The position numbers were made by a program, and so were the translations under genes. DNA of 64,000 bases, taken from the NCBI RefSeq assembly GCF_013364195.1, contig NZ_CP054918.1:4515001-4579000 (forward strand). The letters run 5' to 3'. Of this stretch, positions 1 through 64,000 are shown in pieces. The DNA is from Streptomyces sp. NA04227. Lineage in GTDB: Bacteria; Actinomycetota; Actinomycetes; Streptomycetales; Streptomycetaceae. Every line of letters begins with the position of its first letter. Within the stretch, counting starts at the first letter, position 1. The notes beneath the pieces are model-generated. The model had not been told where the DNA came from. It worked only from the letters and a program-made list of their open reading frames with translations, and did not search any database.

Positions 1-4
1 GGGG

Positions 5-1054
5 TCAGGGCAGACGTACGACCTCGCCGGTGGTGGCACTGGTGCGGGCGGCGTCCAGTACGGTCGCGGTGGTCACGGCGTCCCAGGGATCCACGGGGAG
101 CGGACGGGTGCCACGGACCGCGGCGGCGAAGGCCGGGTAGAAGAGGTCCCATTCGCCACGGGCGGACGGTGCCGGCTCGGCGTGGTCGCCGCGCAGCACC
201 CGGCCCCAGCGCCGCTCGGGCTCGATGCCCCAGCGCTCGCCCTCCGAGGCCGGGGAGGCACCCGCGACCAGCAGGTCTTCCTGGCCGTCCACGCCGTCGA
301 CCACATACGTCCCGGTAGTCCCGGTGGCGCGGAAGCGCGGGCCGGGTGCGCCCTGCCGCCAGCTGCCGGACAGGTGTGACCGGGCGCCGTTCCGGTGGGT
401 CAGCGCGACGAAAACGTCCTCGTCGAGAACGTCCCCGTCCAGCCCCGTGCCGCCGTCGCTGCTCCGCATCTCCGCGTACACCCGCTCGACCGGACCGGAC
501 AGGACGAGTGCCTGGTCGACCAGGTGGCTGCCGAAGTCGAGCAGGGTGCCGCCGCCCGCGGCCGGCGGGCCGGGCTCGGGCTGGAACCGCTCGAAACGCG
601 ACTCGAAGCGGGTCAGAGTGCCGAGCGCGCCGTCGGCCACGAGTCGACGCAGAGTCAGGAAGTCGGAGTCCCAGCGCCGGTTCTGATAGACCGTCAGCTG
701 AACCTTCAGCCGTTTTGCCAGTTCAACCGTCTCCCGCGCCGAAGCGGCGTCGAGCGCGAACGGCTTGTCGCAGACCACCGCCAGGCCCAGCCGCAACGCC
801 TCCTGGGCCAGCGGAATGTGTGTGGCCGCCGGGGTGGAGATCGCGACCGCCTCGGCTCCCGCCCGGGCCAGTTCCGTCAAGGAGTCGTACGTGGGCCGGT
901 TGAGCTCGTCGGCGATCTGCTTGCGGCGCTCGGGAGAGGTGGTGACCACCCCGAGGAAGTCACAGTCGGGGGCCGAGGCGAGCAGCGGCGCGTGGAAGTA
1001 CCTGCCGCCGAAGCCGTAGCCGACGAGTCCGATCCGTATGGGCGCGTCCGTCAT
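5..1054 (-). CDS. Gfo/Idh/MocA family NAD(P)-dependent oxidoreductase
   Basis: 349 aa. The N-terminus has a Rossmann dinucleotide motif (GLVGYGFGG, residues about 9-17). A CDKPFA motif near residue 95 corresponds to the family's conserved EKP motif, whose lysine takes part in catalysis. The remainder fits the C-terminal substrate-binding alpha/beta domain. Members oxidise or reduce sugars, inositols or biliverdin-like substrates in the cytoplasm. The actual substrate cannot be read from this sequence. The length is normal for the family (330-390 aa). The ATG at 1054 puts the nucleotide motif in its usual place. It is transcribed away from a candidate promoter at 1154-1181 and lies downstream of a membrane glycosyltransferase on the same strand, with a 181-bp gap, so it is probably its own unit. 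Confidence 0.9.
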   Translation of the reverse strand: MTDAPIRIGLVGYGFGGRYFHAPLLASAPDCDFLGVVTTSPERRKQIADELNRPTYDSLTELARAGAEAVAISTPAATHIPLAQEALRLGLAVVCDKPFALDAASARETVELAKRLKVQLTVYQNRRWDSDFLTLRRLVADGALGTLTRFESRFERFQPEPGPPAAGGGTLLDFGSHLVDQALVLSGPVERVYAEMRSSDGGTGLDGDVLDEDVFVALTHRNGARSHLSGSWRQGAPGPRFRATGTTGTYVVDGVDGQEDLLVAGASPASEGERWGIEPERRWGRVLRGDHAEPAPSARGEWDLFYPAFAAAVRGTRPLPVDPWDAVTTATVLDAARTSATTGEVVRLP

Positions 1055-1153
1055 GTGTGGTCCTTGCCGTCGTCGATCTCGTGAAGCCGGTGGCGGTGAC
1101 GCCTCGGCGGACCTTGGGGTCCGGGGGAGTCTGAGCCCGACCGAGGGGCAACA

Positions 1154-1181
1154 TATTTACACAGAATCCAACATGAGTGAA
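1154..1181 (-). promoter_or_regulatory. candidate promoter of the Gfo/Idh/MocA gene
   Basis: Read on the minus strand, TTCACT (1176-1181) and TAAATA (1154-1159) are separated by 16 bp and sit about 100 bp before the ATG at 1054, in a locally AT-rich patch that stands out in this GC-rich DNA. This resembles a housekeeping-sigma promoter. No transcript data support it; inference from base composition and spacing only. Confidence 0.35.
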
Positions 1182-1235
1182 CAGTGTGGCGGTGCCTTGT
1201 TCAGGCCCGTTGCTAAGGCCTCCGCTCCTCGCCTT

Positions 1236-2831
1236 TCACCCCTTGACGTGCGGCGCCCACGCCAACGGCGAGACGTACACCCGGAGTTCGCTCAGTCCGG
1301 GCAGTGGCGGCAGTGGGCGTACCCGCCAGTCGCGGGCGAAGGCCGGGACGCGGGATCCGGCGCGTACCACCACGGCGACCGGGCGCCGGCGGGCCAGTGC
1401 CGCCAGGCGGGCCTCGGTGAGGCTGCGGTCGTGGCCGGTGGTCTGGCGGGCGGTGCAGCCGGTGCGGTGGGCGAGGCGTACCGCTTCCGGGCCGCTGACC
1501 ACGCAGGGGGCGCGTACGCCCTGGCGGTGCAGCGTCGCGGCGGCCGCGCCGAAGGCGGTCCGGCTCTCGCGCAGGCGCTTCGCGGCGCCGCTCAACACCG
1601 CGTACTGGACGGCGAGATGGCCCACGAGCAGCAGGGCGAGGACGGCTGCGACCAGAGGGCGGGAGCCTGGGCGCGGGGCGGTGGCGAGCCAGGTCAGGCC
1701 GAGTGCGGCGGGGAGGGAGAGCAGGGCGTAGGCGGGGAGCAGGAAGCGTGGCGCCGCGTAGCCGATGAGCAGGAGGTAGGGCACCGCGAGGGACAGGCCG
1801 GTGAGTGTCGGCAGGAGGATGCGGGCCGGGAAGCGGTCGCGTACGGCGGCCAGTGCGCCGACGGCGACGAGTACCGGCAGGGCGAACCACCAGAGCGCAG
1901 TGACCGGATGGCGCCAGGGGCCGCCGCAGGGGCGGCAGAGGGTGCGGCCGTTCAGGGTGCGTACCTGGTCGTCGAAGGCGAGGTGCGGGCCGAGGTGGCC
2001 CTGGATCTCGCTGGCGCGGTGCAGGCGTGCGCCGAGTCCGCCGTAGCTCGTGTACGCCTCGACGACCCACTGCGCGCCCCCGGCCGCCGTGCCCACCACG
2101 AGCGCCGCGAACAGCGCCGGGCGCCGCCACCTCCGTACGCACAGGGCGGCGAGCAGCAGCGGCAGGCCGAGCCACAGCGCGTCCGAGGGTCGCATCAGCG
2201 CGATGAAAGCCATGGCGGCGGCGAGGCCCAAGAGGGGGGCGGTGGGGGAGTGGGTGCCCGAGGTTCTGGGGTTTCCGTGGTCGCTGGCGCTGGCGTTCCC
2301 GGAGCCCCCGGCGAACCTGTCCCACGCGTCCGGCCCGGCCGCGTGCAGAAAGCACCCCACCGCGCACATCGCGCCCAGCGCCACCCACAGGTTCGGCATC
2401 GCCTGCGGGCCGTAGAAGACGGTGACCCACAGCCCCGCGAAGAGCGCGCCCGCGAGGGTCACCACCGCGGGCGGCAGCAGTCTGCGCCAGACCATCAGCG
2501 CGCAGAACAGGGCGGCGCCCGAGAGGACGGCCAGGTAGGCGCGGAGGGCGGGGACGGAGGAGGTCAGTGCGGTGACGGGGGCGATCAGGAAGGTGATGCC
2601 CCGGGAGCGGGGTGCGCTGAAGTACGCGGGCTCGGCGCCGGTGCCGAGTTGGCTGATGTACACCGTCTCGTCCCAGCCGAGGCCGGAGCCCGGCAGTACC
2701 ACCACGAGCTGGACCAGGGTGAAGGCGGCGGCGACGGCCGCGAACCACCACGGGGCGCGGGGCCCGGCACGGCGTACGTCCAGGGGTACGGGTCCGCGCA
2801 CCAGGTACTCCACCGGTGAGGTCCGCGTCAT
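1236..2831 (-). CDS. GT-C type polytopic membrane glycosyltransferase (family 39-like)
   Basis: 531 aa from the ATG at 2831. A longer frame upstream exists, but its added residues are low-complexity and hydrophilic. The protein begins with a cytoplasmic stretch, then a hydrophobic helix, then a first loop with GLGWDETVYISQL. An acidic pair in that first extracytoplasmic loop (here D-E) is typical of GT-C enzymes such as PMT and ArnT, which use polyprenyl-phosphate sugars. About ten or more hydrophobic segments follow, then a soluble C-terminal domain of roughly 100 aa. The likely role is transfer of a sugar from a lipid-linked donor to a cell-envelope acceptor at the outer membrane face. Donor and acceptor are unknown. 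It follows the TetR gene on the same strand after an 82-bp gap. Confidence 0.75.
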   Translation of the reverse strand: MTRTSPVEYLVRGPVPLDVRRAGPRAPWWFAAVAAAFTLVQLVVVLPGSGLGWDETVYISQLGTGAEPAYFSAPRSRGITFLIAPVTALTSSVPALRAYLAVLSGAALFCALMVWRRLLPPAVVTLAGALFAGLWVTVFYGPQAMPNLWVALGAMCAVGCFLHAAGPDAWDRFAGGSGNASASDHGNPRTSGTHSPTAPLLGLAAAMAFIALMRPSDALWLGLPLLLAALCVRRWRRPALFAALVVGTAAGGAQWVVEAYTSYGGLGARLHRASEIQGHLGPHLAFDDQVRTLNGRTLCRPCGGPWRHPVTALWWFALPVLVAVGALAAVRDRFPARILLPTLTGLSLAVPYLLLIGYAAPRFLLPAYALLSLPAALGLTWLATAPRPGSRPLVAAVLALLLVGHLAVQYAVLSGAAKRLRESRTAFGAAAATLHRQGVRAPCVVSGPEAVRLAHRTGCTARQTTGHDRSLTEARLAALARRRPVAVVVRAGSRVPAFARDWRVRPLPPLPGLSELRVYVSPLAWAPHVKG

Positions 2832-2913
2832 GGGCTCACGCTGCACCGGTCGCGCGGTGGCCGCCACGTGGCCGGGGCAGTCGGGGGGCGTACCGCCGCT
2901 GCTCCCGCCGGGT

Positions 2914-3522
2914 CTACGGCGTGATCGCCCCAAGGAGTGCCCGTGAGCACAGGCTCCGTACCTGGTCACGGGAGAGCCGGGGGTCGTCGACCCAGTCGAG
3001 GCAGACGGCGACCATGAAGGCCAGCCAGCCGTGGACGGCCAGGCGCAGGGCGTGCGGGTCCTCGGTGAGGGGCGTCAGGGTCGGGTCGGCGCCGAGGGCG
3101 TCGACGATCTGCCGTTCGTGCGCGGCCATCGCGCTGCGGTAGACCTCGCGTACCAGGGGGTCGCCCGTGGCCTCGGCGCGGTGGAAGGCGCGGAAGCCCT
3201 CGGCGTGGCTCTCCACGTAGGCGAGGAACCGGTCGATGCCGGTGTCGAGTTGCTCGCGGACCGGGATGCCCGGGATCGCGGCCGTCTGGCGCAGCATGCG
3301 CGCGCTCTCGTGGCGGACGACGGCGGCGAAGAAGTCCCGTTTGTTCGGGAAGTAGTGGTACAGCAGCCCGCGCGAGACGCCCGCGATCTCGGCGACCCGC
3401 TCGATCCAGACGTCGTCGTACGGACTCTGCGCGAAGAGCGTCGCGCCGACGGACAGCAACTGCTCCCTGCGTTCCTCCGTACTCAGACGGCGTCGGGTGC
3501 GCTGCCCGGGATTCGAGGTCAT
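2914..3522 (-). CDS. TetR/AcrR family transcriptional regulator
   Basis: 202 aa. The N-terminal helix-turn-helix is clear: RREQLLSVGATLF, then VAEIAGVSRGLLYHYFPNKRDFF, at about residues 15-60. The rest is the usual all-helical ligand-binding domain. The start is the ATG at 3522 (MTSNPGQ), because upstream in-frame residues are not TetR-like and run through the divergent intergenic region. It is divergently transcribed from the P450 at 3638 with about 115 bp between starts, and this gap holds three inverted repeats. The simplest reading is a local repressor of the P450 and of itself. The ligand is unknown. The glycosyltransferase downstream could be co-transcribed. Confidence 0.9.
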   Translation of the reverse strand: MTSNPGQRTRRRLSTEERREQLLSVGATLFAQSPYDDVWIERVAEIAGVSRGLLYHYFPNKRDFFAAVVRHESARMLRQTAAIPGIPVREQLDTGIDRFLAYVESHAEGFRAFHRAEATGDPLVREVYRSAMAAHERQIVDALGADPTLTPLTEDPHALRLAVHGWLAFMVAVCLDWVDDPRLSRDQVRSLCSRALLGAITP

Positions 3523-3540
3523 GGTTGTCAGCTTACTTAC

Positions 3541-3588
3541 TTGACGTGAGTTCAATAGTGCGCCCAGACTGGTGTGCCAGTTATTGAA
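3541..3588. promoter_or_regulatory. candidate TetR operator region (nested inverted repeats)
   Basis: The TetR/P450 divergent gap contains TTGA-N7-TCAA (3541-3555), TTCAATA (3551-3557) paired with TATTGAA (3582-3588), and within that pair the palindrome ACTGG-TGTG-CCAGT (3568-3581). The symmetry and position between divergent starts fit an operator for the adjacent TetR protein. Which of the repeats is bound is inference. Confidence 0.5.
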
Positions 3589-3637
3589 TCCACGTACAAC
3601 AAGCCTGACGGGCATGTGGTGGGCGGAGGAGCGGGCG

Positions 3638-5230
3638 ATGGTGCGGACGACGAAGTCGGAGCCGGGTCCGGGCGCGGGGGCGAGTGCACAGGCAGGGGCA
3701 GGCGGGGTGGCGGAAGCCTCCGGGCCCGCGCCCGACTCCGCGACGTGCCCCGTGACCCGCCCCGTGGCGGATGACGGGGCGGATCACGGGACGGGTCACG
3801 CGGCCGCCCCCGCGCCGCACCCCAAGGGCTTCCGGAACGCCGCCCTGGGGTGGCCGGAACTCGACCGCATCCCGCACCCGCCGCGCCGACTGCCGTTCGC
3901 CGGTGATCTGCTCGGCGCCAATCTGCGGACGCCGGTGCAGGACTCGGTGCGCCTGGGGCGGGCGCTCGGGCCGATCTACCGGCGCAAGGCCTTCGGCAAG
4001 GAGTTCGTCTTCGTGGCGGGGGCGGAGCTGGCGGCGGACATCGCGGACGAGTCGCGGTTCGCCAAGCACGTCGGGCTCGGGGTCGCGAACCTGCGGCCGG
4101 TGGGCGGCGACGGGCTGTTCACGGCGTACAACCACGAGCCCAACTGGCAACTGGCGCACGAGATCCTGGCACCTGGGTTCAGCCGCGAGGCGATGGGCGG
4201 CTACCACCCGCTGATGCTGGACGTTACGCGCAGGCTCATGGAGCACTGGGACGAGCGGGCCCGCGCGGGCGCGTACGCGGACGTGCCCGGCGACATGACG
4301 AAACTGACCCTGGAGACCATCGCCCGCACCGGATTCGGGCACGACTTCGGCTCCTTCGACCGGGACCGTCCGCACCCCTTCGTCTCCGCGATGGTCGGCA
4401 CCCTCGCCCACGCCCAGCGCCGCAACGTCGTACCGCGCGCCCTCGCCCCCATGGTCATGCGCCGCGCCGAGCGCCGTGGCGCGGCCGACATCGCCCTGCT
4501 CAACAGCACCGTCGACGAGGTGGTGGCGGCCCGCGCCCGCGGCGCCGCCGGACAGGGCGACCTGCTCGACCGGATGCTGGAGGTCGCGCACCCGGTCACC
4601 GGCGAGCGGCTGTCGCAGGAGAACATCCGGCGCCAGGTGATCACCTTCCTGATCGCCGGGCACGAGACCACCTCCGGCGCGCTCTCCTTCGCCCTGCACT
4701 ACCTGTCCCGGAATCCCGGGATCCTGGCCCGGGCCCGTGCGGAGATCGACCGCGTCTGGGGCGACGTTCCGGAGCCCGGCTACGAACAGGTCGCCAAACT
4801 GCGGTACTTGCGCCGGGTCCTGGACGAGTCCATGCGACTGTGGCCCACCGCGCCCGGCTTCGCCCGGGAGGCGCGCGAGGACACCGTGCTCGGCGGCGTG
4901 CACCCGATGCGGCGGGGCGCGTGGGCGCTCGTCCTCACCATGCTGGTGCACCGCGACCCCGTCGCCTGGGGCCCGGACCCGGAGACCTTCGACCCCGACC
5001 GCTTCGCCCCGCAGGCGGTCCGCTCCCGCCCGCCGCACGTCTTCAAGCCCTTCGGCACCGGCGCCCGCGCCTGCATCGGCCGCCAATTCGCCCTGCACGA
5101 GGCCACGTTGGTACTCGGCATGCTCCTGCGCCGCTACGACCTCCACCCCGACCCCGCCTACCGCCTCCGCGTCACGGAGCGGCTGACCCTCATGCCGGAG
5201 GGGTTGCGGTTGCGGCCGGTGCGGAGGTGA
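3638..5230 (+). CDS. cytochrome P450, CYP102-like heme domain without reductase
   Basis: 530 aa from the ATG at 3638, which follows GGAGGA at about 3624-3629; earlier in-frame ATGs lie inside the operator region. All P450 signatures are present: I-helix AGHETTSG (about residue 340), K-helix ESMR (about 397) and the heme-binding loop FGTGARACIG with Cys479. The stretch from the heme loop through ALHEATLVLGMLLRRYDLH closely resembles the fatty-acid hydroxylase P450BM3 (CYP102). Unlike CYP102 there is no fused FMN/FAD reductase, so separate redox partners must be used. The first ~85 residues are an unusual Gly/Ala/Pro-rich extension without predicted structure. The likely reaction is monooxygenation of a fatty-acyl-like substrate. 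It is probably controlled by the divergent TetR gene. Confidence 0.9.
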   Translation: MVRTTKSEPGPGAGASAQAGAGGVAEASGPAPDSATCPVTRPVADDGADHGTGHAAAPAPHPKGFRNAALGWPELDRIPHPPRRLPFAGDLLGANLRTPVQDSVRLGRALGPIYRRKAFGKEFVFVAGAELAADIADESRFAKHVGLGVANLRPVGGDGLFTAYNHEPNWQLAHEILAPGFSREAMGGYHPLMLDVTRRLMEHWDERARAGAYADVPGDMTKLTLETIARTGFGHDFGSFDRDRPHPFVSAMVGTLAHAQRRNVVPRALAPMVMRRAERRGAADIALLNSTVDEVVAARARGAAGQGDLLDRMLEVAHPVTGERLSQENIRRQVITFLIAGHETTSGALSFALHYLSRNPGILARARAEIDRVWGDVPEPGYEQVAKLRYLRRVLDESMRLWPTAPGFAREAREDTVLGGVHPMRRGAWALVLTMLVHRDPVAWGPDPETFDPDRFAPQAVRSRPPHVFKPFGTGARACIGRQFALHEATLVLGMLLRRYDLHPDPAYRLRVTERLTLMPEGLRLRPVRR

Positions 5231-5339
5231 GGGGACGCGGGTCGGCAGCCGAGGGTAAGCAGCCGCAGTGAGCCAGTTTGGCTGTGTGGCTTGGGAGTTA
5301 CGTGACTAAAGCGGTCAACTCATCCGTATGCCTTGGGTG

Positions 5340-6635
5340 TTACGCGGCCGAGGTGAGCAACTTCCCCGCCGGAGTGGTGAGTTCTCGGCCCAGAAGTGCG
5401 CGCAGGGTGGAGTACCCGGCGGTGTCGCCGACCAGGACGCCGCCGAGCAGGGTGCGTCCGTCGGGGCCGAGGACGAGCTTGGCGTAGGTGCCCGCCGCGG
5501 CGTCGGCGTGGGTGAGCCGCAGGGCGCCCGGGGTGGTGGCGCGGACGTCGCCGAGGGAGGCCACGTCCACACCGAGCAGCTTCAGCTCGGTGGCCGTCGC
5601 GCCCCCCGTGAACAACGCGCCCTCGTCGCCGAGCAGTTGGCGGGCGACCGCCTCCGCCATCCGGTTCGCGGGCGCCACCAGGCCGTACGCCCGTCCGTCC
5701 ACCGCCGCGCAGTCGCCGATGGCCCAGATGTGCGGGTCCTCCGTACGGCAGCGTTGGTCGGTGAGGATGCCGCCGCGCTCGGCCCGGGCCAGGCCCGCGC
5801 TCTCGGCGAGTTCGTCCCGGGGGCGGACTCCGGCCGCGAACACCACCAGACGCGCGGGCAGTTGGGTGCCGTCGGAGAGTTCGACGCGGTGTACCCGTCC
5901 GTCGGGTCCGGGCTCGACCTGTGACACCGCCGTACCGCAGTGCACGTCCACGCCCAGCCGCGTCACGAGACGGCCGAGCAGCGCACCGCCCTCCGCGTCG
6001 GTCTGGGCGGGCATCAGATGCGGCGCGGTCTCGACCACGTGCGGCCGTACGCCGAGATGGCGCAGCGCGTTCGCCGCCTCCAGGCCGAGCAGCCCGCCGC
6101 CGACGACCACTCCGGTCTCCACGCCGGCCGCGGCAGTGCGCAGGGCGGCGATGTCGTCGAGGGTGCGGTAGGTCAGGCAGCCGGGCAGCTCACGGCCGGG
6201 GACCGGCGGGACGAACGGCCGTGCACCGGTGGCGAGTACGAGCGCGTCGTAGCCGAGCCGGGCGCCGTCCGCGCAGGTGACCGTACGCGCCGCCCGGTCG
6301 ATGCCGGTCACCGTGGTGCCGGTGCGCAGCTCGGTGTGCGGCCCGTCAAGGGCGGACAGTGCGAGGGCGGCGGGGCTGCGCCCCTCGGCGCAGGAGGACA
6401 GGGCGATCCGGTCGTAGGGCGCGTGCGGCTCCGCACCGAGGACGGTGACCTGCCAACGGCCCTCGGGGTCTTGCTCCCGCAGTTCGGTCACCAGCCGGTG
6501 GGCGGCCATACCGGCGCCTACGACCAAGAGGGTGCCGGTGCGGGGGCGGGCGGGGATCGGGTCGGAAGCGGCGCTGGCGGAAGGCGAGTTGAGGGAGTCT
6601 GCGCAAGGCGCGTGGGCGGCGGTGGCGCTGGTCAT
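5340..6635 (-). CDS. NirB-like FAD-dependent NAD(P)H oxidoreductase (truncated relative to NirB)
   Basis: 431 aa. It shows a pyridine-nucleotide-disulfide oxidoreductase fold: FAD Rossmann motif VVGAGMAAH (about residue 38), second nucleotide motif VVGGGLLGLEAA (about 190) and the FAD-contact motif IWAIGDCA (about 315). It aligns in style with the N-terminal half of nitrite reductase large subunit NirB, but lacks the siroheme/[4Fe-4S] half, so it is not a nitrite reductase by itself. As the last gene of the nitrate reductase operon it probably passes NAD(P)H electrons to the catalytic subunit. The ATG at 6635 overlaps the preceding stop by 4 bp (ATGA), showing translational coupling and fixing the start. 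Confidence 0.85.
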   Translation of the reverse strand: MTSATAAHAPCADSLNSPSASAASDPIPARPRTGTLLVVGAGMAAHRLVTELREQDPEGRWQVTVLGAEPHAPYDRIALSSCAEGRSPAALALSALDGPHTELRTGTTVTGIDRAARTVTCADGARLGYDALVLATGARPFVPPVPGRELPGCLTYRTLDDIAALRTAAAGVETGVVVGGGLLGLEAANALRHLGVRPHVVETAPHLMPAQTDAEGGALLGRLVTRLGVDVHCGTAVSQVEPGPDGRVHRVELSDGTQLPARLVVFAAGVRPRDELAESAGLARAERGGILTDQRCRTEDPHIWAIGDCAAVDGRAYGLVAPANRMAEAVARQLLGDEGALFTGGATATELKLLGVDVASLGDVRATTPGALRLTHADAAAGTYAKLVLGPDGRTLLGGVLVGDTAGYSTLRALLGRELTTPAGKLLTSAA

Positions 6636-8503
6636 GCGGCGTCCTCTGTCAGCGGCGGCCGGGAGGCGGGCTCCGGCGACGACGGCCCGGAGGCGGAATC
6701 TTGTGCGGAATCTTGTGACGACGGCCCGGAGGTGGAGACGGATCCCGGTGGAGGTGCGGCGGCCAGGTCCGCGCACAGCCGCCGTACATCGTCGGCGCAG
6801 CTCCCGCAGCCGGTGGTGGCGCGGGTGCGCGCGGTCAGTGCGGGGAAGTCCCGGGCGCCGTCCCGCCAGGCGCCGCGCAGTGCCGCGCGGGTCACGTTGT
6901 TGCAGTGGCAGACCAGCGCGTCGTCCGGCAGTTCCCCGCCCGCCCCGCTCAGCGCGGGTACGCCGAGCAGCAGCGCGAGGTGGTCGGCGGGCACCGGCGC
7001 ACCCGAGTCGTGCAGATGCGCGACGGCGGCGGCCCCACGCGGCAGCCCGTACAGCACCGCCCCCGCGAGCCGTCCGTCGCGCAGGGCCAGCGCCCCGTGC
7101 CGCTCCCCGTCCGGGTCCGAGAGCGTCACCAGCGGTGCGGCCCCCGCGAGCGTGCCGAAGCTGAGCACATCCAGCCCGGGAGCGCTGAGCCTGAGGAGGG
7201 GGCGGGTGCCCGGGAGGTACGTCACGTGAGAGGTCGAACTCGGGCCGGAAGAAGCCGAGTCGGGGCGAGCGGGGGTGGCGGGACCACGATTGGAGGGACC
7301 AGGGAAACCAGGGTTGGCGGGGCCGGGGTTGGCGGGACCAGGACCGTGCGCGAACCACTTCGCGAGCACCTCGGCCTGCCGCAGCGCCGCCGCGTCGTCG
7401 CCGGTACCGGCAGGGCTGGTGGTGGCTCGGCCGGCAGCGAGCCCCGGTCGCCCTACACCCGCCAACTGCCCACCGACATCGGCCCGTTCATCGGCCCGGG
7501 CCTCCCTCTGATCTCCGGCCCGAGCCTCGCTCTGATCTCCGGCCCGAGCCTCGCCCTGATCATCGGCCCGAAGCTCGGCGCAACCCCCCACCGCGTACAC
7601 GAAGGGATCCGCCGTACGCAGCCCCTCGTCGACGAGAACGCCGGTGCGGACCGGGAGTCCGGCCGTCCGGGCGAGGGCGGTGCGCGGGACGGTGCCGGTG
7701 CACAGGAGGAGGGATTCGGCGGCGACGGCGGAGCAGTCGTCCAGGACGAGTTTGCCGTGGGACCAGGACACGGCCCGGCGGCCGGGGAGCAGTTCGATGC
7801 CTTCGCGTTCGAGCCGGGCCGCGAGCAGCCCGCCCGCGACCGTGTCCAGCGCGCCGTCGAGCGGATGGGCCGCCTCGTGGACGAGGGTGACCTCGCGTCC
7901 GGCACGGCGCAGCGCAAGGGCCGACTCGACGCCGCGTGCCGAGCCGCCGATGACGGCGACCGGCCCGCTGCGCGCGGCGGCCCGCGCCCAGTCGGCGGGA
8001 CGGTCGAGCGTGATCGCGCCTTCGGTCAGGGCACCGTCCGCCGTCCGTACGCCGAGGACGTCGGGTATGTGGGCGGCCGCACCGGTCGCGAGTACGAGCC
8101 GGTCGTACGCGTACGCCTGCCCGTCGCCGGTGTGTACCAGGCGCCGCTCGCGGTCGATGCCGGTGACGACCCCGGTTCCGCGTACGACGTCCGCCGGGAG
8201 CGCGGGCAGGGCCGCGGCCTCGGGCGGCAGCGTGCCGTCGAGTACCGAGGGCAATAAGGCGACGTGGCAGGCGGGGCCGCCGGCGCCCGTGCTCAGGAGG
8301 GTCACCGGGCCCGGGTGCCCGTGGTGGTGCAGCCGCTCGGCGAGGTGATGGGCGGCGGAACCGTCACCGACGACGACTGTCCGGCTCACGTTTGTCGGGC
8401 TCACGTTTGTCGGGCTCACGCCTGTCGGGCTTACGCCTGCCCGGCCAGTTCGGTCCGTCCGGTTGGTTCGGTCCATCCGGCTCGTTTGGTCCGTCCGGCT
8501 CAT
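6632..8503 (-). CDS. NasC-like FAD oxidoreductase with C-terminal BFD [2Fe-2S] domain
   Basis: About 623 aa. FAD and NAD(P) binding motifs (VVGDGSAAHHLAERL; VIGGSARGVESAL) are followed near the C-terminus by a bacterioferritin-associated-ferredoxin-type cluster domain (CHCNN ... GCGSC, four cysteines). This matches the electron-transfer subunit of assimilatory nitrate reductases, moving electrons from NAD(P)H through FAD and [2Fe-2S] to NasA. The ATG at 8503 overlaps the nasA stop by 4 bp. The residues it adds are a repetitive Ser/Thr/Arg/Pro tract encoded by 15-bp DNA repeats (8381-8480), so a GTG at 8389, directly before the FAD domain, is an alternative start. A second repeat block (7488-7575) and a Pro/Gly-rich linker interrupt the middle of the protein; neither is part of the family core. 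Confidence 0.85.
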   Translation of the reverse strand: MSRTDQTSRMDRTNRTDRTGRAGVSPTGVSPTNVSPTNVSRTVVVGDGSAAHHLAERLHHHGHPGPVTLLSTGAGGPACHVALLPSVLDGTLPPEAAALPALPADVVRGTGVVTGIDRERRLVHTGDGQAYAYDRLVLATGAAAHIPDVLGVRTADGALTEGAITLDRPADWARAAARSGPVAVIGGSARGVESALALRRAGREVTLVHEAAHPLDGALDTVAGGLLAARLEREGIELLPGRRAVSWSHGKLVLDDCSAVAAESLLLCTGTVPRTALARTAGLPVRTGVLVDEGLRTADPFVYAVGGCAELRADDQGEARAGDQSEARAGDQREARADERADVGGQLAGVGRPGLAAGRATTSPAGTGDDAAALRQAEVLAKWFAHGPGPANPGPANPGFPGPSNRGPATPARPDSASSGPSSTSHVTYLPGTRPLLRLSAPGLDVLSFGTLAGAAPLVTLSDPDGERHGALALRDGRLAGAVLYGLPRGAAAVAHLHDSGAPVPADHLALLLGVPALSGAGGELPDDALVCHCNNVTRAALRGAWRDGARDFPALTARTRATTGCGSCADDVRRLCADLAAAPPPGSVSTSGPSSQDSAQDSASGPSSPEPASRPPLTEDAA

Positions 8504-10695
8504 GCGGGGACCGCCGTGACGTTCACCGCGCACACTTTGAACTCCGGCATTCTGCTGCGTGGGTCCAGCGCTGCATGAGTCAGCAGGTTGGCACGTCCCT
8601 CGCCCGGAAAATGGAACGGCAGGAAGACGGTGTCCGTACGCAACGTGCCGTCTGTGCGCACCCTCGCGACAGTGCTCCCGCGCGCCGAACTGATCCGCGC
8701 CAGTACGCCGTCGGCGACCCCGGCCCGCTCGGCCGTGTCGGGATGCATCTCGACGAACGCCTCGGGAGCGGCGGCCATCAGCTCGGGCACCCGGCGCGTC
8801 TGCGCACCCGACTGGTACTGCGCGAGCACCCGCCCGGTCGTCGCGTACAACGGATAGCGCTCGCTGGGCAGTTCGGCCGCGTCCCGGTGCTCGACGGCGG
8901 CGAAGAGCGCCCGCCCCGACGGCCGCGCGAAACGGTCGAGGAACAGGCGGGGGGTTCCCTCGGCGTACGGGGCAGCGGGTGCCGAAGCCACGTGGCCCGG
9001 CTCAACACGCGTGCTACTGCCCGTAGTTGCCGTTGTAGCTGTAGCTGTAGCTGCACCCACCCCGCCCCGGCCTCCGTCCCCGCCCTCCTCGGCAGGACAA
9101 GGCCAATGCACCGCCACCCCGGTATCCAGCCGCTCATGACTGATCCCGGAGTAGTCCGCCGGACCCCCCGCCGTGGCGCGACGCAGCTCCTCGAAGACCG
9201 CCCGAGCGTCGGTGGGAAAGCGGTCGGCGGGCTGGCCGAGGCGTACGGCGAGTTCGCTGAGGACGGTCAGTTCGTCCCGTACCTCCGTGGGGGGCGGCAG
9301 GAGTCGGCGCCTGCGCAGGACGCGGCCCTCCAGGCTGGTCATGGTCCCCTCCTCCTCGGCCCACTGGGCGACCGGGAGGACGACGTCCGCCATACGGGCC
9401 GTCTCGGAGGGCACGAAGTCGGCGACGACGAGGAGGTCGAGGGCGGCGAGGCGGGCCGCGACGCGGTCGGCGTCGGGGGCCGAGACGACCGGGTTGGAGC
9501 CGAAGACCAGCAGGGCGCGCGGGCCGCCGTCGGTGCCCAGCGCGTCCAGGAGCTCGAACGCGCTGCGGCCGGGGCCGGGCAGGTCCTGCGGAAGGACGCC
9601 CCAGACGTCGGCCACGTGTGCGCGGGCCGCCGGGTCGACGAGCAGCCGGTAGCCCGGGAGCTGGTCGGCCTTCTGGCCCATCTCGCGGCCGCCCTGCCCG
9701 TTGCCCTGGCCGGTCAGGCAGCCGTAGCCGCTGCCCTCGCGCCCGGGCAGGCCGAGCGCCAGCGCCAGGTTGATGAACGCGGAGACCGTGTCGGTGCCCT
9801 TGCTGTGCTGTTCGGCGCCGCGCCCGGTGAGGATGTACGCACGCCGGGCGTTGCCCAACAGCCGTACCGCTTCCCGGAGTTCGGCCACCGGCACCCCGGT
9901 GACCCGCTCCGTTCGCTCGGGCCACCAGGCGGCGACCCGTCCCCAGGTCGCGTCGAAGCCCTCGGTGCGCTCCGCCACGTACTCCTTGTCGACGACGCCC
10001 TCGGTGACCGCGAGGTGCAGCAGTCCGAGGGCGAGCGCGAGGTCGGTGCCGGGCGCGGGCTGGAGGTGCAGGGCGGCGCGGGCGGCGGTACGGGTGCGGC
10101 GCGGGTCGATCACGATCAGGTCGGCGCGGTCGAGGTGCCGCATCAGCGGCGGCATGGTCTCGGCCGGGTTGGCGCCCGCGAGCAGCACCACCTCCGCCTC
10201 GCCGAGGTCGGTCACCGGGAACGGCAGCCCCCGGTCGACCCCGAACGCCGCGAGCCCCGCGGCCGCCGCCGAGGACATGCAGAACCGGCCGTTGTAGTCG
10301 ATCTGGCTGGTGCCGAGCGCGAGCCGGGCGAACTTGCCGAGCAGATACGCCTTCTCGTTGGTGAGCCCGCCGCCGCCGAACACGGCCGCGGCATCCGCGC
10401 CGTGCCGCTCGCGGACCCGGTTCAGGCCCGCGACGACGGTGTCCAGCGCGGTGTCCCAGTCCGCCGGGACCAGGTTGCCGTCGGCGCCGCGCACCAGCGG
10501 CGTACGGAGCCGGTCGGGGGTGTCCAGGACGGCGGGTGCGGTCCACCCCTTCTGGCACAGTCCGCCCCGGTTGACCGGGAACTCGGCGTCGGGCTCGACC
10601 CGTACGCCCTCCGGTCCGGTGGTCAGTCGTATTCCGCACTGCAATGCGCAATACGGGCAATGCGTGGCTACGCCGGTACGCGCGCCCTCGAACAT
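8500..10695 (-). CDS. nasA: assimilatory nitrate reductase catalytic subunit (molybdopterin, [4Fe-4S])
   Basis: 731 aa. The N-terminus carries the [4Fe-4S] ligands Cys13, Cys16 and Cys20 (CPYCALQCG) and Cys47 (NRGGLCQKG). Next come Mo-bisMGD domains with GRFCMSSAAAAGL and YGCLTGQGNGQGGREMGQ motifs. The C-terminal dinucleotide-binding domain contains TTGRVLAQYQSGAQTRR. These features and the length match cytoplasmic NasA/NarB nitrate reductases, which reduce nitrate to nitrite for assimilation. The ATG at 10695 places the cluster as usual near residue 13. It is first of three ATGA-coupled genes. An 18-bp perfect palindrome lies 38 bp upstream. No nitrite reductase or nitrate transporter is in the window. 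Confidence 0.9.
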   Translation of the reverse strand: MFEGARTGVATHCPYCALQCGIRLTTGPEGVRVEPDAEFPVNRGGLCQKGWTAPAVLDTPDRLRTPLVRGADGNLVPADWDTALDTVVAGLNRVRERHGADAAAVFGGGGLTNEKAYLLGKFARLALGTSQIDYNGRFCMSSAAAAGLAAFGVDRGLPFPVTDLGEAEVVLLAGANPAETMPPLMRHLDRADLIVIDPRRTRTAARAALHLQPAPGTDLALALGLLHLAVTEGVVDKEYVAERTEGFDATWGRVAAWWPERTERVTGVPVAELREAVRLLGNARRAYILTGRGAEQHSKGTDTVSAFINLALALGLPGREGSGYGCLTGQGNGQGGREMGQKADQLPGYRLLVDPAARAHVADVWGVLPQDLPGPGRSAFELLDALGTDGGPRALLVFGSNPVVSAPDADRVAARLAALDLLVVADFVPSETARMADVVLPVAQWAEEEGTMTSLEGRVLRRRRLLPPPTEVRDELTVLSELAVRLGQPADRFPTDARAVFEELRRATAGGPADYSGISHERLDTGVAVHWPCPAEEGGDGGRGGVGAATATATTATTGSSTRVEPGHVASAPAAPYAEGTPRLFLDRFARPSGRALFAAVEHRDAAELPSERYPLYATTGRVLAQYQSGAQTRRVPELMAAAPEAFVEMHPDTAERAGVADGVLARISSARGSTVARVRTDGTLRTDTVFLPFHFPGEGRANLLTHAALDPRSRMPEFKVCAVNVTAVPA

Positions 10696-10732
10696 GACAG
10701 TCCCCCCGTGGCCGTCGTGCCGTTCCCCTCGG

Positions 10733-10750
10733 CGTGGGAAGCTTCCCACG
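10733..10750. promoter_or_regulatory. 18-bp perfect palindrome upstream of nasA
   Basis: CGTGGGAAGCTTCCCACG is fully self-complementary, with no loop, and sits 38 bp upstream of the nasA ATG. A gapless palindrome suits a dimeric DNA-binding protein better than an RNA hairpin. It does not look like the Streptomyces GlnR box (two GTnAC-like half-sites), so the regulator is unknown. Confidence 0.5.
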
Positions 10751-10955
10751 ATCCGCCCGTACCTGGCTGCGAGGTGGATCACCACCCCCCTCCCTCGCGA
10801 AGGTGCCACTTGTCCGATTGGTCGGATGCTGTGGAGGGGTTTGCGGGGGAATGCCGGGCGGGGGCGCGGACCCGGCGGTGCCGCGTCAGCGACGCAGATC
10901 ACCGCGAACGCGGGTGCCCCGCCGTTGTGCGAAGGGGTACGCTCTGATGAGCTGT

Positions 10956-10971
10956 CTAAGTTACCGCTTAG
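10956..10971. promoter_or_regulatory. inverted repeat upstream of the EtfD-like gene
   Basis: CTAAG-TTACCG-CTTAG lies 110 bp before the ATG at 11081, in an AT-enriched patch. It may be an operator for the plus-strand gene. The symmetry is short (5 bp arms), so support is modest. The rest of the divergent gap 10696-11080 shows no open reading frame I can defend. Confidence 0.3.
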
Positions 10972-11080
10972 TAGCAGCAGGTTTCCGCCGGTCGGACCGG
11001 TGGCAGGCCGGTCACCACACCAACCGCAGCACACCAAACCTACGTCCATCAGCCCCACCGGGACGGTTCGAGGAGCCCCC

Positions 11081-13363
<2,283 letters not shown>

Positions 13364-13387
13364 GGCCGTAACGCCGTACAAGCGAAG

Positions 13388-13428
13388 AGCCAGGGCCGGA
13401 ACCGCAACTCGCGGTTCCGGCCCTGGCT
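13388..13428 (+). terminator. strong intrinsic terminator after the EtfD-like gene
   Basis: Perfect 18-bp inverted repeat: AGCCAGGGCCGGAACCGC (13388-13405), loop AACTC, then its exact complement (13411-13428), followed by the T-rich run TTGGTCTTTGG. The hairpin starts 25 bp after the stop codon. Confidence 0.85.
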
Positions 13429-13512
13429 TTGGTCTTTGGTCTTTGGCTGTGGTCTTTCCCGGCGTACCGAAGCGGCAACGGAACCGGACTCGGAAACGGA
13501 AACGGACACGAA

Positions 13513-13544
13513 AACGGGGCGCCGCCCACAAGCAGCGCCCCGTT
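13513..13544 (-). terminator. intrinsic terminator after paaE
   Basis: AACGGGGCG (13513-13521) pairs with CGCCCCGTT (13536-13544). Read on the minus strand the stem is followed by TTTTCGT, and it lies 11 bp beyond the paaE stop. The 84 bp between this and the opposite terminator contain short imperfect repeats (TTTGGTC; GGAAACG) and no gene. Confidence 0.7.
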
Positions 13545-13554
13545 CCCGCACGTC

Positions 13555-14721
13555 CTACGCGTCGAAGTCCAGCCGTACGTGGTCCGAGGCGGGGCGGGCC
13601 TGGCACGGGAGCGTGTACCCGGCGTCCTGTTCCTCCTGGGTCAGGGCGTAGCGACGGTCGAGTACGACCTTGCCGTCGGTCACCCGCGCCCGGCACGAGC
13701 CGCACAGGCCGTCGCGGCAGGAGTACGGGGTCTCCGGCCGGTGACGCAGTACCGCCGCGAGGAGCGAGGCGTCCTGGGGGGTCATCTCGGCCTCGGTGCT
13801 GCGGCCGTTGAGCCGGGCGGTGACCCGTGCGCCGCCGCCCTCGGTCTCGGCGCCGCGGGGTGCGCGGTCCTGTGCGTCGGGGTCCGTCGAGAACAGCTCG
13901 CGGCGGACGCGGGACGCGGGGGCGCCGAGCTCCCGCAGCACCTCGTCCGCGGATTCCACCAGGCCCCAGGGGCCGCAGAGGTAGAAGTGCGTACGAGGGT
14001 CCTCGGGCAGGGCGCCGAGTCCGGCCAGCAGACGCGGCAGCTTCACGGCGTCGACGCGGCCGGAGAGGAGCTCCGACTCGCGCTCCTCCCGGGACAGCAC
14101 GTGCAGGACGAAGAACCGGCCGGTGTGGCGGTCCTTGAGGTCCGCGATCTCCTCGGCGAGGAGGGTCGAGCGTGCCGTGCGGTTGGCGTAGACGAGCGAG
14201 ACCTTGCACGACGGGTCGTCGCGCAGGGCGGCCGCCGCCATGCTCAGCAGGGGCGTGATGCCGCTGCCGCCGCCGATCAGGACGTGGTGCGCGCCGGGCC
14301 GGTCGACGAGCGTGAAACTGCCCTTCGGCGGGCCGACTTCGAGGCGGTCGCCCCGGGTCAGCCGCGTCACGGCGTGCTCGCCGAAGCCGCCCGGGCCGAG
14401 CTGCTTGACGACGATGCGCAGGGTCCCCACCGCCGCGGAGCCGGGCGGCTGGCAGATCGAGTAGCTGCGCCGGATCTCCTCGCCCGTGCCGTCCGCGCCC
14501 AGGTGGTGGCGTACGGCGATGTGCTGGCCGGGGCGGTGGGTGAAGGTGGCGGCCAGCCCGTCGGGGAGCCCGAGGGTGACGGCCACGGCGGTTTCGGTGA
14601 GCCGGTCCACCTGGTGCACCGGCAGCGAGTGGAAGCCGGGCGCGGGCGCGGCCGGGGTCGGCAGGTTCCGGTCGCGGCTCGGTGTGCTGGGGGTACGGAC
14701 TGCTCCGTCTACTGGTGTCAT
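13555..14721 (-). CDS. paaE: phenylacetyl-CoA 1,2-epoxidase reductase subunit PaaE
   Basis: 388 aa. N-terminal FAD-binding ferredoxin-reductase domain (RRSYSICQPPG, about residues 85-95), NAD(P)-binding domain (IGGGSGITPLLSMAAAAL, about 150) and a C-terminal plant-type [2Fe-2S] ferredoxin domain with four cysteines (YSCRDGLCGSCRARV ... YTLPCQA). It transfers NADPH electrons to the di-iron oxygenase PaaAC, which epoxidises phenylacetyl-CoA. The ATG at 14721 overlaps the paaD stop by 4 bp. The first ~30 residues are Pro/Ala/Thr-rich and precede the conserved domain. Last gene of the paa operon, followed by a terminator. Confidence 0.95.
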   Translation of the reverse strand: MTPVDGAVRTPSTPSRDRNLPTPAAPAPGFHSLPVHQVDRLTETAVAVTLGLPDGLAATFTHRPGQHIAVRHHLGADGTGEEIRRSYSICQPPGSAAVGTLRIVVKQLGPGGFGEHAVTRLTRGDRLEVGPPKGSFTLVDRPGAHHVLIGGGSGITPLLSMAAAALRDDPSCKVSLVYANRTARSTLLAEEIADLKDRHTGRFFVLHVLSREERESELLSGRVDAVKLPRLLAGLGALPEDPRTHFYLCGPWGLVESADEVLRELGAPASRVRRELFSTDPDAQDRAPRGAETEGGGARVTARLNGRSTEAEMTPQDASLLAAVLRHRPETPYSCRDGLCGSCRARVTDGKVVLDRRYALTQEEQDAGYTLPCQARPASDHVRLDFDA

Positions 14722-15221
14722 ATCGCCTTCATGTGGCCGAAGGTCTCCCGGCAGGCGACGCACACCAGCACGGACTGGCAGCGCGTCACCCCGAAGGGGC
14801 TCTGCGGCCGGGTGGCCGTCGAGCCGCAGTGCGGACACACCGCGCCGGTGCCGAGCCGTACTTCCAGCGGCGCGGTCCGGCTGCCCGGTGGTGAGATGCC
14901 GTTCTCGGCGAGCTTGCGCCGCCCCTCGTCGGTGATCCAGTCGGTGGTCCAGGCGGGTGCGAGAACGGTCCGCACGCGCCCGTCGGGGTGCCCGCAGCGG
15001 GCGAGTTCGGCCTTGATGTCCGCCACGATGATGTCCATGGCGGGGCAGCCGGTGTACGTGGGGGTGACGACGACCTCGACGATGCCGTCCGGCGCCTCGG
15101 CCACCTCCCGTACCACCCCGAGTTCCGCCAGGGTGATCAGCGGCAGCTCCGGGTCCGGAACCGCACCGACCCGCTCCCGTACCTCCTCGGGAGCCAGCCG
15201 CTCGCGCATGGCCGCCGTCAC
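14718..15221 (-). CDS. paaD: phenylacetate degradation protein PaaD (Fe-S assembly, DUF59-type)
   Basis: 167 aa from a GTG at 15221 that overlaps the paaC stop by 4 bp (GTGA); an in-frame ATG at 15209 is the alternative. The N-terminal MIP18/DUF59 domain has PDPELPLITLAELG and the conserved TPTYTGCPAMD segment. The C-terminal half carries a CPHCGS ... CVAC zinc-ribbon-like cysteine set, typical of PaaD. PaaD is needed for an active PaaABCE complex, probably for cluster maturation. It sits between paaC and paaE with overlapping ends on both sides. Confidence 0.93.
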   Translation of the reverse strand: MTAAMRERLAPEEVRERVGAVPDPELPLITLAELGVVREVAEAPDGIVEVVVTPTYTGCPAMDIIVADIKAELARCGHPDGRVRTVLAPAWTTDWITDEGRRKLAENGISPPGSRTAPLEVRLGTGAVCPHCGSTATRPQSPFGVTRCQSVLVCVACRETFGHMKAI

Positions 15222-16063
15222 CAGGTGCCTCCGGGATACTGCCGGTGCACCGCCTGGAGTTCGGCGATCAGCGGTCCGAAGCCCTCGGTGTGCAGGCCCT
15301 GCCGGCCGCCCTGGGAATGCCAGTTGGGCTTGGGCAGGGTCAGCCCGGCGCGGGTCAGGACGGCGCCGACGGCCGCGTCCCAGTCCGCGCGCAGGCTCGC
15401 CGGGTCGACGGCGACACCCGCCGCGACGAGCCGCGCGGTGACCTCGTCGGCCGCGAACAGCTCGGCGATGTACGGCCAGACCCGGTCCAGGCCCGCCTGC
15501 ATCCGGCGGTGGCTCTCCTCGGTACCGGTGCCGAGGCGGACCGCCCACTGCTCGGCGTGCGTGCAGTGGTAGGCGGACTCCTGGACGGCCTTGGTGACGA
15601 ACGCGGCGAGCACAGGGTCCGCGGAGCCCGCGAGCGCGGTGTAGAGCAGCCGGGTGTGGTGGGCGAGGCAGAGCTGACGCGCGATGGTGACCGCGTAGTC
15701 GCCGTTGGGGATCTCCGCGAGCAGCACGTTGCGGAACTGCCGCTCGGTGCGGGTGAACGCGAGGGAGTCCTCGTCGCCGCCGCCGGTCAGCTCGGCGGAG
15801 TACGAGAGCAGGGTGCGGGCGTGGCCGAGCAGGTCCAGGGCGATGTTGGACAGCGCCAGGTCCTCCTCGATGGAGGGCGCCCGGGTCACCCAGCCGGAGA
15901 GCCGCTGGCACAGGATCAGGGCGTCGTCGCCGAGCGCGAGCGCGTAGCGGGCGGTGTCGCGCTCCAGGGCGGCGGTGTCGTGCGGGATGCCTTCGACCGC
16001 CACGTCCGCGACCGGCGCGTCCACAACTGCCGTGTCCCCGGCCGCCGTTGCCTCAGTGGCCAT
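15218..16063 (-). CDS. paaC: phenylacetyl-CoA epoxidase structural subunit PaaC
   Basis: 281 aa. Ferritin-like four-helix protein with PaaC sequence character (YALALGDDALILCQRLSGW near residue 40; FRNVLLAEIPNGDYAVTIARQ near 110). In the family, PaaC is the non-catalytic partner that forms the PaaAC core and stabilises the di-iron PaaA. The ATG at 16063 lies 11 bp inside the end of paaB; a GTG at 16069 is also possible. A 25-residue Ala/Val/Asp-rich leader precedes the conserved domain. Confidence 0.95.
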   Translation of the reverse strand: MATEATAAGDTAVVDAPVADVAVEGIPHDTAALERDTARYALALGDDALILCQRLSGWVTRAPSIEEDLALSNIALDLLGHARTLLSYSAELTGGGDEDSLAFTRTERQFRNVLLAEIPNGDYAVTIARQLCLAHHTRLLYTALAGSADPVLAAFVTKAVQESAYHCTHAEQWAVRLGTGTEESHRRMQAGLDRVWPYIAELFAADEVTARLVAAGVAVDPASLRADWDAAVGAVLTRAGLTLPKPNWHSQGGRQGLHTEGFGPLIAELQAVHRQYPGGTW

Positions 16064-16358
16064 GGTCACCGCCGCCCGCCGGAGCCGCGTACTGCTCGGA
16101 GAGCCGGTACGGCTTGCCGGTGCCGTTGCTGAACAGCGGCTCCTTCTCGTCCGGCGAGGTGGCCCGGATGTCCGCGGAGCGCACCACCCAGATCGAGGAC
16201 GGTTCGCCGCGCCGGGTGTACAGGTCACGGGCGTTGGCCATGGCCAGGTCCGCGTCGGCGCCCAGTACCGAGCCGACGTGCTGGTGCCCCAGGCCGCGGC
16301 GGGTTCTGACGAAGACCTCCCACGGCGTCTCGACCGCGGTGGTCACGGGTGTGCTCAT
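16053..16358 (-). CDS. paaB: phenylacetyl-CoA epoxidase subunit PaaB
   Basis: 101 aa, the normal PaaB size. Contains [18 protein letters not shown] (residues 13-30) and [14 protein letters not shown], both conserved in the family. PaaB bridges PaaAC cores in the multicomponent monooxygenase. The ATG at 16358 overlaps the paaA stop by 4 bp. Confidence 0.95.
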
Positions 16359-17437
16359 GCCGGATTCCCCCTGTTCTGTTCGGCGGCCGGTCCGGCCGCC
16401 GGTGTCTGTGCTGCTTGCGCTGCCTGTGCTGCCTGTTCCGGCTGTTCGGCCTGTTCCTGCTGCTCGGCCTCCCGCCGCGCCGCCGCGACGGCCGCCTCGC
16501 GTACCCAGGCGCCGTCCTCGTGCGCGGCGCGCCGGTGGGCCAGGCGCTGGCGGGCGCACTGGGTGTCGTCGCCGAGCACCTCGCGGTACTGGTCCCAGCT
16601 CACCGGGGTGAAGTCGTAGTGCCCGGTCTCGGCGTTCCAGGCCAGGGCCGGGTCGGGCAGGCTCAGGCCCAGTTCCTCGGCCTGCGGTACGCAGATGTCC
16701 ACGAACCGCTGGCGCAGCTCGTCGTTGGGGTGGCGCTTGATGCCCCAGGCGATGGCGCGCTTGGTGTGGGCGGCGCCGAAGGAGGCGGCGCGGTCCTTGC
16801 TCCCGGGGGTGTCCGGCGGGCCGAACATCAGCGCCACGGCGGGCAGCCACCAGCGGTTGACCGCGTCCTGCGCCATCTCCCGCTGCTCGGGCGTGCCCTG
16901 GCACAGCGCGCGCAGCTGGTCGAAGCCCTGCCGTACGTGGAAGGTCTCCTCCTGGCAGATGCGCAGCATGGCGCGGGCGTACGGGCCGTACGAGGTCCGG
17001 CACAGCGGGACCTGGTTGATCACCGCGGCGCCGTCCGTCAGCCAGGCGATCGCCCCGGTGTCCGCCCAGCTCAGCGCGGGGTGGTTGAAGGTGCCCGCGT
17101 AGCGCTGGCGGCCGTTGTGCAGGGCGTCGAGGAGTTCGGCGCGGCTGACGCCGAGGGTCTGGGCCGCCGCGTAGAGGTAGAGCCCGTGTCCGGCCTCGTC
17201 CTGCACCTTGGCGAGCAGGACGGCCTTGCGGCGCAGCGAGGGGGCGCGGGCGATCCAGGCGCCCTCCGGCTGCATTCCGATGATCTCGGAGTGGGCGTGC
17301 TGGGCGATCTGCCGTACGAGCATGCGCCGGTAGCCGTCCGGCATCCAGTCGTGCGGCTCCACCCGTTCGTCGTTGCGGAGCAGTTCCTCGAACCGCTCCT
17401 CAAGGCGCTCGTCGAGCGCGGCGTCGGCGGTCATCAT
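16355..17437 (-). CDS. paaA: phenylacetyl-CoA epoxidase catalytic subunit PaaA
   Basis: 360 aa. Di-iron ferritin-like subunit. Metal-ligand motifs are visible as VQDEAGHG and CQEETFHV (ExxH type). Catalyses ring 1,2-epoxidation of phenylacetyl-CoA, the key aerobic step of phenylacetate catabolism. The C-terminal ~45 residues are a Gln/Ala/Glu-rich low-complexity tail (16370-16490) beyond the usual end. Two adjacent ATGs (17437, 17434) are possible, with GGGAAGG upstream. The first ATG shares one base with the stop of the MmpL transporter gene, so paaA is coupled to that transporter. Confidence 0.95.
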
Positions 17438-19677
17438 CAGGCCTTCCCTGCGGTGGTCACGGACTCTTGACTGTCGACGGCCGCGGGTGCGGCCGGTGTT
17501 GCCTGGGAGGTCGGTGGCTCGTCGCGCTCCTGAAGGCCGCTCAGGAAGCGCTGGTGGAAGCGGCGCAGCGGGCCGGGCGCCCACCAGTTGGCCTGGCCGA
17601 ACAGCGCCATGAGGGACGGCACGAGCAGTGCGCGGACGAGCGTGGCGTCGATGACGACCGAGGCGGCCGTGCCGAGGCCGAGCTGCTTGATGAAGATCAG
17701 CCGGGACAGCATCAGCGCGCCGAGCGGGATGCAGAACAGCACCGCGGCGAGGGTGACGGTGCGGCCGACCTTCTCCAGGCCGGTGGCGATGGCCTCGCGG
17801 TCCGGCAGGCCGTTGTCGACGCCCTCCTTGATGCGGGAGAGCAGGAATACCGTGTAGTCGGTCGACATGGCCAGGGCCACCGCGAGCAGGATGATGAGCA
17901 TCGTCGGCTGGAGCGCGCCCTGGCTGGTGAAGTCGAGGGCGCCCGCGAAGTGGCCGTCCTGGAACACGAAGATCAGCAGGCCGAGGGTGGCGGCGAGGGT
18001 CAGCAGGTTGGTGATTACGGCCTTCAGCGGGAGCACCACCGAGCCGGTCATCGCGAACAGGATGAACAGCGTGGTCAGCGACATCAGGCCGAGGGCGAGC
18101 GGCAGCCGGTCGCCGAGGCTGGTCATCATCGCGTCGTACAGCGCGGTGTTGCCGGTGGGCACCGTCGGATACGGGGCGGCCACCTTCTCGATCGCGTCCA
18201 GGGTGTCCTGGGCGGCCGTCGAGAGCGGGGCGTCCTTCAGGGCGACCTGGGTTTCCCACATGCCGTCGCCGATCGGGCGCGGCGGCGTGACGTCGGCGAC
18301 GCCGTCGACCTTGCCCAACTCCTTGCTGTAGGCGGCGAGTTCGGTGCCCGCGTGCTTGGGGGCCTTCGAGATGAGGTGTACCGGCGACTGGAGCGAGCCG
18401 GGGAACTCCTTCTCCAGCGTGGTGTAGACGCGGCCCGCGTCGGAGTCCTCGGGCATCGAAGCGGCGTCGATGCCGGTGAACTTGATGCCGAAGGCGGGCA
18501 GCGCGAGGACGAGCAGTACGGCACTTGCGGCGAGGGCGGCGCTGACGGGGCGGCGCATCACGCCGTGCGAGAAGCGGTACCAGCGGCCGCCGGACTCGCT
18601 GCCCGTGCGCGGCTCCTGGGCGCGCTGCCAGCTCTTGGGCGCCCACTTGTTGACGCGCTCGCCGAGCACGGCGAGCAGGGCCGGAAGCCCGAGCAGCGCG
18701 AAGAGCAGCGCGCCGAGCGAGGTCGCGATACCGGCGACGCCCATCGTGTACAGGAAGCGCTGCGGGAAGACGAGCAGCGAGGCGAGCGCCGTGGCGACGG
18801 TCAGGCCGCTGAACAGGACGGTACGGCCCGCGGTGCGCAGGGTGCGGGCGATGGCCTCGTGGGTGGAGTGACCCGCGCGCAGCTCCTCGCGGAAGCGGGA
18901 GATGATCAGCAGGCTGAAGTCGATGGACAGGCCGATGCCGAGCGCCATCACCAGGTTGAGCGCGAAGACCGAGAGGTCGACGACGGTCATCACCGCGCCG
19001 AGCACACCGAGCGCCACGGCGATGGAGACGAGTGCGCCGCCGAGCGGGATCAGTGCCGCGATCAGGCCGCGGAAGATGAACAGCAGCAGGATCAGCAGGA
19101 CCGGGAAGGCGAGCGCCTCCGCCTTGCCGAGGTCCTCGCTGGAGATCGCGCTGGCCTCGACGTTCGAGGTGGTCGGGCCGCCGAGGGTGACGTGTTCGCG
19201 CAGCTGCTTGTCGGCGTCCAGGGCGTCCTGGGTCTTGGTGACCGCCTTGGTGACGGCGTCACCCGGCGCGAATCCGCTGACGGTGGCGACGAAGTAGGTG
19301 CTCTTGCCGTCCTTGCGGACCATCGCCGGGTTCTTCGCCGAGACGTAGTCCACGACGTCGGCGACCTCGGGCCGCTTCTCGATCAACTCGACGGCGCGCC
19401 GCAGCACTTCGGGCCGCTCGCCGGAGGCGGGATCGACCGGTTCGTCCAGCTCGACGAGGACCACATAGCCCTGTTCGAGGTTGGCGCCGGTCGCCTTCTC
19501 CACGTCGTCCAGGACCCGGACGGCGGTGGACTCGGCGTCGTCGTAGTCGTCCACGCCCATGGTCATGGACGTCATCTGGGAGCCGCCGCCCGCCAGGGCG
19601 ACGAGCGCGAGAAGTCCGACCGTCCAGAGCAGACGCCTGGGCCCCTTCTCCAGCAGGTTCAACAGCCTTGCGAACAC
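17437..19677 (-). CDS. MmpL/YdfJ-type RND transporter
   Basis: 746 aa from the GTG at 19677, which is preceded by GAAAGG at suitable spacing; the upstream in-frame ATG at 19749 adds a Pro-rich, unlikely leader. Two repeated halves each have one N-terminal helix, a large extracytoplasmic loop and about five clustered helices, with family motifs such as [20 protein letters not shown] and the matching [16 protein letters not shown] in the second half. Such inner-membrane transporters export lipids or hydrophobic compounds using the proton gradient. It is the first gene of the minus-strand unit that continues into paaABCDE with a 1-bp overlap, an unexpected partnership. The cargo is unknown. Confidence 0.9.
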
Positions 19678-19991
19678 GCCAAATTGCCTTTCGTACGGAA
19701 CTCGGGGGGTGGGGGTGAGGCGCGGCTTCGGGCCTTCGGGGACGTGCAACCCCCCAGGTGAGATGAGGGAGCGGCACGCGCTCGCTATCCCTGGCCGGGC
19801 TATGGGCTAGGCCACACCGTCTTTTTCGGAGGCGAGGGATTGCCCGGGCCCTGGGCCGAACTCTCTTGATGTGCGTGCCGCTTCGGCGCGCGGGCTCCGT
19901 GCCCCTTCGACACACCGTTCCGCCCCGAGCGCCCCACCGTGCGCCGCGGCGACCACCGACTGCCTCCATCGCCAGGAAGGACCGCGCCACC
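19678..19991. promoter_or_regulatory. divergent promoter region between MmpL-paa operon and biosynthetic cluster
   Basis: 314 bp between divergent starts. No coding sequence can be defended. It contains imperfect GC-rich inverted repeats (for example GGCC...GGCC around 19791-19812) and an AT-rich segment TCTTTTTCGG near 19820. GGAAGGA (19974-19980) is the ribosome binding site for the plus-strand gene at 19992. It should hold promoters for both directions, but I could not pick convincing -10/-35 elements. Confidence 0.4.
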
Positions 19992-21059
19992 ATGGCTTCT
20001 GACGTCCGCGTCACCGCGCCGCCGCCCGAGGGGGGCGCCGCGGGGTCAGCGCCGGATCCCGCGCTGCTGCCCTGGCTGACCGCGATCCGCGACCTGGTGC
20101 CGATGCCGGACGAGTACCGCAGGCTGCGGGTGGGCCGGGACGAGGCGCGCGCCCTGCTCGGCTGCAAGGACGAACTGCTCGACAGGCTCGCCGAGAACGG
20201 CCTGGCCCACGAGGGCTCCGGCGCCGGACTCCGCTTCGACTACCACGACTTGGCGAACGTGGCCCTGTACTCGGGCGCCACCGCCAGCGTGCCGCTCGCC
20301 GGTCAGCGGATGATGCTCCGGTTCGCCTCCGGCACCCCCGACACCTGGACCCCGCCGCGCCACTGGACGCTGGACTGGCGGCTGCGCTGTCGCGACGCCG
20401 CCTGCCCGGGCGGTAGTTGGCGGATCGCGCTGCCCACGCCCGAGGTCTTCGGCGGCAGCCTGGACGTACTGGACTGCGAGCAGCCCGCCGTGCGCGAGGA
20501 CGGTCACCTCCTGGTGGAGAACGCCTCCTCGCTGCGTCTGACCGGCAAGGTCACCACCTCCGGGTGGCGCAGCAAGCTGCTCTCGGCCGACGCGCGGCGC
20601 CACTTCGAGGACCTGGTGGGGGAGTTGCGGGACGGCCCGTACCGCTTCCAGTGGATGCACCCGAGGCTGCGCACCGACGAGGCCGGGACCAAGCGGCTCG
20701 GGATCATGGACTGCACGGTCTGCTCGCTGGAACTCCAGCGCCGCGCGGAGGCGAACGGGCTCACCACCCGTACCCGGCGCGGCCGCTACCTGGGTGTGCT
20801 CGACGCCGAGCACGCCTGGTGCGAAGTCCTGGACGAGGACGGGCGGTTCAAGCCCGTCGACCCGGTCTTCGCGGTCCTCTCCGAGCGGCACCGGCCGCCG
20901 CACGAGGAATTCACCGACTTCTGCGCCGGCTCCGTCCCGAGCCGGTTCCTGCCCTGGTCCGTGCCGGCCGGCGAGCCGCTTGCCGTGCACGACTGCCCCG
21001 TCTCCAACGGGGCCTGGGACAACACCTTCAGCGGCACCACAGCGAAAGGCAACGCATGA
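19992..21059 (+). CDS. transglutaminase-like (papain-fold) protein, possible amide synthase
   Basis: 355 aa from the ATG at 19992 (GGAAGGA 12 bp upstream). The C-terminal half carries a plausible transglutaminase-like triad in the right order and spacing: Cys241 or Cys244 (MDCTVCSLEL), His274 (AEHAWCEVL) and Asp290 (FKPVDPVF). H-A-W-x-E-V followed 16 residues later by V-D-P is the recognisable core of that superfamily. The N-terminal half resembles nothing I know. Members either cleave or form amide bonds; in andrimid biosynthesis a transglutaminase homologue (AdmF) joins two carrier-bound acyl groups. As first gene of a cluster with carrier proteins and ligases and a 4-bp overlap with the carrier protein gene, an amide-forming role is a reasonable inference, not proven. 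Confidence 0.7.
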   Translation: MASDVRVTAPPPEGGAAGSAPDPALLPWLTAIRDLVPMPDEYRRLRVGRDEARALLGCKDELLDRLAENGLAHEGSGAGLRFDYHDLANVALYSGATASVPLAGQRMMLRFASGTPDTWTPPRHWTLDWRLRCRDAACPGGSWRIALPTPEVFGGSLDVLDCEQPAVREDGHLLVENASSLRLTGKVTTSGWRSKLLSADARRHFEDLVGELRDGPYRFQWMHPRLRTDEAGTKRLGIMDCTVCSLELQRRAEANGLTTRTRRGRYLGVLDAEHAWCEVLDEDGRFKPVDPVFAVLSERHRPPHEEFTDFCAGSVPSRFLPWSVPAGEPLAVHDCPVSNGAWDNTFSGTTAKGNA

Positions 21060-21301
21060 GCACCGTACGGGAAATGCTCGTCGAACTGACCGGCATGACC
21101 GAGTTCGGCGGCGGTGAGATCGCCGACGACGCCAACCTCAGCGCGAGCGGCGTCGACTCGGGCGACCTGGTCCGCCTCGTCCTGCTCATCGAGGAGCGCA
21201 CCGGCGTGGAGGTCACCGCCGAGGACATGGACGACCTGTCCTCCATCTCCGACTACGAGCGCCTGATCGCCGACCGCCGGGCCGCAGAGGGAGCCGCCTG
21301 A
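21056..21301 (+). CDS. stand-alone acyl/peptidyl carrier protein
   Basis: 81 aa. A short four-helix carrier protein. Ser35 in GVDSGDLVRL is the expected phosphopantetheine attachment site. The ATG at 21056 overlaps the preceding stop (ATGA), and its own TGA shares one base with the next gene's ATG (TGATG), so the three genes are translationally coupled. It would be primed by the PPTase at 30.8-31.7 kb and loaded by one of the cluster's ligases. Confidence 0.85.
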   Translation: MSTVREMLVELTGMTEFGGGEIADDANLSASGVDSGDLVRLVLLIEERTGVEVTAEDMDDLSSISDYERLIADRRAAEGAA

Positions 21302-22833
21302 TGTGGCTCAGCCAGGTCCTGCACCGCAACCGGCAGTGCTTCGGTGACCGTACGGCGCTGATCGACGCCGAACGCTCGGTCACCTGGGCCGAGTTGGACG
21401 ACCGGACCACCCGGCTCGCCCAGGGGCTCGCCGCGCTCGGTGTCGCCAAGGGCGACCGGGTCGCGGTCCTGTCCCTGGACCGTATCGAGGTCCTGGAGTC
21501 GTACTTCGCGCTCGCCAAGCTCGGCGCGCTGTTCGTGCCGCTGAACCACAGCCTCACGGCGAGCGAGGTCACCGGCATGGTCCGGCGCACCGGCGTCGGC
21601 GTGATCCTCGGTGAGTCCGCGCTGCTCGACCGTCACCCCGAACTGCCGGTACGGCTGCGCCTCGCGGTGGACGGGCCCCGGTACGCGGAGCTCACCGCGC
21701 CCCGCGCCGAGGGCGAAGAGGGCACCGACGAGGAGCTCTTCGAGCTGCCCGACGTCGCCGACAGCGACCTCGCCGCGATCCTGCACACCTCGGCAACCAC
21801 CGGGCGGGCCAAGGGCGTTACGGTCGATTACGACTCGTTCCGCGGTATCTCGCTGGGCTGGCTGGCCTCGGCCCGGCCGACCGACGACATGGTGCTCGTC
21901 AACTGCTGCCCGCTCTACCACGGCAGCATGACGATCACGCTGACGTACATGGCGGCGGGCGCCACCGTCGTGGTGATGCCGGGCTTCACACCGCAGCGCG
22001 CGCTCGCGGCGATCGAGAAGCACCGCGCCACGCACGTCTGGCTGGTCCCGCAGATGCTGCGCTTCCTGCTCCAGAGCAAGGGCTTGGCGAGCACCGAACT
22101 CGGCTCCGTACGCGAGGTGATGTACGGGGCGGCGCCGATGCCCGTCGAGGTGTACGCGGAGGCCGTCGAGCGGCTCGACTGCGGCTTCCGGCAGGTCTAC
22201 GGCATGACCGAGGTGGGCGGCCCGTTCGTCACCCTCGGCCCCGACGACCACCCCGCCGGCGGCATCGACGCACCGCTGCCCGCGGGCCGGGTCATCCCCG
22301 GTATGTCGGTACGGGTGCTCGACGACGAGGGCACCCAACTCCCGGACGGCTCCGTCGGCGAGATCACCGTGCGCGGCCCGGGCCTGATGCGCGGCTACTG
22401 GAACAACCCGGCCGCCACCGAGGAGATCACCGCCGACGGCTGGATCCGCACCGGCGACCTCGGCTACCTCGACGAGACGGGCCTGATCCACCTCGTCGAC
22501 CGGCGCAAGGACCTGATCCTGCGCGCCGGGCAGAACGTCTACCCCGCCGAGATCGAGCGCGCGCTGCTCACCCACCCGCTGGTGCGCGACGCCGCGGTGA
22601 TCGGCGTCCCGGACGCGGACTACGGCGAGGTGCCGCTCGCGTACGTCGTCACCGGACCCGACGGGACCGGGGACCAGGCCGCCGACGAGGCGCCGGCCGT
22701 CACCCGCGCCGAGCTGACGGCCCACCTCGCCGCACGCCTCGCGCCCTACAAACGCCCCCGGCACCTGGAGTTCATCGACCAGGTACCCCGCAGCCCCGCC
22801 GGAAAGATCCTCAAGAAGCTGCTGCGCGCCTAG
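21301..22833 (+). CDS. AMP-forming acyl-CoA/acyl-ACP ligase (ANL superfamily)
   Basis: 510 aa. The full set of adenylation motifs is present: P-loop HTSATTGRAKG (about residue 160; Ala replaces the usual Gly of SGTTG), YGMTEVGGP (about 300), GWIRTGDLGYLD (about 380), hinge DRRKDLILRAGQNVYPAEIE (about 400) and catalytic-lysine region SPAGKILKKLL at the C-terminus. It activates a carboxylic acid as the acyl-adenylate and transfers it to CoA or, given the adjacent carrier protein, to a phosphopantetheine arm. The substrate cannot be deduced from the sequence. The ATG at 21301 overlaps the carrier protein stop. Confidence 0.88.
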   Translation: MWLSQVLHRNRQCFGDRTALIDAERSVTWAELDDRTTRLAQGLAALGVAKGDRVAVLSLDRIEVLESYFALAKLGALFVPLNHSLTASEVTGMVRRTGVGVILGESALLDRHPELPVRLRLAVDGPRYAELTAPRAEGEEGTDEELFELPDVADSDLAAILHTSATTGRAKGVTVDYDSFRGISLGWLASARPTDDMVLVNCCPLYHGSMTITLTYMAAGATVVVMPGFTPQRALAAIEKHRATHVWLVPQMLRFLLQSKGLASTELGSVREVMYGAAPMPVEVYAEAVERLDCGFRQVYGMTEVGGPFVTLGPDDHPAGGIDAPLPAGRVIPGMSVRVLDDEGTQLPDGSVGEITVRGPGLMRGYWNNPAATEEITADGWIRTGDLGYLDETGLIHLVDRRKDLILRAGQNVYPAEIERALLTHPLVRDAAVIGVPDADYGEVPLAYVVTGPDGTGDQAADEAPAVTRAELTAHLAARLAPYKRPRHLEFIDQVPRSPAGKILKKLLRA

Positions 22834-22873
22834 GACCCAAGGCCGTGTCCACCTCTAGGCCGGAAGGAAGGCC

Positions 22874-24115
22874 ATGACCAGCGCACCGACGCTCGACCTG
22901 CGCTACACCGCGGAGACCACGCTCCGCGTCTCGGACGACACCGAGCTCTACTACGAGATCCAGGGCGACGAGGGACCGCACCTCACCCTGATCAACAACT
23001 TCTTCATCATCGCGCCGATGTGGCGCAACTTCACCGCCGAACTGGCCAAGCGCAACCGGGTCCTGACCTACGACCTGCGCAACCAGGGCGCGTCCACGGT
23101 CTGCCAGGACATGAACTGGGACGACCACGTCGAGGACCTGAAGCTGCTGCTCGACGGCCTCGGTATCGAGCGCACCCATCTGCTCGGCACCTCGGCCTCC
23201 GGCTTCATCGCCCGTGACTTCGCGGCCCGTTACCCCGAGCGCGTGGACGGCCTGATCCTGACCGGCCCGTCCTGCGCACCCTCGGACGGCATCCGCCGCC
23301 GGGCCACCGAGCGCGCCTGCATCAACTCCCTGGAGCTGGGCGGCACCAAGGCGCTGTGGGACCACCTGTACTCGGTGGTCTTCAGCGAGGCGGCGATGCG
23401 CGAGATGGGCGCGGCCGGATACCTCGGCCTGCGCTCGGCGTTCACCGCCATCCACCCGCCCGGCCCGATGCTCACCAACCTCAAGTGCGCCACGCAGGTC
23501 ACCGACGGTCCCGAACTCCTCGCCGCCGTCAAGCAGCCCACCCTGCTGCTGCTCGGCGACAAGGACGAGATGTGGAACGAGCAGCTCGGTGCGGAGGCCG
23601 GACGCCTCATCGAGGACTGCGAGGTCGAGTGGATGCACGACGTCGGCCACCTCCCGTACATGGAGGACGGCGACGGCTTCCAGGCCAGGGTCCAGCGCTT
23701 CCTCGACTCGCTGGCCGCACGCGACGCGGCGGTGGCGCCGCAGACCGGTGAGGTCCCGGACCCGGCCGCCGGCCCGGCCGCCGAGGCCGCCGCTCCGGGT
23801 GCCGCTGCGGTGGCCGCCGCTGCCGGGGACGACGACGAGCCGCTGATCGCCGCGCTCTGCGCGCTGCTGCGCGAGGTGGTCGCCGACCGTGCCGACCTGC
23901 CCGAGACCGGCCTCGCCGACACCGAGCTGAACACCATCGGCCTGGAGTCGTGGGCGTTCACCATGCTGCTCACCCGGATCGAGGAAGAGCTGTCCGTCGA
24001 GTGGGACATGGACGTGCCCACCGACGTCTTCGAGAGCCTTCGCAGCATCGCGGACCACCTGCGCGCCCACCACAACCCGACGCTTCCCACCACCTCCCAG
24101 GAGTCCGCACAGTGA
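22874..24115 (+). CDS. alpha/beta-hydrolase fused to a C-terminal carrier protein domain
   Basis: 413 aa. Residues 1-290 are an alpha/beta-hydrolase: DLRNQGAS, nucleophile elbow LLGTSASGF with Ser107 (second small residue is Ser, not Gly), catalytic acid likely in GDKDEMWNEQ, and His in DVGHLPYMEDG. An Ala/Pro-rich linker (about 295-325) leads to a carrier domain with attachment site Ser359 (TIGLESWAFTML). A hydrolase tethered to a carrier domain suggests thioester release, editing or acyl transfer on its own carrier. The ATG at 22874 follows GGAAGGAAGG. It overlaps the reductase gene by 4 bp. I know of no standard family with this domain pair. Confidence 0.85.
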   Translation: MTSAPTLDLRYTAETTLRVSDDTELYYEIQGDEGPHLTLINNFFIIAPMWRNFTAELAKRNRVLTYDLRNQGASTVCQDMNWDDHVEDLKLLLDGLGIERTHLLGTSASGFIARDFAARYPERVDGLILTGPSCAPSDGIRRRATERACINSLELGGTKALWDHLYSVVFSEAAMREMGAAGYLGLRSAFTAIHPPGPMLTNLKCATQVTDGPELLAAVKQPTLLLLGDKDEMWNEQLGAEAGRLIEDCEVEWMHDVGHLPYMEDGDGFQARVQRFLDSLAARDAAVAPQTGEVPDPAAGPAAEAAAPGAAAVAAAAGDDDEPLIAALCALLREVVADRADLPETGLADTELNTIGLESWAFTMLLTRIEEELSVEWDMDVPTDVFESLRSIADHLRAHHNPTLPTTSQESAQ

Positions 24116-25317
24116 CCGCCACCCACGCTCCCGCCGCACACGTCATCACCGGCGCGACCGGCTTCGTCGGCGGCGCCTTCGCGCTCGAACTGCTCCAGCA
24201 GACCGCCGACCGCCTGGTGTGCCTGGTCCGCGGCGAGGACGACCGGGCCGCGACCCGCCGTCTGCACGACGCGCTCGGGCACGCCGCCGAGATGTACGGC
24301 GTGCCCGACCTGCTGCCCTCGATCCTGGAGCGCACCCGCGCCGTCGCCGGGGACATGACGGACGAGGCGCTGCCCGAGTACGCCGAGCGCTTCCGCGCCG
24401 CCGCGGGCGACGCCGAGTTCGGCACCTTCTGGCACGTCGCCGCCTCCCTCAAGTACGAGGACCGGCACGCCGACGAGATCAACCTGATGAACGTCAGCGG
24501 CACGCGCAACGTCCTCGCGCTCGCCAAGACCCTTGGTCAGCCGGTGTTCAACCACGTCAGCACCGCGTACGTGGCGGGCAAGCGCACCGGCCTGCAGTAC
24601 GAGGAGTTCCCCGGCGACACCGACTCGGCCAACAACGTCTACGAGTTCACCAAGACCATCGGCGAGCAGGAGGTCGCGAACTCCGGTCTGCCCTGGCGGG
24701 TGCTGCGCCCGTCGATCGTCATCGGCCACGCGAAGACCGGCGCCGCCACCAGCTTCACCGGCATGTACGGCTTCGTCTCCTCCGTACTGCGCTTCCGCCG
24801 CGCGGTGGAGAAGGAGTTCGGCAACCTGCTCCAGCACCGGCAGGTGCCGATCATCGCCGACCCGGAGATCGAGTGCGACCTGGTCCCCGTCGACCTGGTG
24901 GCGCGCAACGCGGTCACCATCGGCCGCGAGGGCGCGCTGAGCACCGTCTACCACCTCAACAACGCGGGTTCGCCGAAGGTCGGCGAGGTCATCGAGGAGG
25001 TCTTCGAGCTCGCCGGGCTGCGCGCGCCGCGCTTCGTCGCCGACCGGGGGCTGCTCACCGAGATCGACCTGAAGCTCGACGAGGGCATCCAGTTCTACGC
25101 CTCGTACATGATCAACGGGAAGCACTTCGACCAGAAGAACACCGAGTCCGTCTGCGGCGAGGGCAGCCAGCGCTTCGACGTGGACCGCGCCGAGGTCCGC
25201 CGCTTCGTGCAGTGGTACCTGGAGCGCATCCAGTCCGACGGCCGCGCCTCGGCCCCGGCCCGCGCCGCCTTCGCGTACCAGGACGGGCGCCAGCCCGCCG
25301 CGAGCACGCAGGGCTAG
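24112..25317 (+). CDS. thioester reductase-like NAD(P)-dependent enzyme (NAD_binding_4, extended SDR)
   Basis: 401 aa from a GTG at 24112 that forms a GTGA overlap with the preceding stop and has CAGGAG upstream. Rossmann motif ITGATGFVGGAFALELL at residues 10-26, serine region NHVSTAYVAG and catalytic YEFTK (Y-x3-K), then PSIVIGHAKTG. These are the marks of the fatty acyl-CoA reductase/NRPS reductase-domain family, which reduce acyl thioesters to aldehydes or alcohols. In this cluster it could release a carrier-bound intermediate as an aldehyde. Other extended-SDR reactions cannot be excluded. Followed by a 300-bp gap with a long stem-loop. Confidence 0.82.
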   Translation: MTATHAPAAHVITGATGFVGGAFALELLQQTADRLVCLVRGEDDRAATRRLHDALGHAAEMYGVPDLLPSILERTRAVAGDMTDEALPEYAERFRAAAGDAEFGTFWHVAASLKYEDRHADEINLMNVSGTRNVLALAKTLGQPVFNHVSTAYVAGKRTGLQYEEFPGDTDSANNVYEFTKTIGEQEVANSGLPWRVLRPSIVIGHAKTGAATSFTGMYGFVSSVLRFRRAVEKEFGNLLQHRQVPIIADPEIECDLVPVDLVARNAVTIGREGALSTVYHLNNAGSPKVGEVIEEVFELAGLRAPRFVADRGLLTEIDLKLDEGIQFYASYMINGKHFDQKNTESVCGEGSQRFDVDRAEVRRFVQWYLERIQSDGRASAPARAAFAYQDGRQPAASTQG

Positions 25318-25333
25318 TACCGAAAAGCGCCAA

Positions 25334-25436
25334 CCCGGCGGGCGGCGTTCGCCCTTCGTGACCCGGGACGACACCCGACATCCGATGTCCGCTGACGTCC
25401 GAGGTCCCGTTCCCGCGAACGCCGCCCCGCCCGGGG
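25334..25436 (+). repeat. long inverted repeat between reductase and second ligase genes
   Basis: CCCGGCGGGCGGCGTTCGC (25334-25352) pairs with the near-complement at 25415-25436 across a ~62-nt loop, which itself contains GACATC-C-GATGTC (25378-25390). The structure starts 17 bp after the reductase stop. It could end or attenuate the upstream transcript or protect its 3' end. There is no poly-U tract. The rest of the gap (25437-25617) shows no convincing gene; GGAGGAG near 25604 serves the next ATG. Confidence 0.55.
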
Positions 25437-25617
25437 CCAGTTGAGCCCCATCCCGGTCGGCTCCCGGCCCGCCTTCGCACCGACGGCGCCCCCCACCGCC
25501 TTCGGCGCGCCGGGCACCGGCACCCGTACACCGCCGTACGCACGCCGCGCATGCCGCCCGCCGACCTCATCGCCCGAGACGCCGCACCGTCTCCCGTCCT
25601 CCCGGAGGAGACCGCAC

Positions 25618-27213
25618 ATGTCCCTGCCCGACGACCTGCCGAAGCCGGGGAAGCTGTTCACGCTGGGTCTGATCACCCAGCAGGCCGCGCAGAAGTTCCC
25701 CGACTCGCTGTTCTACCTCGACCGGCCCTTCGACGTCGCACCCGAGCTGGGCCTGCGGCCGACCTACGCGCAGGTCGCCGAGCTCGTCGAGGACCTGGCC
25801 GCCCGGCTGTACGCCGCGGGCGTGCGCCCCGGTCACACCGTGGCCGTGTACAAGAGCCACAACGCCGACATCCTCTTCCTGGCTTGCGCCATCGGCCGGG
25901 TGGGCGCGGTTCCCGCCATGCTCGCGCCGTTCCTGGAGTGGCCGACCGTGGTGAAGATGATGGGCCGGCTGAAGCCGGACCACTTCCTCACCGACCCGGC
26001 CACCCTCGCGCTCGCCGGGGACAACCTCGCGGCCCTGCGCGCCAGCGCCCCGGCCGTCCTGCTCACCCACGGCGAGGGCGAAGGGCTGCCCTCGGTCGCC
26101 GCCACCGTGCCCGGCCAGGCGCCCCCGTACCCGGACATCCCCGAGGACGCGCCCGCGCTGATCACGCACACCTCCGGCACCACCGGTGTGCCCAAGCTGG
26201 TGGCCGCCGCCAGGCGCGGCACGCAGCTGCCCATCAACACCCAGGCCAAGATGGCCAAGCTGCTGCGCTACCGCGAGACCTTCGCCATGTGCATCTCCTT
26301 CGTGCACGCCCGCACCTACGCGGCCCTCGCCACCGCCATGCAGCTCGGCATCGGCATCGCGCCGCTGTCGGACCCGGACCCGGCCAGCGTCGGCAAGGTG
26401 CTCACCGAGGCCCGCCCCGGCTGTGTCGAGGCGCACCCCAACATGTACCTGCACTGGGAGGAACTGGCGGGCATCCCGGACGGCCCCTTCGAGCGGGTGC
26501 GCATCTTCATGAGCACCTTCGACGCCATCCACCCGCGCAGCATCCGTACCCTGCTCGGCGCGAGCAAGCGGCGCTCCCCGCTGTTCATCCAGACCTACGG
26601 GCAGACCGAGACCGGCCCGGTCACCATGCGGATCTACACCCGCCGCAACATCGACAAGGCCGACGGCCGCTGCGTCGGCTTCGTCTTCCCCGGCATGACC
26701 AAGGCTCGTATCCGGCCCCGCCCGCAGGACCAGGGCACCCGCAACGGCTACATCCAGGCCCGGTCCTCCGGTGTCGCGCTCACCTACGTCGGCCAGCAGG
26801 AGCTGTACGACGAGCGCTGCGAGGCGGGCGACTGGTGGAACCTCCAGGACATCGGTTACAAGACCCGCTGGGGCTGTGTGCACCTGATGGACCGCGAGTT
26901 CGACCAGGCGGACGGACTCGACAGCCTGCTCGCCGCCGAGGACACGCTGATCGAGGCGCTGCCGGAGCTGACCGAGGCCGTCTTCGTCCGGGTCGGCGAG
27001 ACCGTACGTCCCGTGGTGACCACCCGTCAGGACCGGCCGCTGGACCGCGCCGCCTGGCAGGCCGCCGTCGCCGACCTGCCCGGGCTGGCGGAGCCGATCC
27101 ACGTCGCCTGGAAGTACATCCCGCACACCGCGACCTGGAAGGTGAAGCGCAACGTCCTCGCCGCCGGTCTGACCGACGGTTCGATACCGGCGCTGGACGG
27201 GGTGCGGAGCTGA
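25618..27213 (+). CDS. divergent AMP-forming ligase (ANL superfamily)
   Basis: 531 aa from the ATG at 25618 with GGAGGAG upstream. The P-loop THTSGTTGVPKLV (about residue 180) and QTYGQTETGPVTMRIY (about 325) are clear. The C-terminal region is divergent: DIGYKTRWGCVHLMDRE stands in for the TGD...GR motif, the hinge segment is hard to recognise, and WKVKRNVL near the end may provide the catalytic lysine. It therefore probably makes an acyl-adenylate, with unusual domain-alternation chemistry or partner. The anthranilate synthase gene begins 2 bp after its stop, so anthranilate (2-aminobenzoate) is an attractive but unproven substrate. Confidence 0.8.
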   Translation: MSLPDDLPKPGKLFTLGLITQQAAQKFPDSLFYLDRPFDVAPELGLRPTYAQVAELVEDLAARLYAAGVRPGHTVAVYKSHNADILFLACAIGRVGAVPAMLAPFLEWPTVVKMMGRLKPDHFLTDPATLALAGDNLAALRASAPAVLLTHGEGEGLPSVAATVPGQAPPYPDIPEDAPALITHTSGTTGVPKLVAAARRGTQLPINTQAKMAKLLRYRETFAMCISFVHARTYAALATAMQLGIGIAPLSDPDPASVGKVLTEARPGCVEAHPNMYLHWEELAGIPDGPFERVRIFMSTFDAIHPRSIRTLLGASKRRSPLFIQTYGQTETGPVTMRIYTRRNIDKADGRCVGFVFPGMTKARIRPRPQDQGTRNGYIQARSSGVALTYVGQQELYDERCEAGDWWNLQDIGYKTRWGCVHLMDREFDQADGLDSLLAAEDTLIEALPELTEAVFVRVGETVRPVVTTRQDRPLDRAAWQAAVADLPGLAEPIHVAWKYIPHTATWKVKRNVLAAGLTDGSIPALDGVRS

Positions 27214-27214
27214 G

Positions 27215-29512
27215 ATGACCACCCATCCGCTGCCCGTTCCACTGCCCCGGGAGTGGACCACCGGCGCGGGCGTGCGCGTCGAGCGCACCCGTACCGCCGT
27301 CGACGGCGAGTCCGCCCTGCGCGAGCTCGAACACGCCCTCGACACCCGCAGGGGCGCCGTCCTGCGCTCCGACTACGAGTCCCCCGACCGCTACCGCCGC
27401 CACGCCGTCGGCTACACCGACCCGCCGGTCGAGATCGTGCTGCGCGGGCTGCGCACGGTCGAGGTCCGTGCGCTCAACGCCCGCGGCGAGGTGCTGCTGC
27501 CGGTGCTGCGCACGGCGGCCCAGCGGACGCTTCGTGAGATCCGCGAGCTCCAAGTCACCGACGAGGGCGGCGAGTTCGGCGGCCCCGGCTTCGCCGGAGA
27601 GGTCCGGGCCACGCCGGGCCAGGACCTCTTCAGCGAGGAGGACCGGTCACGGCGGCCGGGCGCCTTCGACTTCGTGCGTGCCGTGCGCGACGCGCTGTCC
27701 GGCCCGGCCGGGGACTTCCTCGGCCTGTACGGCGCCTTCGGCTACGACCTGGTGCTCGCCTTCGACCCGGTACCGCTGCACCAGAGCGGCCGCTCGGCGG
27801 CCCACCGCGATCTGGTGCTGCACCTGCCGGACGAGGTGATCGTCACCGACCCGGCGGCGGGCACCGCCTGGCGGCACAGCTACGAGTTCACCGCCGAGGG
27901 CCGCAGCACCCACGGCCTGCCCCGGAACACACCCGCCGAGCCATTTCGCACCGGAGCACAGGCGGCCGACGGGGACCACGCGCCCGGCGAGTACGCCACG
28001 CTGGTCCGCGCCGCCCGCGAACGCTTCCGCGCGGGCGACCTGTTCGAGGTGGTCACCAGCCGTACCTTCGACCGCCCCGTCACCTGCCCGCCCTCGGAGC
28101 TGTTCCGGGCCCTGTGCGAGCGCAACCCGTCCCCGTACCAGATGCTCGTCAACCTCGGTGAGGGCGAGCATCTGGTGGGCACCTCGCCGGAGATGTTCGT
28201 ACGGGTGCACGCGCGGGCCACCGCCGACGGCACCGGCTGGCGGGTGGAGTCGGCGCCGATCAGCGGCACCGTGGCCCGTGGCCGGGACGCCCTGGAGGAC
28301 GCCGAACAGGTCAAGGCGCTGCTCGCCTCCGAGAAGGAGGAGGCGGAGCTGACCATGTGCACCGACGTGGACCGCAACGACAAGTCGCGGGTCTGCGAGC
28401 CGGGCACCGTCCGCGTCATCGGCCGCCGCCAGCTGGAGATGTACTCGACGCTGATCCACACCGTCGACCACGTCGAGGGTGTGCTGCGGCCCGAACGCGA
28501 CGCGCTGGACGCCTTCCTCAGCCATATGTGGGCGGTGACCGTCACGGGTGCGCCCAAGCACGCGGCGGTCGCCTTCCTGGAGGAGCACGAGCGCTCCCCG
28601 CGCCGCTGGTACGGCGGTGCCGTGGGCCGGATCGGCTTCGACGGCACCCTGGACACCGGCCTCACCCTGCGCACGGTCCATCTGCACGACGGCCGCGCCC
28701 GGGTGCGCACCGGCGCGACGCTGCTCTACGACTCGGTGCCCGAGGCGGAGGAGCAGGAGACCGAGCTGAAGGCGAAGGCGCTCCTGGAGGTGCTCGACGC
28801 CCTGGCCTCCGGTTCCGGGGCCGCTGCGAGCGCCACGGCAACTCCGCGTGCGGCGAAGGCAGTTGGGGACGCGGGCGATGCGGCGTACCGCCCCCGCGTG
28901 CTGCTCGTGGACCACCAGGACTCCTTCGTGCACACCCTGGCCGGGTACTTCCGGCAGGCGGGCGCCCGGGTCTCCACGTACCGCAGCGGTTTCGACAAGT
29001 CCCTTGTCGCGGACATCGATCCGGACCTGATCGTGCTCTCGCCCGGCCCCGGCCGCCCCGAGGACCACGACACCGCGGGGACCCTGCGGATCGCCGAGGA
29101 CCACGGGATCCCGGTGTTCGGGGTCTGCCTCGGTATGCAGGCCCTGGTCGAGTACCTGGGCGGGCGCCTCGCGGTGCTCGACCGTCCGTACCACGGCAAG
29201 CCCTCGGAGGTCTCGGTGGTGGACGGCGGCGGCGCACTGCTGCGCGGACTGCCGCCGCGCTTCACCGCCGGGCGCTACCACTCCCTGTACGCCGACGCCG
29301 CGAGCCTGCCGCCCGGCCTGCGGGTGACCGCCCGCTGCCCGGATGGTGTGGCCATGGCCGTCGAGCACGAGACCCGTGCGCTTGCCGGTGTGCAGTTCCA
29401 TCCCGAATCCCTGATGACGCAGTTCGACGATCACGGACAGCGGCTGATCGGCAATGTCCTGGCGCGACTCGCACGGCGGCCGGAGCCCGTCGGCGGCGTG
29501 CCCCGCGCGTGA
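27215..29512 (+). CDS. fused anthranilate synthase TrpE-TrpG
   Basis: 765 aa. Residues 1-530 are the chorismate-utilising TrpE half, with TDVDRNDKSRVCEPG, the VTVTGAPKHAAVAFLEEHE segment and the GATLLYDSVPEAEEQETELK motif. A ~35-residue Ala-rich linker leads to a class I glutamine amidotransferase: Cys638 in FGVCLGMQ and FHPES near the end. The overall sequence style matches the single-chain TrpE(G) of Rhizobium and Azospirillum rather than the two-gene primary enzyme. It makes anthranilate, pyruvate and glutamate from chorismate and glutamine. Its place inside a biosynthetic cluster, 2 bp after a ligase and 19 bp before an amino acid:carrier ligase, indicates dedicated precursor supply. ADIC synthase or pathway-specific variants are less likely but not excluded. 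Confidence 0.88.
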   Translation: MTTHPLPVPLPREWTTGAGVRVERTRTAVDGESALRELEHALDTRRGAVLRSDYESPDRYRRHAVGYTDPPVEIVLRGLRTVEVRALNARGEVLLPVLRTAAQRTLREIRELQVTDEGGEFGGPGFAGEVRATPGQDLFSEEDRSRRPGAFDFVRAVRDALSGPAGDFLGLYGAFGYDLVLAFDPVPLHQSGRSAAHRDLVLHLPDEVIVTDPAAGTAWRHSYEFTAEGRSTHGLPRNTPAEPFRTGAQAADGDHAPGEYATLVRAARERFRAGDLFEVVTSRTFDRPVTCPPSELFRALCERNPSPYQMLVNLGEGEHLVGTSPEMFVRVHARATADGTGWRVESAPISGTVARGRDALEDAEQVKALLASEKEEAELTMCTDVDRNDKSRVCEPGTVRVIGRRQLEMYSTLIHTVDHVEGVLRPERDALDAFLSHMWAVTVTGAPKHAAVAFLEEHERSPRRWYGGAVGRIGFDGTLDTGLTLRTVHLHDGRARVRTGATLLYDSVPEAEEQETELKAKALLEVLDALASGSGAAASATATPRAAKAVGDAGDAAYRPRVLLVDHQDSFVHTLAGYFRQAGARVSTYRSGFDKSLVADIDPDLIVLSPGPGRPEDHDTAGTLRIAEDHGIPVFGVCLGMQALVEYLGGRLAVLDRPYHGKPSEVSVVDGGGALLRGLPPRFTAGRYHSLYADAASLPPGLRVTARCPDGVAMAVEHETRALAGVQFHPESLMTQFDDHGQRLIGNVLARLARRPEPVGGVPRA

Positions 29513-29530
29513 GAAAGGTTTTGACGAGCA

Positions 29531-30712
29531 ATGACTGACACCGCTGAGCAGATCCGCCGGACCTGGCAGGCCCCGGGCGAGCTGCACCCCGACGACCGCC
29601 GCGAGTTCGGCGCGATGCTGCGCTACTGCCTCGACGGCACCGACGAGACCCGGATCGACCTGGACACCGTTCCCCGTATCGAGTTCGGCGCCGTGGACGC
29701 CGCCGACGCCGACCGCGTCGAACGGCTCCTCGGCGAGGCGTTCAAGCGCTTCGCGGGCGCGCCCGGGCAGCGCCCCGACCGCACCCGCCTGGACAACTGG
29801 GACCTGAAGGCCGAGCCCGCGGCGCCCACCGCCACCGGGCCGCTCGGCACCACCCCCGCCGACGGCCGTATCGGCCCGGGCCTGTTCGTCAGCGGCCCGC
29901 GCAACGCGCTGCTCATCCGCTCCCTGGAGCGGCTGCTCGGCAAGATCGCCGCCCGGCTCGGCGCCGACGAGTACACGGTGCCCGCGCTGCTGCCCTGGAC
30001 CACCCTGGAGAAGGCCGGCTACACCGGCAACTTCCCGCAGCACATCACCGCCGCCGGTGTGGTCCGCCCCGACCTCGACGCCCTCGACCGCTTCGGCAAG
30101 GCCACCGATGTGGCGGGCCGCGCCGCCGAGTTGGAGTACACCCCGGTCGCGCTCGCGCCCGCCGTCTGCATGGGGCTCTTCGAGCGTTTCCAGGGCGCGC
30201 GGCTGACCGAGCCGCTCACCGTCACCGCGACCGGCCAGTGCAGCCGTTACGAGGGCAAGGCCACCGCCGACACCTCGCCGACCCGCCGCTGGTCGTTCAG
30301 CATGCGCGAGATCGTCTACGTCGGCGACCGGCCGGGCGCCCGCGCCTTCCACGGCCAGGTCCTCGCGGAACTGCTCGCCCTCGCCGAGAACCTCGGCCTG
30401 CCCTGCAAGGTGCAGCCCGCCTCGGACCCGTTCTTCACCTCGGCCCGTCCGCAGATGGCCCAGTACCAGGCGGCCATGGACGTCAAGTACGAGCTGGTCG
30501 GACGGATGGCGCACGACGGCTCGGGCGTCGCCGTCTCCTCGCTCAACTACCACAACCAGCACTTCGGCAAGGGCTTCGACATCGCCTTCGACGGCCGCCC
30601 CGGCTTCTCCGTCTGCTGGGCCTTCGGCCTGGAGCGCTGGGCGGAATGGCTCGGCGGCTACCTCGGCGACAACCCGGCCGACTGGCCGGTGCAGTTGCGG
30701 GAGCAGGTCTGA
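29531..30712 (+). CDS. amino acid:[carrier protein] ligase (class II seryl-tRNA synthetase-like)
   Basis: 393 aa. It has the catalytic core of a class II aminoacyl-tRNA synthetase (motif 2 RRWSFSMREIVYVG near residue 260; motif 3 CWAFGLERWAEWL near 360) but no tRNA-binding arm. Cysteines in APAVCMG, ATGQCSRYEG and SVCWAFGLE are candidates for the Zn site of atypical SerRS-like enzymes. This matches the amino acid:[carrier protein] ligases, which adenylate glycine, alanine or another small amino acid and transfer it to the phosphopantetheine of a carrier protein. The start follows GAGAAAGG. The specific amino acid cannot be stated. Confidence 0.82.
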   Translation: MTDTAEQIRRTWQAPGELHPDDRREFGAMLRYCLDGTDETRIDLDTVPRIEFGAVDAADADRVERLLGEAFKRFAGAPGQRPDRTRLDNWDLKAEPAAPTATGPLGTTPADGRIGPGLFVSGPRNALLIRSLERLLGKIAARLGADEYTVPALLPWTTLEKAGYTGNFPQHITAAGVVRPDLDALDRFGKATDVAGRAAELEYTPVALAPAVCMGLFERFQGARLTEPLTVTATGQCSRYEGKATADTSPTRRWSFSMREIVYVGDRPGARAFHGQVLAELLALAENLGLPCKVQPASDPFFTSARPQMAQYQAAMDVKYELVGRMAHDGSGVAVSSLNYHNQHFGKGFDIAFDGRPGFSVCWAFGLERWAEWLGGYLGDNPADWPVQLREQV

Positions 30713-30807
30713 TCCGCAGCGGACTGGCGGGGCCCGGTGGTACGGCCAGTGCTGCGGGCCTCGGCGGCAAGGCCCGTACTGCGGGTCCCGGCGATGCGGC
30801 CAGTGCC

Positions 30808-31740
30808 GTGCCGCCGAAGGCGCCGCTCGACGACGGGGCCGGGGTGGTGCGGGCGTTGCTCGCGCTGCGGCCCGTCGTCGAGGCCGCCCCGCTCGTAGTC
30901 GAGGCCGTCCCGCCCGGTGAGGGCGGGGCCCGGTTCGCGCTGGGTCTCGCCACGGTGGGCGAGCCGGGCCTCGGCCCGGTGGGCCCGGCCGAGCAGCGGG
31001 TGTGCGCCGGTCGACTGCCGCGCAGGGCACAGGAGTTCGTCGCGGGCCGGGGTGCGCTGCGGCGGGCTCTGGCCCGGGCGTCCGGACTGCCCGGTGGCGC
31101 GGACGCGGAGATCTCGTACGCGGACGCGGAGATCCCGTACGAGGCGGACGGCGTCCGGCCCCGGCTGCCGGACGGGTGGGTGGGCTCGCTCAGCCACTCC
31201 GGCGGGGTGGCCGTGGCACTGGCGGCTCCGGCCGCGCACTGCGCCGGGCTGGGGGTGGATCTGGAGCGCTCTCCGCTGCCGCTCGCGGCGCGGCGGGTGG
31301 TGCTGACGAGGGACGAACAGGGCTTTCTGGACGGCGAGTTCGGGGAGTTCGGGGAGTACGGCGAGTTCGGGGAGTACGGGGAGCACGGCGGTGCCGCCGA
31401 GTCCTGCGGGTCCGGGGAGGCCGCAGGGCTCGGCGACTTCGGCGACGTGGGCGGCCTCGGCGGCCTCGGTGGTACGGAAACCGGCGTCCCCGAACGCCGC
31501 CTCTGGGTGCTGTTCTCCGCGAAGGAGTCCGCGTACAAGGCGCTGTACGGACTGGTGGAGCCGTCCCAGCGGCCCACGACTCTGCTCGGTGTCGGCATCC
31601 GGCCGGTCCCGGGCGGCTTCGCCGCCTGGGCGCGCCGGGCGCCGGAGCGGGTGCTGCACGTCCACGCCCGATGGGCCCAGGGAGCGGTGCTCACCTGGAC
31701 CGGTGCGGCCACCAAATGCCGCCCGGGCAGGGCCTGTTGA
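30808..31740 (+). CDS. 4'-phosphopantetheinyl transferase (Sfp/EntD type) with acidic insertion
   Basis: About 310 aa from a GTG at 30808. The start is uncertain, since GTGs at 30844 and 30847 are also in frame and no ribosome site is clear. Diagnostic motifs are LGVDLER (G-x-D-x-E, Mg binding) and FSAKESAYKALYG (F-x-x-K-E-x-x-Y-K). It converts apo carrier proteins to holo form, and would serve the two carrier domains of this cluster. Between the motifs lies a ~60-residue insertion of Gly/Glu/Phe/Tyr repeats (9-bp DNA unit, about 31333-31392) absent from normal enzymes, whose structural effect is unknown. The gene follows the ligase by about 95 bp in the same direction. Confidence 0.8.
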   Translation: MPPKAPLDDGAGVVRALLALRPVVEAAPLVVEAVPPGEGGARFALGLATVGEPGLGPVGPAEQRVCAGRLPRRAQEFVAGRGALRRALARASGLPGGADAEISYADAEIPYEADGVRPRLPDGWVGSLSHSGGVAVALAAPAAHCAGLGVDLERSPLPLAARRVVLTRDEQGFLDGEFGEFGEYGEFGEYGEHGGAAESCGSGEAAGLGDFGDVGGLGGLGGTETGVPERRLWVLFSAKESAYKALYGLVEPSQRPTTLLGVGIRPVPGGFAAWARRAPERVLHVHARWAQGAVLTWTGAATKCRPGRAC

Positions 31741-31828
31741 GGCACCCCGCCCGGGCGGATTCGATCAGCGCCGGACCATCCGGCGGTGGGTCGGGCTCAG
31801 CGCCGCGCCTGCGGGCGGCGCACCCGGA

Positions 31829-32329
31829 TCAGCGCCATGCCTCCTGGAAATTGCGCCGGGCGCGGTGCAGCCGGGAGCGTACGGTGCCGATCGGCAGGGA
31901 CAGTACGCGTGCCGTCTCCTGCTCCTGGAGTCCGTAGACCGCGCGCAGGGTCAGGATGTCCCGCTGGTGCGAGGGCAGGCGTTCCAGTACGTCGGCGATG
32001 GCGACCCGTACCGAGGGGTCGGCCGCGGACGGCTGGTCGGTGAGTTCGGACGTCACGGTCTGTCCCGCGCGGCGTGCGACCCGGGCCGCCTCGCGCATCG
32101 TCACGGCGCGCACCCAGCCGTAGAACGCGGCCGGTTCGCGCAGGGTGTGCAGTCCCCGGTAGACGGCGAGCAGTGCTTCCTGGACCGCCTCGGGCCGGTG
32201 ACCGGCGTCCACCGAGGAGCACAGGCGCCGTACGAACGGTGTGATGTGGAGCAGCAGGTCGTTCACCGCGCGCCGGTCTCCGGCCTGGGCGGTGAGGATC
32301 AGCTTGTCGACTGGTGGTGCAGCGTCCAT
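31829..32329 (-). CDS. ECF-type RNA polymerase sigma factor
   Basis: 166 aa. Region 2 includes RPEAVQEALLAVYRGLHTLREPAAFYGWVRAV (shared character with DAVQE...W motifs) and region 4 contains LPSHQRDILTLRAVYGLQEQETARVLSLPIGTVRSRLHRAR. Region 1.1 and 3 are lacking, as in group 4 sigma factors. No anti-sigma gene is adjacent. It lies inside the biosynthetic cluster, divergent from the HTH regulator at 32703 and convergent with the PPTase, so it may direct cluster transcription; that is inference. Confidence 0.85.
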   Translation of the reverse strand: MDAAPPVDKLILTAQAGDRRAVNDLLLHITPFVRRLCSSVDAGHRPEAVQEALLAVYRGLHTLREPAAFYGWVRAVTMREAARVARRAGQTVTSELTDQPSAADPSVRVAIADVLERLPSHQRDILTLRAVYGLQEQETARVLSLPIGTVRSRLHRARRNFQEAWR

Positions 32330-32702
32330 CTGGTCAATCCCCCGTCATGCTTACGACTCGTAATGCAAATGAATTTCTGGGGGGAATGAGAAGTTCCAGA
32401 GATCGCCGGAATCAGCGACTCCACCGCATCCAATCCCCCGTGCCGCCAAGCCTAGTGACGCGGATTCAGGGAACCGGCAATTCGAGCTGGCTGGCTCCCG
32501 CCATGGCAAACCCTCGCCATCTCGGCATGTGGACGGTCTGCCGTGCGAATGCGGAGGCCCCGCCGGGATTGTTACAACATACCTACAACCGGCGTGATCT
32601 GACTCTCACTTACTCGTCCCACCTGGGACTGTGTCCTAGAGTGACCACCCACGCGACGGGAGCGCTGCACAGTACAAAGCTCATTCACCGGGGGATCGCT
32701 CT
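32330..32702. promoter_or_regulatory. divergent regulatory region between sigma factor and HTH regulator
   Basis: 373 bp without a credible gene and noticeably less GC-rich than its surroundings. It contains GTCCCA-CC-TGGGAC (32616-32629), a near-perfect palindrome 74 bp before the regulator's GTG, plus GCCAT repeats near 32510-32530. GGGGGA near 32689 is the regulator's ribosome site. Both genes probably start here and may be autoregulated. Confidence 0.45.
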
Positions 32703-33779
32703 GTGGGGAACAGTGAAAAGGGCCCGGATGTTCGGGTGTCCGAGGCCTCGCGCCTCGCTGTGTATATGGAGTTGCGCGAACGCGGGGATTCCGATCCGGA
32801 TGAGCTCTCCGAGAGTTTCGGACTTTCGCGTTCCGAGGCCCGGGCGACCTGGGCCTCCCTGCGCCGCCTCGGATTGGTGAACTGGCCCAGCGAGGAGGGC
32901 GATCGCGTCGTTCCGGTGGATCCGGAATTCGCTCTGATGCGCATGCTGAGGCGGCAGCAGGACATGGCGCGGCGCAGCCTGGAGGAGTCCCGGCTGATGC
33001 ACGAGGCGATGGAGTCGCTCCTCGAGGTCTACCTCCCGGCGACCGGCACCGCGAAGTCCGCCGTCGAGGTCACCGCGGTGAGCACCGTCGAGGAGATGGT
33101 GCAGGCGCTGTACGACGTCACCGACTCGGCGCGCTCCAGCATGTGCACCGTCTACGCGGAGAACACGCTGCCTGTCCGGCTGCGCCGCAGGCTCGGCCCG
33201 CTGCGGCAGCGGATGTTCGACCGGGGCATCCACATCCGTTCCATCCGGCACCGCCGCGACACCGCCTCGCCCGGCTCGTTCGACACCTTCGGCCGTCTGG
33301 TGAAGGCGGGTGTGGATCTGCGGCTCGCCTCGGTCATCCCGCTCAACATGGTGATCATCGACTCGGACTTCGCGGTGCTGCCCGCGGCCGAGGGCGAGCC
33401 CCGCAACACCCAACTCACCGTGCGCGGCGCGCCGTTGGTGTCCGCGTTCTCGGCGGTCTTCGAGCACACCTGGCGCGAGGCGGCCCCGTTCACCCCCGAG
33501 GGCGAGAGCGCCGCGCCCGGTCTCTCCGACGAACACCGCACCCTGGTGCAGCTGCTGGCCGACGGAATGAAGGACGAGGCCATCGCGCGCACCCTCGGCG
33601 TCTCGCCGCGCACCGCCAGCAGGCTGATCGCGGACCTGATGCAGCGCCTCGGTGCCACCAGCCGTTTCGCGGCGGGCGCCCGCGCCGCCCAGTACGGGCT
33701 GCTCAGCTCCACCCGCTCCCGGCACCTCTCCTCGGTCCCGGAGCAGCCCGAACCGGCGCCCGCGGTCGGCGGCTGCTGA
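32703..33779 (+). CDS. transcriptional regulator with N-terminal TrmB-like and C-terminal LuxR-type HTH
   Basis: 358 aa from a GTG at 32703. Residues 12-65 form a winged-helix-like segment (ELSESFGLSRSEARATWASLRRLGLVNW). A middle phospholipase-D-like/TrmB effector region follows (MFDRGIHIRSIRHRRD, VKAGVDLRLAS). The C-terminus has a LuxR-type HTH (LVQLLADGMKDEAIARTLGVSPRTASRLIADLMQRLG). This two-HTH layout is common in Streptomyces cluster-situated regulators. It sits upstream of the three condensation-type genes and ends in a terminator, so it is probably a separate unit controlling the pathway. Confidence 0.8.
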   Translation: MGNSEKGPDVRVSEASRLAVYMELRERGDSDPDELSESFGLSRSEARATWASLRRLGLVNWPSEEGDRVVPVDPEFALMRMLRRQQDMARRSLEESRLMHEAMESLLEVYLPATGTAKSAVEVTAVSTVEEMVQALYDVTDSARSSMCTVYAENTLPVRLRRRLGPLRQRMFDRGIHIRSIRHRRDTASPGSFDTFGRLVKAGVDLRLASVIPLNMVIIDSDFAVLPAAEGEPRNTQLTVRGAPLVSAFSAVFEHTWREAAPFTPEGESAAPGLSDEHRTLVQLLADGMKDEAIARTLGVSPRTASRLIADLMQRLGATSRFAAGARAAQYGLLSSTRSRHLSSVPEQPEPAPAVGGC

Positions 33780-33785
33780 AGACGA

Positions 33786-33821
33786 GGCGGCCCGGCCCAC
33801 CGAATGTCCGGTGGGCCGCCT
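33786..33821 (+). terminator. terminator-like hairpin after the HTH regulator
   Basis: GCCCACCG (33795-33802) pairs with CGGTGGGC (33809-33816), extended imperfectly by GGCGGC and GCCGCC on either side, starting within 10-20 bp of the stop. No T-tract follows, as is usual for high-GC actinomycete terminators. Confidence 0.65.
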
Positions 33822-34524
33822 GTCCTGACCGGGGGTAACAAATAATTCAGGCCGCGTGCTTCGGTGAATCGGCCAATTCCCTTGTGAGTGACCGGAGTCA
33901 CGCCGTCCCGGCACCCTTTGTGAAACCGTCCTGCCGACCTTTTTCTTTGTCCGGTCGCACCGCGCTCCCGAAGGTCACCGCAAAACCCGCCGAGGGAAGT
34001 CCTGTGACCGTCGACACAAGCGGCCGTGTGAATCCCGGCACATCCGATGCCGAATTGTGGTCGTCATGTAAAAACGGCAAGACCAACTTGTATCGACGCC
34101 CTCACCGCTTGGCAAAGTTGGCTGGTTGGGTGGCCGCCGGATCGCCAACACGGCCAGGTCGGAGGGGTGTTGGCGGGGTTCGGACCAGGCGGTCGGAGTT
34201 CCCGGGCGAGAAGTGCGAACGAATCGGGTGTGCCGGACAGAGTGCACATAAATCGACCTTGCACGGCCGTTCGAGCCGTGCGTAGGCTCCGGTGACCGGG
34301 TTCTGCATTTATGCGGTCGTTATGACTGTGCGGGCGACCGCATAAACTGCCCGGCTGTCGAGCGGCGCGGTGTACGGACAATGGCCCTGCCTTGTTTTGT
34401 CAGCTCGCGTAAATGTCCCCGTAAAGAGCGTGCGGAAGTCTTTGCGGTACGGCGAAGCACGGCAGAGCCCAGGCTTTCCGTAAAACCCGATCCCCCACTG
34501 CATCACCGGTTGCGAGGCAGGCTC
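33822..34524 (+). promoter_or_regulatory. AT-enriched upstream region of the condensation genes with several inverted repeats
   Basis: About 700 bp without a defensible gene, clearly more AT-rich than the rest of the window. Contained symmetry: GTGAC-CGGA-GTCAC (33888-33901), GCACGGC-N7-GCCGTGC (34261-34281) and TTTATGCGGTCG / CGACCGCATAAA (34308-34346). AT-rich regulatory DNA of this length usually hosts promoters and nucleoid-protein (Lsr2) or activator binding in Streptomyces. An in-frame extension of the next gene runs back to 34381 but encodes unlikely sequence. Confidence 0.5.
34308..34346. repeat. perfect 12-bp inverted repeat with 15-bp spacer
   Basis: TTTATGCGGTCG (34308-34319) and its exact reverse complement CGACCGCATAAA (34335-34346). 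It lies about 180 bp before the GTG of the first condensation gene. The spacer is about 1.5 helical turns. Candidate regulator site; a transcript hairpin is possible too. Confidence 0.6.
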
Positions 34525-35946
34525 GTGAAGTTCATCGACATCTGCGACCTGGACGTCCGGCCCGGTCGGCTCACCGTATGGCGGCCCACCGAAGGCAGCG
34601 CTTCCCCGGACCACTGGGTCCCGGACCAGCGACCTGCCTCCTACCTCCAGGAAGCGCACCTCTTCGACGCGATGGTCTCCGCCGACACGGGAGACCGCGG
34701 GCCGTCCTGGCTCGCCACCGTCTTCGAACTGCCCGGTCCCCTCGACCACACGGCACTCGAAGCCGCCCTGCTCGGCTGGGTCGACCGGCACGAGTCGCTG
34801 CGCAGCAAGCTGGTACCGACCCGCGGCGAGGACGGCGGCCGGATGAGCCGCGCCACCCTGCGCCCCGGCACGGTGGCACTGCGCCGCGACGACCACGGCG
34901 ACTTCGCCGACGGACGCGAACTCTGCGCCCGTATAGAGGACTTGCTCGACCGGGCCACCGACCCGCTGGCCTGGCCCTCGTTCGTCTTCGCGACCGTCGG
35001 GCACGCCGAGTCCACCACCGTGTACCTGGCCTTCGACCACCACAACGTCGACGGCTACTCGATCTTCCTCATGCCGCACGAGATCAGCGAGCTGTATACG
35101 GCCGCGCTGAACGGACGCAGCGCCGAACTCGGCGACGTCGGCAGCTACTTGGACTTCGCGGGCGCCGAACGCGAGGACGCCGCCCTGGTGCACAGCGGCC
35201 ACGAGACCGTGCTGCGCTGGCGGGAGTTCGTCGAGGCCTCCGGCGGCCGGCTGCCCGAGTTCCCCGCCCCGGTCGCCCCTGACGGGGACGAGGTGGTCGC
35301 CCAGCGCGGCGGCATCACCTGGCTCCTCGACAACGACGGCGCCGAGGCCTTCAACACCGCCTGCAAGTCCCAGGGCGGCAACTTCGCCGCCGGCATCCTC
35401 TCCTGCCTCGCCCTCGCCGCGCGCGACATCGCGGGCCTGGAGGACTTCCGGGTGATGACGCCGTTCCACACCCGCAGCAAGTCCCAGTGGGAGCAGTCGC
35501 TCGGCTGGTACGTGGGGCTCGCGCCGGTGCACTTCCCGGTCGGCGCCGACGCCGCCTTCGGCGAGGTGATGAAGGAGGCGAACGCCGCGCTGCGCCGCGC
35601 CCGCCCGCTGGCCTCCGTACCCTTCGCGCGGATCACCGAACTCCTCGGCCTGCCGCTCGAACCGCGGTTCATGGTCTCGTACATGGACATCCGCTGGACC
35701 CCGGGCGCCGAGCAGTGGGCGGACTGGAACGCGGCCGCGCTGCGCAGCCGCCGGATGAACCCGCACGAGGTCTACCTCTGGATCATGCGCTCCCACGAGG
35801 GCGCCTATCTGAGCTACCGCTTCCCCGACACCGAACGTGGCCGGGAAGCCGTGCTCCCGTATCTGGCCGACATCGGCCGTCTCGCCCAGCAGGTCGCCGC
35901 ACAGAACCCTCGTGGCAGCCGTGGAAAGGAACCCGCACCGTGCTGA
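34525..35946 (+). CDS. stand-alone condensation-domain protein 1 (DHxxxDG)
   Basis: 473 aa from a GTG at 34525 (GAGGCAGG upstream). It is a BAHD/CoA-acyltransferase-fold protein of NRPS C-domain length. The catalytic motif reads D171-H172-HNV-D-G: the first His of HHxxxDG is Asp, while the catalytic second His and the structural Asp are kept. The latch/floor region SLGWYVGLAPVHFP resembles the conserved C-domain GxxxN-P segment, and SYMDIRW matches another. Expected role: amide or ester formation between carrier-bound or free acyl and amino partners. It is first of three tandem paralogues whose starts and stops overlap or lie close. Confidence 0.82.
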   Translation: MKFIDICDLDVRPGRLTVWRPTEGSASPDHWVPDQRPASYLQEAHLFDAMVSADTGDRGPSWLATVFELPGPLDHTALEAALLGWVDRHESLRSKLVPTRGEDGGRMSRATLRPGTVALRRDDHGDFADGRELCARIEDLLDRATDPLAWPSFVFATVGHAESTTVYLAFDHHNVDGYSIFLMPHEISELYTAALNGRSAELGDVGSYLDFAGAEREDAALVHSGHETVLRWREFVEASGGRLPEFPAPVAPDGDEVVAQRGGITWLLDNDGAEAFNTACKSQGGNFAAGILSCLALAARDIAGLEDFRVMTPFHTRSKSQWEQSLGWYVGLAPVHFPVGADAAFGEVMKEANAALRRARPLASVPFARITELLGLPLEPRFMVSYMDIRWTPGAEQWADWNAAALRSRRMNPHEVYLWIMRSHEGAYLSYRFPDTERGREAVLPYLADIGRLAQQVAAQNPRGSRGKEPAPC

Positions 35947-37379
35947 TGACCCCCCTGCCGGACTATGTCCCGCGCCCCGGTGAACTGGTGGAGTTCAAGG
36001 TCCCCGCCGATGCGGTCGCCGAGGCCGCCCAGGCCCCCGAGCACCCGGCCCCGCCCTCGTACGTGCAGGAGAACCACATCCTGCGCCGCCTCGCCAACAA
36101 GGCCGCGGGCCGCCCGCAGTCGCCCTGGCTCGGCATCGTCTTCGAACTGCCCGGCAAGCTGGACACCGGCGCCATGGCCACCGCATTGGAGAAGTGGGTG
36201 CTGCGCCACCGCACCCTGCTGACCTGGTTCTCCGCCAAGGAGGGCGCCGAGGGTGAGAAGCCGCTGCTCCAGCGCCGCGAGGTGCCCGCCGAGCTGGTCT
36301 CCGTGCAGGCCGTCGCGCTCGGTGAGCAGAGCGCGGACGCCATCCACACCCACATCACCGAGAGCTTCCGCGACCAGACCGATCCGCTTGTCTGGCCGCC
36401 GTTCACCGCGGGCGCCGTGGTGCGCGAGGACGACACCTCCACCGTCTTCTTCGCCGTCGACCACGCGCACACCGACGGCTTCTCGATGATCCTGGTCTTC
36501 GACGAGCTGCGCTCGCTCTACCAGGCCGAAGTCCTCGGTACGAAGGCCGAGTTGCCGGAGGTCGGCAGCTACGTCGACGCCTGCGTACTGGACCGTGAGC
36601 GGGCCGCCGGGATCAAGGCGGACTCGCCCGAGGTGAAGAGCTGGATCGACTTCTTCCTCGGTGGTCCGCTGCCGTCCTTCCCGCTCGACCTCGGCGTACC
36701 GCCCGGCGAGAGCCGCCCCAGCCTCTCCATCGAGCTGGACCTGCTCACCGCCGACGAGGCGGTCGCCTTCTCCGAGGCGTGCAAGGCGCACGGCGCCTCC
36801 TTCTCCGTCGGCCTGCTCACCGCGCTCGGCATCGCGGGCAGCGAACTCGCGGGCCGCCCCGGCTACCGCGGCCTCGCCGTGGTGCACACCCGCGACGAGC
36901 CCCGCTGGCAGTTCACCCAGGGCTGGTTCATCAACCTGGTCCCGGTCGCCTTCGACGTCACCGAGGACGGCGAGCCCCTCACCCTGGGCCGCATCCTGGC
37001 CGGAGCCAAGGCCTCCTACGCCGAGGCCCGCAAGCTGGCCATGGTCTCGCCGCTGCGCGTCGCCGAGCTGATACCCGGCGTCTCGCTGGGCGGCGACGCC
37101 TCCACCGTGCTGCCGATGCTCTCCTACATCGACCTGCGGCACGCGCCGGGCTCCCGCGACTGGGAGGCCGCCGACTGCAACGCCCTGGTCGGCCCCGGCC
37201 CGAGCAGCGAGGTCCCGGTCTGGATCAACCGCCTCTGGGACCGCACGTACCTCAAGACCCGCTACCCGGACACCCCCGAGGCCCGCCACAACGTGCCCCG
37301 GTACTTCGAACACCTCAAGCACGTGCTCGGGGAGATCGCCGCCACCGGCGACTACACGCTGAAGCCGCTCAAGCCGTAG
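35940..37379 (+). CDS. stand-alone condensation-domain protein 2 (DHxxxDG)
   Basis: 479 aa. The start is taken as the GTG at 35940, which has GGAAAGGA about 9 bp upstream; an ATG at 35946 is in frame. Catalytic motif D174-H175-AHT-D-G, again Asp-His. Other landmarks are QGWFINLVPVAFDV and SYIDLRHAPGS. The N-terminal PRPGELVEFKV segment is shared with its neighbours, marking them as paralogues. It overlaps the end of gene 1 by 7 bp. Substrates unknown. Confidence 0.82.
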   Translation: MLMTPLPDYVPRPGELVEFKVPADAVAEAAQAPEHPAPPSYVQENHILRRLANKAAGRPQSPWLGIVFELPGKLDTGAMATALEKWVLRHRTLLTWFSAKEGAEGEKPLLQRREVPAELVSVQAVALGEQSADAIHTHITESFRDQTDPLVWPPFTAGAVVREDDTSTVFFAVDHAHTDGFSMILVFDELRSLYQAEVLGTKAELPEVGSYVDACVLDRERAAGIKADSPEVKSWIDFFLGGPLPSFPLDLGVPPGESRPSLSIELDLLTADEAVAFSEACKAHGASFSVGLLTALGIAGSELAGRPGYRGLAVVHTRDEPRWQFTQGWFINLVPVAFDVTEDGEPLTLGRILAGAKASYAEARKLAMVSPLRVAELIPGVSLGGDASTVLPMLSYIDLRHAPGSRDWEAADCNALVGPGPSSEVPVWINRLWDRTYLKTRYPDTPEARHNVPRYFEHLKHVLGEIAATGDYTLKPLKP

Positions 37380-37443
37380 CCGACGCGGCAGCACACCGGA
37401 CACGTCCTAGGAACCAACTCGGCCGGAAAGGAAGGCGGTTGCC

Positions 37444-38895
37444 GTGCGCGTCGCCATGATCGACCGCTACCGTCCCGAGCCCGGACGGCTGGTGGAGTTC
37501 GTACGGTCCGCCGCGACCCGCGTCGCGGCGGACACGGCACCGGCCTCGCCGGTACCGCCCTCCTTCAACCAGCTCTTCCACGTGGCGACGGCCGACCGCG
37601 ACCCGGACGGCCCCCGCCACTGGCTCTGCTTCGCCTTCGACCTCGCGGGCGAGGTGGATCTCGACGCGCTGCACAGGGCCTTCGAGCACTTCCTCGCCCG
37701 CCACGAGGCCCTGCGCAGCAGCTTCCGCGAGGCGCCGGGCGGGGCCGGTGCGGACGGCGGCGTCCAGCGGTTCGTCGTCCCCGCCGAGAAGTACGAGCTG
37801 GCGCGCGAGGACCACGGTGAGGCCGGCACCCCCGAGGCGCTGCGGGACCTGCTCGCCGCGCGCCTCGCGGTCCGCTGCCACCCGCTCGGCGACCCGCCGC
37901 ACCTGCTGTCGGTCGTCCTGCGCCCCGGCTCGGCCACCGTCTTCTGCGGCTTCGACCACGGCAACATGGACGGCTACTCGCTCACCCTCGCCGTCCACGA
38001 ACTCCACGAGAGCTACCGGGCGTTCGCCTCCGGCCGCACCCCCGAACTCCCGCCCACCGACAGCTTCGTGACGTACTGCGCCGAGGAACAGGCCACGCCG
38101 GCCGGCCCGCCGCCCGGCCGCGACCACCAACTCGTCGCGGGCTGGGCCGAGTTCTTCGAAGGCTGCGGCTCCACCCTGCCGTCCTTCCCCCTCGACCTCG
38201 GCCTGCCGCACGGCACCCGCGCCCCACAGGCCACCGATATCCGGGGGCTCCTGGACGTCGCCGAGGCCGACACCTTCGAGCAACGCTGCCGCGCCGCCGG
38301 CGGCACCTTCTTCACCGGCGCCCTCACCGCCCTCGCCGTGGCCGCCCGACGTCTCGGCGCCACCGGCGGCATCCGCCTGTGCACCCCGATGCACACGCGG
38401 TACGAGGACCGGTGGCGGCACTCGATGGGGTGGTTCACGACGGTCGCACCGCTGACCCTGGACGGGGACGGGGACGGGGACGGGGACGGCAGCGGGGACA
38501 GGGATGTCGCCGGTGGTGCGGGAGGCGCGGGCGGGGCGGTGGCGGGTGCGGCTCGTACCAAGTCGGCCTTCGCCGCGGCCCGTCGCCTCGCCGAGGTGCC
38601 GGTGGCACAGGTCCTGCCCGCGCTCGGCGACAGTGTGCGGCGCGAGAAGGACGACGTGTTCATGGCCTCGTACATCGACTACCGGGCCTTCCCCGGCAGC
38701 GAGCGGCACGTGGAATTCAACGCCCACCACGTCGCCAGCGTCACCACCACGGACAACGTGCAGTTCTGGTTCACGCGTACGCACGAGGGGCTGTTCCTGC
38801 GCTCCAGGTACCCGGCGACGGAACGGGCCACAGTGGTGGTCCGGGAGTTCGTGGAGACGGTGGGGGCGGTGTTGCGGGAGGACTGCCGGGAGTAG
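37444..38895 (+). CDS. stand-alone condensation-domain protein 3 (DHxxxDG)
   Basis: 483 aa from a GTG at 37444 (GGAAAGGAAGG upstream; ATG at 37456 also possible). Motif D171-H172-GNM-D-G, then TRYEDRWRHSMGWFTTVAPL and SYIDYRAFPGS. N-terminal PEPGRLVEFV matches paralogues 1 and 2. A Gly/Asp repeat (DGDGDGDGDG, 38463-38499) is inserted right after the GWF-TVAPL segment, in a loop position. It is the last gene of the cluster on this strand; the next gene is convergent. Confidence 0.82.
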   Translation: MRVAMIDRYRPEPGRLVEFVRSAATRVAADTAPASPVPPSFNQLFHVATADRDPDGPRHWLCFAFDLAGEVDLDALHRAFEHFLARHEALRSSFREAPGGAGADGGVQRFVVPAEKYELAREDHGEAGTPEALRDLLAARLAVRCHPLGDPPHLLSVVLRPGSATVFCGFDHGNMDGYSLTLAVHELHESYRAFASGRTPELPPTDSFVTYCAEEQATPAGPPPGRDHQLVAGWAEFFEGCGSTLPSFPLDLGLPHGTRAPQATDIRGLLDVAEADTFEQRCRAAGGTFFTGALTALAVAARRLGATGGIRLCTPMHTRYEDRWRHSMGWFTTVAPLTLDGDGDGDGDGSGDRDVAGGAGGAGGAVAGAARTKSAFAAARRLAEVPVAQVLPALGDSVRREKDDVFMASYIDYRAFPGSERHVEFNAHHVASVTTTDNVQFWFTRTHEGLFLRSRYPATERATVVVREFVETVGAVLREDCRE

Positions 38896-38910
38896 TCCGG
38901 TTGGTGGGTT

Positions 38911-38942
38911 GGTGCGTCGGTGCGTCGGTGCGTCGGTGCGGC
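38911..38942. repeat. tandem 8-bp repeat (GGTGCGTC)
   Basis: Three exact copies and a fourth with one change (GGTGCGGC) in the 49-bp gap between convergent genes. Probably slippage-generated; no function suggested. Confidence 0.8.
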
Positions 38943-38944
38943 GG

Positions 38945-39997
38945 TCAGTCGTGAGGCTGAGCCGGTCGCCGCACGGCCGGGGCTGCGAAGGGGAACGCCC
39001 GGCGGTAGTCGCTCGGCGAGACTCCGACCTGCTTGAGGAAGTGGTGGCGGAGGTTGTTCGCGGTGCCGAGGCCGCTCAGTTCGCCGATCCTCTCGACCGG
39101 GAGGTCGGTGGATTCCAGCAACATACGGGCCCGTCCCAGCCGTTGTTCCAGGAGCCACCGAAGGGGAGTCGTTCCGGTGGCCGCGTGCAGGCGCCGGTAG
39201 AACGTCCGGGGACTCATCGCCGCACGGCGAGCCAACTCCTCGACGGTCAACGGCTGTTGGAGATGCGCGCGAGCCCATTCGAGTACGGGTGCGAGCCCCC
39301 GGTCGTCCGTCTCAGGCACCGAGAGATCGATGAACTGCGCCTGGCCGCCCGGACGGTGGGCCGGTACCACCATCCGCCGCGCGAGCTGGTTGGCGACATG
39401 TGCGCCGAGGTCGCGCCGCACCAGATGCAGGCACAGGTCGAGCCCGGCGGTGAGCCCCGCGCTGGTGAGTACGTCGCCGTCGTCCACGTACAGCACCGAG
39501 TCGTCCACCTCGACCTTCGGGTACCGCTCGGCCAGCTGCGCGGTGTGCATCCAATGAGCCGTCGCACGCCGCCCGTTGAGCAGCCCGGCCTCGGCGAGCG
39601 CGAAGGCGCCGGTGCACAGGGAGACCATGCGGGCACCCGCGTCACTCGCCTCGCGCAGGGCCGCGATCAGGGCCTCGGGCAGCGGTGCGCCTTCCTCCAC
39701 GCACGCGTCGGGTACGGAGGGCACGATCACCGTGTCGGCGTCGGCGAGGTCGCCGAGCCCGTAACTCGTGCGTAGCGACAGGCCGGTTGGCGAGGCGGGG
39801 GCGCCGAGCCGTGCGTCGTCCGGTGCGCCGTCCGGCGTCTGCTCCTCGGTGCCGCACAGCCGCAACTCGTACCAGGGATCGGCCAGATCGGGCTGCGGCT
39901 TGCCGAAGACGGTGCACGGAATGCTCAACTCGTAGAGATCCCAGGACGGTACGGCCACGTCCTCGGGTACGACGACGGCGACGGATCCGGCACTCAT
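38945..39997 (-). CDS. GlxA-type transcriptional regulator (DJ-1/PfpI + AraC HTH)
   Basis: 350 aa. N-terminal DJ-1/PfpI amidotransferase-like domain (VVVPEDVAVPSWDLYELSIP; VSLCTGAFALAEAGLLNGRRATAHW with the family cysteine) and C-terminal double AraC helix-turn-helix (LTVEELARRAAMSPRTFYRRLHAATG; RIGELSGLGTANNLRHHF). Such proteins act as activators or repressors responding to small metabolites. It is divergent from the imine-reductase-like gene at 40181 with 183 bp between starts and is its likely regulator. Confidence 0.9.
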   Translation of the reverse strand: MSAGSVAVVVPEDVAVPSWDLYELSIPCTVFGKPQPDLADPWYELRLCGTEEQTPDGAPDDARLGAPASPTGLSLRTSYGLGDLADADTVIVPSVPDACVEEGAPLPEALIAALREASDAGARMVSLCTGAFALAEAGLLNGRRATAHWMHTAQLAERYPKVEVDDSVLYVDDGDVLTSAGLTAGLDLCLHLVRRDLGAHVANQLARRMVVPAHRPGGQAQFIDLSVPETDDRGLAPVLEWARAHLQQPLTVEELARRAAMSPRTFYRRLHAATGTTPLRWLLEQRLGRARMLLESTDLPVERIGELSGLGTANNLRHHFLKQVGVSPSDYRRAFPFAAPAVRRPAQPHD

Positions 39998-40180
39998 GCT
40001 CTCCCCTCACTCCTCATGCTCTGCACGCCTGTGGCGCTCCGCATGCTCCCCCTGCTCCCGCATCGTATGGCAGGAATTTGGTGGTGGCCGTCACCGGTGT
40101 CACTGTCCCGGTCCATCGGGCGCTGCGAACGTGATCACCGCGCGAACGATCAACGCGCAGTGATCCAGAAGGAGTTGCAC

Positions 40181-41068
40181 ATGACCGGCGACCGACAGGC
40201 CGTGACCGTACTGGGCCTCGGTTCGATGGGCTCGGCGCTTGCCGCCGCCCTGATCGAGCGGGGCCATCCGGTCACCGTGTGGAACCGCTCGGCCGCCAAG
40301 GCGCGGCCGCTGGTCGACCGCGGTGCCCGGTCGGCCGCCACCCCCGAGGAGGCGATCGCGGCGAGCCCGCTGGTCCTCGCCTGCGTACTCGACTACGACG
40401 CGCTGTACTCCGTCCTCGACCCCGCCGCCTCCGCTCTCGCGGGCAAGGCCCTGGTCAACCTCACCTCCGGCGCGCCGGAGCAGGCCCACGAGGCCGTCAC
40501 CTGGGCCCGCCGCCACGGTGTCGACTACCTCGACGGCGCGATCATGACCACCCCGCCCGGCGTAGGCAGCCCCGAGATGATGTTCCTCTACAGCGGCTCA
40601 CCCACCCTCTTCGAAACCCACCGCCCGACCCTCGCGGCCCTGGGCGACCCGCTGTTCCTGGGCACCGACCCGGGCCTGGCCTCCCTCTACGACGCGGCGC
40701 TCCTCGGCCTGATGTGGTCGACCATGACCGGCTGGCTGCACGGCACCGCACTGGTCGGCGCGGACCGGACCCCGGCCACCGAGTTCACCCTCGTCGCGGT
40801 CCGCTGGCTGACGGCGGTGGCGGGGTTCCTGACCACCTACGCACCTCAGGTGGACGCGGGCCGTTACCCCGGCGACGACGCCACCGTCGACATCCAGATC
40901 ACCGCCATCGGCCACCTCATCCACGCCGCCGCCAACCGGGGCGTCGACAACGCCCTGCCCGAACTGCTGCGGACCGCGATGCGGAAGGCGAAGGCCGCGG
41001 GACACGGCTCCGACAGTTTCGCCAGTGTGATCGAGGTGCTGCGGGGCGGGCCGGGGGAGGGCACGTGA
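40181..41068 (+). CDS. imine reductase-like NAD(P)-dependent enzyme
   Basis: 295 aa from the ATG at 40181 with AAGGAG upstream. N-terminal Rossmann motif VLGLGSMGSALAAAL and NADP-type VWNRSAAKA; NLTSGAPEQA and YLDGAIMTTPPGVGS are typical of the beta-hydroxyacid dehydrogenase/imine reductase family; the C-terminal half is the all-helical dimerisation domain. Asp in SLYDAALLG occupies the usual place of the IRED catalytic residue. It likely reduces a cyclic imine or ketone with NADPH. A second, distinct copy is at 61462-62388. Confidence 0.85.
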   Translation: MTGDRQAVTVLGLGSMGSALAAALIERGHPVTVWNRSAAKARPLVDRGARSAATPEEAIAASPLVLACVLDYDALYSVLDPAASALAGKALVNLTSGAPEQAHEAVTWARRHGVDYLDGAIMTTPPGVGSPEMMFLYSGSPTLFETHRPTLAALGDPLFLGTDPGLASLYDAALLGLMWSTMTGWLHGTALVGADRTPATEFTLVAVRWLTAVAGFLTTYAPQVDAGRYPGDDATVDIQITAIGHLIHAAANRGVDNALPELLRTAMRKAKAAGHGSDSFASVIEVLRGGPGEGT

Positions 41069-41247
41069 GGAGGTCCTGAAGCGTCCTGCGCGAGGCTCGT
41101 GAGGGGGAGCGAGGGAGGTCTTGAAGGGGTTCCGGTGGCCGGACGGGCCTGGCGGGCAGGACGGCCGACCATCGGGTCAGGGCCTGGTGGGAGCGGGAAA
41201 CCGCAGGATATGACGGGTTGTCAGTGCTGCCCCCTACTGTTCCCCGC

Positions 41248-42156
41248 ATGGAAGCAACCACCCAGTTAGAGCGCACCCTGCGCGAGCGTCCGGACGACGA
41301 TTCGGCCTGGGGTGCGTACGGCACCAGACTCCGCGAACAGGGCGACGCCCGGGGCGATTTGATACGTCTCGAACAGCGCCTCGGGCATCTGCCGCCCGCG
41401 GACCGCGCCGCGCTTCAGAGCCGGATCGAGGAACTCGTCGCGGAGCACGGCAAGAGCTGGGACGCCGAGCTGCCCGACGGCGTGAGCGTCCCCGTGCGCC
41501 GCCACGGCTTCCCCGTCAAGGTCGCCGTGGACTGGCAGGAGGGCGCCCCCGCCCTGGTCGAACAGGCACTGCGCGGCCGCTTCGTGACCGGCCTGCGGAT
41601 CCGCTCCGGCGAGATCGAGGACGACGCGGACGACTGGTACGAGGACGAGGACGGATTCGACGAGGACGGCATGCCGCTGCCTCAACCCCCGCTCGACGTA
41701 CCGGGACTGGCCCAGCTCGACCTCGGCGACCTCACCGAGCTGGACCTGGCCTACTTCCGCGTCGGCGACCCGGGCGCCGAGGCCCTCGCCGCCGCCTCCT
41801 GCGCGGGCCGGATCACCACGCTCGACCTGCGCTACACCGGGCTCGGGGACACCGGCATCGCCGCCCTGGCCGCCTCCCCCCACTTCCGCGCGATACGGCG
41901 GCTGCACCTCCAGCACAACCAGCTCACCGCCGAGGGCGTCCGCGCACTGGCGGGCTTCGCCCACCTCACCGAACTCGACCTGCGCTACAACCGGATAGGC
42001 GAGGAGGGAGCGCGGGCCCTGGCCGAAGCGCCGTTCGCCCCGTCCCTCACGCGGCTGCTGCTGCACCGCAGCGACGTCACCGCTGCCGGAGCGCGCGTCC
42101 TCGCGCATGCCCCGCATCTCCCGTCCGCCCTGCGCAGCTTCTGGAGGAGCGTGTGA
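41248..42156 (+). CDS. leucine-rich repeat protein with N-terminal TIGR02996-like domain
   Basis: 302 aa. The N-terminus (LRERPDDDSAWGAYGTRLREQGDARGDLIRLEQRL, about residues 10-45) resembles the TIGR02996 domain seen in Gemmata and Myxococcus proteins. After an acidic linker (residues 125-145) come about five LRRs of the ribonuclease-inhibitor kind (LxLxxxxLxxxGxxAL). It is presumably a protein-interaction module. Its stop overlaps the next gene's GTG by 4 bp (GTGA), so both are co-translated and may form a complex. No membrane segment or signal peptide. Confidence 0.75.
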   Translation: MEATTQLERTLRERPDDDSAWGAYGTRLREQGDARGDLIRLEQRLGHLPPADRAALQSRIEELVAEHGKSWDAELPDGVSVPVRRHGFPVKVAVDWQEGAPALVEQALRGRFVTGLRIRSGEIEDDADDWYEDEDGFDEDGMPLPQPPLDVPGLAQLDLGDLTELDLAYFRVGDPGAEALAAASCAGRITTLDLRYTGLGDTGIAALAASPHFRAIRRLHLQHNQLTAEGVRALAGFAHLTELDLRYNRIGEEGARALAEAPFAPSLTRLLLHRSDVTAAGARVLAHAPHLPSALRSFWRSV

Positions 42157-44306
42157 GCGCCGAACTCCGCGACCGATTCTTCGCCCTCTCGGCCGGTGAG
42201 GCCTCTGCCGAGGACGTCGCCCGCTATCGCGCCGAAGTCGACGCCACCGACACCGCACCCGCCGCGACTCTCGACGGCCTCGCGGTCTGCTGGCACCCCA
42301 CCGCCCGCTTCAAGGCGGTGCGTTACGTCGACGCCGAACGGATCGACGCCGCCGTACGCGACCACTTCGCCCGCGCGGGCGAGGCGGCGCCGCACCTGGC
42401 GGCCGTCTTCGTCGACCCGCGCGAACTGTCCTTCCGCACCTTCGAGAACATCGTCCCGCTGGACCGCTGGTTCCAGGGCACCGAGCTGCCACTCGCCCTC
42501 GGCGAACCGGAGAAGCTCACCGACGGCGCGTACACCGCCCGCCTGCGCCTGCCCGAGGCGGCCCGCGCCCGGCTCGAAGGCCTCGACACCCTGAACCTGT
42601 ACGTCCCGCCGCTCAACTCCGGCACCCGGGGCGGCGAACGCTACATCTTCCACTCGGCCCTGCTCGCCGAGGCCCTGACCGCTGCGGTCGGCGAAGCCCT
42701 GCCCAAGGAACTGCTCGACGGCTTCTCGCACGTCAACCCGGTCTTCCGCTGCAACCGCTTCGAACCCGGCGACAGCAACTTCCACCGCCACCGCGACACC
42801 CCGTACTACGACGCCGCGCGCGGCCAGGTGTCCCGCTACACGGTGCTGCTCTACCTGACGGGCGGCGCGGGCGACTCCGGTGACCCCGTACTCGACCTGA
42901 CAGGCGGCGCCGCACTCACCGAGATCGGGGACTTCACCTGTGTCGTCTTCGACCAGAAGTACGAGCACGAGGGGGCGCCGTTCACCGACGGCCGCAAGGT
43001 CTTCCTGCGCACCGAACTGATCTTCACCGACCCCGAGGTCACCCACGACCCCGAGATCGGCGCCCTGTTCAGCAAGGCCTGCTACCTCACCGGCGAAAGC
43101 CTCTTCGCCCCCGAACTGGCCCGCCACGCCGACGCCTACTACAACCGGGTCGCCGCCGCCCACTGGTCCGGCCTGAGCGAAGGCGCCACCCAACAGCCTT
43201 ACGTCCACAAGCAGTTCAAGGGCGTGCACTTCCTCGCGAACGGCTTCGACTTCTGGTTCCCCAAGAGCGAGTCCCTCGCCCTCACCGAATGCGCGGCACT
43301 CACTCTCCTCGACTACTTCAACTGCAAGATCGGCGACTCGGCCTTCCGCGACCTGTGCGAGACCGAGGTGATCGAGGCCGCGGACGAGGCGTGGATCCCT
43401 GGCTTCCTCAAGGAGAAGTCGGTTACCCGCGGCGCCGGTTCACCGGCCGTCGCCGCCTTCGACAAGTCACTCCTCTTCCCCGAGTCGGAGGAGGAGAACA
43501 GCGCCTGCTGCCCGTTCCACTCCTGGGGCGAGTTCGACGCCACCCGCTTCGACGAGATCGTCGACCTGAACGAACGGGCCCAGAGCTTCACCAAGTCGCA
43601 CATCATGCCCGCGCCGATCCTGATGCTCGGTGAGGACGTCGTCCTCGACCCGGACAAGTTCCTGGTCCGGGGCAACCAGATCCACATCCTCGGCAAGGAG
43701 TCGCTGACCCCGGTCAACTTCGCCGCCTGCTGGAACTCCGGCGGCTACCCGGCCAACTACATCGACGTCGCGGCCACCGTCGACACGGCCCACTTCCTGG
43801 TCCCCCCGATCCTCTTCACCGAGACCGAGGACCACTACCACCTGCGCTTCGACTTCTTCCGCAACACCTGGACGAAGCACCAGCAGTCCCGCGTCCCGGT
43901 CCCCATGATCCGCGACGTGACCGACATGGACTTCGACCCCGACGACTACGACTCCGACGTAACCCCCGACGAGGCCTACCCCTGGATGACCGCCGTCGAC
44001 CCCGCCCTGATCAAGGGCGGCTCCGACGATCATCCGAAGCCCTGGTGGGCGGACGGGGATCCGCTGGTCGACGAACTCTACGCGGAGTACTCGGAGTTCG
44101 AGGAGGAGATGGAGGACCGGTACTACGACGAGGAGGAGGACGAGGACGACGACGGGGGCGAGGACGACGGCGAGCAGTCGGATGAGGGCGCGGATGAGGA
44201 CTCGGAAGAGGGGGATGACGGTGTCGGACGGGACGAGGGTGACGAGGACGTTGACGGAGTCGGGGGCGGGAATGCGGACGGGGGAGAGCAACTAGCTCGG
44301 TCGTGA
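42153..44306 (+). CDS. 2-oxoglutarate/Fe(II)-dependent oxygenase-like protein with acidic tail
   Basis: 717 aa from a GTG at 42153. Residues 190-295 look like a prolyl-hydroxylase-type double-stranded beta-helix: metal ligands His213 and Asp215 (FHRHRDTPYY), distal His272 (KYEHEGAPF) and a basic residue about 10 positions on (Arg281/Lys282) for 2-oxoglutarate. The ~300 residues that follow are Cys- and aromatic-rich and unfamiliar. The last ~80 residues are almost entirely Asp/Glu/Gly. It is coupled to the LRR gene and may hydroxylate a protein that the LRR partner recruits (inference). No closer family is recognised. Confidence 0.65.
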   Translation: MSAELRDRFFALSAGEASAEDVARYRAEVDATDTAPAATLDGLAVCWHPTARFKAVRYVDAERIDAAVRDHFARAGEAAPHLAAVFVDPRELSFRTFENIVPLDRWFQGTELPLALGEPEKLTDGAYTARLRLPEAARARLEGLDTLNLYVPPLNSGTRGGERYIFHSALLAEALTAAVGEALPKELLDGFSHVNPVFRCNRFEPGDSNFHRHRDTPYYDAARGQVSRYTVLLYLTGGAGDSGDPVLDLTGGAALTEIGDFTCVVFDQKYEHEGAPFTDGRKVFLRTELIFTDPEVTHDPEIGALFSKACYLTGESLFAPELARHADAYYNRVAAAHWSGLSEGATQQPYVHKQFKGVHFLANGFDFWFPKSESLALTECAALTLLDYFNCKIGDSAFRDLCETEVIEAADEAWIPGFLKEKSVTRGAGSPAVAAFDKSLLFPESEEENSACCPFHSWGEFDATRFDEIVDLNERAQSFTKSHIMPAPILMLGEDVVLDPDKFLVRGNQIHILGKESLTPVNFAACWNSGGYPANYIDVAATVDTAHFLVPPILFTETEDHYHLRFDFFRNTWTKHQQSRVPVPMIRDVTDMDFDPDDYDSDVTPDEAYPWMTAVDPALIKGGSDDHPKPWWADGDPLVDELYAEYSEFEEEMEDRYYDEEEDEDDDGGEDDGEQSDEGADEDSEEGDDGVGRDEGDEDVDGVGGGNADGGEQLARS

Positions 44307-44324
44307 GCTGAGCGGCGGGCTTCT

Positions 44325-44349
44325 GTGGACCGGGGGCTTCCCGGTTCAC
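44325..44349 (+). terminator. hairpin between convergent oxygenase and methyltransferase genes
   Basis: GTGGACCGGG (44325-44334), loop GGCTT, CCCGGTTCAC (44340-44349), one mismatch. A second inverted repeat, GTTGCGTG (44394-44401) / CACGCAAC (44415-44422), lies nearer the methyltransferase stop and could terminate the minus strand. Both fall in the 145-bp convergent gap. Confidence 0.6.
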
Positions 44350-44451
44350 GGAGGTCGGCCGGGAGGTCGGATGCGTGCACCCCGGTTGCCTTTGTTGCGT
44401 GGGTAGTTGGGGCGCACGCAACGGGTGGCAAGAACGCGAAGCTCGGTTCCA

Positions 44452-45591
44452 CTACGCGGGCAGGGGCCAGGACGGGCCGTCGGGAGCACCGATCCACACG
44501 TGTTGTGTGTGGTCGGGCGTGACCGACATGCCGAAGGCGGACTGGTCGGGTGCTCCTGCCTGGTGCCATGTGGAGACGGCGGCTTCGACTTGGTCCCAGA
44601 GCCGTAGCGGCCCGTGCTGATGCACGATCCACGTCCGGCCGTGAGCTTCTGTCCACGCCTGGGATCCGGTGGCGACGTCCACCAGGAGCACTCCGTCTCC
44701 GGTCGTCATCAGCTCAGCCGAGGGGGCGGCCAATTGGGCCACGAACCTTCCGGTCCAATTCTCCAGCTCATGAGGGTCGATGAAGCATTCACGGGCTGTC
44801 CCGTAGTGCTGGAAGCAGGCGGCACAGGGCGGCCGCTCATGGGGTCGGGCCAACATGTAGGACACCTGGTCGCCCGTGAAACGGCCGGACGCACCGCCGT
44901 CCTCGCTCAGGGTCAGGCGGACCAGCCCGGACGCGAGCATCCACCCGCTGATGGTGGTGGTGAGGGTCCCGCCCTCGCGGACCTGCGTCATCCAGGAGAA
45001 GGGAACGGTCCGCACGGCGCAGGTGGCTACGAGGGCGTCGTACGGGGCTCTCGGCCGGTGCCCGAGAAGCCCGTCCCCGATCACGAGGGTCGGCGCGTAT
45101 CCGCATTCTCGGAGAGCGGCGGCGGCACGGTCGGCCACGTCCCGGTCGTACTCGACGGAGGTGATGCGCTCGGACCCGAGGCGATGGCACAACACAGCGG
45201 TGGAATACCCGGTCCCGGTGCCGATCTCCAGCACCCTGTCTCTCTCGCTGATGCCTGCCTCTTCGAGCATCCGGACGACGAGCGACGGCAGCGTGGACGA
45301 CGACGTAGGGCTGCCGGACACAGGCGCGCCCGTGGCGTCGGCGTGGACGCCTTCGACCTGCGTGACCCACGTCTGATCGCCGTAGACCATCCGAAGCCAT
45401 GCGTCCTCGTCGGTGTCGCCACGTCGCACCGGCTCCCAGGCGGTGCCATCCGGCCGGAAGACGGCGGAACCGAGAAACACCTCCCGGGGAACGGACTCGA
45501 CTGCCGCCCGCCATCCCGGCTCGGTCAGTGATCCGCTCGCGGTGATGTGCTCGGCAAGCGCGCGCCGCAACGCCGCGGGGTCGGTTGTCAT
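44452..45591 (-). CDS. PIMT-like methyltransferase of an ATP-grasp peptide (graspetide) system
   Basis: 379 aa from the ATG at 45591, which overlaps the ATP-grasp stop by 4 bp. Residues 80-220 are a protein-L-isoaspartate O-methyltransferase-like domain: SGSPTSSSTLP (like the PIMT substrate loop) and SAM motif VLEIGTGTGYST (120-131). A ~150-residue C-terminal extension with a CAAC pair is typical of the methyltransferases linked to ATP-grasp peptide maturases. In fuscimiditide biosynthesis such an enzyme methylates an Asp side chain of the crosslinked peptide, leading to an aspartimide. The same role is inferred here from neighbours and sequence. Confidence 0.88.
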   Translation of the reverse strand: MTTDPAALRRALAEHITASGSLTEPGWRAAVESVPREVFLGSAVFRPDGTAWEPVRRGDTDEDAWLRMVYGDQTWVTQVEGVHADATGAPVSGSPTSSSTLPSLVVRMLEEAGISERDRVLEIGTGTGYSTAVLCHRLGSERITSVEYDRDVADRAAAALRECGYAPTLVIGDGLLGHRPRAPYDALVATCAVRTVPFSWMTQVREGGTLTTTISGWMLASGLVRLTLSEDGGASGRFTGDQVSYMLARPHERPPCAACFQHYGTARECFIDPHELENWTGRFVAQLAAPSAELMTTGDGVLLVDVATGSQAWTEAHGRTWIVHQHGPLRLWDQVEAAVSTWHQAGAPDQSAFGMSVTPDHTQHVWIGAPDGPSWPLPA

Positions 45592-46562
45592 GCTCGCTCT
45601 CCTGCGTACTCCAGCTGGTCGGCAAGGGCTGTGGTGATGGGCTGGCAGATGGGGTCCGGAAACCAGGCCCATTGACCGTTCGGGTTGCACTCGTACAGCC
45701 ACCATCGGCCATCGGTGCCGAGGCCGAAGTCGAACGCTCCGTAGACGAGCCCGAAGGCGTCGAGATAGGAGCGCACGCCCTGGGCCACGTCGGTCGGCGT
45801 CTCGATCGCGGTGTAGGACAGTGAGTCGTAGTGGCGCCGCCAGTCCACGCCCGGCGATCCGTCGATGCGAACGGCGAACTGCTGATCAGCCACAGCCGTC
45901 AGCCGTATGTCAGCTGTCTTCCGCACTCGCTGCTGGAACAGGTGCGCCGTTCGCGATACTCCGGCGTCGATGGTGTCAGGGGCGACGTCCTCGATCCATA
46001 CCGTGGCGGCGCGCGCGTCGACACCGGTGAAGTCGCTGTTCCAGAGCGGCTTGTAGATCACCGGCGCATACTCGCAGGCGTACTCGCGGGCGCGGGCGGG
46101 GTCGTTGGTGATCAGGGTCGGCGGCACGTTGAGCCCACAGCGTGCCGCCATCGCGAGCTGGGTCGGCTTGTACTCGGCATCCCGGTTCCGCCAGGGGTGA
46201 TTGAGGTAGTGCGCGCGGGGGAGCGCCGCCAGAACACCGCCGAGCCCGTAGCGGGCCTGATCCGCACACCAGCGCGCGCCCTGTCGGTTCAGCCCGGACG
46301 CGGACGAGTACGGACTGGGGCGACGCCAGTAGACGGAGCGCACCGCGCTGAGTTCGACAATGCGGCTCCGCGTGCGCAGCGTGCCGCCCATACCCGAGCC
46401 GTCGAACGTGGCGCCAACCGTCACGTCCGTGGGGAAGTCGCCCGGGTCGAGACGGGCGACGGGTACATCACGCCGGTTCAGCTCTTCGATCACCAGATCC
46501 GCCGTCACGTCGTCCAGGCGCGTGACGACGAGCACGGTAGGTCCGGCTTCCCTGCCGCACAT
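45588..46562 (-). CDS. ATP-grasp ribosomal peptide maturase (graspetide synthetase)
   Basis: 324 aa. ATP-grasp fold: YWRRPSPY near residue 78, PPTLITNDP, PVIYKPLW (ATP-binding Lys, about 168), Arg/Asp-rich catalytic segment KTADIRLTAV, and the metal-binding end FDFGLGTDGRWWLYECNPNGQW. It belongs to the MvdD/TgmB-like maturases that join Ser/Thr or Lys side chains of a precursor to Asp/Glu carboxylates, giving ester or amide macrocycles. The ATG at 46562 shares its first base with the precursor stop (TGATG), so enzyme and substrate are coupled. Confidence 0.92.
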   Translation of the reverse strand: MCGREAGPTVLVVTRLDDVTADLVIEELNRRDVPVARLDPGDFPTDVTVGATFDGSGMGGTLRTRSRIVELSAVRSVYWRRPSPYSSASGLNRQGARWCADQARYGLGGVLAALPRAHYLNHPWRNRDAEYKPTQLAMAARCGLNVPPTLITNDPARAREYACEYAPVIYKPLWNSDFTGVDARAATVWIEDVAPDTIDAGVSRTAHLFQQRVRKTADIRLTAVADQQFAVRIDGSPGVDWRRHYDSLSYTAIETPTDVAQGVRSYLDAFGLVYGAFDFGLGTDGRWWLYECNPNGQWAWFPDPICQPITTALADQLEYAGERA

Positions 46563-46816
46563 CAGTCACTGTCTCCCTGCTGATCGCTGCCCTGATCGGA
46601 GTTGCCGTCCAGGCTGGTCCGCGTGTTCGTCTCCTTCGACGTTTCCGACCTCTTGTGCCTGTCCCATGCCGGGAGCGTGGCGCCGTCCTCGGTGAGCCAT
46701 CGGCCGGTCTGCGTCTCGGGGTCCAGGACGACGAGGGCCGCCGGTACAACCGCACTGCTTGGGAAGGGCTTCATCCGGCGGACTCCCCACGGGGTGTCCT
46801 TCGTGGCCACTGCCAT
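46562..46816 (-). CDS. graspetide precursor peptide
   Basis: 84 aa from the ATG at 46816 with GAAAGGAAG upstream. The leader contains PWGVRRMKPFP (residues 9-19), the recognition element of ATP-grasp-modified RiPP precursors. The C-terminal ~30 residues are a core rich in ring-forming partners: Ser/Thr at 57, 59, 60, 63, 65, 67, 68, 73, 77, 83 and Asp/Glu at 58, 62, 70, 74, 78, 82, 84. A single Asp-Gly (70-71) is a plausible aspartimide site. No Cys in the core. It is directly followed by the ATP-grasp and methyltransferase genes. Ring connectivity cannot be read from sequence. Confidence 0.88.
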   Translation of the reverse strand: MAVATKDTPWGVRRMKPFPSSAVVPAALVVLDPETQTGRWLTEDGATLPAWDRHKRSETSKETNTRTSLDGNSDQGSDQQGDSD

Positions 46817-46935
46817 GCGTGATCTTCCTTTCGTGGCGGGACGTTCTCGGGCGGAGCGACAATCCGGCGCTGGGCCGGACAGAGGGTGAAAGGGCCGTGC
46901 GTTCAGCGGGAACGGGGCATCTCTCCTGGCGTGGG

Positions 46936-47469
46936 TCATCGCGCCGCCACGTCGGCCCACACCGCTTTGCCGAACGGGATGTCGTACGTGCCCCATTGCC
47001 CGGGACACAGGGCGTCGAGGATGAGCAGACCGCGCCCGCGCTCTCGGGTGTCCGACGCGGGTCGAGTGCGCGGTCGGCGCCGTACGGGGTCGTGCACTTC
47101 GATGCGGGTTCGTGTGGCGTTGGCGTCGAGGACGACACGGACAGAGTCGCCTGGCTCGGTGCCGTAGCGGATGGCGTTGGTGACCAGTTCGCTGGTGACG
47201 AGGATGACGGTGTCGATGTGATCCGTGTCCGCCGCCGGTGCGTGATGGGCCAGGAACTTATCCGTGAACTGGCGGGCTCTTCTCACGGATTCGGAAGCGC
47301 CAGGGAGCACCAGGACTGACGGCGGGCCGACTTGATGTAGGCAACGGGCATGCTTGCGGGCGAACGAATGCTCAGCCGACTGCGGTTCTTGAGGCGGAGG
47401 CCTCAACCCTTCACGTTGCAAGACCGGTGTGCTCGATGCGACTTGAGGCATCGTGCCGTGCGGTTTCAC
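46936..47469 (-). CDS. RsbW/SpoIIAB-like HATPase (anti-sigma/ATP-binding regulatory) protein
   Basis: 177 aa. GHKL ATPase fold: VRRARQFTDKF, N-box TSELVTNAIRYG (about residue 95), and G-box RGRGLLILDALC. Such small HATPase proteins are very frequent in Streptomyces and act as anti-sigma factors or orphan regulators. The first ~45 residues are non-conserved. It lies 120 bp upstream of the graspetide precursor on the same strand, as often seen for RiPP loci of this genus, but a functional link is inference. Confidence 0.85.
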   Translation of the reverse strand: MKPHGTMPQVASSTPVLQREGLRPPPQEPQSAEHSFARKHARCLHQVGPPSVLVLPGASESVRRARQFTDKFLAHHAPAADTDHIDTVILVTSELVTNAIRYGTEPGDSVRVVLDANATRTRIEVHDPVRRRPRTRPASDTRERGRGLLILDALCPGQWGTYDIPFGKAVWADVAAR

Positions 47470-47726
47470 ACCCTGCTCCCTCCCGCACGCTTGGTGCGCG
47501 TGTCGGCACTCTCAGCTATCGGATGCCTAAGAGCGTGATCTCAACGCACGGCCATAGCTAGCCGGAAAACCTCCTCAAACAGAGCTCGGCAGGTTTCAAC
47601 AGCGGTGGGGCTGTTCCTAGAAACCACATCAAGGGCAGTGCGGCTGCGCTGTTCGTGCCGCATAGGAGGGGTAGCAGTTCTAACGTCGGTGCAAGAGCTG
47701 ACTGACCACACCAGCGAGGAGGCACA
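47470..47726. promoter_or_regulatory. divergent intergenic region, HATPase / TPR regulator
   Basis: 257 bp, moderately AT-rich, no credible gene. GAGGAGG at 47716-47722 serves the GTG at 47727. I see no convincing inverted repeat. Confidence 0.35.
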
Positions 47727-49073
47727 GTGTTCACGCTTCTCCGTAAGCTGCTCGACCAGCGTGAGTGGCGCGATCGCGAAACCTTCTGCACGCACTTCGA
47801 AAGAGCTGCCCGCCGCTTGGCCGAGCTTGAAGGAAATCCGTCGTTAGCGACGCTCGCCCCGTCCAAGGCCACATTCGAGAACTGGTACTACGGCAAGCAC
47901 CGTCCGCAGCGAGATGCCCGGCGAGTGCTGATCCACATGTTCGGCTACAGCATCGAGCGATTGTGGAGCGAGCCGGAGGACGAACCTTCACCTGTCTCCG
48001 ACGCGATGTTCAGTTCCCCTATCCAAGAGGCCTCCGCCGACGTCGGCATGGGGCTGAACGAGATGAAAAGGACGGGTGCCATGGCTGCACGCCGCGCAAT
48101 CGACTTCGCCCTCGGGGCAGAACGCTGTCACGTCGGGGACGAGGCGATGGGGTTCCTTACGGACGAGGTGAAGCGCCTGGTCGATGATTACCCGCGGGTC
48201 CCTCTCTCCACGATCTGGGCCGATCTCGCCAGTGCCCAGGAGGATGCGTTCCGGCTCCTGGAAGGTGGCCGGGCTCGGCCCTCGCAACTGCGGGATCTCA
48301 ACTTCATCGCGGCGGTGCTGTCCTTCCTCATGGCCAAGGGCTCCCACGACTTGGGCGACCCGAAGGCTGCCATGGCGCAGGCCCGCACTGCCGCTTTCTG
48401 TGCGAGGCATGCGGAACACAGCGGTCTCATCGCCATGGTGGACGGGCTGAAGTCTCTGATCGCCTACTGGGCCAACCGCCCTGAGGATGCACTGCACTTC
48501 GCTCGGCAGGGCTCGGTCGCTGCCGCAGACCGACGAGGAACCGTGGGCATTTGGCTCCAAGGACTCCAGGCACGGGCAGCTGCACTCCTCGGCGATGAGG
48601 AGACGGCAGCCGCTGCGCGTCGACGAGCAGTGGACCTGCGCGAACAGGTCCAGTTCGATGACCTCGACGCCTATGGCGGACTTCTCACGCACTCCGTCAT
48701 GAAGCAGGCGTACTACATGGTCGAAGCCGAGGTGCTGCTCCAGAACGGGGGTTCGGCCCTCTGTTCTCAGGCAGAGGCTGCCGTTGCCGGATTCAGCGAT
48801 CGGACCGCGCCCGACTGGGCTTTCGGAGACGAGGCGGGTTCCCGCTGCAATCTCGCCCTGACCAGGCTCTTCTCTGACGATCTGGATGGTGCGGCCGACG
48901 CCGTACGGCCTGTTCTCGACCTCCCTGCCGGGCTCCGCAACAACGGAATCGTCGTCTCGGTTCATCGTGTTCGTGACGTGCTTGCGAAGGGCACCATGAG
49001 CAGTGCGGCCCTCGCTGTTGACCTCCGGCAGGAGATCCAGACCTACAGCCCTCCCAGGCCTGCGCTCTCATAG
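47727..49073 (+). CDS. XRE/TPR-type regulator (helix-turn-helix N-terminus, tetratricopeptide-like body)
   Basis: 448 aa from a GTG at 47727. The first ~70 residues (RETFCTHFERAARRLAELEG ... SKATFENWYYGKHRPQRDARRVLIHMFGYS) look like the degenerate HTH of Streptomyces XRE-family regulators. The remaining 350 residues are alpha-helical with TPR-like Ala/Leu periodicity (FLMAKGSHDLGDPKAAMAQARTAAFCARHA). This kind of protein commonly accompanies RiPP and HATPase genes in Streptomyces and may sense a peptide or small molecule. It is divergent from the HATPase gene. Confidence 0.7.
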   Translation: MFTLLRKLLDQREWRDRETFCTHFERAARRLAELEGNPSLATLAPSKATFENWYYGKHRPQRDARRVLIHMFGYSIERLWSEPEDEPSPVSDAMFSSPIQEASADVGMGLNEMKRTGAMAARRAIDFALGAERCHVGDEAMGFLTDEVKRLVDDYPRVPLSTIWADLASAQEDAFRLLEGGRARPSQLRDLNFIAAVLSFLMAKGSHDLGDPKAAMAQARTAAFCARHAEHSGLIAMVDGLKSLIAYWANRPEDALHFARQGSVAAADRRGTVGIWLQGLQARAAALLGDEETAAAARRRAVDLREQVQFDDLDAYGGLLTHSVMKQAYYMVEAEVLLQNGGSALCSQAEAAVAGFSDRTAPDWAFGDEAGSRCNLALTRLFSDDLDGAADAVRPVLDLPAGLRNNGIVVSVHRVRDVLAKGTMSSAALAVDLRQEIQTYSPPRPALS

Positions 49074-49098
49074 CGGCAACACGATAGGTTGCCAAACC

Positions 49099-49665
49099 GT
49101 GCACCCAGTGAACCGAGCGAGCAGCCGTCTGCTGCTGCGTGAGCTGACGACGGACGACGTGGACGCCGTGTTCGCGGTCTACGGAAGCCCGGAGGCGACG
49201 GAGCACCTGTCCTTCGAGCCGAGATCGGTCTCCGAAGTACGCGACATCGTCTCCCGTTCCATCGCCTCGTCCCGTGCCGTTCCCCGAAGCGAGTACGCGC
49301 TGGCCGTCGTAAGGCGAGACGCGGACGAGATCATCGGGGCGGACGAGGTCATCGGGTTCGGCAGGTTGGCCACCGATCCTCATCAACCGTCGGGGGCCAC
49401 GATGGGGTTCGCGCTGCGTCCCGAGGTGTGGCGGGCCGGGTACGGCCTGGAGACGGTTCGGCTGCTGCTCGGACTCGCCTTCGACGACTTGGGCCTGCAC
49501 CGCGTCTGGGGCGCTCGCTCACCGGCCAACGTGGCCTCGGCCGTGACCATGAACCGGGCAGGGATGGTGGAGGAGGGGCGTATTCGCGAGCACGTACAGA
49601 AGGGCGGGGTGTGGCGCGATTCGGTGGTGCACTCGATCCTGGAGCGTGAGTGGGCGGCACGGTAA
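49099..49665 (+). CDS. GNAT family N-acetyltransferase (RimJ/RimL-like)
   Basis: 188 aa from a GTG at 49099. RLLLRELTTDDVDAVFAVYGSPEATEHL opens the fold, and the acetyl-CoA site is RPEVWRAGYGLETVRLLLGLAF, then LGLHRVWGARSPANVASAVTMNRAGMVEEG. These are RimJ/RimL-type features. It acetylates an amine, possibly an N-terminus, a polyamine or an antibiotic. It is 25 bp downstream of the TPR regulator; a small inverted repeat GGCAAC-N7-GTTGCC (49075-49093) lies between them. Confidence 0.88.
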   Translation: MHPVNRASSRLLLRELTTDDVDAVFAVYGSPEATEHLSFEPRSVSEVRDIVSRSIASSRAVPRSEYALAVVRRDADEIIGADEVIGFGRLATDPHQPSGATMGFALRPEVWRAGYGLETVRLLLGLAFDDLGLHRVWGARSPANVASAVTMNRAGMVEEGRIREHVQKGGVWRDSVVHSILEREWAAR

Positions 49666-49710
49666 TCCGTGCCGTCCCACCGTGTGCCTGACTCGTCCGC
49701 CGGCCAGATG

Positions 49711-50217
49711 TCACTCGACGCGGGCGAGCCCTGCCAGGTCCCCGCGGTGTTCTTCGTCCACCTCGATGCGTACCGCGCGGGCGCCGGTGTGCCGGTGGAT
49801 TGCCTGCGCCGCGCGTGAAGCGGCGTCGAGGAGCGATACGCCGTGGGTGACGCAGTGCGACTCCGAGGGGCCGGTGCCGCCCCAGGTGACACCGATGGAC
49901 CCGTTGGCGTAGTCGCCGAGGTCTTCGCCGAGCCGGGCGAAGGGCTCGGTGTCCCACTCGGTGAGCGTGCGGTCGAGGACGAGGGTGAACTCCCAGCGAG
50001 GCATGGCGTCGACGGCACGTTGCTCATCCGCCGTGAGTTCGGCGACGGCTCGCTCCACGTCCGCGTCCGGCCGTGCTTCGAGCATCCACTTGATCAGCAT
50101 GGCGTGGATATTGCGGCTGGTGGCCGAGTTGATCTCGATGTCGAACTGCTCGCGGCGGTACTTGGGGAGCGCCGCGCGAACGGCGGGGATCGTGTCGGGC
50201 ACGTCGGGTGTGGTCAC
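49711..50217 (-). CDS. hypothetical protein
   Basis: 168 aa from a GTG at 50217 with AGGAGGA upstream. Not recognised. The N-terminus (TIPAVRAALPKYRREQFDIEI) and middle (AELTADEQRAVDAMPRW) resemble small Streptomyces proteins found next to short toxin-like genes. The C-terminus is a compact alpha/beta segment (RAVRIEVDEEHRGDLAGL). No Cys-rich, membrane or secretion features. It is 17 bp downstream of the 69-aa gene on the same strand, so the two are probably one operon. Confidence 0.65.
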   Translation of the reverse strand: MTTPDVPDTIPAVRAALPKYRREQFDIEINSATSRNIHAMLIKWMLEARPDADVERAVAELTADEQRAVDAMPRWEFTLVLDRTLTEWDTEPFARLGEDLGDYANGSIGVTWGGTGPSESHCVTHGVSLLDAASRAAQAIHRHTGARAVRIEVDEEHRGDLAGLARVE

Positions 50218-50234
50218 CGGGTTCCTCCTAGTTC

Positions 50235-50444
50235 CTAGTGCTTGTGGCTGCGTACGAACCGTGCGATGCGCTTGGCGGCGTCGTCGGCGCTGCGGGGCGT
50301 GCAGTTGACGGTTTCCCTGCCGCCGCAGGTACAGCAGATGACGTAGCCCCAGACGTGCCCATTGTGGACTTCCTTGACCTCGAACCCGGCTTTCCGAGCG
50401 GTCTTGAGTTCCTTCTCGATCTGCTTCTTCTGGTGCGGGCTCAC
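50235..50444 (-). CDS. small HicA-like hypothetical protein
   Basis: 69 aa from a GTG at 50444 with GGGAGGGGA upstream. Basic; KKQIEKELKTARKAGFEV followed by NGHVWGYVICCTCGG and a C-terminal helix resembles the small double-stranded-RNA-binding-like fold of HicA toxins (lysine helix, G-F, glycine then His). The C-C-x-C set is unusual for HicA and might bind metal. With the downstream 168-aa gene it could be a toxin-antitoxin pair, but the neighbour is not an obvious HicB, so confidence in function is low. Confidence 0.6.
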   Translation of the reverse strand: MSPHQKKQIEKELKTARKAGFEVKEVHNGHVWGYVICCTCGGRETVNCTPRSADDAAKRIARFVRSHKH

Positions 50445-50655
50445 CGGTCCCCTCCCGGTCAGACGGCGACGGAGCCATGGGCGTGCATCCCTCAATGGCG
50501 CAGAGTCAGTTGCTGTACACCGAGAGTAGCGAGTCGACGAGGGCGGACATGTACTCGATTCCGTTTCTGTCCGGCGGAGCTCCCCGGAAGGAGTCCAGTA
50601 CTCGGCTGTCGGCCGACGACCGGATGTCGTTGCCCTGGACCCGTCTGCCTGAGCG
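50445..50655. other. intergenic stretch, no gene seen
   Basis: About 210 bp between the 69-aa gene and the dehydratase remnant. AT content is higher than average near 50510-50560. No gene, hairpin or promoter I can defend. Confidence 0.4.
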
Positions 50656-50763
50656 CAGTACGTATTCGCCCTGCATGCCATCAGGCACGGCAGTTCGTCG
50701 GGTACATGGCCCGGGAGCCGGGTTGCGAAGGGGAGGGCAGCTGCCGGTTCCATGGCGATGCGG
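50656..50763 (-). pseudogene. remnant of a threonine dehydratase-like gene (3' end)
   Basis: This 108-bp segment aligns without gaps to 55310-55417, the 3' end of the PLP dehydratase gene, with about 19 mismatches by hand alignment. The minus-strand reading EPAAALPFATRLPGHVPDEL mirrors EPAAALPFAAWLAGHVPGEL of the intact gene, keeping the same reading frame, but there is no upstream body and no start. It is a decayed fragment left by duplication, deletion or transfer of a related gene. The ECF41-like sigma gene begins 87 bp beyond it. Confidence 0.75.
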
Positions 50764-50849
50764 CGCAAGAAGCAGGTGTCTGGCGGGATTTGGGCGCGTA
50801 CTCCCTCCTCGACGGGGGTCAGCAATTCAGGAGCTCTAGGATCGCCAGC

Positions 50850-51794
50850 ATGGCGCTGATCGCGAGTGACGTGGACCGGTTCGAGGCTGCCAGGCCCCGG
50901 CTGGAGGCCATCGCCTACCGGCTGCTCGGTTCGGCGAGTGAGGCGGAGGACGCGGTGCAGGAGACGTTCCTGCGCTGGCAGGCGGCCGACGTCGGGCGGA
51001 TCGAGGTGCCCGAGGCCTGGTTGACGAAGGTGCTCACCAACTTCTGCCTCAATCAGCTCACTTCGGCGCGCGCCCGCCGGGAGACGTACGTGGGTGCGTG
51101 GCTGCCCGAGCCGCTGCTCGCCGGGGACCCGATGCTCGGTCCCGCCGACACGGCCGAGCAGCGGGAGTCGGTGTCGTACGCCGTTCTCGTACTGCTTGAG
51201 CGGTTGTCGCCCAACGAGCGGGCGGTGTACGTGCTGCGTGAGGCCTTCGACTACCCGCACCGGGAGATCGCCGAGATACTCGACATCACCGAGGCCGCGA
51301 GCCAGCAGATCTTCCACCGGGCCAAGAAGCACGTCGCGGACGGCAAGTCGCGCACCCGGATCGACGAGGCCGCCGCACAGCGGATCGTCGAGGAGTTCCT
51401 GGCCGCGGCGACCAGCGGCCACACCGAACCCCTCGTACGGCTGCTCACCGAGGACGCCGTGTCGTTCGGTGACGGCGGCGGCAAGGTCCCGGCTCGCGCG
51501 CGAGTGGTCCAGGGCGCGCTCGCGGTCGCCGGCTTCCTGCGCGGTGTTTTCCAGCCGAGCGACGCCAAGCGGGCCGTTATCGGCGGGGCACCGGGGTTCT
51601 ATGCCGCGATCGTCAACGGTGGGGCCGCCGCGGTGGCGGTCGTGGACGGCGTCGTCGTCGGCATCACCTGCCTGGACGTCACCGCGGACGGCATCGCCGC
51701 GGTCCGCAACCAGGTCAACCCCGACAAGCTCGTCCGCGCGACCGAACGGTGGGCGGCCGCGGATCACCGGGAGCCCCCGCTCTACACCCTGTGA
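50850..51794 (+). CDS. ECF41-like sigma factor with SnoaL-type C-terminal domain
   Basis: 314 aa from the ATG at 50850. Sigma region 2 (FEAARPRLEAIAYRLLGSASEAEDAVQETFLRW) and region 4 (LSPNERAVYVLREAFDYPHREIAEILDIT) are followed by a ~120-residue SnoaL-like domain carrying DGGGK (SFGDGGGKVPARARV), the hallmark of the ECF41 group. In that group the C-terminal domain controls sigma activity in place of an anti-sigma factor, and the sigma usually regulates an adjacent oxidoreductase-type gene, here the flavoprotein at 52102. A matching ECF41 promoter was not found with confidence. Confidence 0.88.
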   Translation: MALIASDVDRFEAARPRLEAIAYRLLGSASEAEDAVQETFLRWQAADVGRIEVPEAWLTKVLTNFCLNQLTSARARRETYVGAWLPEPLLAGDPMLGPADTAEQRESVSYAVLVLLERLSPNERAVYVLREAFDYPHREIAEILDITEAASQQIFHRAKKHVADGKSRTRIDEAAAQRIVEEFLAAATSGHTEPLVRLLTEDAVSFGDGGGKVPARARVVQGALAVAGFLRGVFQPSDAKRAVIGGAPGFYAAIVNGGAAAVAVVDGVVVGITCLDVTADGIAAVRNQVNPDKLVRATERWAAADHREPPLYTL

Positions 51795-52101
51795 CGCCTT
51801 GCCGGTTGGGGCCTTCCTGATCGGCGTCTTCCGATCGACGTCTTCCGATCGGGGTCGTCGGGATCGACGACCGCCCCCGGCGGCCTTCCGCGCGGCGACC
51901 CGCTTCCACGCGGCGTCCCCCTCGCCGTCCCTCCTCCGGCTCACCGTCCCTCTTCCGAGTGGCTCCCCGCCGACCGTCGCCCGTCCGGCTCGCTATGACG
52001 TGCTTCACACCCCGACCCTGTCAGGAAACGCCGGGCCGTCCGGTTCAAGGGGCGAAACCGCGCACGACAACGGCGGTAACCGCGCAGTCAGGAGCAGGCA
52101 C
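51795..52101 (+). promoter_or_regulatory. intergenic region ahead of the NDH-2-like gene
   Basis: 307 bp. The first 70 bp hold a short repetitive block (CTTCCGATCG copies near 51825-51860). The remainder is pyrimidine-rich with no gene. AGGAG just before 52102 is the ribosome site. Confidence 0.35.
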
Positions 52102-53361
52102 ATGAAGCACCGCATCGTCGTCCTCGGAGCCGGATACACCGGAGCCGTCGCCGCCGGCCGCCTCGCCAGGCGGCTGCACCGCGAGGACGTCACCCTCACC
52201 CTCGTCAACGCCGAACCCGACTTCGTCGAGCGCGTCCGGATGCACCAGCTCGCGGTCGGCCAGGAGCTCAGGCCCCGGCCGTTCAGCGAGATCCTGGCGG
52301 GTACGGGCGTGGAGCTGAAGCTCGCGAAGGTCAGCTCCGTGGACGTGGATCGCAAGACGGTCACGCTCACCGCCGTGAGGGGCTCCGAGCAGGCGGAATC
52401 GGGTGAGCCGGGTGAGCCGGGTGAGCCGGGTGAGCCCGAGGAGCTGGCGTACGACACTCTCGTCTACGCCCTCGGCAGCGGCTGGAACGACCAGGGTGTG
52501 CCCGGCACCGCCGAGTACGCCCACCAGCTCGCGAGCCGTCCCGGCGCGCTCCGCCTGCGGGAACGTCTGGCCGGGCTGGACGCCGCCGGGCGCGTGGTCG
52601 TGGTCGGTGGCGGGCTGACCGGTCTGGAGGCCGCGACCGAGATCGCCGAGGCCCGGCCGGACCTCGACGTCGCACTGGCCGCGCACGGCGCCCTCGGCGA
52701 CTGGCTCTCCGAGAAGGGCCGCGCCCACCTGCGGAAGGTGGTGGCCGAACTCGGCATCACGGTCCACGAGCACACCGCGGTCACCGCCGTGGAGGCGGAC
52801 GGCGTGACGACGGCCGACGGCTCGGCCATTCCCGCCGAGGTCACGGTCTGGACCGCCGGGTTCGCCGTCCACCCGATCGCCCGCGCCACCACGCTGGAGG
52901 TCACCGACCGTGGCCGGATCGTGGTCGACCCCACGATGCGTTCGGTCTCGCATCCGGACGTGTACGCCGTGGGCGACGCGGCCCTGGCGATGGGCCCGGG
53001 CGGCAAGCCCCTGCGGATGTCCTGCGCCTCGGGCGTACCGATGGCCTGGCAGGCCGCCGACGCCATCGCCGCCCGGCTCGCGGACACCAAGATCCCCCGG
53101 GTCTCCGTCCGTTACTTCCAGCAGTGCATCTCCCTCGGCCGCAAGGAGGGGCTGATCCAGTTCGTCACCGCCGACGACCGCGCGGTCGACAGGGCTCTGA
53201 CGGGGCGGGTGGCCGTCCTCTACAAGGAGTTGATCTGCAAGGGCGCGGCCTGGGGTGTGGCCAATCCGACGGCGGGGATTCCGTCCCGGCGCCGACGTGT
53301 CGTACGGCAGGACGCCGGGACCGGCAGCGGTAGCGAGGCACGGGTGCGGGCGACCGTCTGA
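52102..53361 (+). CDS. NDH-2-like FAD-dependent NAD(P)H oxidoreductase
   Basis: 419 aa. FAD motif VVLGAGYTGAVAAGRLARRL at residues 5-25, second nucleotide motif VVVGGGLTGLEAATEI (about 170) and FAD-contact VYAVGDAALAMG (about 290) place it with type II NADH dehydrogenases and related pyridine nucleotide oxidoreductases. It is probably a soluble or peripheral quinone or dye reductase. A four-fold Gly-Glu-Pro repeat (9-bp unit, 52405-52440) sits in a surface loop. Gene context (ECF41-like sigma immediately upstream) suggests it is the sigma's target. A terminator follows. Confidence 0.88.
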   Translation: MKHRIVVLGAGYTGAVAAGRLARRLHREDVTLTLVNAEPDFVERVRMHQLAVGQELRPRPFSEILAGTGVELKLAKVSSVDVDRKTVTLTAVRGSEQAESGEPGEPGEPGEPEELAYDTLVYALGSGWNDQGVPGTAEYAHQLASRPGALRLRERLAGLDAAGRVVVVGGGLTGLEAATEIAEARPDLDVALAAHGALGDWLSEKGRAHLRKVVAELGITVHEHTAVTAVEADGVTTADGSAIPAEVTVWTAGFAVHPIARATTLEVTDRGRIVVDPTMRSVSHPDVYAVGDAALAMGPGGKPLRMSCASGVPMAWQAADAIAARLADTKIPRVSVRYFQQCISLGRKEGLIQFVTADDRAVDRALTGRVAVLYKELICKGAAWGVANPTAGIPSRRRRVVRQDAGTGSGSEARVRATV

Positions 53362-53394
53362 CCTCGGCGCTCGGCGAACCGGCTGTTCCGGCGG

Positions 53395-53448
53395 CACGGA
53401 GCCGACGGACTCTCACGGAGCCGACGGACCCTCACGGGACCGTCGGCT
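53395..53448 (+). terminator. terminator with a 19-bp direct repeat
   Basis: AGCCGACGG (53419-53427) pairs with CCGTCGGCT (53440-53448). CACGGAGCCGACGGAC occurs twice (53395-53410, 53414-53429), so the hairpin's left arm is duplicated. It lies 35-90 bp after the flavoprotein stop. Confidence 0.65.
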
Positions 53449-53591
53449 TCGGCCGTCCAGCACCGTCGCGAGGCACGTCGACAGACACCGTCGACAGCAC
53501 GGGCGAATGAACCTCCGCGGACTTTCTGTTATCCGGTCCTGCCTGCGCGGTCTCCGAGTAGTGAGGGCACACCCGTAACGAAGGAGACCTC

Positions 53592-55010
53592 ATGACATCG
53601 CGCCGCCCCACCCGCGCAGTCGCAGAAGCCCCCGCCTCCTCCCGCCTCGCCGTACCGCCGACGCGCGGACGCGCCACCGTCTCCCTGCTCGCCGCCGCCG
53701 GGGTCGTGGCCCTGACGGCCGCCGCGTTCCCGGTCACGGCCTCGGCCGCCGACCCCGGTGAGGCCGCCGCGAAGGAGACCGACCGGCATGCCGTCGTTCT
53801 CGTCGACTTCCGCAACAAGAAGTTGGCGGACCCCGAGAAGGCCCACCAGGACGCGGCGCGGAACTTCTTCGGCCCCACCGACTCTCTCGCCACGTACTAC
53901 GCGGAGAACTCGGACGGCCGGATGTCGGTGGTCCCCGCCGAAGGGGACGGTGTCTTCGGCCCGTTCACCCTGGACATGGACGACTCGGCCGCCTGCGACA
54001 ACGACAAGATGGCCGAGCTGGCCCGTAAGGCGATAGCCGGGGTGGCCTTTGACCACGTCTCGATCGTGATGAACTCCGACCACTGCGAGGGGTGGTGGGG
54101 ACTGGCGAGCATGCCGGGCGAGAACAGCTGGTTCCACGAGGGCGCGGTCGCGGACAAGGCGGCGATCTTCCACGAGTTCGGCCACAACCTCGGGTTCGCG
54201 CACCAGGAGCGGCAGATCTGTACGCGGGGCAGCTTCACCCGGTGCCGCACCGACGAGTACAGCCAGCGCACCCCGATGGGCGGGGGCGGCGAGAAGAAGG
54301 GCCTGAGCGCCCCCGAACTGCTGTCCCGGAAGTGGCTGAGCAAGGCGCAGACGGCCACCCCGAAGTCCACCGGCACCGTCCGGCTCACTCCCGTGCACGC
54401 CGCGGGCAGCTCCGGGACCCGCGCGATCGACCTGCCGCTGGGCAAGAGCGGTGACCGGATCGTCGTGGAGTACCGCAACAAGGACGCCGCCACGCCGGAC
54501 GTCGACACCCCGCGCGGCGTGAACGTCTACCGGGTGCCCAAGGGCGAGTACAACAAGGCGGTCCTGATCGGCGACCGTGCGCGGGCCGGCAAGAGCGACA
54601 CGGCCTCGCTGCCCGTGGGCAAGACCCTCTCCGACTCCGCGTCCAGGATCTCCGTCCAGGTGCGCAAGGCCACTGCCGGAGGGGCCGAGGTACGGGTCCA
54701 GCTCGGCGGCAAGGCGCCCGCGAAGGACGCCGCCGCTCCGGCCGCCCCGTCGACGAAGCCGGAGAACCCCGCCGGTGAGCACGGAAAGGGCGGTCCGGGC
54801 GAGGACGACCGTTCCGCGATCGGCGACGTGCCTTCCCCGGCCGCGGCTCCGGCCGCGCAGGGCCAGCGCGAGAGCGGGGACGGCGACGGCGACCTCGCCT
54901 CCACCGGCGCCCAGGTCACCGGCGCGGCCGTCCTCGGCACCGGTCTGCTCCTCGCCGGAGCCCTGCTGATGCGCCGCCGCCGCACCGCCGCCGCGCACCG
55001 CAGGCACTGA
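53592..55010 (+). CDS. secreted, sortase-anchored zinc metalloprotease (metzincin)
   Basis: 472 aa. N-terminal signal peptide with a hydrophobic stretch (TVSLLAAAGVVALTAAAFPV) ending near ASA-AD (about residue 53). The catalytic motif HEFGHNLGFAH (HExxHxxGxxH, about 194) defines a metzincin of the gametolysin/M11-like sort. A Pro/Ala-rich stalk leads to a C-terminal LASTG cell-wall sorting signal, hydrophobic helix and Arg-rich tail, matching actinomycete class E sortase (LAxTG) substrates. The mature enzyme should be covalently displayed on the peptidoglycan. Start fixed by GAAGGAG upstream; strong terminator follows. No obvious partner gene. Confidence 0.9.
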   Translation: MTSRRPTRAVAEAPASSRLAVPPTRGRATVSLLAAAGVVALTAAAFPVTASAADPGEAAAKETDRHAVVLVDFRNKKLADPEKAHQDAARNFFGPTDSLATYYAENSDGRMSVVPAEGDGVFGPFTLDMDDSAACDNDKMAELARKAIAGVAFDHVSIVMNSDHCEGWWGLASMPGENSWFHEGAVADKAAIFHEFGHNLGFAHQERQICTRGSFTRCRTDEYSQRTPMGGGGEKKGLSAPELLSRKWLSKAQTATPKSTGTVRLTPVHAAGSSGTRAIDLPLGKSGDRIVVEYRNKDAATPDVDTPRGVNVYRVPKGEYNKAVLIGDRARAGKSDTASLPVGKTLSDSASRISVQVRKATAGGAEVRVQLGGKAPAKDAAAPAAPSTKPENPAGEHGKGGPGEDDRSAIGDVPSPAAAPAAQGQRESGDGDGDLASTGAQVTGAAVLGTGLLLAGALLMRRRRTAAAHRRH

Positions 55011-55057
55011 GACCCGCCCGGTGCGGGCACCCCCCCTCTCCCGCATCGGGCCGGAAG

Positions 55058-55107
55058 GCGCCGAGGGCCGGTACTCCGCCGCACGGAGCAACACCGGCCC
55101 TCGGCGC
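55058..55107. terminator. bidirectional terminator between protease and dehydratase genes
   Basis: GCGCCGAGGGCCGGT (55058-55072) is perfectly complementary to ACCGGCCCTCGGCGC (55093-55107). The 20-nt loop holds a second small stem (CTCCG/CGGAG). Fifty bases after the protease stop. The following 190 bp to 55296 contain AGTTGG-CAT-CCAACT (55161-55175) and no gene. Confidence 0.85.
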
Positions 55108-55296
55108 GCACCGACGCCTTCGTAAAGCAATAACTGGTCAACGGGTAGCCGATGCAGGCGAGTTGGCATCCAACTGGGGCGGGGGTGTTCTCGCCTTAAG
55201 TGAATCGACCCCAGATCTCCATGAGTTGACCTCTAGCCAGGACGAATTGCCTTCCCGGCAGGGTGAGTTACAGGGCGAGTTGGAGAACTCGGCGCC

Positions 55297-56325
55297 CTAC
55301 CGCGCCTCCCAGTCCGTGTTCGCCCCGCACACCACCAGGCACGGAAGTTCGCCGGGCACATGGCCCGCGAGCCAGGCGGCGAAGGGGAGGGCGGCGGCCG
55401 GTTCGGCGGCGATACGGAACTCCTCCCAGAGGCGGTCGCGGGCGGCGAGGATCTGCTTGTCGTCGACGAGGGTGAGCAGGGGAGAGCGGGCCGCGAGAAT
55501 CGCGTACGGGAGGTCGCCGATCCGGCTGGCGCCCAGTGCGGAGGCGGCGGCCGAGCCCGTGTCGACGGGCGAATCGACGGGATGTCCGGCGGCCAGGGCG
55601 TCGTGCAGCGAACGGCAGCCCTCGGGTTCGACGACCACCGTGCGGCGGCCCCCGGCCGCGAGCGCGGTGCCCGCTGCCAGCCCGCCCCCGCCCGCGGCGA
55701 CGGCCACCGTGTCGACCTCCGGCCGGTCCGCCACGATCTCGGCCATCAGCGTGCCCTGGCCCGCCACCACCTGCGGCTCGTCGTACGGGTGCACGAAGCG
55801 GTGCCCCGGCCGTGCGGCGAACTCCTGCGCCGGTACGGCCGCTTCGGCGAAGTGACCGCCCCGACGTTCCAGCCGCGCGCCCATGGACTCGATACGGCGT
55901 GCCTTGCCCGACGGGGTGCTGGTGGGCACGAAAACGGTGGCCGCCATCCCGAGTCGCGCGGCGGCGGTGGCCACCGCGAGACCGTGATTACCGCCCGACG
56001 CGGTCACGATGTGCTCGTCCCGGCCCCCGGAGAGCAGCGCGTTCAGCGCGCCGCGCAGCTTGAACGAGCCGCTGAGCTGAAGGTGCTCCAGCTTCAACAG
56101 CGCACGGCGCCCGTCGACTTCGACCTCCAGGAGCGGGGTGCGCCGCGCGTACGGCCGGATGCGGTCGGCGGCGCGGACGACGTCGGCGGGGGTCACATCC
56201 GTGAGGTCCGCGGGGGTGACGTCCATGAGGTCCGTGGAGCTGGGGAGGGAGTCGTGGCCGGGGCCCGTGCCGGGGACGGGGACGGGGGCGGTACCAGGGC
56301 GGGGAGCAGAGCTCGAAGCGGTCAT
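55297..56325 (-). CDS. PLP-dependent threonine/serine dehydratase-like enzyme (fold type II)
   Basis: 342 aa from the ATG at 56325; an ATG at 56334 is an alternative. The PLP lysine lies in SGSFKLRGALNAL (about residue 85), substrate loop TASGGNHG, and the phosphate-binding glycine loop AGGGGLAAG (about 230). Its compact length without an ACT-like regulatory domain suggests a catabolic-type threonine/serine ammonia-lyase or a racemase-like relative. It is divergent from a LysR regulator with under 100 bp between starts. The first ~35 residues are Pro/Gly-rich, partly repetitive (DVTPADLTDVTPADVV). A decayed copy of its 3' end is at 50656-50763. Confidence 0.88.
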   Translation of the reverse strand: MTASSSAPRPGTAPVPVPGTGPGHDSLPSSTDLMDVTPADLTDVTPADVVRAADRIRPYARRTPLLEVEVDGRRALLKLEHLQLSGSFKLRGALNALLSGGRDEHIVTASGGNHGLAVATAAARLGMAATVFVPTSTPSGKARRIESMGARLERRGGHFAEAAVPAQEFAARPGHRFVHPYDEPQVVAGQGTLMAEIVADRPEVDTVAVAAGGGGLAAGTALAAGGRRTVVVEPEGCRSLHDALAAGHPVDSPVDTGSAAASALGASRIGDLPYAILAARSPLLTLVDDKQILAARDRLWEEFRIAAEPAAALPFAAWLAGHVPGELPCLVVCGANTDWEAR

Positions 56326-56334
56326 GCGCTCCAT

Positions 56335-56420
56335 GCTTCGCCTGCAGCTCCCTTCAGCACAAGTAATGATTCTTTGCCTGCCATCAAGTTTGCTAACCAC
56401 CTGTCTCCTACGATGGTGGT
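56335..56420. promoter_or_regulatory. LysR/dehydratase divergent promoter region
   Basis: 86 bp between divergent starts, AT-enriched. ACCAC (near 56396) and GGTGGT (near 56414) form an inverted repeat close to the LysR start, and T-N11-A type sites are possible. Typical layout for a LysR protein regulating the divergent enzyme gene. Confidence 0.4.
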
Positions 56421-57431
56421 GTGAACGCCGAGCTTCCTGTCCCGTCCGCTGGTGCTGGTGCTGGTGCTGGTGCTGGTGCTGGTGCCGTCCGGCTGGATGC
56501 GAATCGCGTCCGGGTGCTTGTGGAGGTGGCGCACGCCGGGTCGATCGCGCAGGCCGCTCGCGCGCTGGCGTTCACGCCCTCGGCGCTGTCCCAGCAGCTG
56601 TCGAAGCTGGAGAAGGAGGTCGGCACCCAGCTCCTGGACCGCGGTGCGTCCGGCGTCACGCTCACCCCGGCCGGGGCAGTGCTCGTGGCCCATGGCGAAC
56701 GGGTGCTCGGCGAGCTGCGGGACGCCTGGAACGCGGTACGGGAGGTCGCGGGCGCGGGACCGCAGCGCCTGTCCCTCGGCGCCTTCGCCACCGCCGCCAA
56801 GGAACTGGTACCCGGCGCCCTGCGCGCCCTCCAACGACGCCACCCCCAGGCCGAGTTGACCCTCGTCGACATCGAACCCCCGGACGGCTACGGCCTGGTG
56901 TCCTCCGGCGAACTGGACCTCCTGGTCACCCACCGCTACCCGGGCCTGCCCGCCGTACCCCACCCGGGCCTGGAACGGCGCCCGTTGCTCCAGGACCCGT
57001 TGAACCTGGTCCTGCCGGAAGGACACCCGCTGGGCGCCCGCGCCCTCTCGCGCCAGGGAATCGCGCTGAGCGCACTGGCGGCGGATACCTGGATCGCGGG
57101 CGCCGAGGGCGTACCCAACCGGTCGCTCCTGAACCGGCTGGCACGGGACGCGAACCTCGAACTCCACGTGGCCTACGAGTCCGCCGACTACCACGTGATC
57201 TCGGCGCTGGTCGCCGCAGGCCTCGGCGTCGCCCTCGTCCCCGCCACGGCACTCGGCCGCACCCCGCCCTCCGGCCTCGTCGTGGGGAGCCTGCGCGGCC
57301 TGCGCCCCGCCCGCGAGATCAGCGTGCTGCACCGCAGGACACCTTCGGTGCTCACCCGTGAGTTCGTCGGGCTCCTCGAGGAGGCAGCGGGGGAGGCGGC
57401 CGGGGCGCAAGTCCCGCGTGCGGCCCCGTAG
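56421..57431 (+). CDS. LysR family transcriptional regulator
   Basis: 336 aa from a GTG at 56421. The winged HTH (VRVLVEVAHAGSIAQAARALAFTPSALSQQLSKLEKEVGTQLLDR) starts near residue 30, then the two-subdomain effector-binding region (LSLGAFATAAKELVPGALRAL; GLVSSGELDLLVTHRYPG). A 6-bp DNA repeat (GCTGGT, 56450-56485) gives an Ala-Gly run before the HTH that is not part of the family fold. The likely target is the divergent dehydratase gene. Confidence 0.92.
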   Translation: MNAELPVPSAGAGAGAGAGAGAVRLDANRVRVLVEVAHAGSIAQAARALAFTPSALSQQLSKLEKEVGTQLLDRGASGVTLTPAGAVLVAHGERVLGELRDAWNAVREVAGAGPQRLSLGAFATAAKELVPGALRALQRRHPQAELTLVDIEPPDGYGLVSSGELDLLVTHRYPGLPAVPHPGLERRPLLQDPLNLVLPEGHPLGARALSRQGIALSALAADTWIAGAEGVPNRSLLNRLARDANLELHVAYESADYHVISALVAAGLGVALVPATALGRTPPSGLVVGSLRGLRPAREISVLHRRTPSVLTREFVGLLEEAAGEAAGAQVPRAAP

Positions 57432-57579
57432 TTCCGGCGCGCGGAGGCTTGACGGCACTCGCCGACAGCGGCACGCCGTGGCCCTGCGCCGTGGCGGCCC
57501 CACGCCCCGGCCGCCGGGACAGTGGGGCCGACCCCCGCCAGGACCGTGGGCCGACTCCCGCGACCGGGTTCGCAGCGGC

Positions 57580-58134
57580 TCAGCGCACCGGACGGTACGT
57601 CGCGATGATCACTCCGCTGCTCGTCGGCTTGGCGCTCACCAGCTCCAGCTTCTTCAGCGCGGCATCGTCGGCGAACAGCTTCTTGCGGCCCTCCCCGGCC
57701 ACCACCGGGTGGATCAGCAGCACCAGCTCGTCCAGCAGGTCCTGCTCCAGGAGCGAGCGCACCAGCGTCGGACTGCCCGCGACGGTGATGTCCTTGCCCT
57801 CGCCCGCCTTGAGTTCGCCGACCGCGGCCTTCAGATCGCCCTTGACCAGCGTGCTGTTCGACCAGTCGTCGACGCTGTCCAGGGTGGAGGAGACGACGTA
57901 CTTGGGCGATTCGTTGATCCACTTCGCGAATCCGGCGTCCTCGCCGCTGGTGACCGTCGGCCAGTACCCGGCCCACTCGGTGAACGTCTTCGCGCCCAGC
58001 AGGATCGTGTCGGCCGTCTCCAGCGTCTCGGCCAGTGCCGCCCCCATTTCCTCGTCGAAGGCGAACTGCCACTCGTTCGGCGACTGGGCGACACCGTCGA
58101 GTGAGACGAACAGACCCGAGACAACCTTGCGCAT
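57580..58134 (-). CDS. dihydrofolate reductase/RibD-like protein
   Basis: 184 aa. MRKVVSGLFVSLDGVAQ opens the fold; NADPH-binding-like segments include TILLGAKTFTEW, VAGSPTLVRSLLEQ and VVAGEGRKKLF. This is the short DHFR-like RibD C-terminal family, common in Streptomyces, whose reaction is mostly undefined. Start at ATG 58134. It lies downstream of the AraC gene on the same strand, 80 bp apart. Confidence 0.88.
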   Translation of the reverse strand: MRKVVSGLFVSLDGVAQSPNEWQFAFDEEMGAALAETLETADTILLGAKTFTEWAGYWPTVTSGEDAGFAKWINESPKYVVSSTLDSVDDWSNSTLVKGDLKAAVGELKAGEGKDITVAGSPTLVRSLLEQDLLDELVLLIHPVVAGEGRKKLFADDAALKKLELVSAKPTSSGVIIATYRPVR

Positions 58135-58214
58135 GATTCCTCCACAACGATTCCGGGGGTCCTGTCCTCGCCCCGGCCGGGGCTCGCCGACCCCGTCGGC
58201 TTACGTCGGAAACA

Positions 58215-58952
58215 TTAGGCAGGGGCCAGGGGCCCGGTCTTGTACAGAAGCGACAGCGGTTCCGTGGCGTCCGGTGCGCTCAGCTGGGTCGCGGTCCTCC
58301 CCACGTACCGCTTCAACGACCGTGCCAGGTGCGGCTGGTCGAAGTACCCGAGCCGGTGCACGACCTCCTGGGCGGGCACCCGCTCCTGGACCAGTACCGC
58401 CGCCTGTCGGGCGCGGTGGATCTGCCGGATGGCGCCCTGGGTCAGGCCGGTGGCGGCGACGAAGCGTCGTTGCAGGGTGCGGTCGGAGACGTCCGGGCGG
58501 CCCGTGCCGCCGAGCACGGCGGGCACGACCGGGTCCAGGTCCACGATGCCCTCGCGCACCATCCGCCGTACGAACGCCTCGGCGTTGTCGTAGTCGGGAA
58601 CGTGCCAGGCGGACCCCTTCAGCCACAGCGAACGTCGCGTCACGTCGGGTATCGCCGCGTTGCCGCCCACCAGCCCGCTGACCGGGATGTGCGGCATTGA
58701 CGTGCCCAGCGCGAAACTGATGCCGAAGAAGACGGTGTCCCCGGGGACCGGGGCGTGGGTCGCCTTCGCCTCCGGACCCAGCACGGCCGCCTGCATGTGA
58801 CCCTGGTGCTCCCAGAACACCAGCTCCCAGTGCGAGGTCGCGACCGACATCATCCGGCCGACGTCGCCGCTGCGGCTGCGCCACACCCGCTCGATGTACG
58901 GCAGCTCCGACGGCCGGCTCTCGATCTCCAAGCCCACCAGGTCCCCCTCCAC
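58215..58952 (-). CDS. AraC family transcriptional regulator
   Basis: About 245 aa from a GTG at 58952; a GTG at 58958 is also possible. The C-terminal HTH pair includes SDRTLQRRFVAATGLTQGAIRQIHRARQAAVLVQE and EVVHRLGYFDQPHLARSLKRYVG. The N-terminal domain (ELPYIERVWRSRSGD) resembles the sensory part of short AraC proteins. Divergent from the S9 peptidase at 59058 with 105 bp between starts, and upstream of the DHFR-like gene; it may regulate either. Confidence 0.88.
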   Translation of the reverse strand: MEGDLVGLEIESRPSELPYIERVWRSRSGDVGRMMSVATSHWELVFWEHQGHMQAAVLGPEAKATHAPVPGDTVFFGISFALGTSMPHIPVSGLVGGNAAIPDVTRRSLWLKGSAWHVPDYDNAEAFVRRMVREGIVDLDPVVPAVLGGTGRPDVSDRTLQRRFVAATGLTQGAIRQIHRARQAAVLVQERVPAQEVVHRLGYFDQPHLARSLKRYVGRTATQLSAPDATEPLSLLYKTGPLAPA

Positions 58953-59057
58953 TGCCACTCCGGCCCGCCCCGGGCTGTCAGTCTGCCAGGCCGTCGGGGA
59001 CGGGGCCCGCGCGGATCCGGGGAGTGCTCCCGGACCCCGAATGGCACGCTGGTGTTC

Positions 59058-61373
59058 ATGCCGACTCTTGATCACGTGCCTCCGGTGCCCCGCCAGCTCG
59101 CCCGAACTCGGCGCTTCGGTCTGGGTGTTCCCGGGGGCTTCACGGTGTCGCCGGACGGCGGAACGGTCTACTTCCTGCGTACGCGCGCGGGTGACGATCC
59201 CGCCTCGGGGCTGTGGTCCTTCGACCGCGTGACGGGTGAGGAACGGCTGCTGGTGGACCCGTTGTCGCTGCTCGCGGACGCGGAGGAGCAACTCTCCGAC
59301 GAGGAGCGGGTGTTGCGTGAGCGGGCGCGGCAGATGTCGTCGGGCATCGTGTCGTACGCGACCGACCGCGACTGCTCCCTGGTCGTCTTCGCGCTGTCCG
59401 GCAGGCTGTGGACGTACCGTCCCGCCGACGGACGGCCCCCACAGGAACTCCCCACCCGGCGACCGGTGTTGGACCCGCGCCCGGACCCCACGGGTGCGCG
59501 GATCGCCTACGTCTCCGGGGGCGCCCTGCGGGTGATCGAGGCCGAGGGTACGCGGGACCGTGCCGTGGCCGAACCGGACGGGCCCGAGGTGATGCTCGGG
59601 CTGCCGGAGCACGTGGCCGCCGAGTCCATGGACCGGCACCGTGGCCACTGGTGGTCCCCGGACGGGTCGCACCTCCTCTATGCCCGCGTGGACACCGCCC
59701 CTGTCCAGCGCTGGTATGTCGCCGACCCCGCGGACCCCGCCCGCCCACCGGTCTCGTTCCCGTACCCGGCGGCGGGCACCGCCAACGCGGACGTGACCCT
59801 GTGGATCGCGAGCGCCGAACCGCAGCAGGGCACCGGACTTCCGCCGACACCGCTCACGCCGCCTTCGGCACCTGCTCGGCGCCAAGTGGATTGGGACACC
59901 GCGGAGTTCGAGTACCTGACCGCCGCGGGCTGGGACGTCAACGGGCCCTACGCGGCCGTGCAGTCGCGCAGCCAGCGGCACCTGCGCCTGCTCGGCATCG
60001 ATGCGCGGACCGGGGCCACCCGGACCCTCGCCGAACAGCACGACGACGCATGGATCCAGCTTGTTCCCGGTCTTCCGGCACGCACCGCCTCCGGCCGCGT
60101 GGTCACGGCGTACGACAGTCATGGCAGTCATGGCAGTCATGGCAGCCATGACGGCTCCGTAGGCAACGGCGGCGGCAACGCCGAAGCCTCTGCCTACGGC
60201 ACCCGCTTCCTCGCCGTCGACGGCCACCCCGTCACGCCGCCCGGGCTGCAACTCGCCGAAGTTCTGGGCGTGGACGGGGAGCAGGTCCTGTTCACGGCCT
60301 CGTACGAGCCGACCGAGATGCACCTGTGGACGTACGAACCGGGCGCGGGTGTACGTCAGTTGAGCCCGGACGCCGAACCCGGAGTGCACACCGGCAGCCT
60401 TCGCGCGGGCACGTTGGTTCTCACCAGCCGTACACCCAACCGCTCCGGCGCCGTGACCACGGTCAGCACCCTCAGGCCCGCCTCCGCCACGGGTGTCACC
60501 GCCGCGACCGCCCCCTCGGTCACCGCTCCCTCGGTCACCGCCCCCTCGGTCATCGCCTCACGGGCCGAACTCCCGCTCCTCCAGCCGAGGATGGAGCTGC
60601 TGAAGCTCGGCCCGAAGGCGTTGCGCGGTCACCTCTTCCTGCCGTCCTGGCACCGGCCCGGTGACGCCCCGTTGCCCGTGCTGATGGACCCGTACGGAGG
60701 CCCGGCGCTGTGCAAGGTCCGGGCGGAGCAGGCCTGGTGGACGTATGTCTCGCAGTGGTTCGCGGACCACGGGTTCGCGGTGCTCGCCGTGGACGGGCGC
60801 GGTACGCCGGGCCGTGGTCCGGGCTGGGAGCGTGCCGTTCACCTGGACATCGCGACACCGGTCCTCGACGACCAGGTGGAGGCGCTCGCCGAGGCGGCCC
60901 GGCTGCGGCCGGAACTCGACACCGGGCGCGTCGGTATCCGTGGCTGGTCGTTCGGCGGCTATCTGGCGGCGCTTGCCGTACTGCGCCGTCCCGACGTGTT
61001 CCACGCCGCTGTCGCGGGCGCCCCGGTCACCGACCAGCGCTTGTACGACACGCACTGGCGCGAGCGGCACCTCGGCCACCCCGACGAGCACCCGGAGGCG
61101 TACGACCACTGCTCGCCGGTGCACGACGCCGCCCGGCTCACCCGGCCGCTGCTGCTGGTCCACGGACTGGCCGACGACAACGTCTTCGCCGCCCACACCC
61201 TCCGCCTCTCGGCCGCCCTGCTCGCCGCGGGCCGCCCGCACGAGGTCCTGCCCCTGCCCCGTACCACCCACCTGCCCACCGACGAACGCATCGCCGAGAA
61301 CCTCCTCACCCATCAACTCGACTTCCTGCGGAGGAGTTTGGGCGTCGAGCGGAGGTTGGGCGCAGAGGGGTAG
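59058..61373 (+). CDS. S9 family prolyl oligopeptidase (dipeptidyl-peptidase IV-like)
   Basis: 771 aa from the ATG at 59058. The N-terminal two thirds form a beta-propeller (FTVSPDGGTVYFLRTR, RGHWWSPDGSHLLYARVD). The C-terminal alpha/beta-hydrolase domain has nucleophile GWSFGGY, catalytic Asp in VHGLADDNV and His in RTTHLPT. No signal peptide, so probably cytoplasmic cleavage of short proline-containing peptides. Two in-frame repeat tracts occur: a Ser-His-Gly run (60117-60152, propeller loop) and a VTAPS run (60505-60550) before the hydrolase domain. Confidence 0.92.
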   Translation: MPTLDHVPPVPRQLARTRRFGLGVPGGFTVSPDGGTVYFLRTRAGDDPASGLWSFDRVTGEERLLVDPLSLLADAEEQLSDEERVLRERARQMSSGIVSYATDRDCSLVVFALSGRLWTYRPADGRPPQELPTRRPVLDPRPDPTGARIAYVSGGALRVIEAEGTRDRAVAEPDGPEVMLGLPEHVAAESMDRHRGHWWSPDGSHLLYARVDTAPVQRWYVADPADPARPPVSFPYPAAGTANADVTLWIASAEPQQGTGLPPTPLTPPSAPARRQVDWDTAEFEYLTAAGWDVNGPYAAVQSRSQRHLRLLGIDARTGATRTLAEQHDDAWIQLVPGLPARTASGRVVTAYDSHGSHGSHGSHDGSVGNGGGNAEASAYGTRFLAVDGHPVTPPGLQLAEVLGVDGEQVLFTASYEPTEMHLWTYEPGAGVRQLSPDAEPGVHTGSLRAGTLVLTSRTPNRSGAVTTVSTLRPASATGVTAATAPSVTAPSVTAPSVIASRAELPLLQPRMELLKLGPKALRGHLFLPSWHRPGDAPLPVLMDPYGGPALCKVRAEQAWWTYVSQWFADHGFAVLAVDGRGTPGRGPGWERAVHLDIATPVLDDQVEALAEAARLRPELDTGRVGIRGWSFGGYLAALAVLRRPDVFHAAVAGAPVTDQRLYDTHWRERHLGHPDEHPEAYDHCSPVHDAARLTRPLLLVHGLADDNVFAAHTLRLSAALLAAGRPHEVLPLPRTTHLPTDERIAENLLTHQLDFLRRSLGVERRLGAEG

Positions 61374-61461
61374 AGGTGGGCGTCGGCCCGTCCACCCGTC
61401 GGCCCGACGGGTGGACCGGTGGACGGCAGGGGCCTTCTCCGCACGCCCCCGGTACGCCCCC

Positions 61462-62388
61462 TCAGTCCCTGCCCAGGACCTCCGCGATCCGGTGGAACCC
61501 GTCCGTACCGTGGCCGAGCTCGACGGTGCGGCGGGCGCCGGCTTCGACCGCGCGCATGAGACTCGCGTCGATGCCGTGGGCCTCGGAGGTTTCCGCGATG
61601 TGGGCCATGGACGAGACGGCCGAGGTCAGCGGATTGTCCTCGCCGGAGAAGTCGCCGTCGTCCAGGTTCGCGGCCCAGCCCTCGAAGATCGGCGGCAGGA
61701 TCGCGGCGATGCCCTGGGCATAGGGGGTCAGCTCGCGTCCGGTGATGCCCTCCGCGCGCGCCACCGCCAGGGCGTGTGCGAAGCCCGCCGAGGCGGTCCA
61801 GAAGATGTCGAGCAGCGCGATGTCGTACGCGGCAGCCCGGCCGATCTCCTCGCCGAGGTGGGTGTGGGTGCCGTTCAGGGCGTCCAGTACCGGCCGGTGC
61901 TCCCGGTAGAGGTCCTCCGGGCCCGCGTAGAGGAACACCCCGGCGGGTGTGCCGATCGTGGTCGTCGGCGTCATGATCGCGCCGTCCAGGAAGCGGATGC
62001 CGTGTGCGGCCGCCCAGTCCGCCGTACCCCGTGCCCCCTCCGGGGCGCCGGAGGAGAGGTTGACGACCGTACGGCCCTTGAGGGCGTCGGCGACCGGGCC
62101 GTCTCGCAGAATGCCTTCCACCGCACCGTAGTTGACGACGCAGACCACGGTCAGTTCGCTCGCGGTGACCGCCTCCGCCGCCGATGCCGCGCCCCTCGCG
62201 CCGCGTGCGACCAGTTCCCGGTCGCGTCCCGGCGTCCGGTTCCACACCGTGGTCCGCAGCCCGGCATCGAGGAACGCGGAGGCCAGCGCACGGCCCATCG
62301 GACCGAGCCCGAGGACGGTCACGCTCCCGGTCCCGGCCTCGATCCCGGTCTGGGATTCGGTTTCGGTTTCGGAGTGCTGCATGGGCAT
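61462..62388 (-). CDS. imine reductase-like NAD(P)-dependent enzyme (second copy)
   Basis: 308 aa. Same family as 40181-41068: VLGLGPMGRALASAF, VWNRTPGRD, NLSSGAPEGA, FLDGAIMTPTTTIGTP, and helical C-terminal domain with IALLDIFWTASAG. The first ~20 residues are a Glu/Thr/Ser-rich repetitive leader. It is divergent from an HxlR regulator at 62512, the probable controller. The two copies are clearly different in sequence, so not a recent duplication. Confidence 0.87.
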   Translation of the reverse strand: MPMQHSETETESQTGIEAGTGSVTVLGLGPMGRALASAFLDAGLRTTVWNRTPGRDRELVARGARGAASAAEAVTASELTVVCVVNYGAVEGILRDGPVADALKGRTVVNLSSGAPEGARGTADWAAAHGIRFLDGAIMTPTTTIGTPAGVFLYAGPEDLYREHRPVLDALNGTHTHLGEEIGRAAAYDIALLDIFWTASAGFAHALAVARAEGITGRELTPYAQGIAAILPPIFEGWAANLDDGDFSGEDNPLTSAVSSMAHIAETSEAHGIDASLMRAVEAGARRTVELGHGTDGFHRIAEVLGRD

Positions 62389-62511
62389 GGTTCAACTCCC
62401 GTATGTGGTTGGGCTGTAGGTGAGTGCCGGCGACCGTCCCGAGGATGTCGGCCGTCGGCACTCGCGCCGCAGGTGACAAGTGAAGTGCGAACAGTGACAA
62501 ATGGGGTGTAC

Positions 62512-62865
62512 GTGACACGCAGTCGTGCTCAGGACATGGACGTCTGTGGAGTGACCGCCGCGGTCGCCGTGATCGACGGCAAGTGGAAGACCGGTCTGCT
62601 CTGGCGGCTGGAGGACGGTCCGCAGCGTCCCGGTGAACTGCGTCGGCGGATGCCGGGCCTCAGCGAGAAGGTGCTCACCCAGGCACTCCGCGAGATGGAG
62701 TCCGATGGACTCGTGCACCGGGAGGTGCACGATGTGCTGCCGCTGAAGACCGAGTACTCACTGACCGACTTCGGCCGTGAACTCGCCGACGCATTGGGCC
62801 CGGTGGCGGACTGGGGGCACCGCCGCATGGAGCGGATGGCGGAGGAGCGGCAGTCGGTCTCCTGA
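62512..62865 (+). CDS. HxlR family winged-helix regulator
   Basis: 117 aa from a GTG at 62512; a GTG at 62494 is in frame. CGVTAAVAVIDGKWKTGLLWRLEDGPQRPGELRRRMPGLSEKVLTQALREMESDGLV is the canonical HxlR winged helix, with the conserved N-terminal cysteine that can sense electrophiles. The 123-bp gap to the divergent imine reductase start should hold the operator. Confidence 0.9.
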   Translation: MTRSRAQDMDVCGVTAAVAVIDGKWKTGLLWRLEDGPQRPGELRRRMPGLSEKVLTQALREMESDGLVHREVHDVLPLKTEYSLTDFGRELADALGPVADWGHRRMERMAEERQSVS

Positions 62866-62884
62866 CCTGGTGTCGTGCCTGCGC

Positions 62885-63015
62885 CCGGTTCGGGCCCGGT
62901 CTGCGCTCGGTCTGCGCCCGGTCCGGTTGTGGCCCGGTCCGGCCCTGGGGTGCCCCGTCCCTCCGTATCTCGCCCTCTGTATCTCGTCCGTCCGTATCTC
63001 GTCCGTCCGTGTCCC
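62885..63015. repeat. degenerate tandem repeats in a convergent gap
   Basis: Two blocks: GGTCTGCGC/CCCGGTCCGG-type units (62890-62955) and CCGTATCTCGTCCGT units (62960-63015). The whole 287-bp gap between the HxlR stop and the SDR stop shows no gene. Looks like slippage-derived filler. Confidence 0.6.
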
Positions 63016-63152
63016 GTCCCCCGGGGCCGTCATCAGGTTCTCCCGGCCGCCCGATCACTGCCAAGTACCCACAAAAAAGTGGGTGCTTGGGTGCATGGCA
63101 GGCGGGGCGGCCTCTCGGCGTATTTGGGGAGGGAGGGAAGGGGAGCGCGGGC

Positions 63153-63923
63153 TCAGGAGGGGCGGAGTTCCGCCAACTCCTCCTGGACGTGGGGAGGTTC
63201 GGTGTTCAGGGGCAGGTTGGCGGTGTCGGCGATGCCGTCGAGTGCGCCGGGTTCGTCGGGCTTGGCCTCCCTGAACAGGGTGGTGAAGTCGGTGGTCGCG
63301 AGGCCGGGCGCGGAGAACAGCTCGAAGGTCTTGCCGAGCGCGGCGTCGTCGAGCAGCGCCTCCACCAGGAGCGGGCCGAGCGCCGCACGGCTGACGAAGT
63401 CCTCGCCCGAGTCGCCCTGTTCTACGCGCAGTTGGGGCGCGGGGCCCTGGCCGCCGTCGAGCCATCCGGGGCGCACGATCGTGTACGGGGCTCCGCTCAG
63501 CCGGACCAGCCGCTCCGACCTGCGCTTCCAGTCCAGGGCGTTTCCGCCGTGGTTGAACGCGTGGTCGCGCCGGGTCACGAGGACCGAGGTCTGGAGCACG
63601 ATCCGGGGGCGCCGATCGCCCAGCGCACGCAGGACGTTGAGGACACCGCCGTAGTCGATCCGCTCGAACGAGTCGGGGCGGGAGTCGTCGTCGGAGCCAT
63701 GGACGAAGATCACCGCGTCGATGTCCCGGACGGCGGCCGTGAGCGTGTCCGGCAGCGTGAGATCACCGACCACGACCTCGGTCCCGGGCAGCGTTCTGCG
63801 CGCATGGGACGCGTTGCGGGCGAGTGCCACCGGCGTGAGGCCGTGCGCGACCGCCGAGGCGACCACGCGCTGTCCCGTGCGGCCGGTGGCGCCGACGACG
63901 AGTACCCGGTCGATGCGGGACAT
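63153..63923 (-). CDS. NAD(P)-binding atypical SDR (NmrA/NAD(P)H-binding family)
   Basis: 256 aa. VLVVGATGRTGQRVVASAVAHG at residues 7-28 is a dinucleotide-binding motif with the TGxxGxxG arrangement; ALARNASHARRTLPG follows with the NADP-type Arg. No clear Tyr-x3-Lys, so it is an atypical SDR of the NmrA-like kind that may sense redox state or reduce a small substrate. ATG at 63923. The upstream 77 bp to the window end hold no recognisable feature beyond GC-rich DNA. Confidence 0.85.
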   Translation of the reverse strand: MSRIDRVLVVGATGRTGQRVVASAVAHGLTPVALARNASHARRTLPGTEVVVGDLTLPDTLTAAVRDIDAVIFVHGSDDDSRPDSFERIDYGGVLNVLRALGDRRPRIVLQTSVLVTRRDHAFNHGGNALDWKRRSERLVRLSGAPYTIVRPGWLDGGQGPAPQLRVEQGDSGEDFVSRAALGPLLVEALLDDAALGKTFELFSAPGLATTDFTTLFREAKPDEPGALDGIADTANLPLNTEPPHVQEELAELRPS

Positions 63924-64000
63924 GCGACCCGACTCCCTTCCGTACGGTCGTCCGTACGTTTCCGCCCTGCCGCACCGGCCGTTCCGGGCGGGCCGTTCCT

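Follow-up and report, generated by a model that had tools for sequence, protein, structure and literature searches.

AdmF of the andrimid pathway joins two carrier-bound acyl units, and the andrimid and butuanimide clusters are not known to contain an anthranilate synthase or a SerRS-like ligase. Closthioamide biosynthesis is thiotemplated and NRPS-independent, its amides being made by separate enzymes and carrier proteins rather than by modules; its precursors and enzymes differ from those described below. A figure legend comparing andrimid and butuanimide clusters lists a transglutaminase (TG)-like gene among the coloured genes and also names PKS and NRPS genes (PMC13151354, figure legend). 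The Streptomyces unit described here resembles these clusters in its TG-like gene, but no modular NRPS or PKS was seen in it, and it carries a fused anthranilate synthase and a SerRS-like ligase. Judged by its genes, this unit probably couples anthranilate to an acyl group or an amino acid by a route that involves no modular peptide synthetase.

The DNA examined, hereafter the window, comprises 64,000 nt of Streptomyces sp. NA04227 (GCF_013364195.1, NZ_CP054918.1, 4,515,001..4,579,000, forward strand). It holds two entities: a TGase unit at 17.4–33.8 kb and a group of three PapA2-like proteins at 34.5–38.9 kb. The original prediction had treated positions 19992..38895 as one 19-kb block, a thiotemplate cluster of discrete enzymes with anthranilate supply and three condensation proteins. 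All genes that it named are present at or very near their given positions, and profile matches, together with a predicted fold for the TGase-like protein and a PDB match for the amino acid ligase, bore out its list of a TGase-like protein, carrier, ligases, hydrolase–carrier fusion, reductase-like enzyme, anthranilate synthase, PPTase and regulators; as it had stated, no modular NRPS or PKS was seen within the block. An MMPL-family exporter (17437..19749, minus strand; PF03176, E 2.8e-82), divergent from the TGase operon, is conserved with the TGase unit although it lies outside that block. At the other end are an ECF-type sigma factor (31829..32329, minus strand; PF08281, E 1e-15) and a LuxR/TrmB-type regulator (32703..33779, plus strand; PF00196), the last gene seen conserved with the unit. 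Gene order from MMPL to LuxR is kept in Streptomyces sp. NK08204 (locus L001) at 38–77% identity, with the sigma factor 60% and the regulator 44% identical at equivalent places and the MMPL orthologue present as a 183-residue piece at the end of the stretch.

The TGase-like enzyme (19992..21059, plus strand), our proposed amide synthase, gave no match in Pfam and NCBIfam profile searches, and the best match in a PDB sequence search reached only E 0.45. Its predicted model adopts a TGase-type fold according to a fold search, in which geldanamycin amide synthase and arylamine N-acyltransferases matched more weakly, and a Cys-His-Asp triad is kept in 37 of 37 alignment rows. AdmF was not among the fold-search matches listed, which carries no weight either way. 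The features found in common with AdmF-type systems are this predicted fold with its triad and the free carrier units, CP1 and the hydrolase–carrier fusion. In the phylogeny, the enzyme falls in one group (96/91) with six database proteins, L001 and loci L050, L051, L056 and L090, which have MMPL, thioester-reductase-like (TR-like) and hydrolase genes in common; before trimming, the L056 row of this tree was overlong at 835 residues, and one region of the tree brings long branches together. At 1e-60, a search with this protein alone across 365 genomes of the family matched only the genome of origin, and close orthologues (P0002–P0009 and P0023–P0034; P0005 is from Streptomyces sp. WMMC897) were compared as protein sequences.

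We then compared 31 TGase loci, namely the window, L001 and every TGase match above 100 bits in genome searches, one of which, like the first search for the three PapA2-like proteins, scored only 4–5 candidates per genome. The divergent adenylating ligase AL2 (about 25618..27213, plus strand, start uncertain and chosen by us; PF00501, E 2.8e-33), a candidate anthranilate:carrier ligase, splits these loci into 16 with and 15 without it. Anthranilate supply is present in 14–15 of the 16 AL2-class loci and in 0 of the 15 AL2-less ones (Fisher 5.7e-8, with L063 counted as positive and the loci treated as independent although related). In the AL2 class, fused TrpE-TrpG (TrpEG) scores at least 200 bits in ten loci and a tryptophan-dioxygenase-like gene occurs in four (774, 142, 140 and 126 bits); TrpEG in L063 is only an 83-residue piece at the locus end, and no anthranilate-supply gene was found on the 10.5-kb contig of L094. 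TrpEG reaches 200 bits in none of the AL2-less loci, weak matches (71–104 bits) in three of them being left uncounted, and 14 of these loci carry an amino acid:carrier-protein ligase. The TGase is thereby associated with either anthranilate supply or such a ligase. In the window, TrpEG (27215..29512, plus strand) exceeds both relevant cut-offs (TIGR01815, 918.8 versus 739.15 bits; NF010081, 972.3 versus 645 bits). A role solely in primary tryptophan supply was rejected, since the gene lies within the cluster, the genome has ten chorismate-binding matches and TrpEG recurs with TGase and AL2.

The other adenylating ligase, AL1 (acyl/aryl type; 21301..22833, plus strand; PF00501, E 2.1e-78, with AMP-binding_C), was found in 15 of the 16 AL2-class loci, the window among them; the exception is the L049 stretch, where AL2 and a tryptophan-dioxygenase-like gene occur without it. 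Either AL2 or AL1 may take anthranilate, as AL1 also accompanies AL2 in those 15 loci. Lys508 of AL2 is present in 15 of 15 loci, and wherever AL1 was found (14 of 15 AL2-class loci) it keeps Lys502. FAD enzymes in L050 and L062 fit an ortho-substituted aryl thioester: their best match, which scores far under the cut-off, is a salicylyl-CoA 5-hydroxylase model.

The free carrier protein CP1 (21056..21301, plus strand; PF00550, E 2.8e-11) retains Ser35 in the window and in all the matches found, which come from 4 of 15 AL2-class loci, and an Sfp-type PPTase (about 30757..31740, plus strand, start uncertain and our choice; PF17837, E 7.7e-11) has an orthologue of 38% identity at the equivalent place in L001. 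The amino acid:carrier-protein ligase-like enzyme (29531..30712, plus strand) has a SerRS-like core, and its residues 124–391 match PDB 4h2w (E 1.4e-22). It shares a homologous catalytic core and presumed zinc ligands with the Bradyrhizobium Bll0957-type amino acid:[carrier protein] ligases (PDB 4h2w, 3mey): Cys213, Glu260 and Cys362, which we take by alignment to occupy the Cys-Glu-Cys zinc-site positions of Bll0957, are kept in 18 of 18 loci and the window. Unlike the Bll0957 type, it has ~120 residues ahead of the matched core and is set in an anthranilate pathway with no directly adjoining carrier gene. Its NF005479 score (119.5 bits) falls under the equivalog cut-off of 357, so we name it '-like', as a divergent relative kept out of that equivalog.

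The window TGase unit appears to be one of a scattered family of NRPS-free clusters. The same chromosome holds two further, paralogous AL2-class clusters (L056 and L057), and MMPL homologues occur in L050, L051, L056, L057, L063, L090 and L104, in AL2-less L093 and, weakly, in L091. In L104, an MMPL–carrier–TR-like–hydrolase–TGase core adjoins an amino-acid adenylation gene, and its 18.9-kb stretch has no match to AL2 or TrpEG; this core is therefore not specific to anthranilate.

From these data, we moderately favor the reading that the genes at 17.4–33.8 kb encode a small pathway, templated on carrier proteins and free of NRPSs, in which the TGase makes an anthranilate/amino acid amide between carrier-bound units in the manner of AdmF. 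The course below, with all its substrates, its sequence of steps and its mode of release, is our inference. The PPTase would arm CP1 and the hydrolase-fused carrier, and TrpE-TrpG would supply extra anthranilate, which AL2 (or AL1) would place on a carrier. The amino acid:carrier-protein ligase would load an amino acid, and one more acyl or aryl acid may come in through AL1. Cys241 of the TGase would accept the acyl group and deliver it to the amine on its carrier-bound partner unit, forming the amide; the TR-like enzyme and hydrolase would modify or release the chain, and MMPL would export a fairly hydrophobic product. The recurrence of MMPL, together with a fatty-acyl-AMP-ligase-like gene in ten AL2-class loci (L049, L057, L061, L062, L063, L094, L097 and L100–L102), also accommodates a different assignment, that anthranilate on its carrier receives a fatty acyl chain or another acyl group from the TGase while addition of the amino acid is a separate step, and that the product is an MMPL-exported N-acyl-anthranilate lipid. 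We regard this as rather doubtful for the window, which, like L001, shows no fatty-acyl-AMP-ligase-like match and has the amino acid ligase in its place.

Release of the anthranilate/amino acid amide may involve the alpha/beta hydrolase–carrier fusion (22874..24115, plus strand, start chosen by us; PF00561 and PF00550) or the TR-like enzyme (24112..25317, plus strand; NAD_binding_4, PF07993, E 7.8e-41). The hydrolase was found in 5 of 15 AL2-class loci, all with Ser107, Asp229 and His259, and relatives occur in 8 of the 15 AL2-less loci too. The carrier serine, Ser359, is fused to the hydrolase in the window and L001 only; L056 has a separate carrier frame, as identified by mechanical gene picks. 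The TR-like enzyme matches TR domains; it was found in 5 of 15 AL2-class loci, and its glycine motif, Thr151, Tyr177 and Lys181 are kept in all five. Aldehyde release is possible because the nucleotide-binding glycines and Tyr/Lys are intact, and a freed anthranilate–amino acid aldehyde could cyclize to a benzodiazepine-like imine. We nevertheless judge such reductive release unlikely: the TIGR01746 score (97 bits) is below the cut-off of 213.35 despite the PF07993 match, the enzyme was found in only 6 of the 16 AL2-class loci (window counted), and it is present in L104, whose stretch has no anthranilate supply. Given this sparse distribution and its presence in L104, reduction may concern another step.

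The three proteins downstream, C1 (34522..35946, start chosen by us), C2 (35967..37379) and C3 (37444..38895), all on the plus strand, exceed the PF00668 cut-off of 30.6 (86.8, 66.2 and 64 bits), and no other of the genome's 20 condensation matches falls inside the window. NRPS condensation domains carry the motif HHxxxDG, whereas C1–C3 of the window all carry DHxxxDG. In a PDB search run with C1 alone of the three, the best match was the trehalose-2-sulfate acyltransferase PapA2 (6aef; E 2.8e-37, residues 10–451 of 474), followed by an NRPS C domain at E 2.2e-10. The predicted 'condensation proteins' are thus PF00668 members that look like PapA-type acyltransferases, differing from PapA2 in forming three tandem copies in Streptomyces. 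C1–C2–C3 recur in the same order in L084 (G096) and L088 (G018), and pairs occur in L085, L086 and L087; the motif rows are best matches per locus, including some paralogues, and in the L088 C3 row Ala replaces the motif Gly.

With all candidates scored, the four genomes of L084–L088 gave no TGase match. Conversely, the NK08204 assembly has the full TGase unit, but none of its 56 candidates, all of them scored, matched a C protein at 1e-30. In 23 further TGase-cluster genomes, searched with up to 66 candidates scored per genome, C matches are absent in 11 and lie on another contig or at least 1.3 Mb away on the same contig in 12, although assemblies may be incomplete and contigs in draft genomes hide distances. 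No C match of at least 60 bits was found in 30 TGase loci, most of which reach only ~10 kb either side. Because the cassette is found without the TGase and TGase clusters without the cassette, the two are separable, and C1–C3 most likely constitute a separate unit, a chance neighbor downstream. Independent occurrence of the two halves (20–31.7 and 34.5–38.9 kb) is what the original prediction had named as grounds for its own refutation. C1 has the same orientation as the LuxR gene and follows it after 0.74 kb, and His, Asp and Gly of HxxxDG are kept in the window C1–C3, which would suit a single 19-kb pathway in which PapA-like proteins form an amide or ester or tailor the product; a scan of 31.6–34.6 kb detected no promoter-like site and two terminator-like ones, against 1.4 expected by chance. 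Against the independent occurrence in other genomes, on which membership of C1–C3 in the TGase unit was rejected, such a joint pathway is highly improbable. Of the predicted block, the discrete-enzyme thiotemplate cluster with anthranilate supply persists, its MMPL–LuxR order kept in NK08204, while the condensation proteins, not kept with it, fall away.

Among the papers listed in searches on carrier-protein ligases, andrimid/AdmF, ishigamide and anthranilate clusters, none described this gene set, in agreement with the original prediction, which recognized no known product or cluster. A mycemycin-type dibenzoxazepinone cluster was considered and rejected: among its genes are those for an amidohydrolase, a 3-oxoacyl-ACP synthase and kynurenine-pathway enzymes, and the word 'transglutaminase' was not found in that paper (PMC5867642).

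It is conceivable, although we advance the idea only tentatively, that actinomycete TGase-like enzymes represent a general, unrecognized mode of NRPS-free peptide/amide bond formation, some loci pairing the TGase with anthranilate supply and AL2 and others with SerRS-like ligases and an AurF-type oxygenase. The window, joining anthranilate supply and an amino acid ligase, would then encode a dissociated anthranilate-containing dipeptide synthetase of free enzymes. If so, the work of an NRPS module would be done by a few free enzymes that should lend themselves readily to reconstitution and recombination, and a cluster family that searches for modular synthetases would probably miss would be opened up. 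The three clusters in one Streptomyces genome would allow internal comparisons for finding their products.

Database searches confirmed every gene that the original prediction had named. In this 7.89-Mb, single-contig genome, nine plus-strand genes occupy 19992–31740, overlapping or separated by at most 44 bases except for 300 bases before the sixth: a transglutaminase-like enzyme (TGase), a free carrier protein (CP1), an adenylating ligase (AL1), a hydrolase-carrier fusion, a thioester-reductase-like enzyme (TR-like), a second adenylating ligase (AL2), a fused anthranilate synthase TrpE-TrpG (TrpEG), an amino acid:carrier-protein ligase-like enzyme (aaCP ligase) and a PPTase. The PPTase frame (30757–31740) contains low-complexity Gly-Glu-Phe/Tyr repeats and scores 22.2 bits against PF01648, below the cut-off of 25. 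An MMPL exporter (17437–19749) diverges from the run, and beyond the PPTase lie genes for an ECF sigma factor and a LuxR/TrmB-type regulator. After a 742-base gap come three PapA2-like PF00668 proteins, C1–C3 (34522–38895), and then an AraC-type gene.

The original prediction had treated the nine genes and C1–C3 as one 19-kb cluster, which the comparisons separate. The part from MMPL to LuxR recurs in Streptomyces sp. NK08204 (locus L001) in the same order (MMPL, TGase, CP1, AL1, hydrolase-carrier, TR-like, AL2, TrpEG, aaCP ligase, PPTase, ECF, LuxR) at 38–77% identity. The L001 contig stops ~0.9 kb past LuxR (14667 to 15543), too short to reveal C1; the whole NK08204 assembly (7.6 Mb), in which TGase is present, gave no match to the C1–C3 model at 1e-30, with 56/56 candidates scored. 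At 1e-30 the C1–C3 model matched 147/392 genomes of the genus. All three genes occur in order in G096 (locus L084, 55–63% identity) and G018 (L088, 51–58%), and pairs occur in G090, G366 and at a second place in G018; in these four genomes TGase had no match at 0.001, with all 61 to 126 candidates scored. As read from partial translations, the neighbours of the C genes in L084, L085, L086 and L088 look unrelated. Conversely, C proteins had no match at 60 bits in 30 TGase loci. Because most of these span only ~10 kb on each side of TGase, 23 more TGase-cluster genomes were searched at 1e-30: 11 had no C1–C3 match, and in the remaining 12 no match lay near TGase: each was on a different contig or, where the contig was shared, at a distance of 1.3 Mb or more. 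The two halves can therefore occur apart, the outcome that the original prediction had named as its refutation. The tandem of three PapA2-like proteins is itself conserved in Streptomyces, in the window, L084 and L088, amid unrelated-looking neighbours.

At 0.001 the TGase profile matched 35/392 genomes, and in 21 of these the match exceeded 100 bits. We compared 31 loci, comprising every match above 100 bits from the profile searches, L001 and the window, and divided them by AL2 (16 with, 15 without). TrpEG of at least 200 bits accompanies AL2 in ten (L001, L050, L051, L056, L057, L061, L062, L090, L097 and the window) and is present as a piece at the locus end in L063. A tryptophan-dioxygenase-like gene occurs in L049 (TIGR03036, 287 bits, below the cut-off of 390.7) and, with a weaker match, in L100–L102; neither gene was seen on the short contig of L094. 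None of the AL2-less loci has TrpEG at 200 bits or more, three matches of 71–104 bits being left out of the count. With the L063 piece included, anthranilate supply is found in 15/16 versus 0/15 loci (Fisher, 5.7e-8), although the loci are kin. In 14/15 AL2-less loci (L047, L048, L052–L054, L058, L060, L091–L093, L095, L096, L098, L099), TGase, an AurF-type diiron oxygenase, a carrier protein and an aaCP ligase follow in that order, with a ligase-like gene inserted in L054; L059 lacks the last three. Ketosynthase genes adjoin the set in L047, L048, L052 and L053. Hydrolase relatives occur in 8/15 AL2-less loci, seven of them without a TR-like match, indicating that hydrolase and TR-like enzyme are not tied to each other. 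A starred group of the TGase tree (96/91) unites the window with L001, L050, L051, L056, L090 and six database proteins. Each of the two labels takes two changes on this tree, compared with 10.6 in shuffles, and neither forms a single clade. Plasmid loci were also seen: L105, a copy of the AurF-type set with a gene annotated as nitronate monooxygenase, and L106 (NZ_CP107820.1 45824–64747, Streptomyces sp. NBC_00536), an AL2-class cluster outside the 31 counted, with annotated DAHP synthase and anthranilate synthase component I.

Among AL2 loci, only the window and L001 (2/16) carry the aaCP ligase, so the window cluster is of the anthranilate type and has an amino acid ligase as well. Streptomyces-type proteins (P0002–P0009) are 63–88% identical to this ligase; beyond them, unnamed proteins reach 48% and two Kitasatospora genes 43%. 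One 43% relative, in Kitasatospora indigofera (L003 3216–12570), neighbours E1 dehydrogenase and transketolase-type genes, two aminotransferases, a carrier, and RraA-like, P450 and condensation-like genes.

The window pathway very probably uses anthranilate and, with nearly the same confidence, an amino acid. TGase is the probable amide former and would join carrier-bound units. The aminoacyl-carrier may provide the amine side, the simplest common reading because TGase in the AL2-less set is accompanied by an aaCP ligase and, at some loci, by ketosynthases; the anthraniloyl-carrier would be its counterpart in the AL2 set. Anthranilate is more likely a substrate of AL2 than of AL1, since AL2 goes together with anthranilate supply and persists in L049, where AL1 is missing from the stretch compared. 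The fused hydrolase and TR-like enzyme could serve modification or release; reductive release as an aldehyde seems unlikely. The MMPL exporter suggests a hydrophobic product.

The same genome holds two further TGase clusters, L056 (TrpEG, FAD enzyme, AL1, carrier, MMPL, TGase, AL2, carrier, TR-like, hydrolase) and L057 (DAHP synthase-like, MMPL, AL2, fatty-acyl-AMP-ligase-like, TGase, AL1, AurF type, acyl-CoA dehydrogenase, TrpEG). For the FAD enzymes of L050 and L062 the best match is a salicylyl-CoA 5-hydroxylase model, at scores far below its 1078-bit cut-off (338.7 and 242.8), and the L050 DAHP synthase exceeds its model's cut-off. L049 (genome G386) combines AL2 with fatty-acyl-AMP-ligase-like and tryptophan 2,3-dioxygenase-like genes and one read as tryptophan halogenase, without an NCBIfam match at 1e-20; the gene set suggests a halogenated anthranilate. 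On a Mycobacterium intracellulare subsp. chimaera plasmid (L104, NZ_CP015269.1 111805–130698), the core of MMPL, carrier (ACP), SDR (TR-like), hydrolase and TGase has as neighbours an acyl-CoA dehydrogenase, an adenylation gene, a carrier and a gene annotated as a chlorinating enzyme. Searches of this stretch for AL2 and TrpEG gave no match, indicating reuse of the core with different building blocks.

In principle, NRPS-free assembly on carriers by means of a TGase-like amide former has precedent. Among the papers listed by the literature searches, which left out most subscription journals and MIBiG, none described the gene set, and the lack of a known product applies within that range; a TG-like gene is named in a figure legend of an andrimid/butuanimide comparison (PMC13151354). 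What is new is that such assembly is coupled to anthranilate supply and a SerRS-like ligase.
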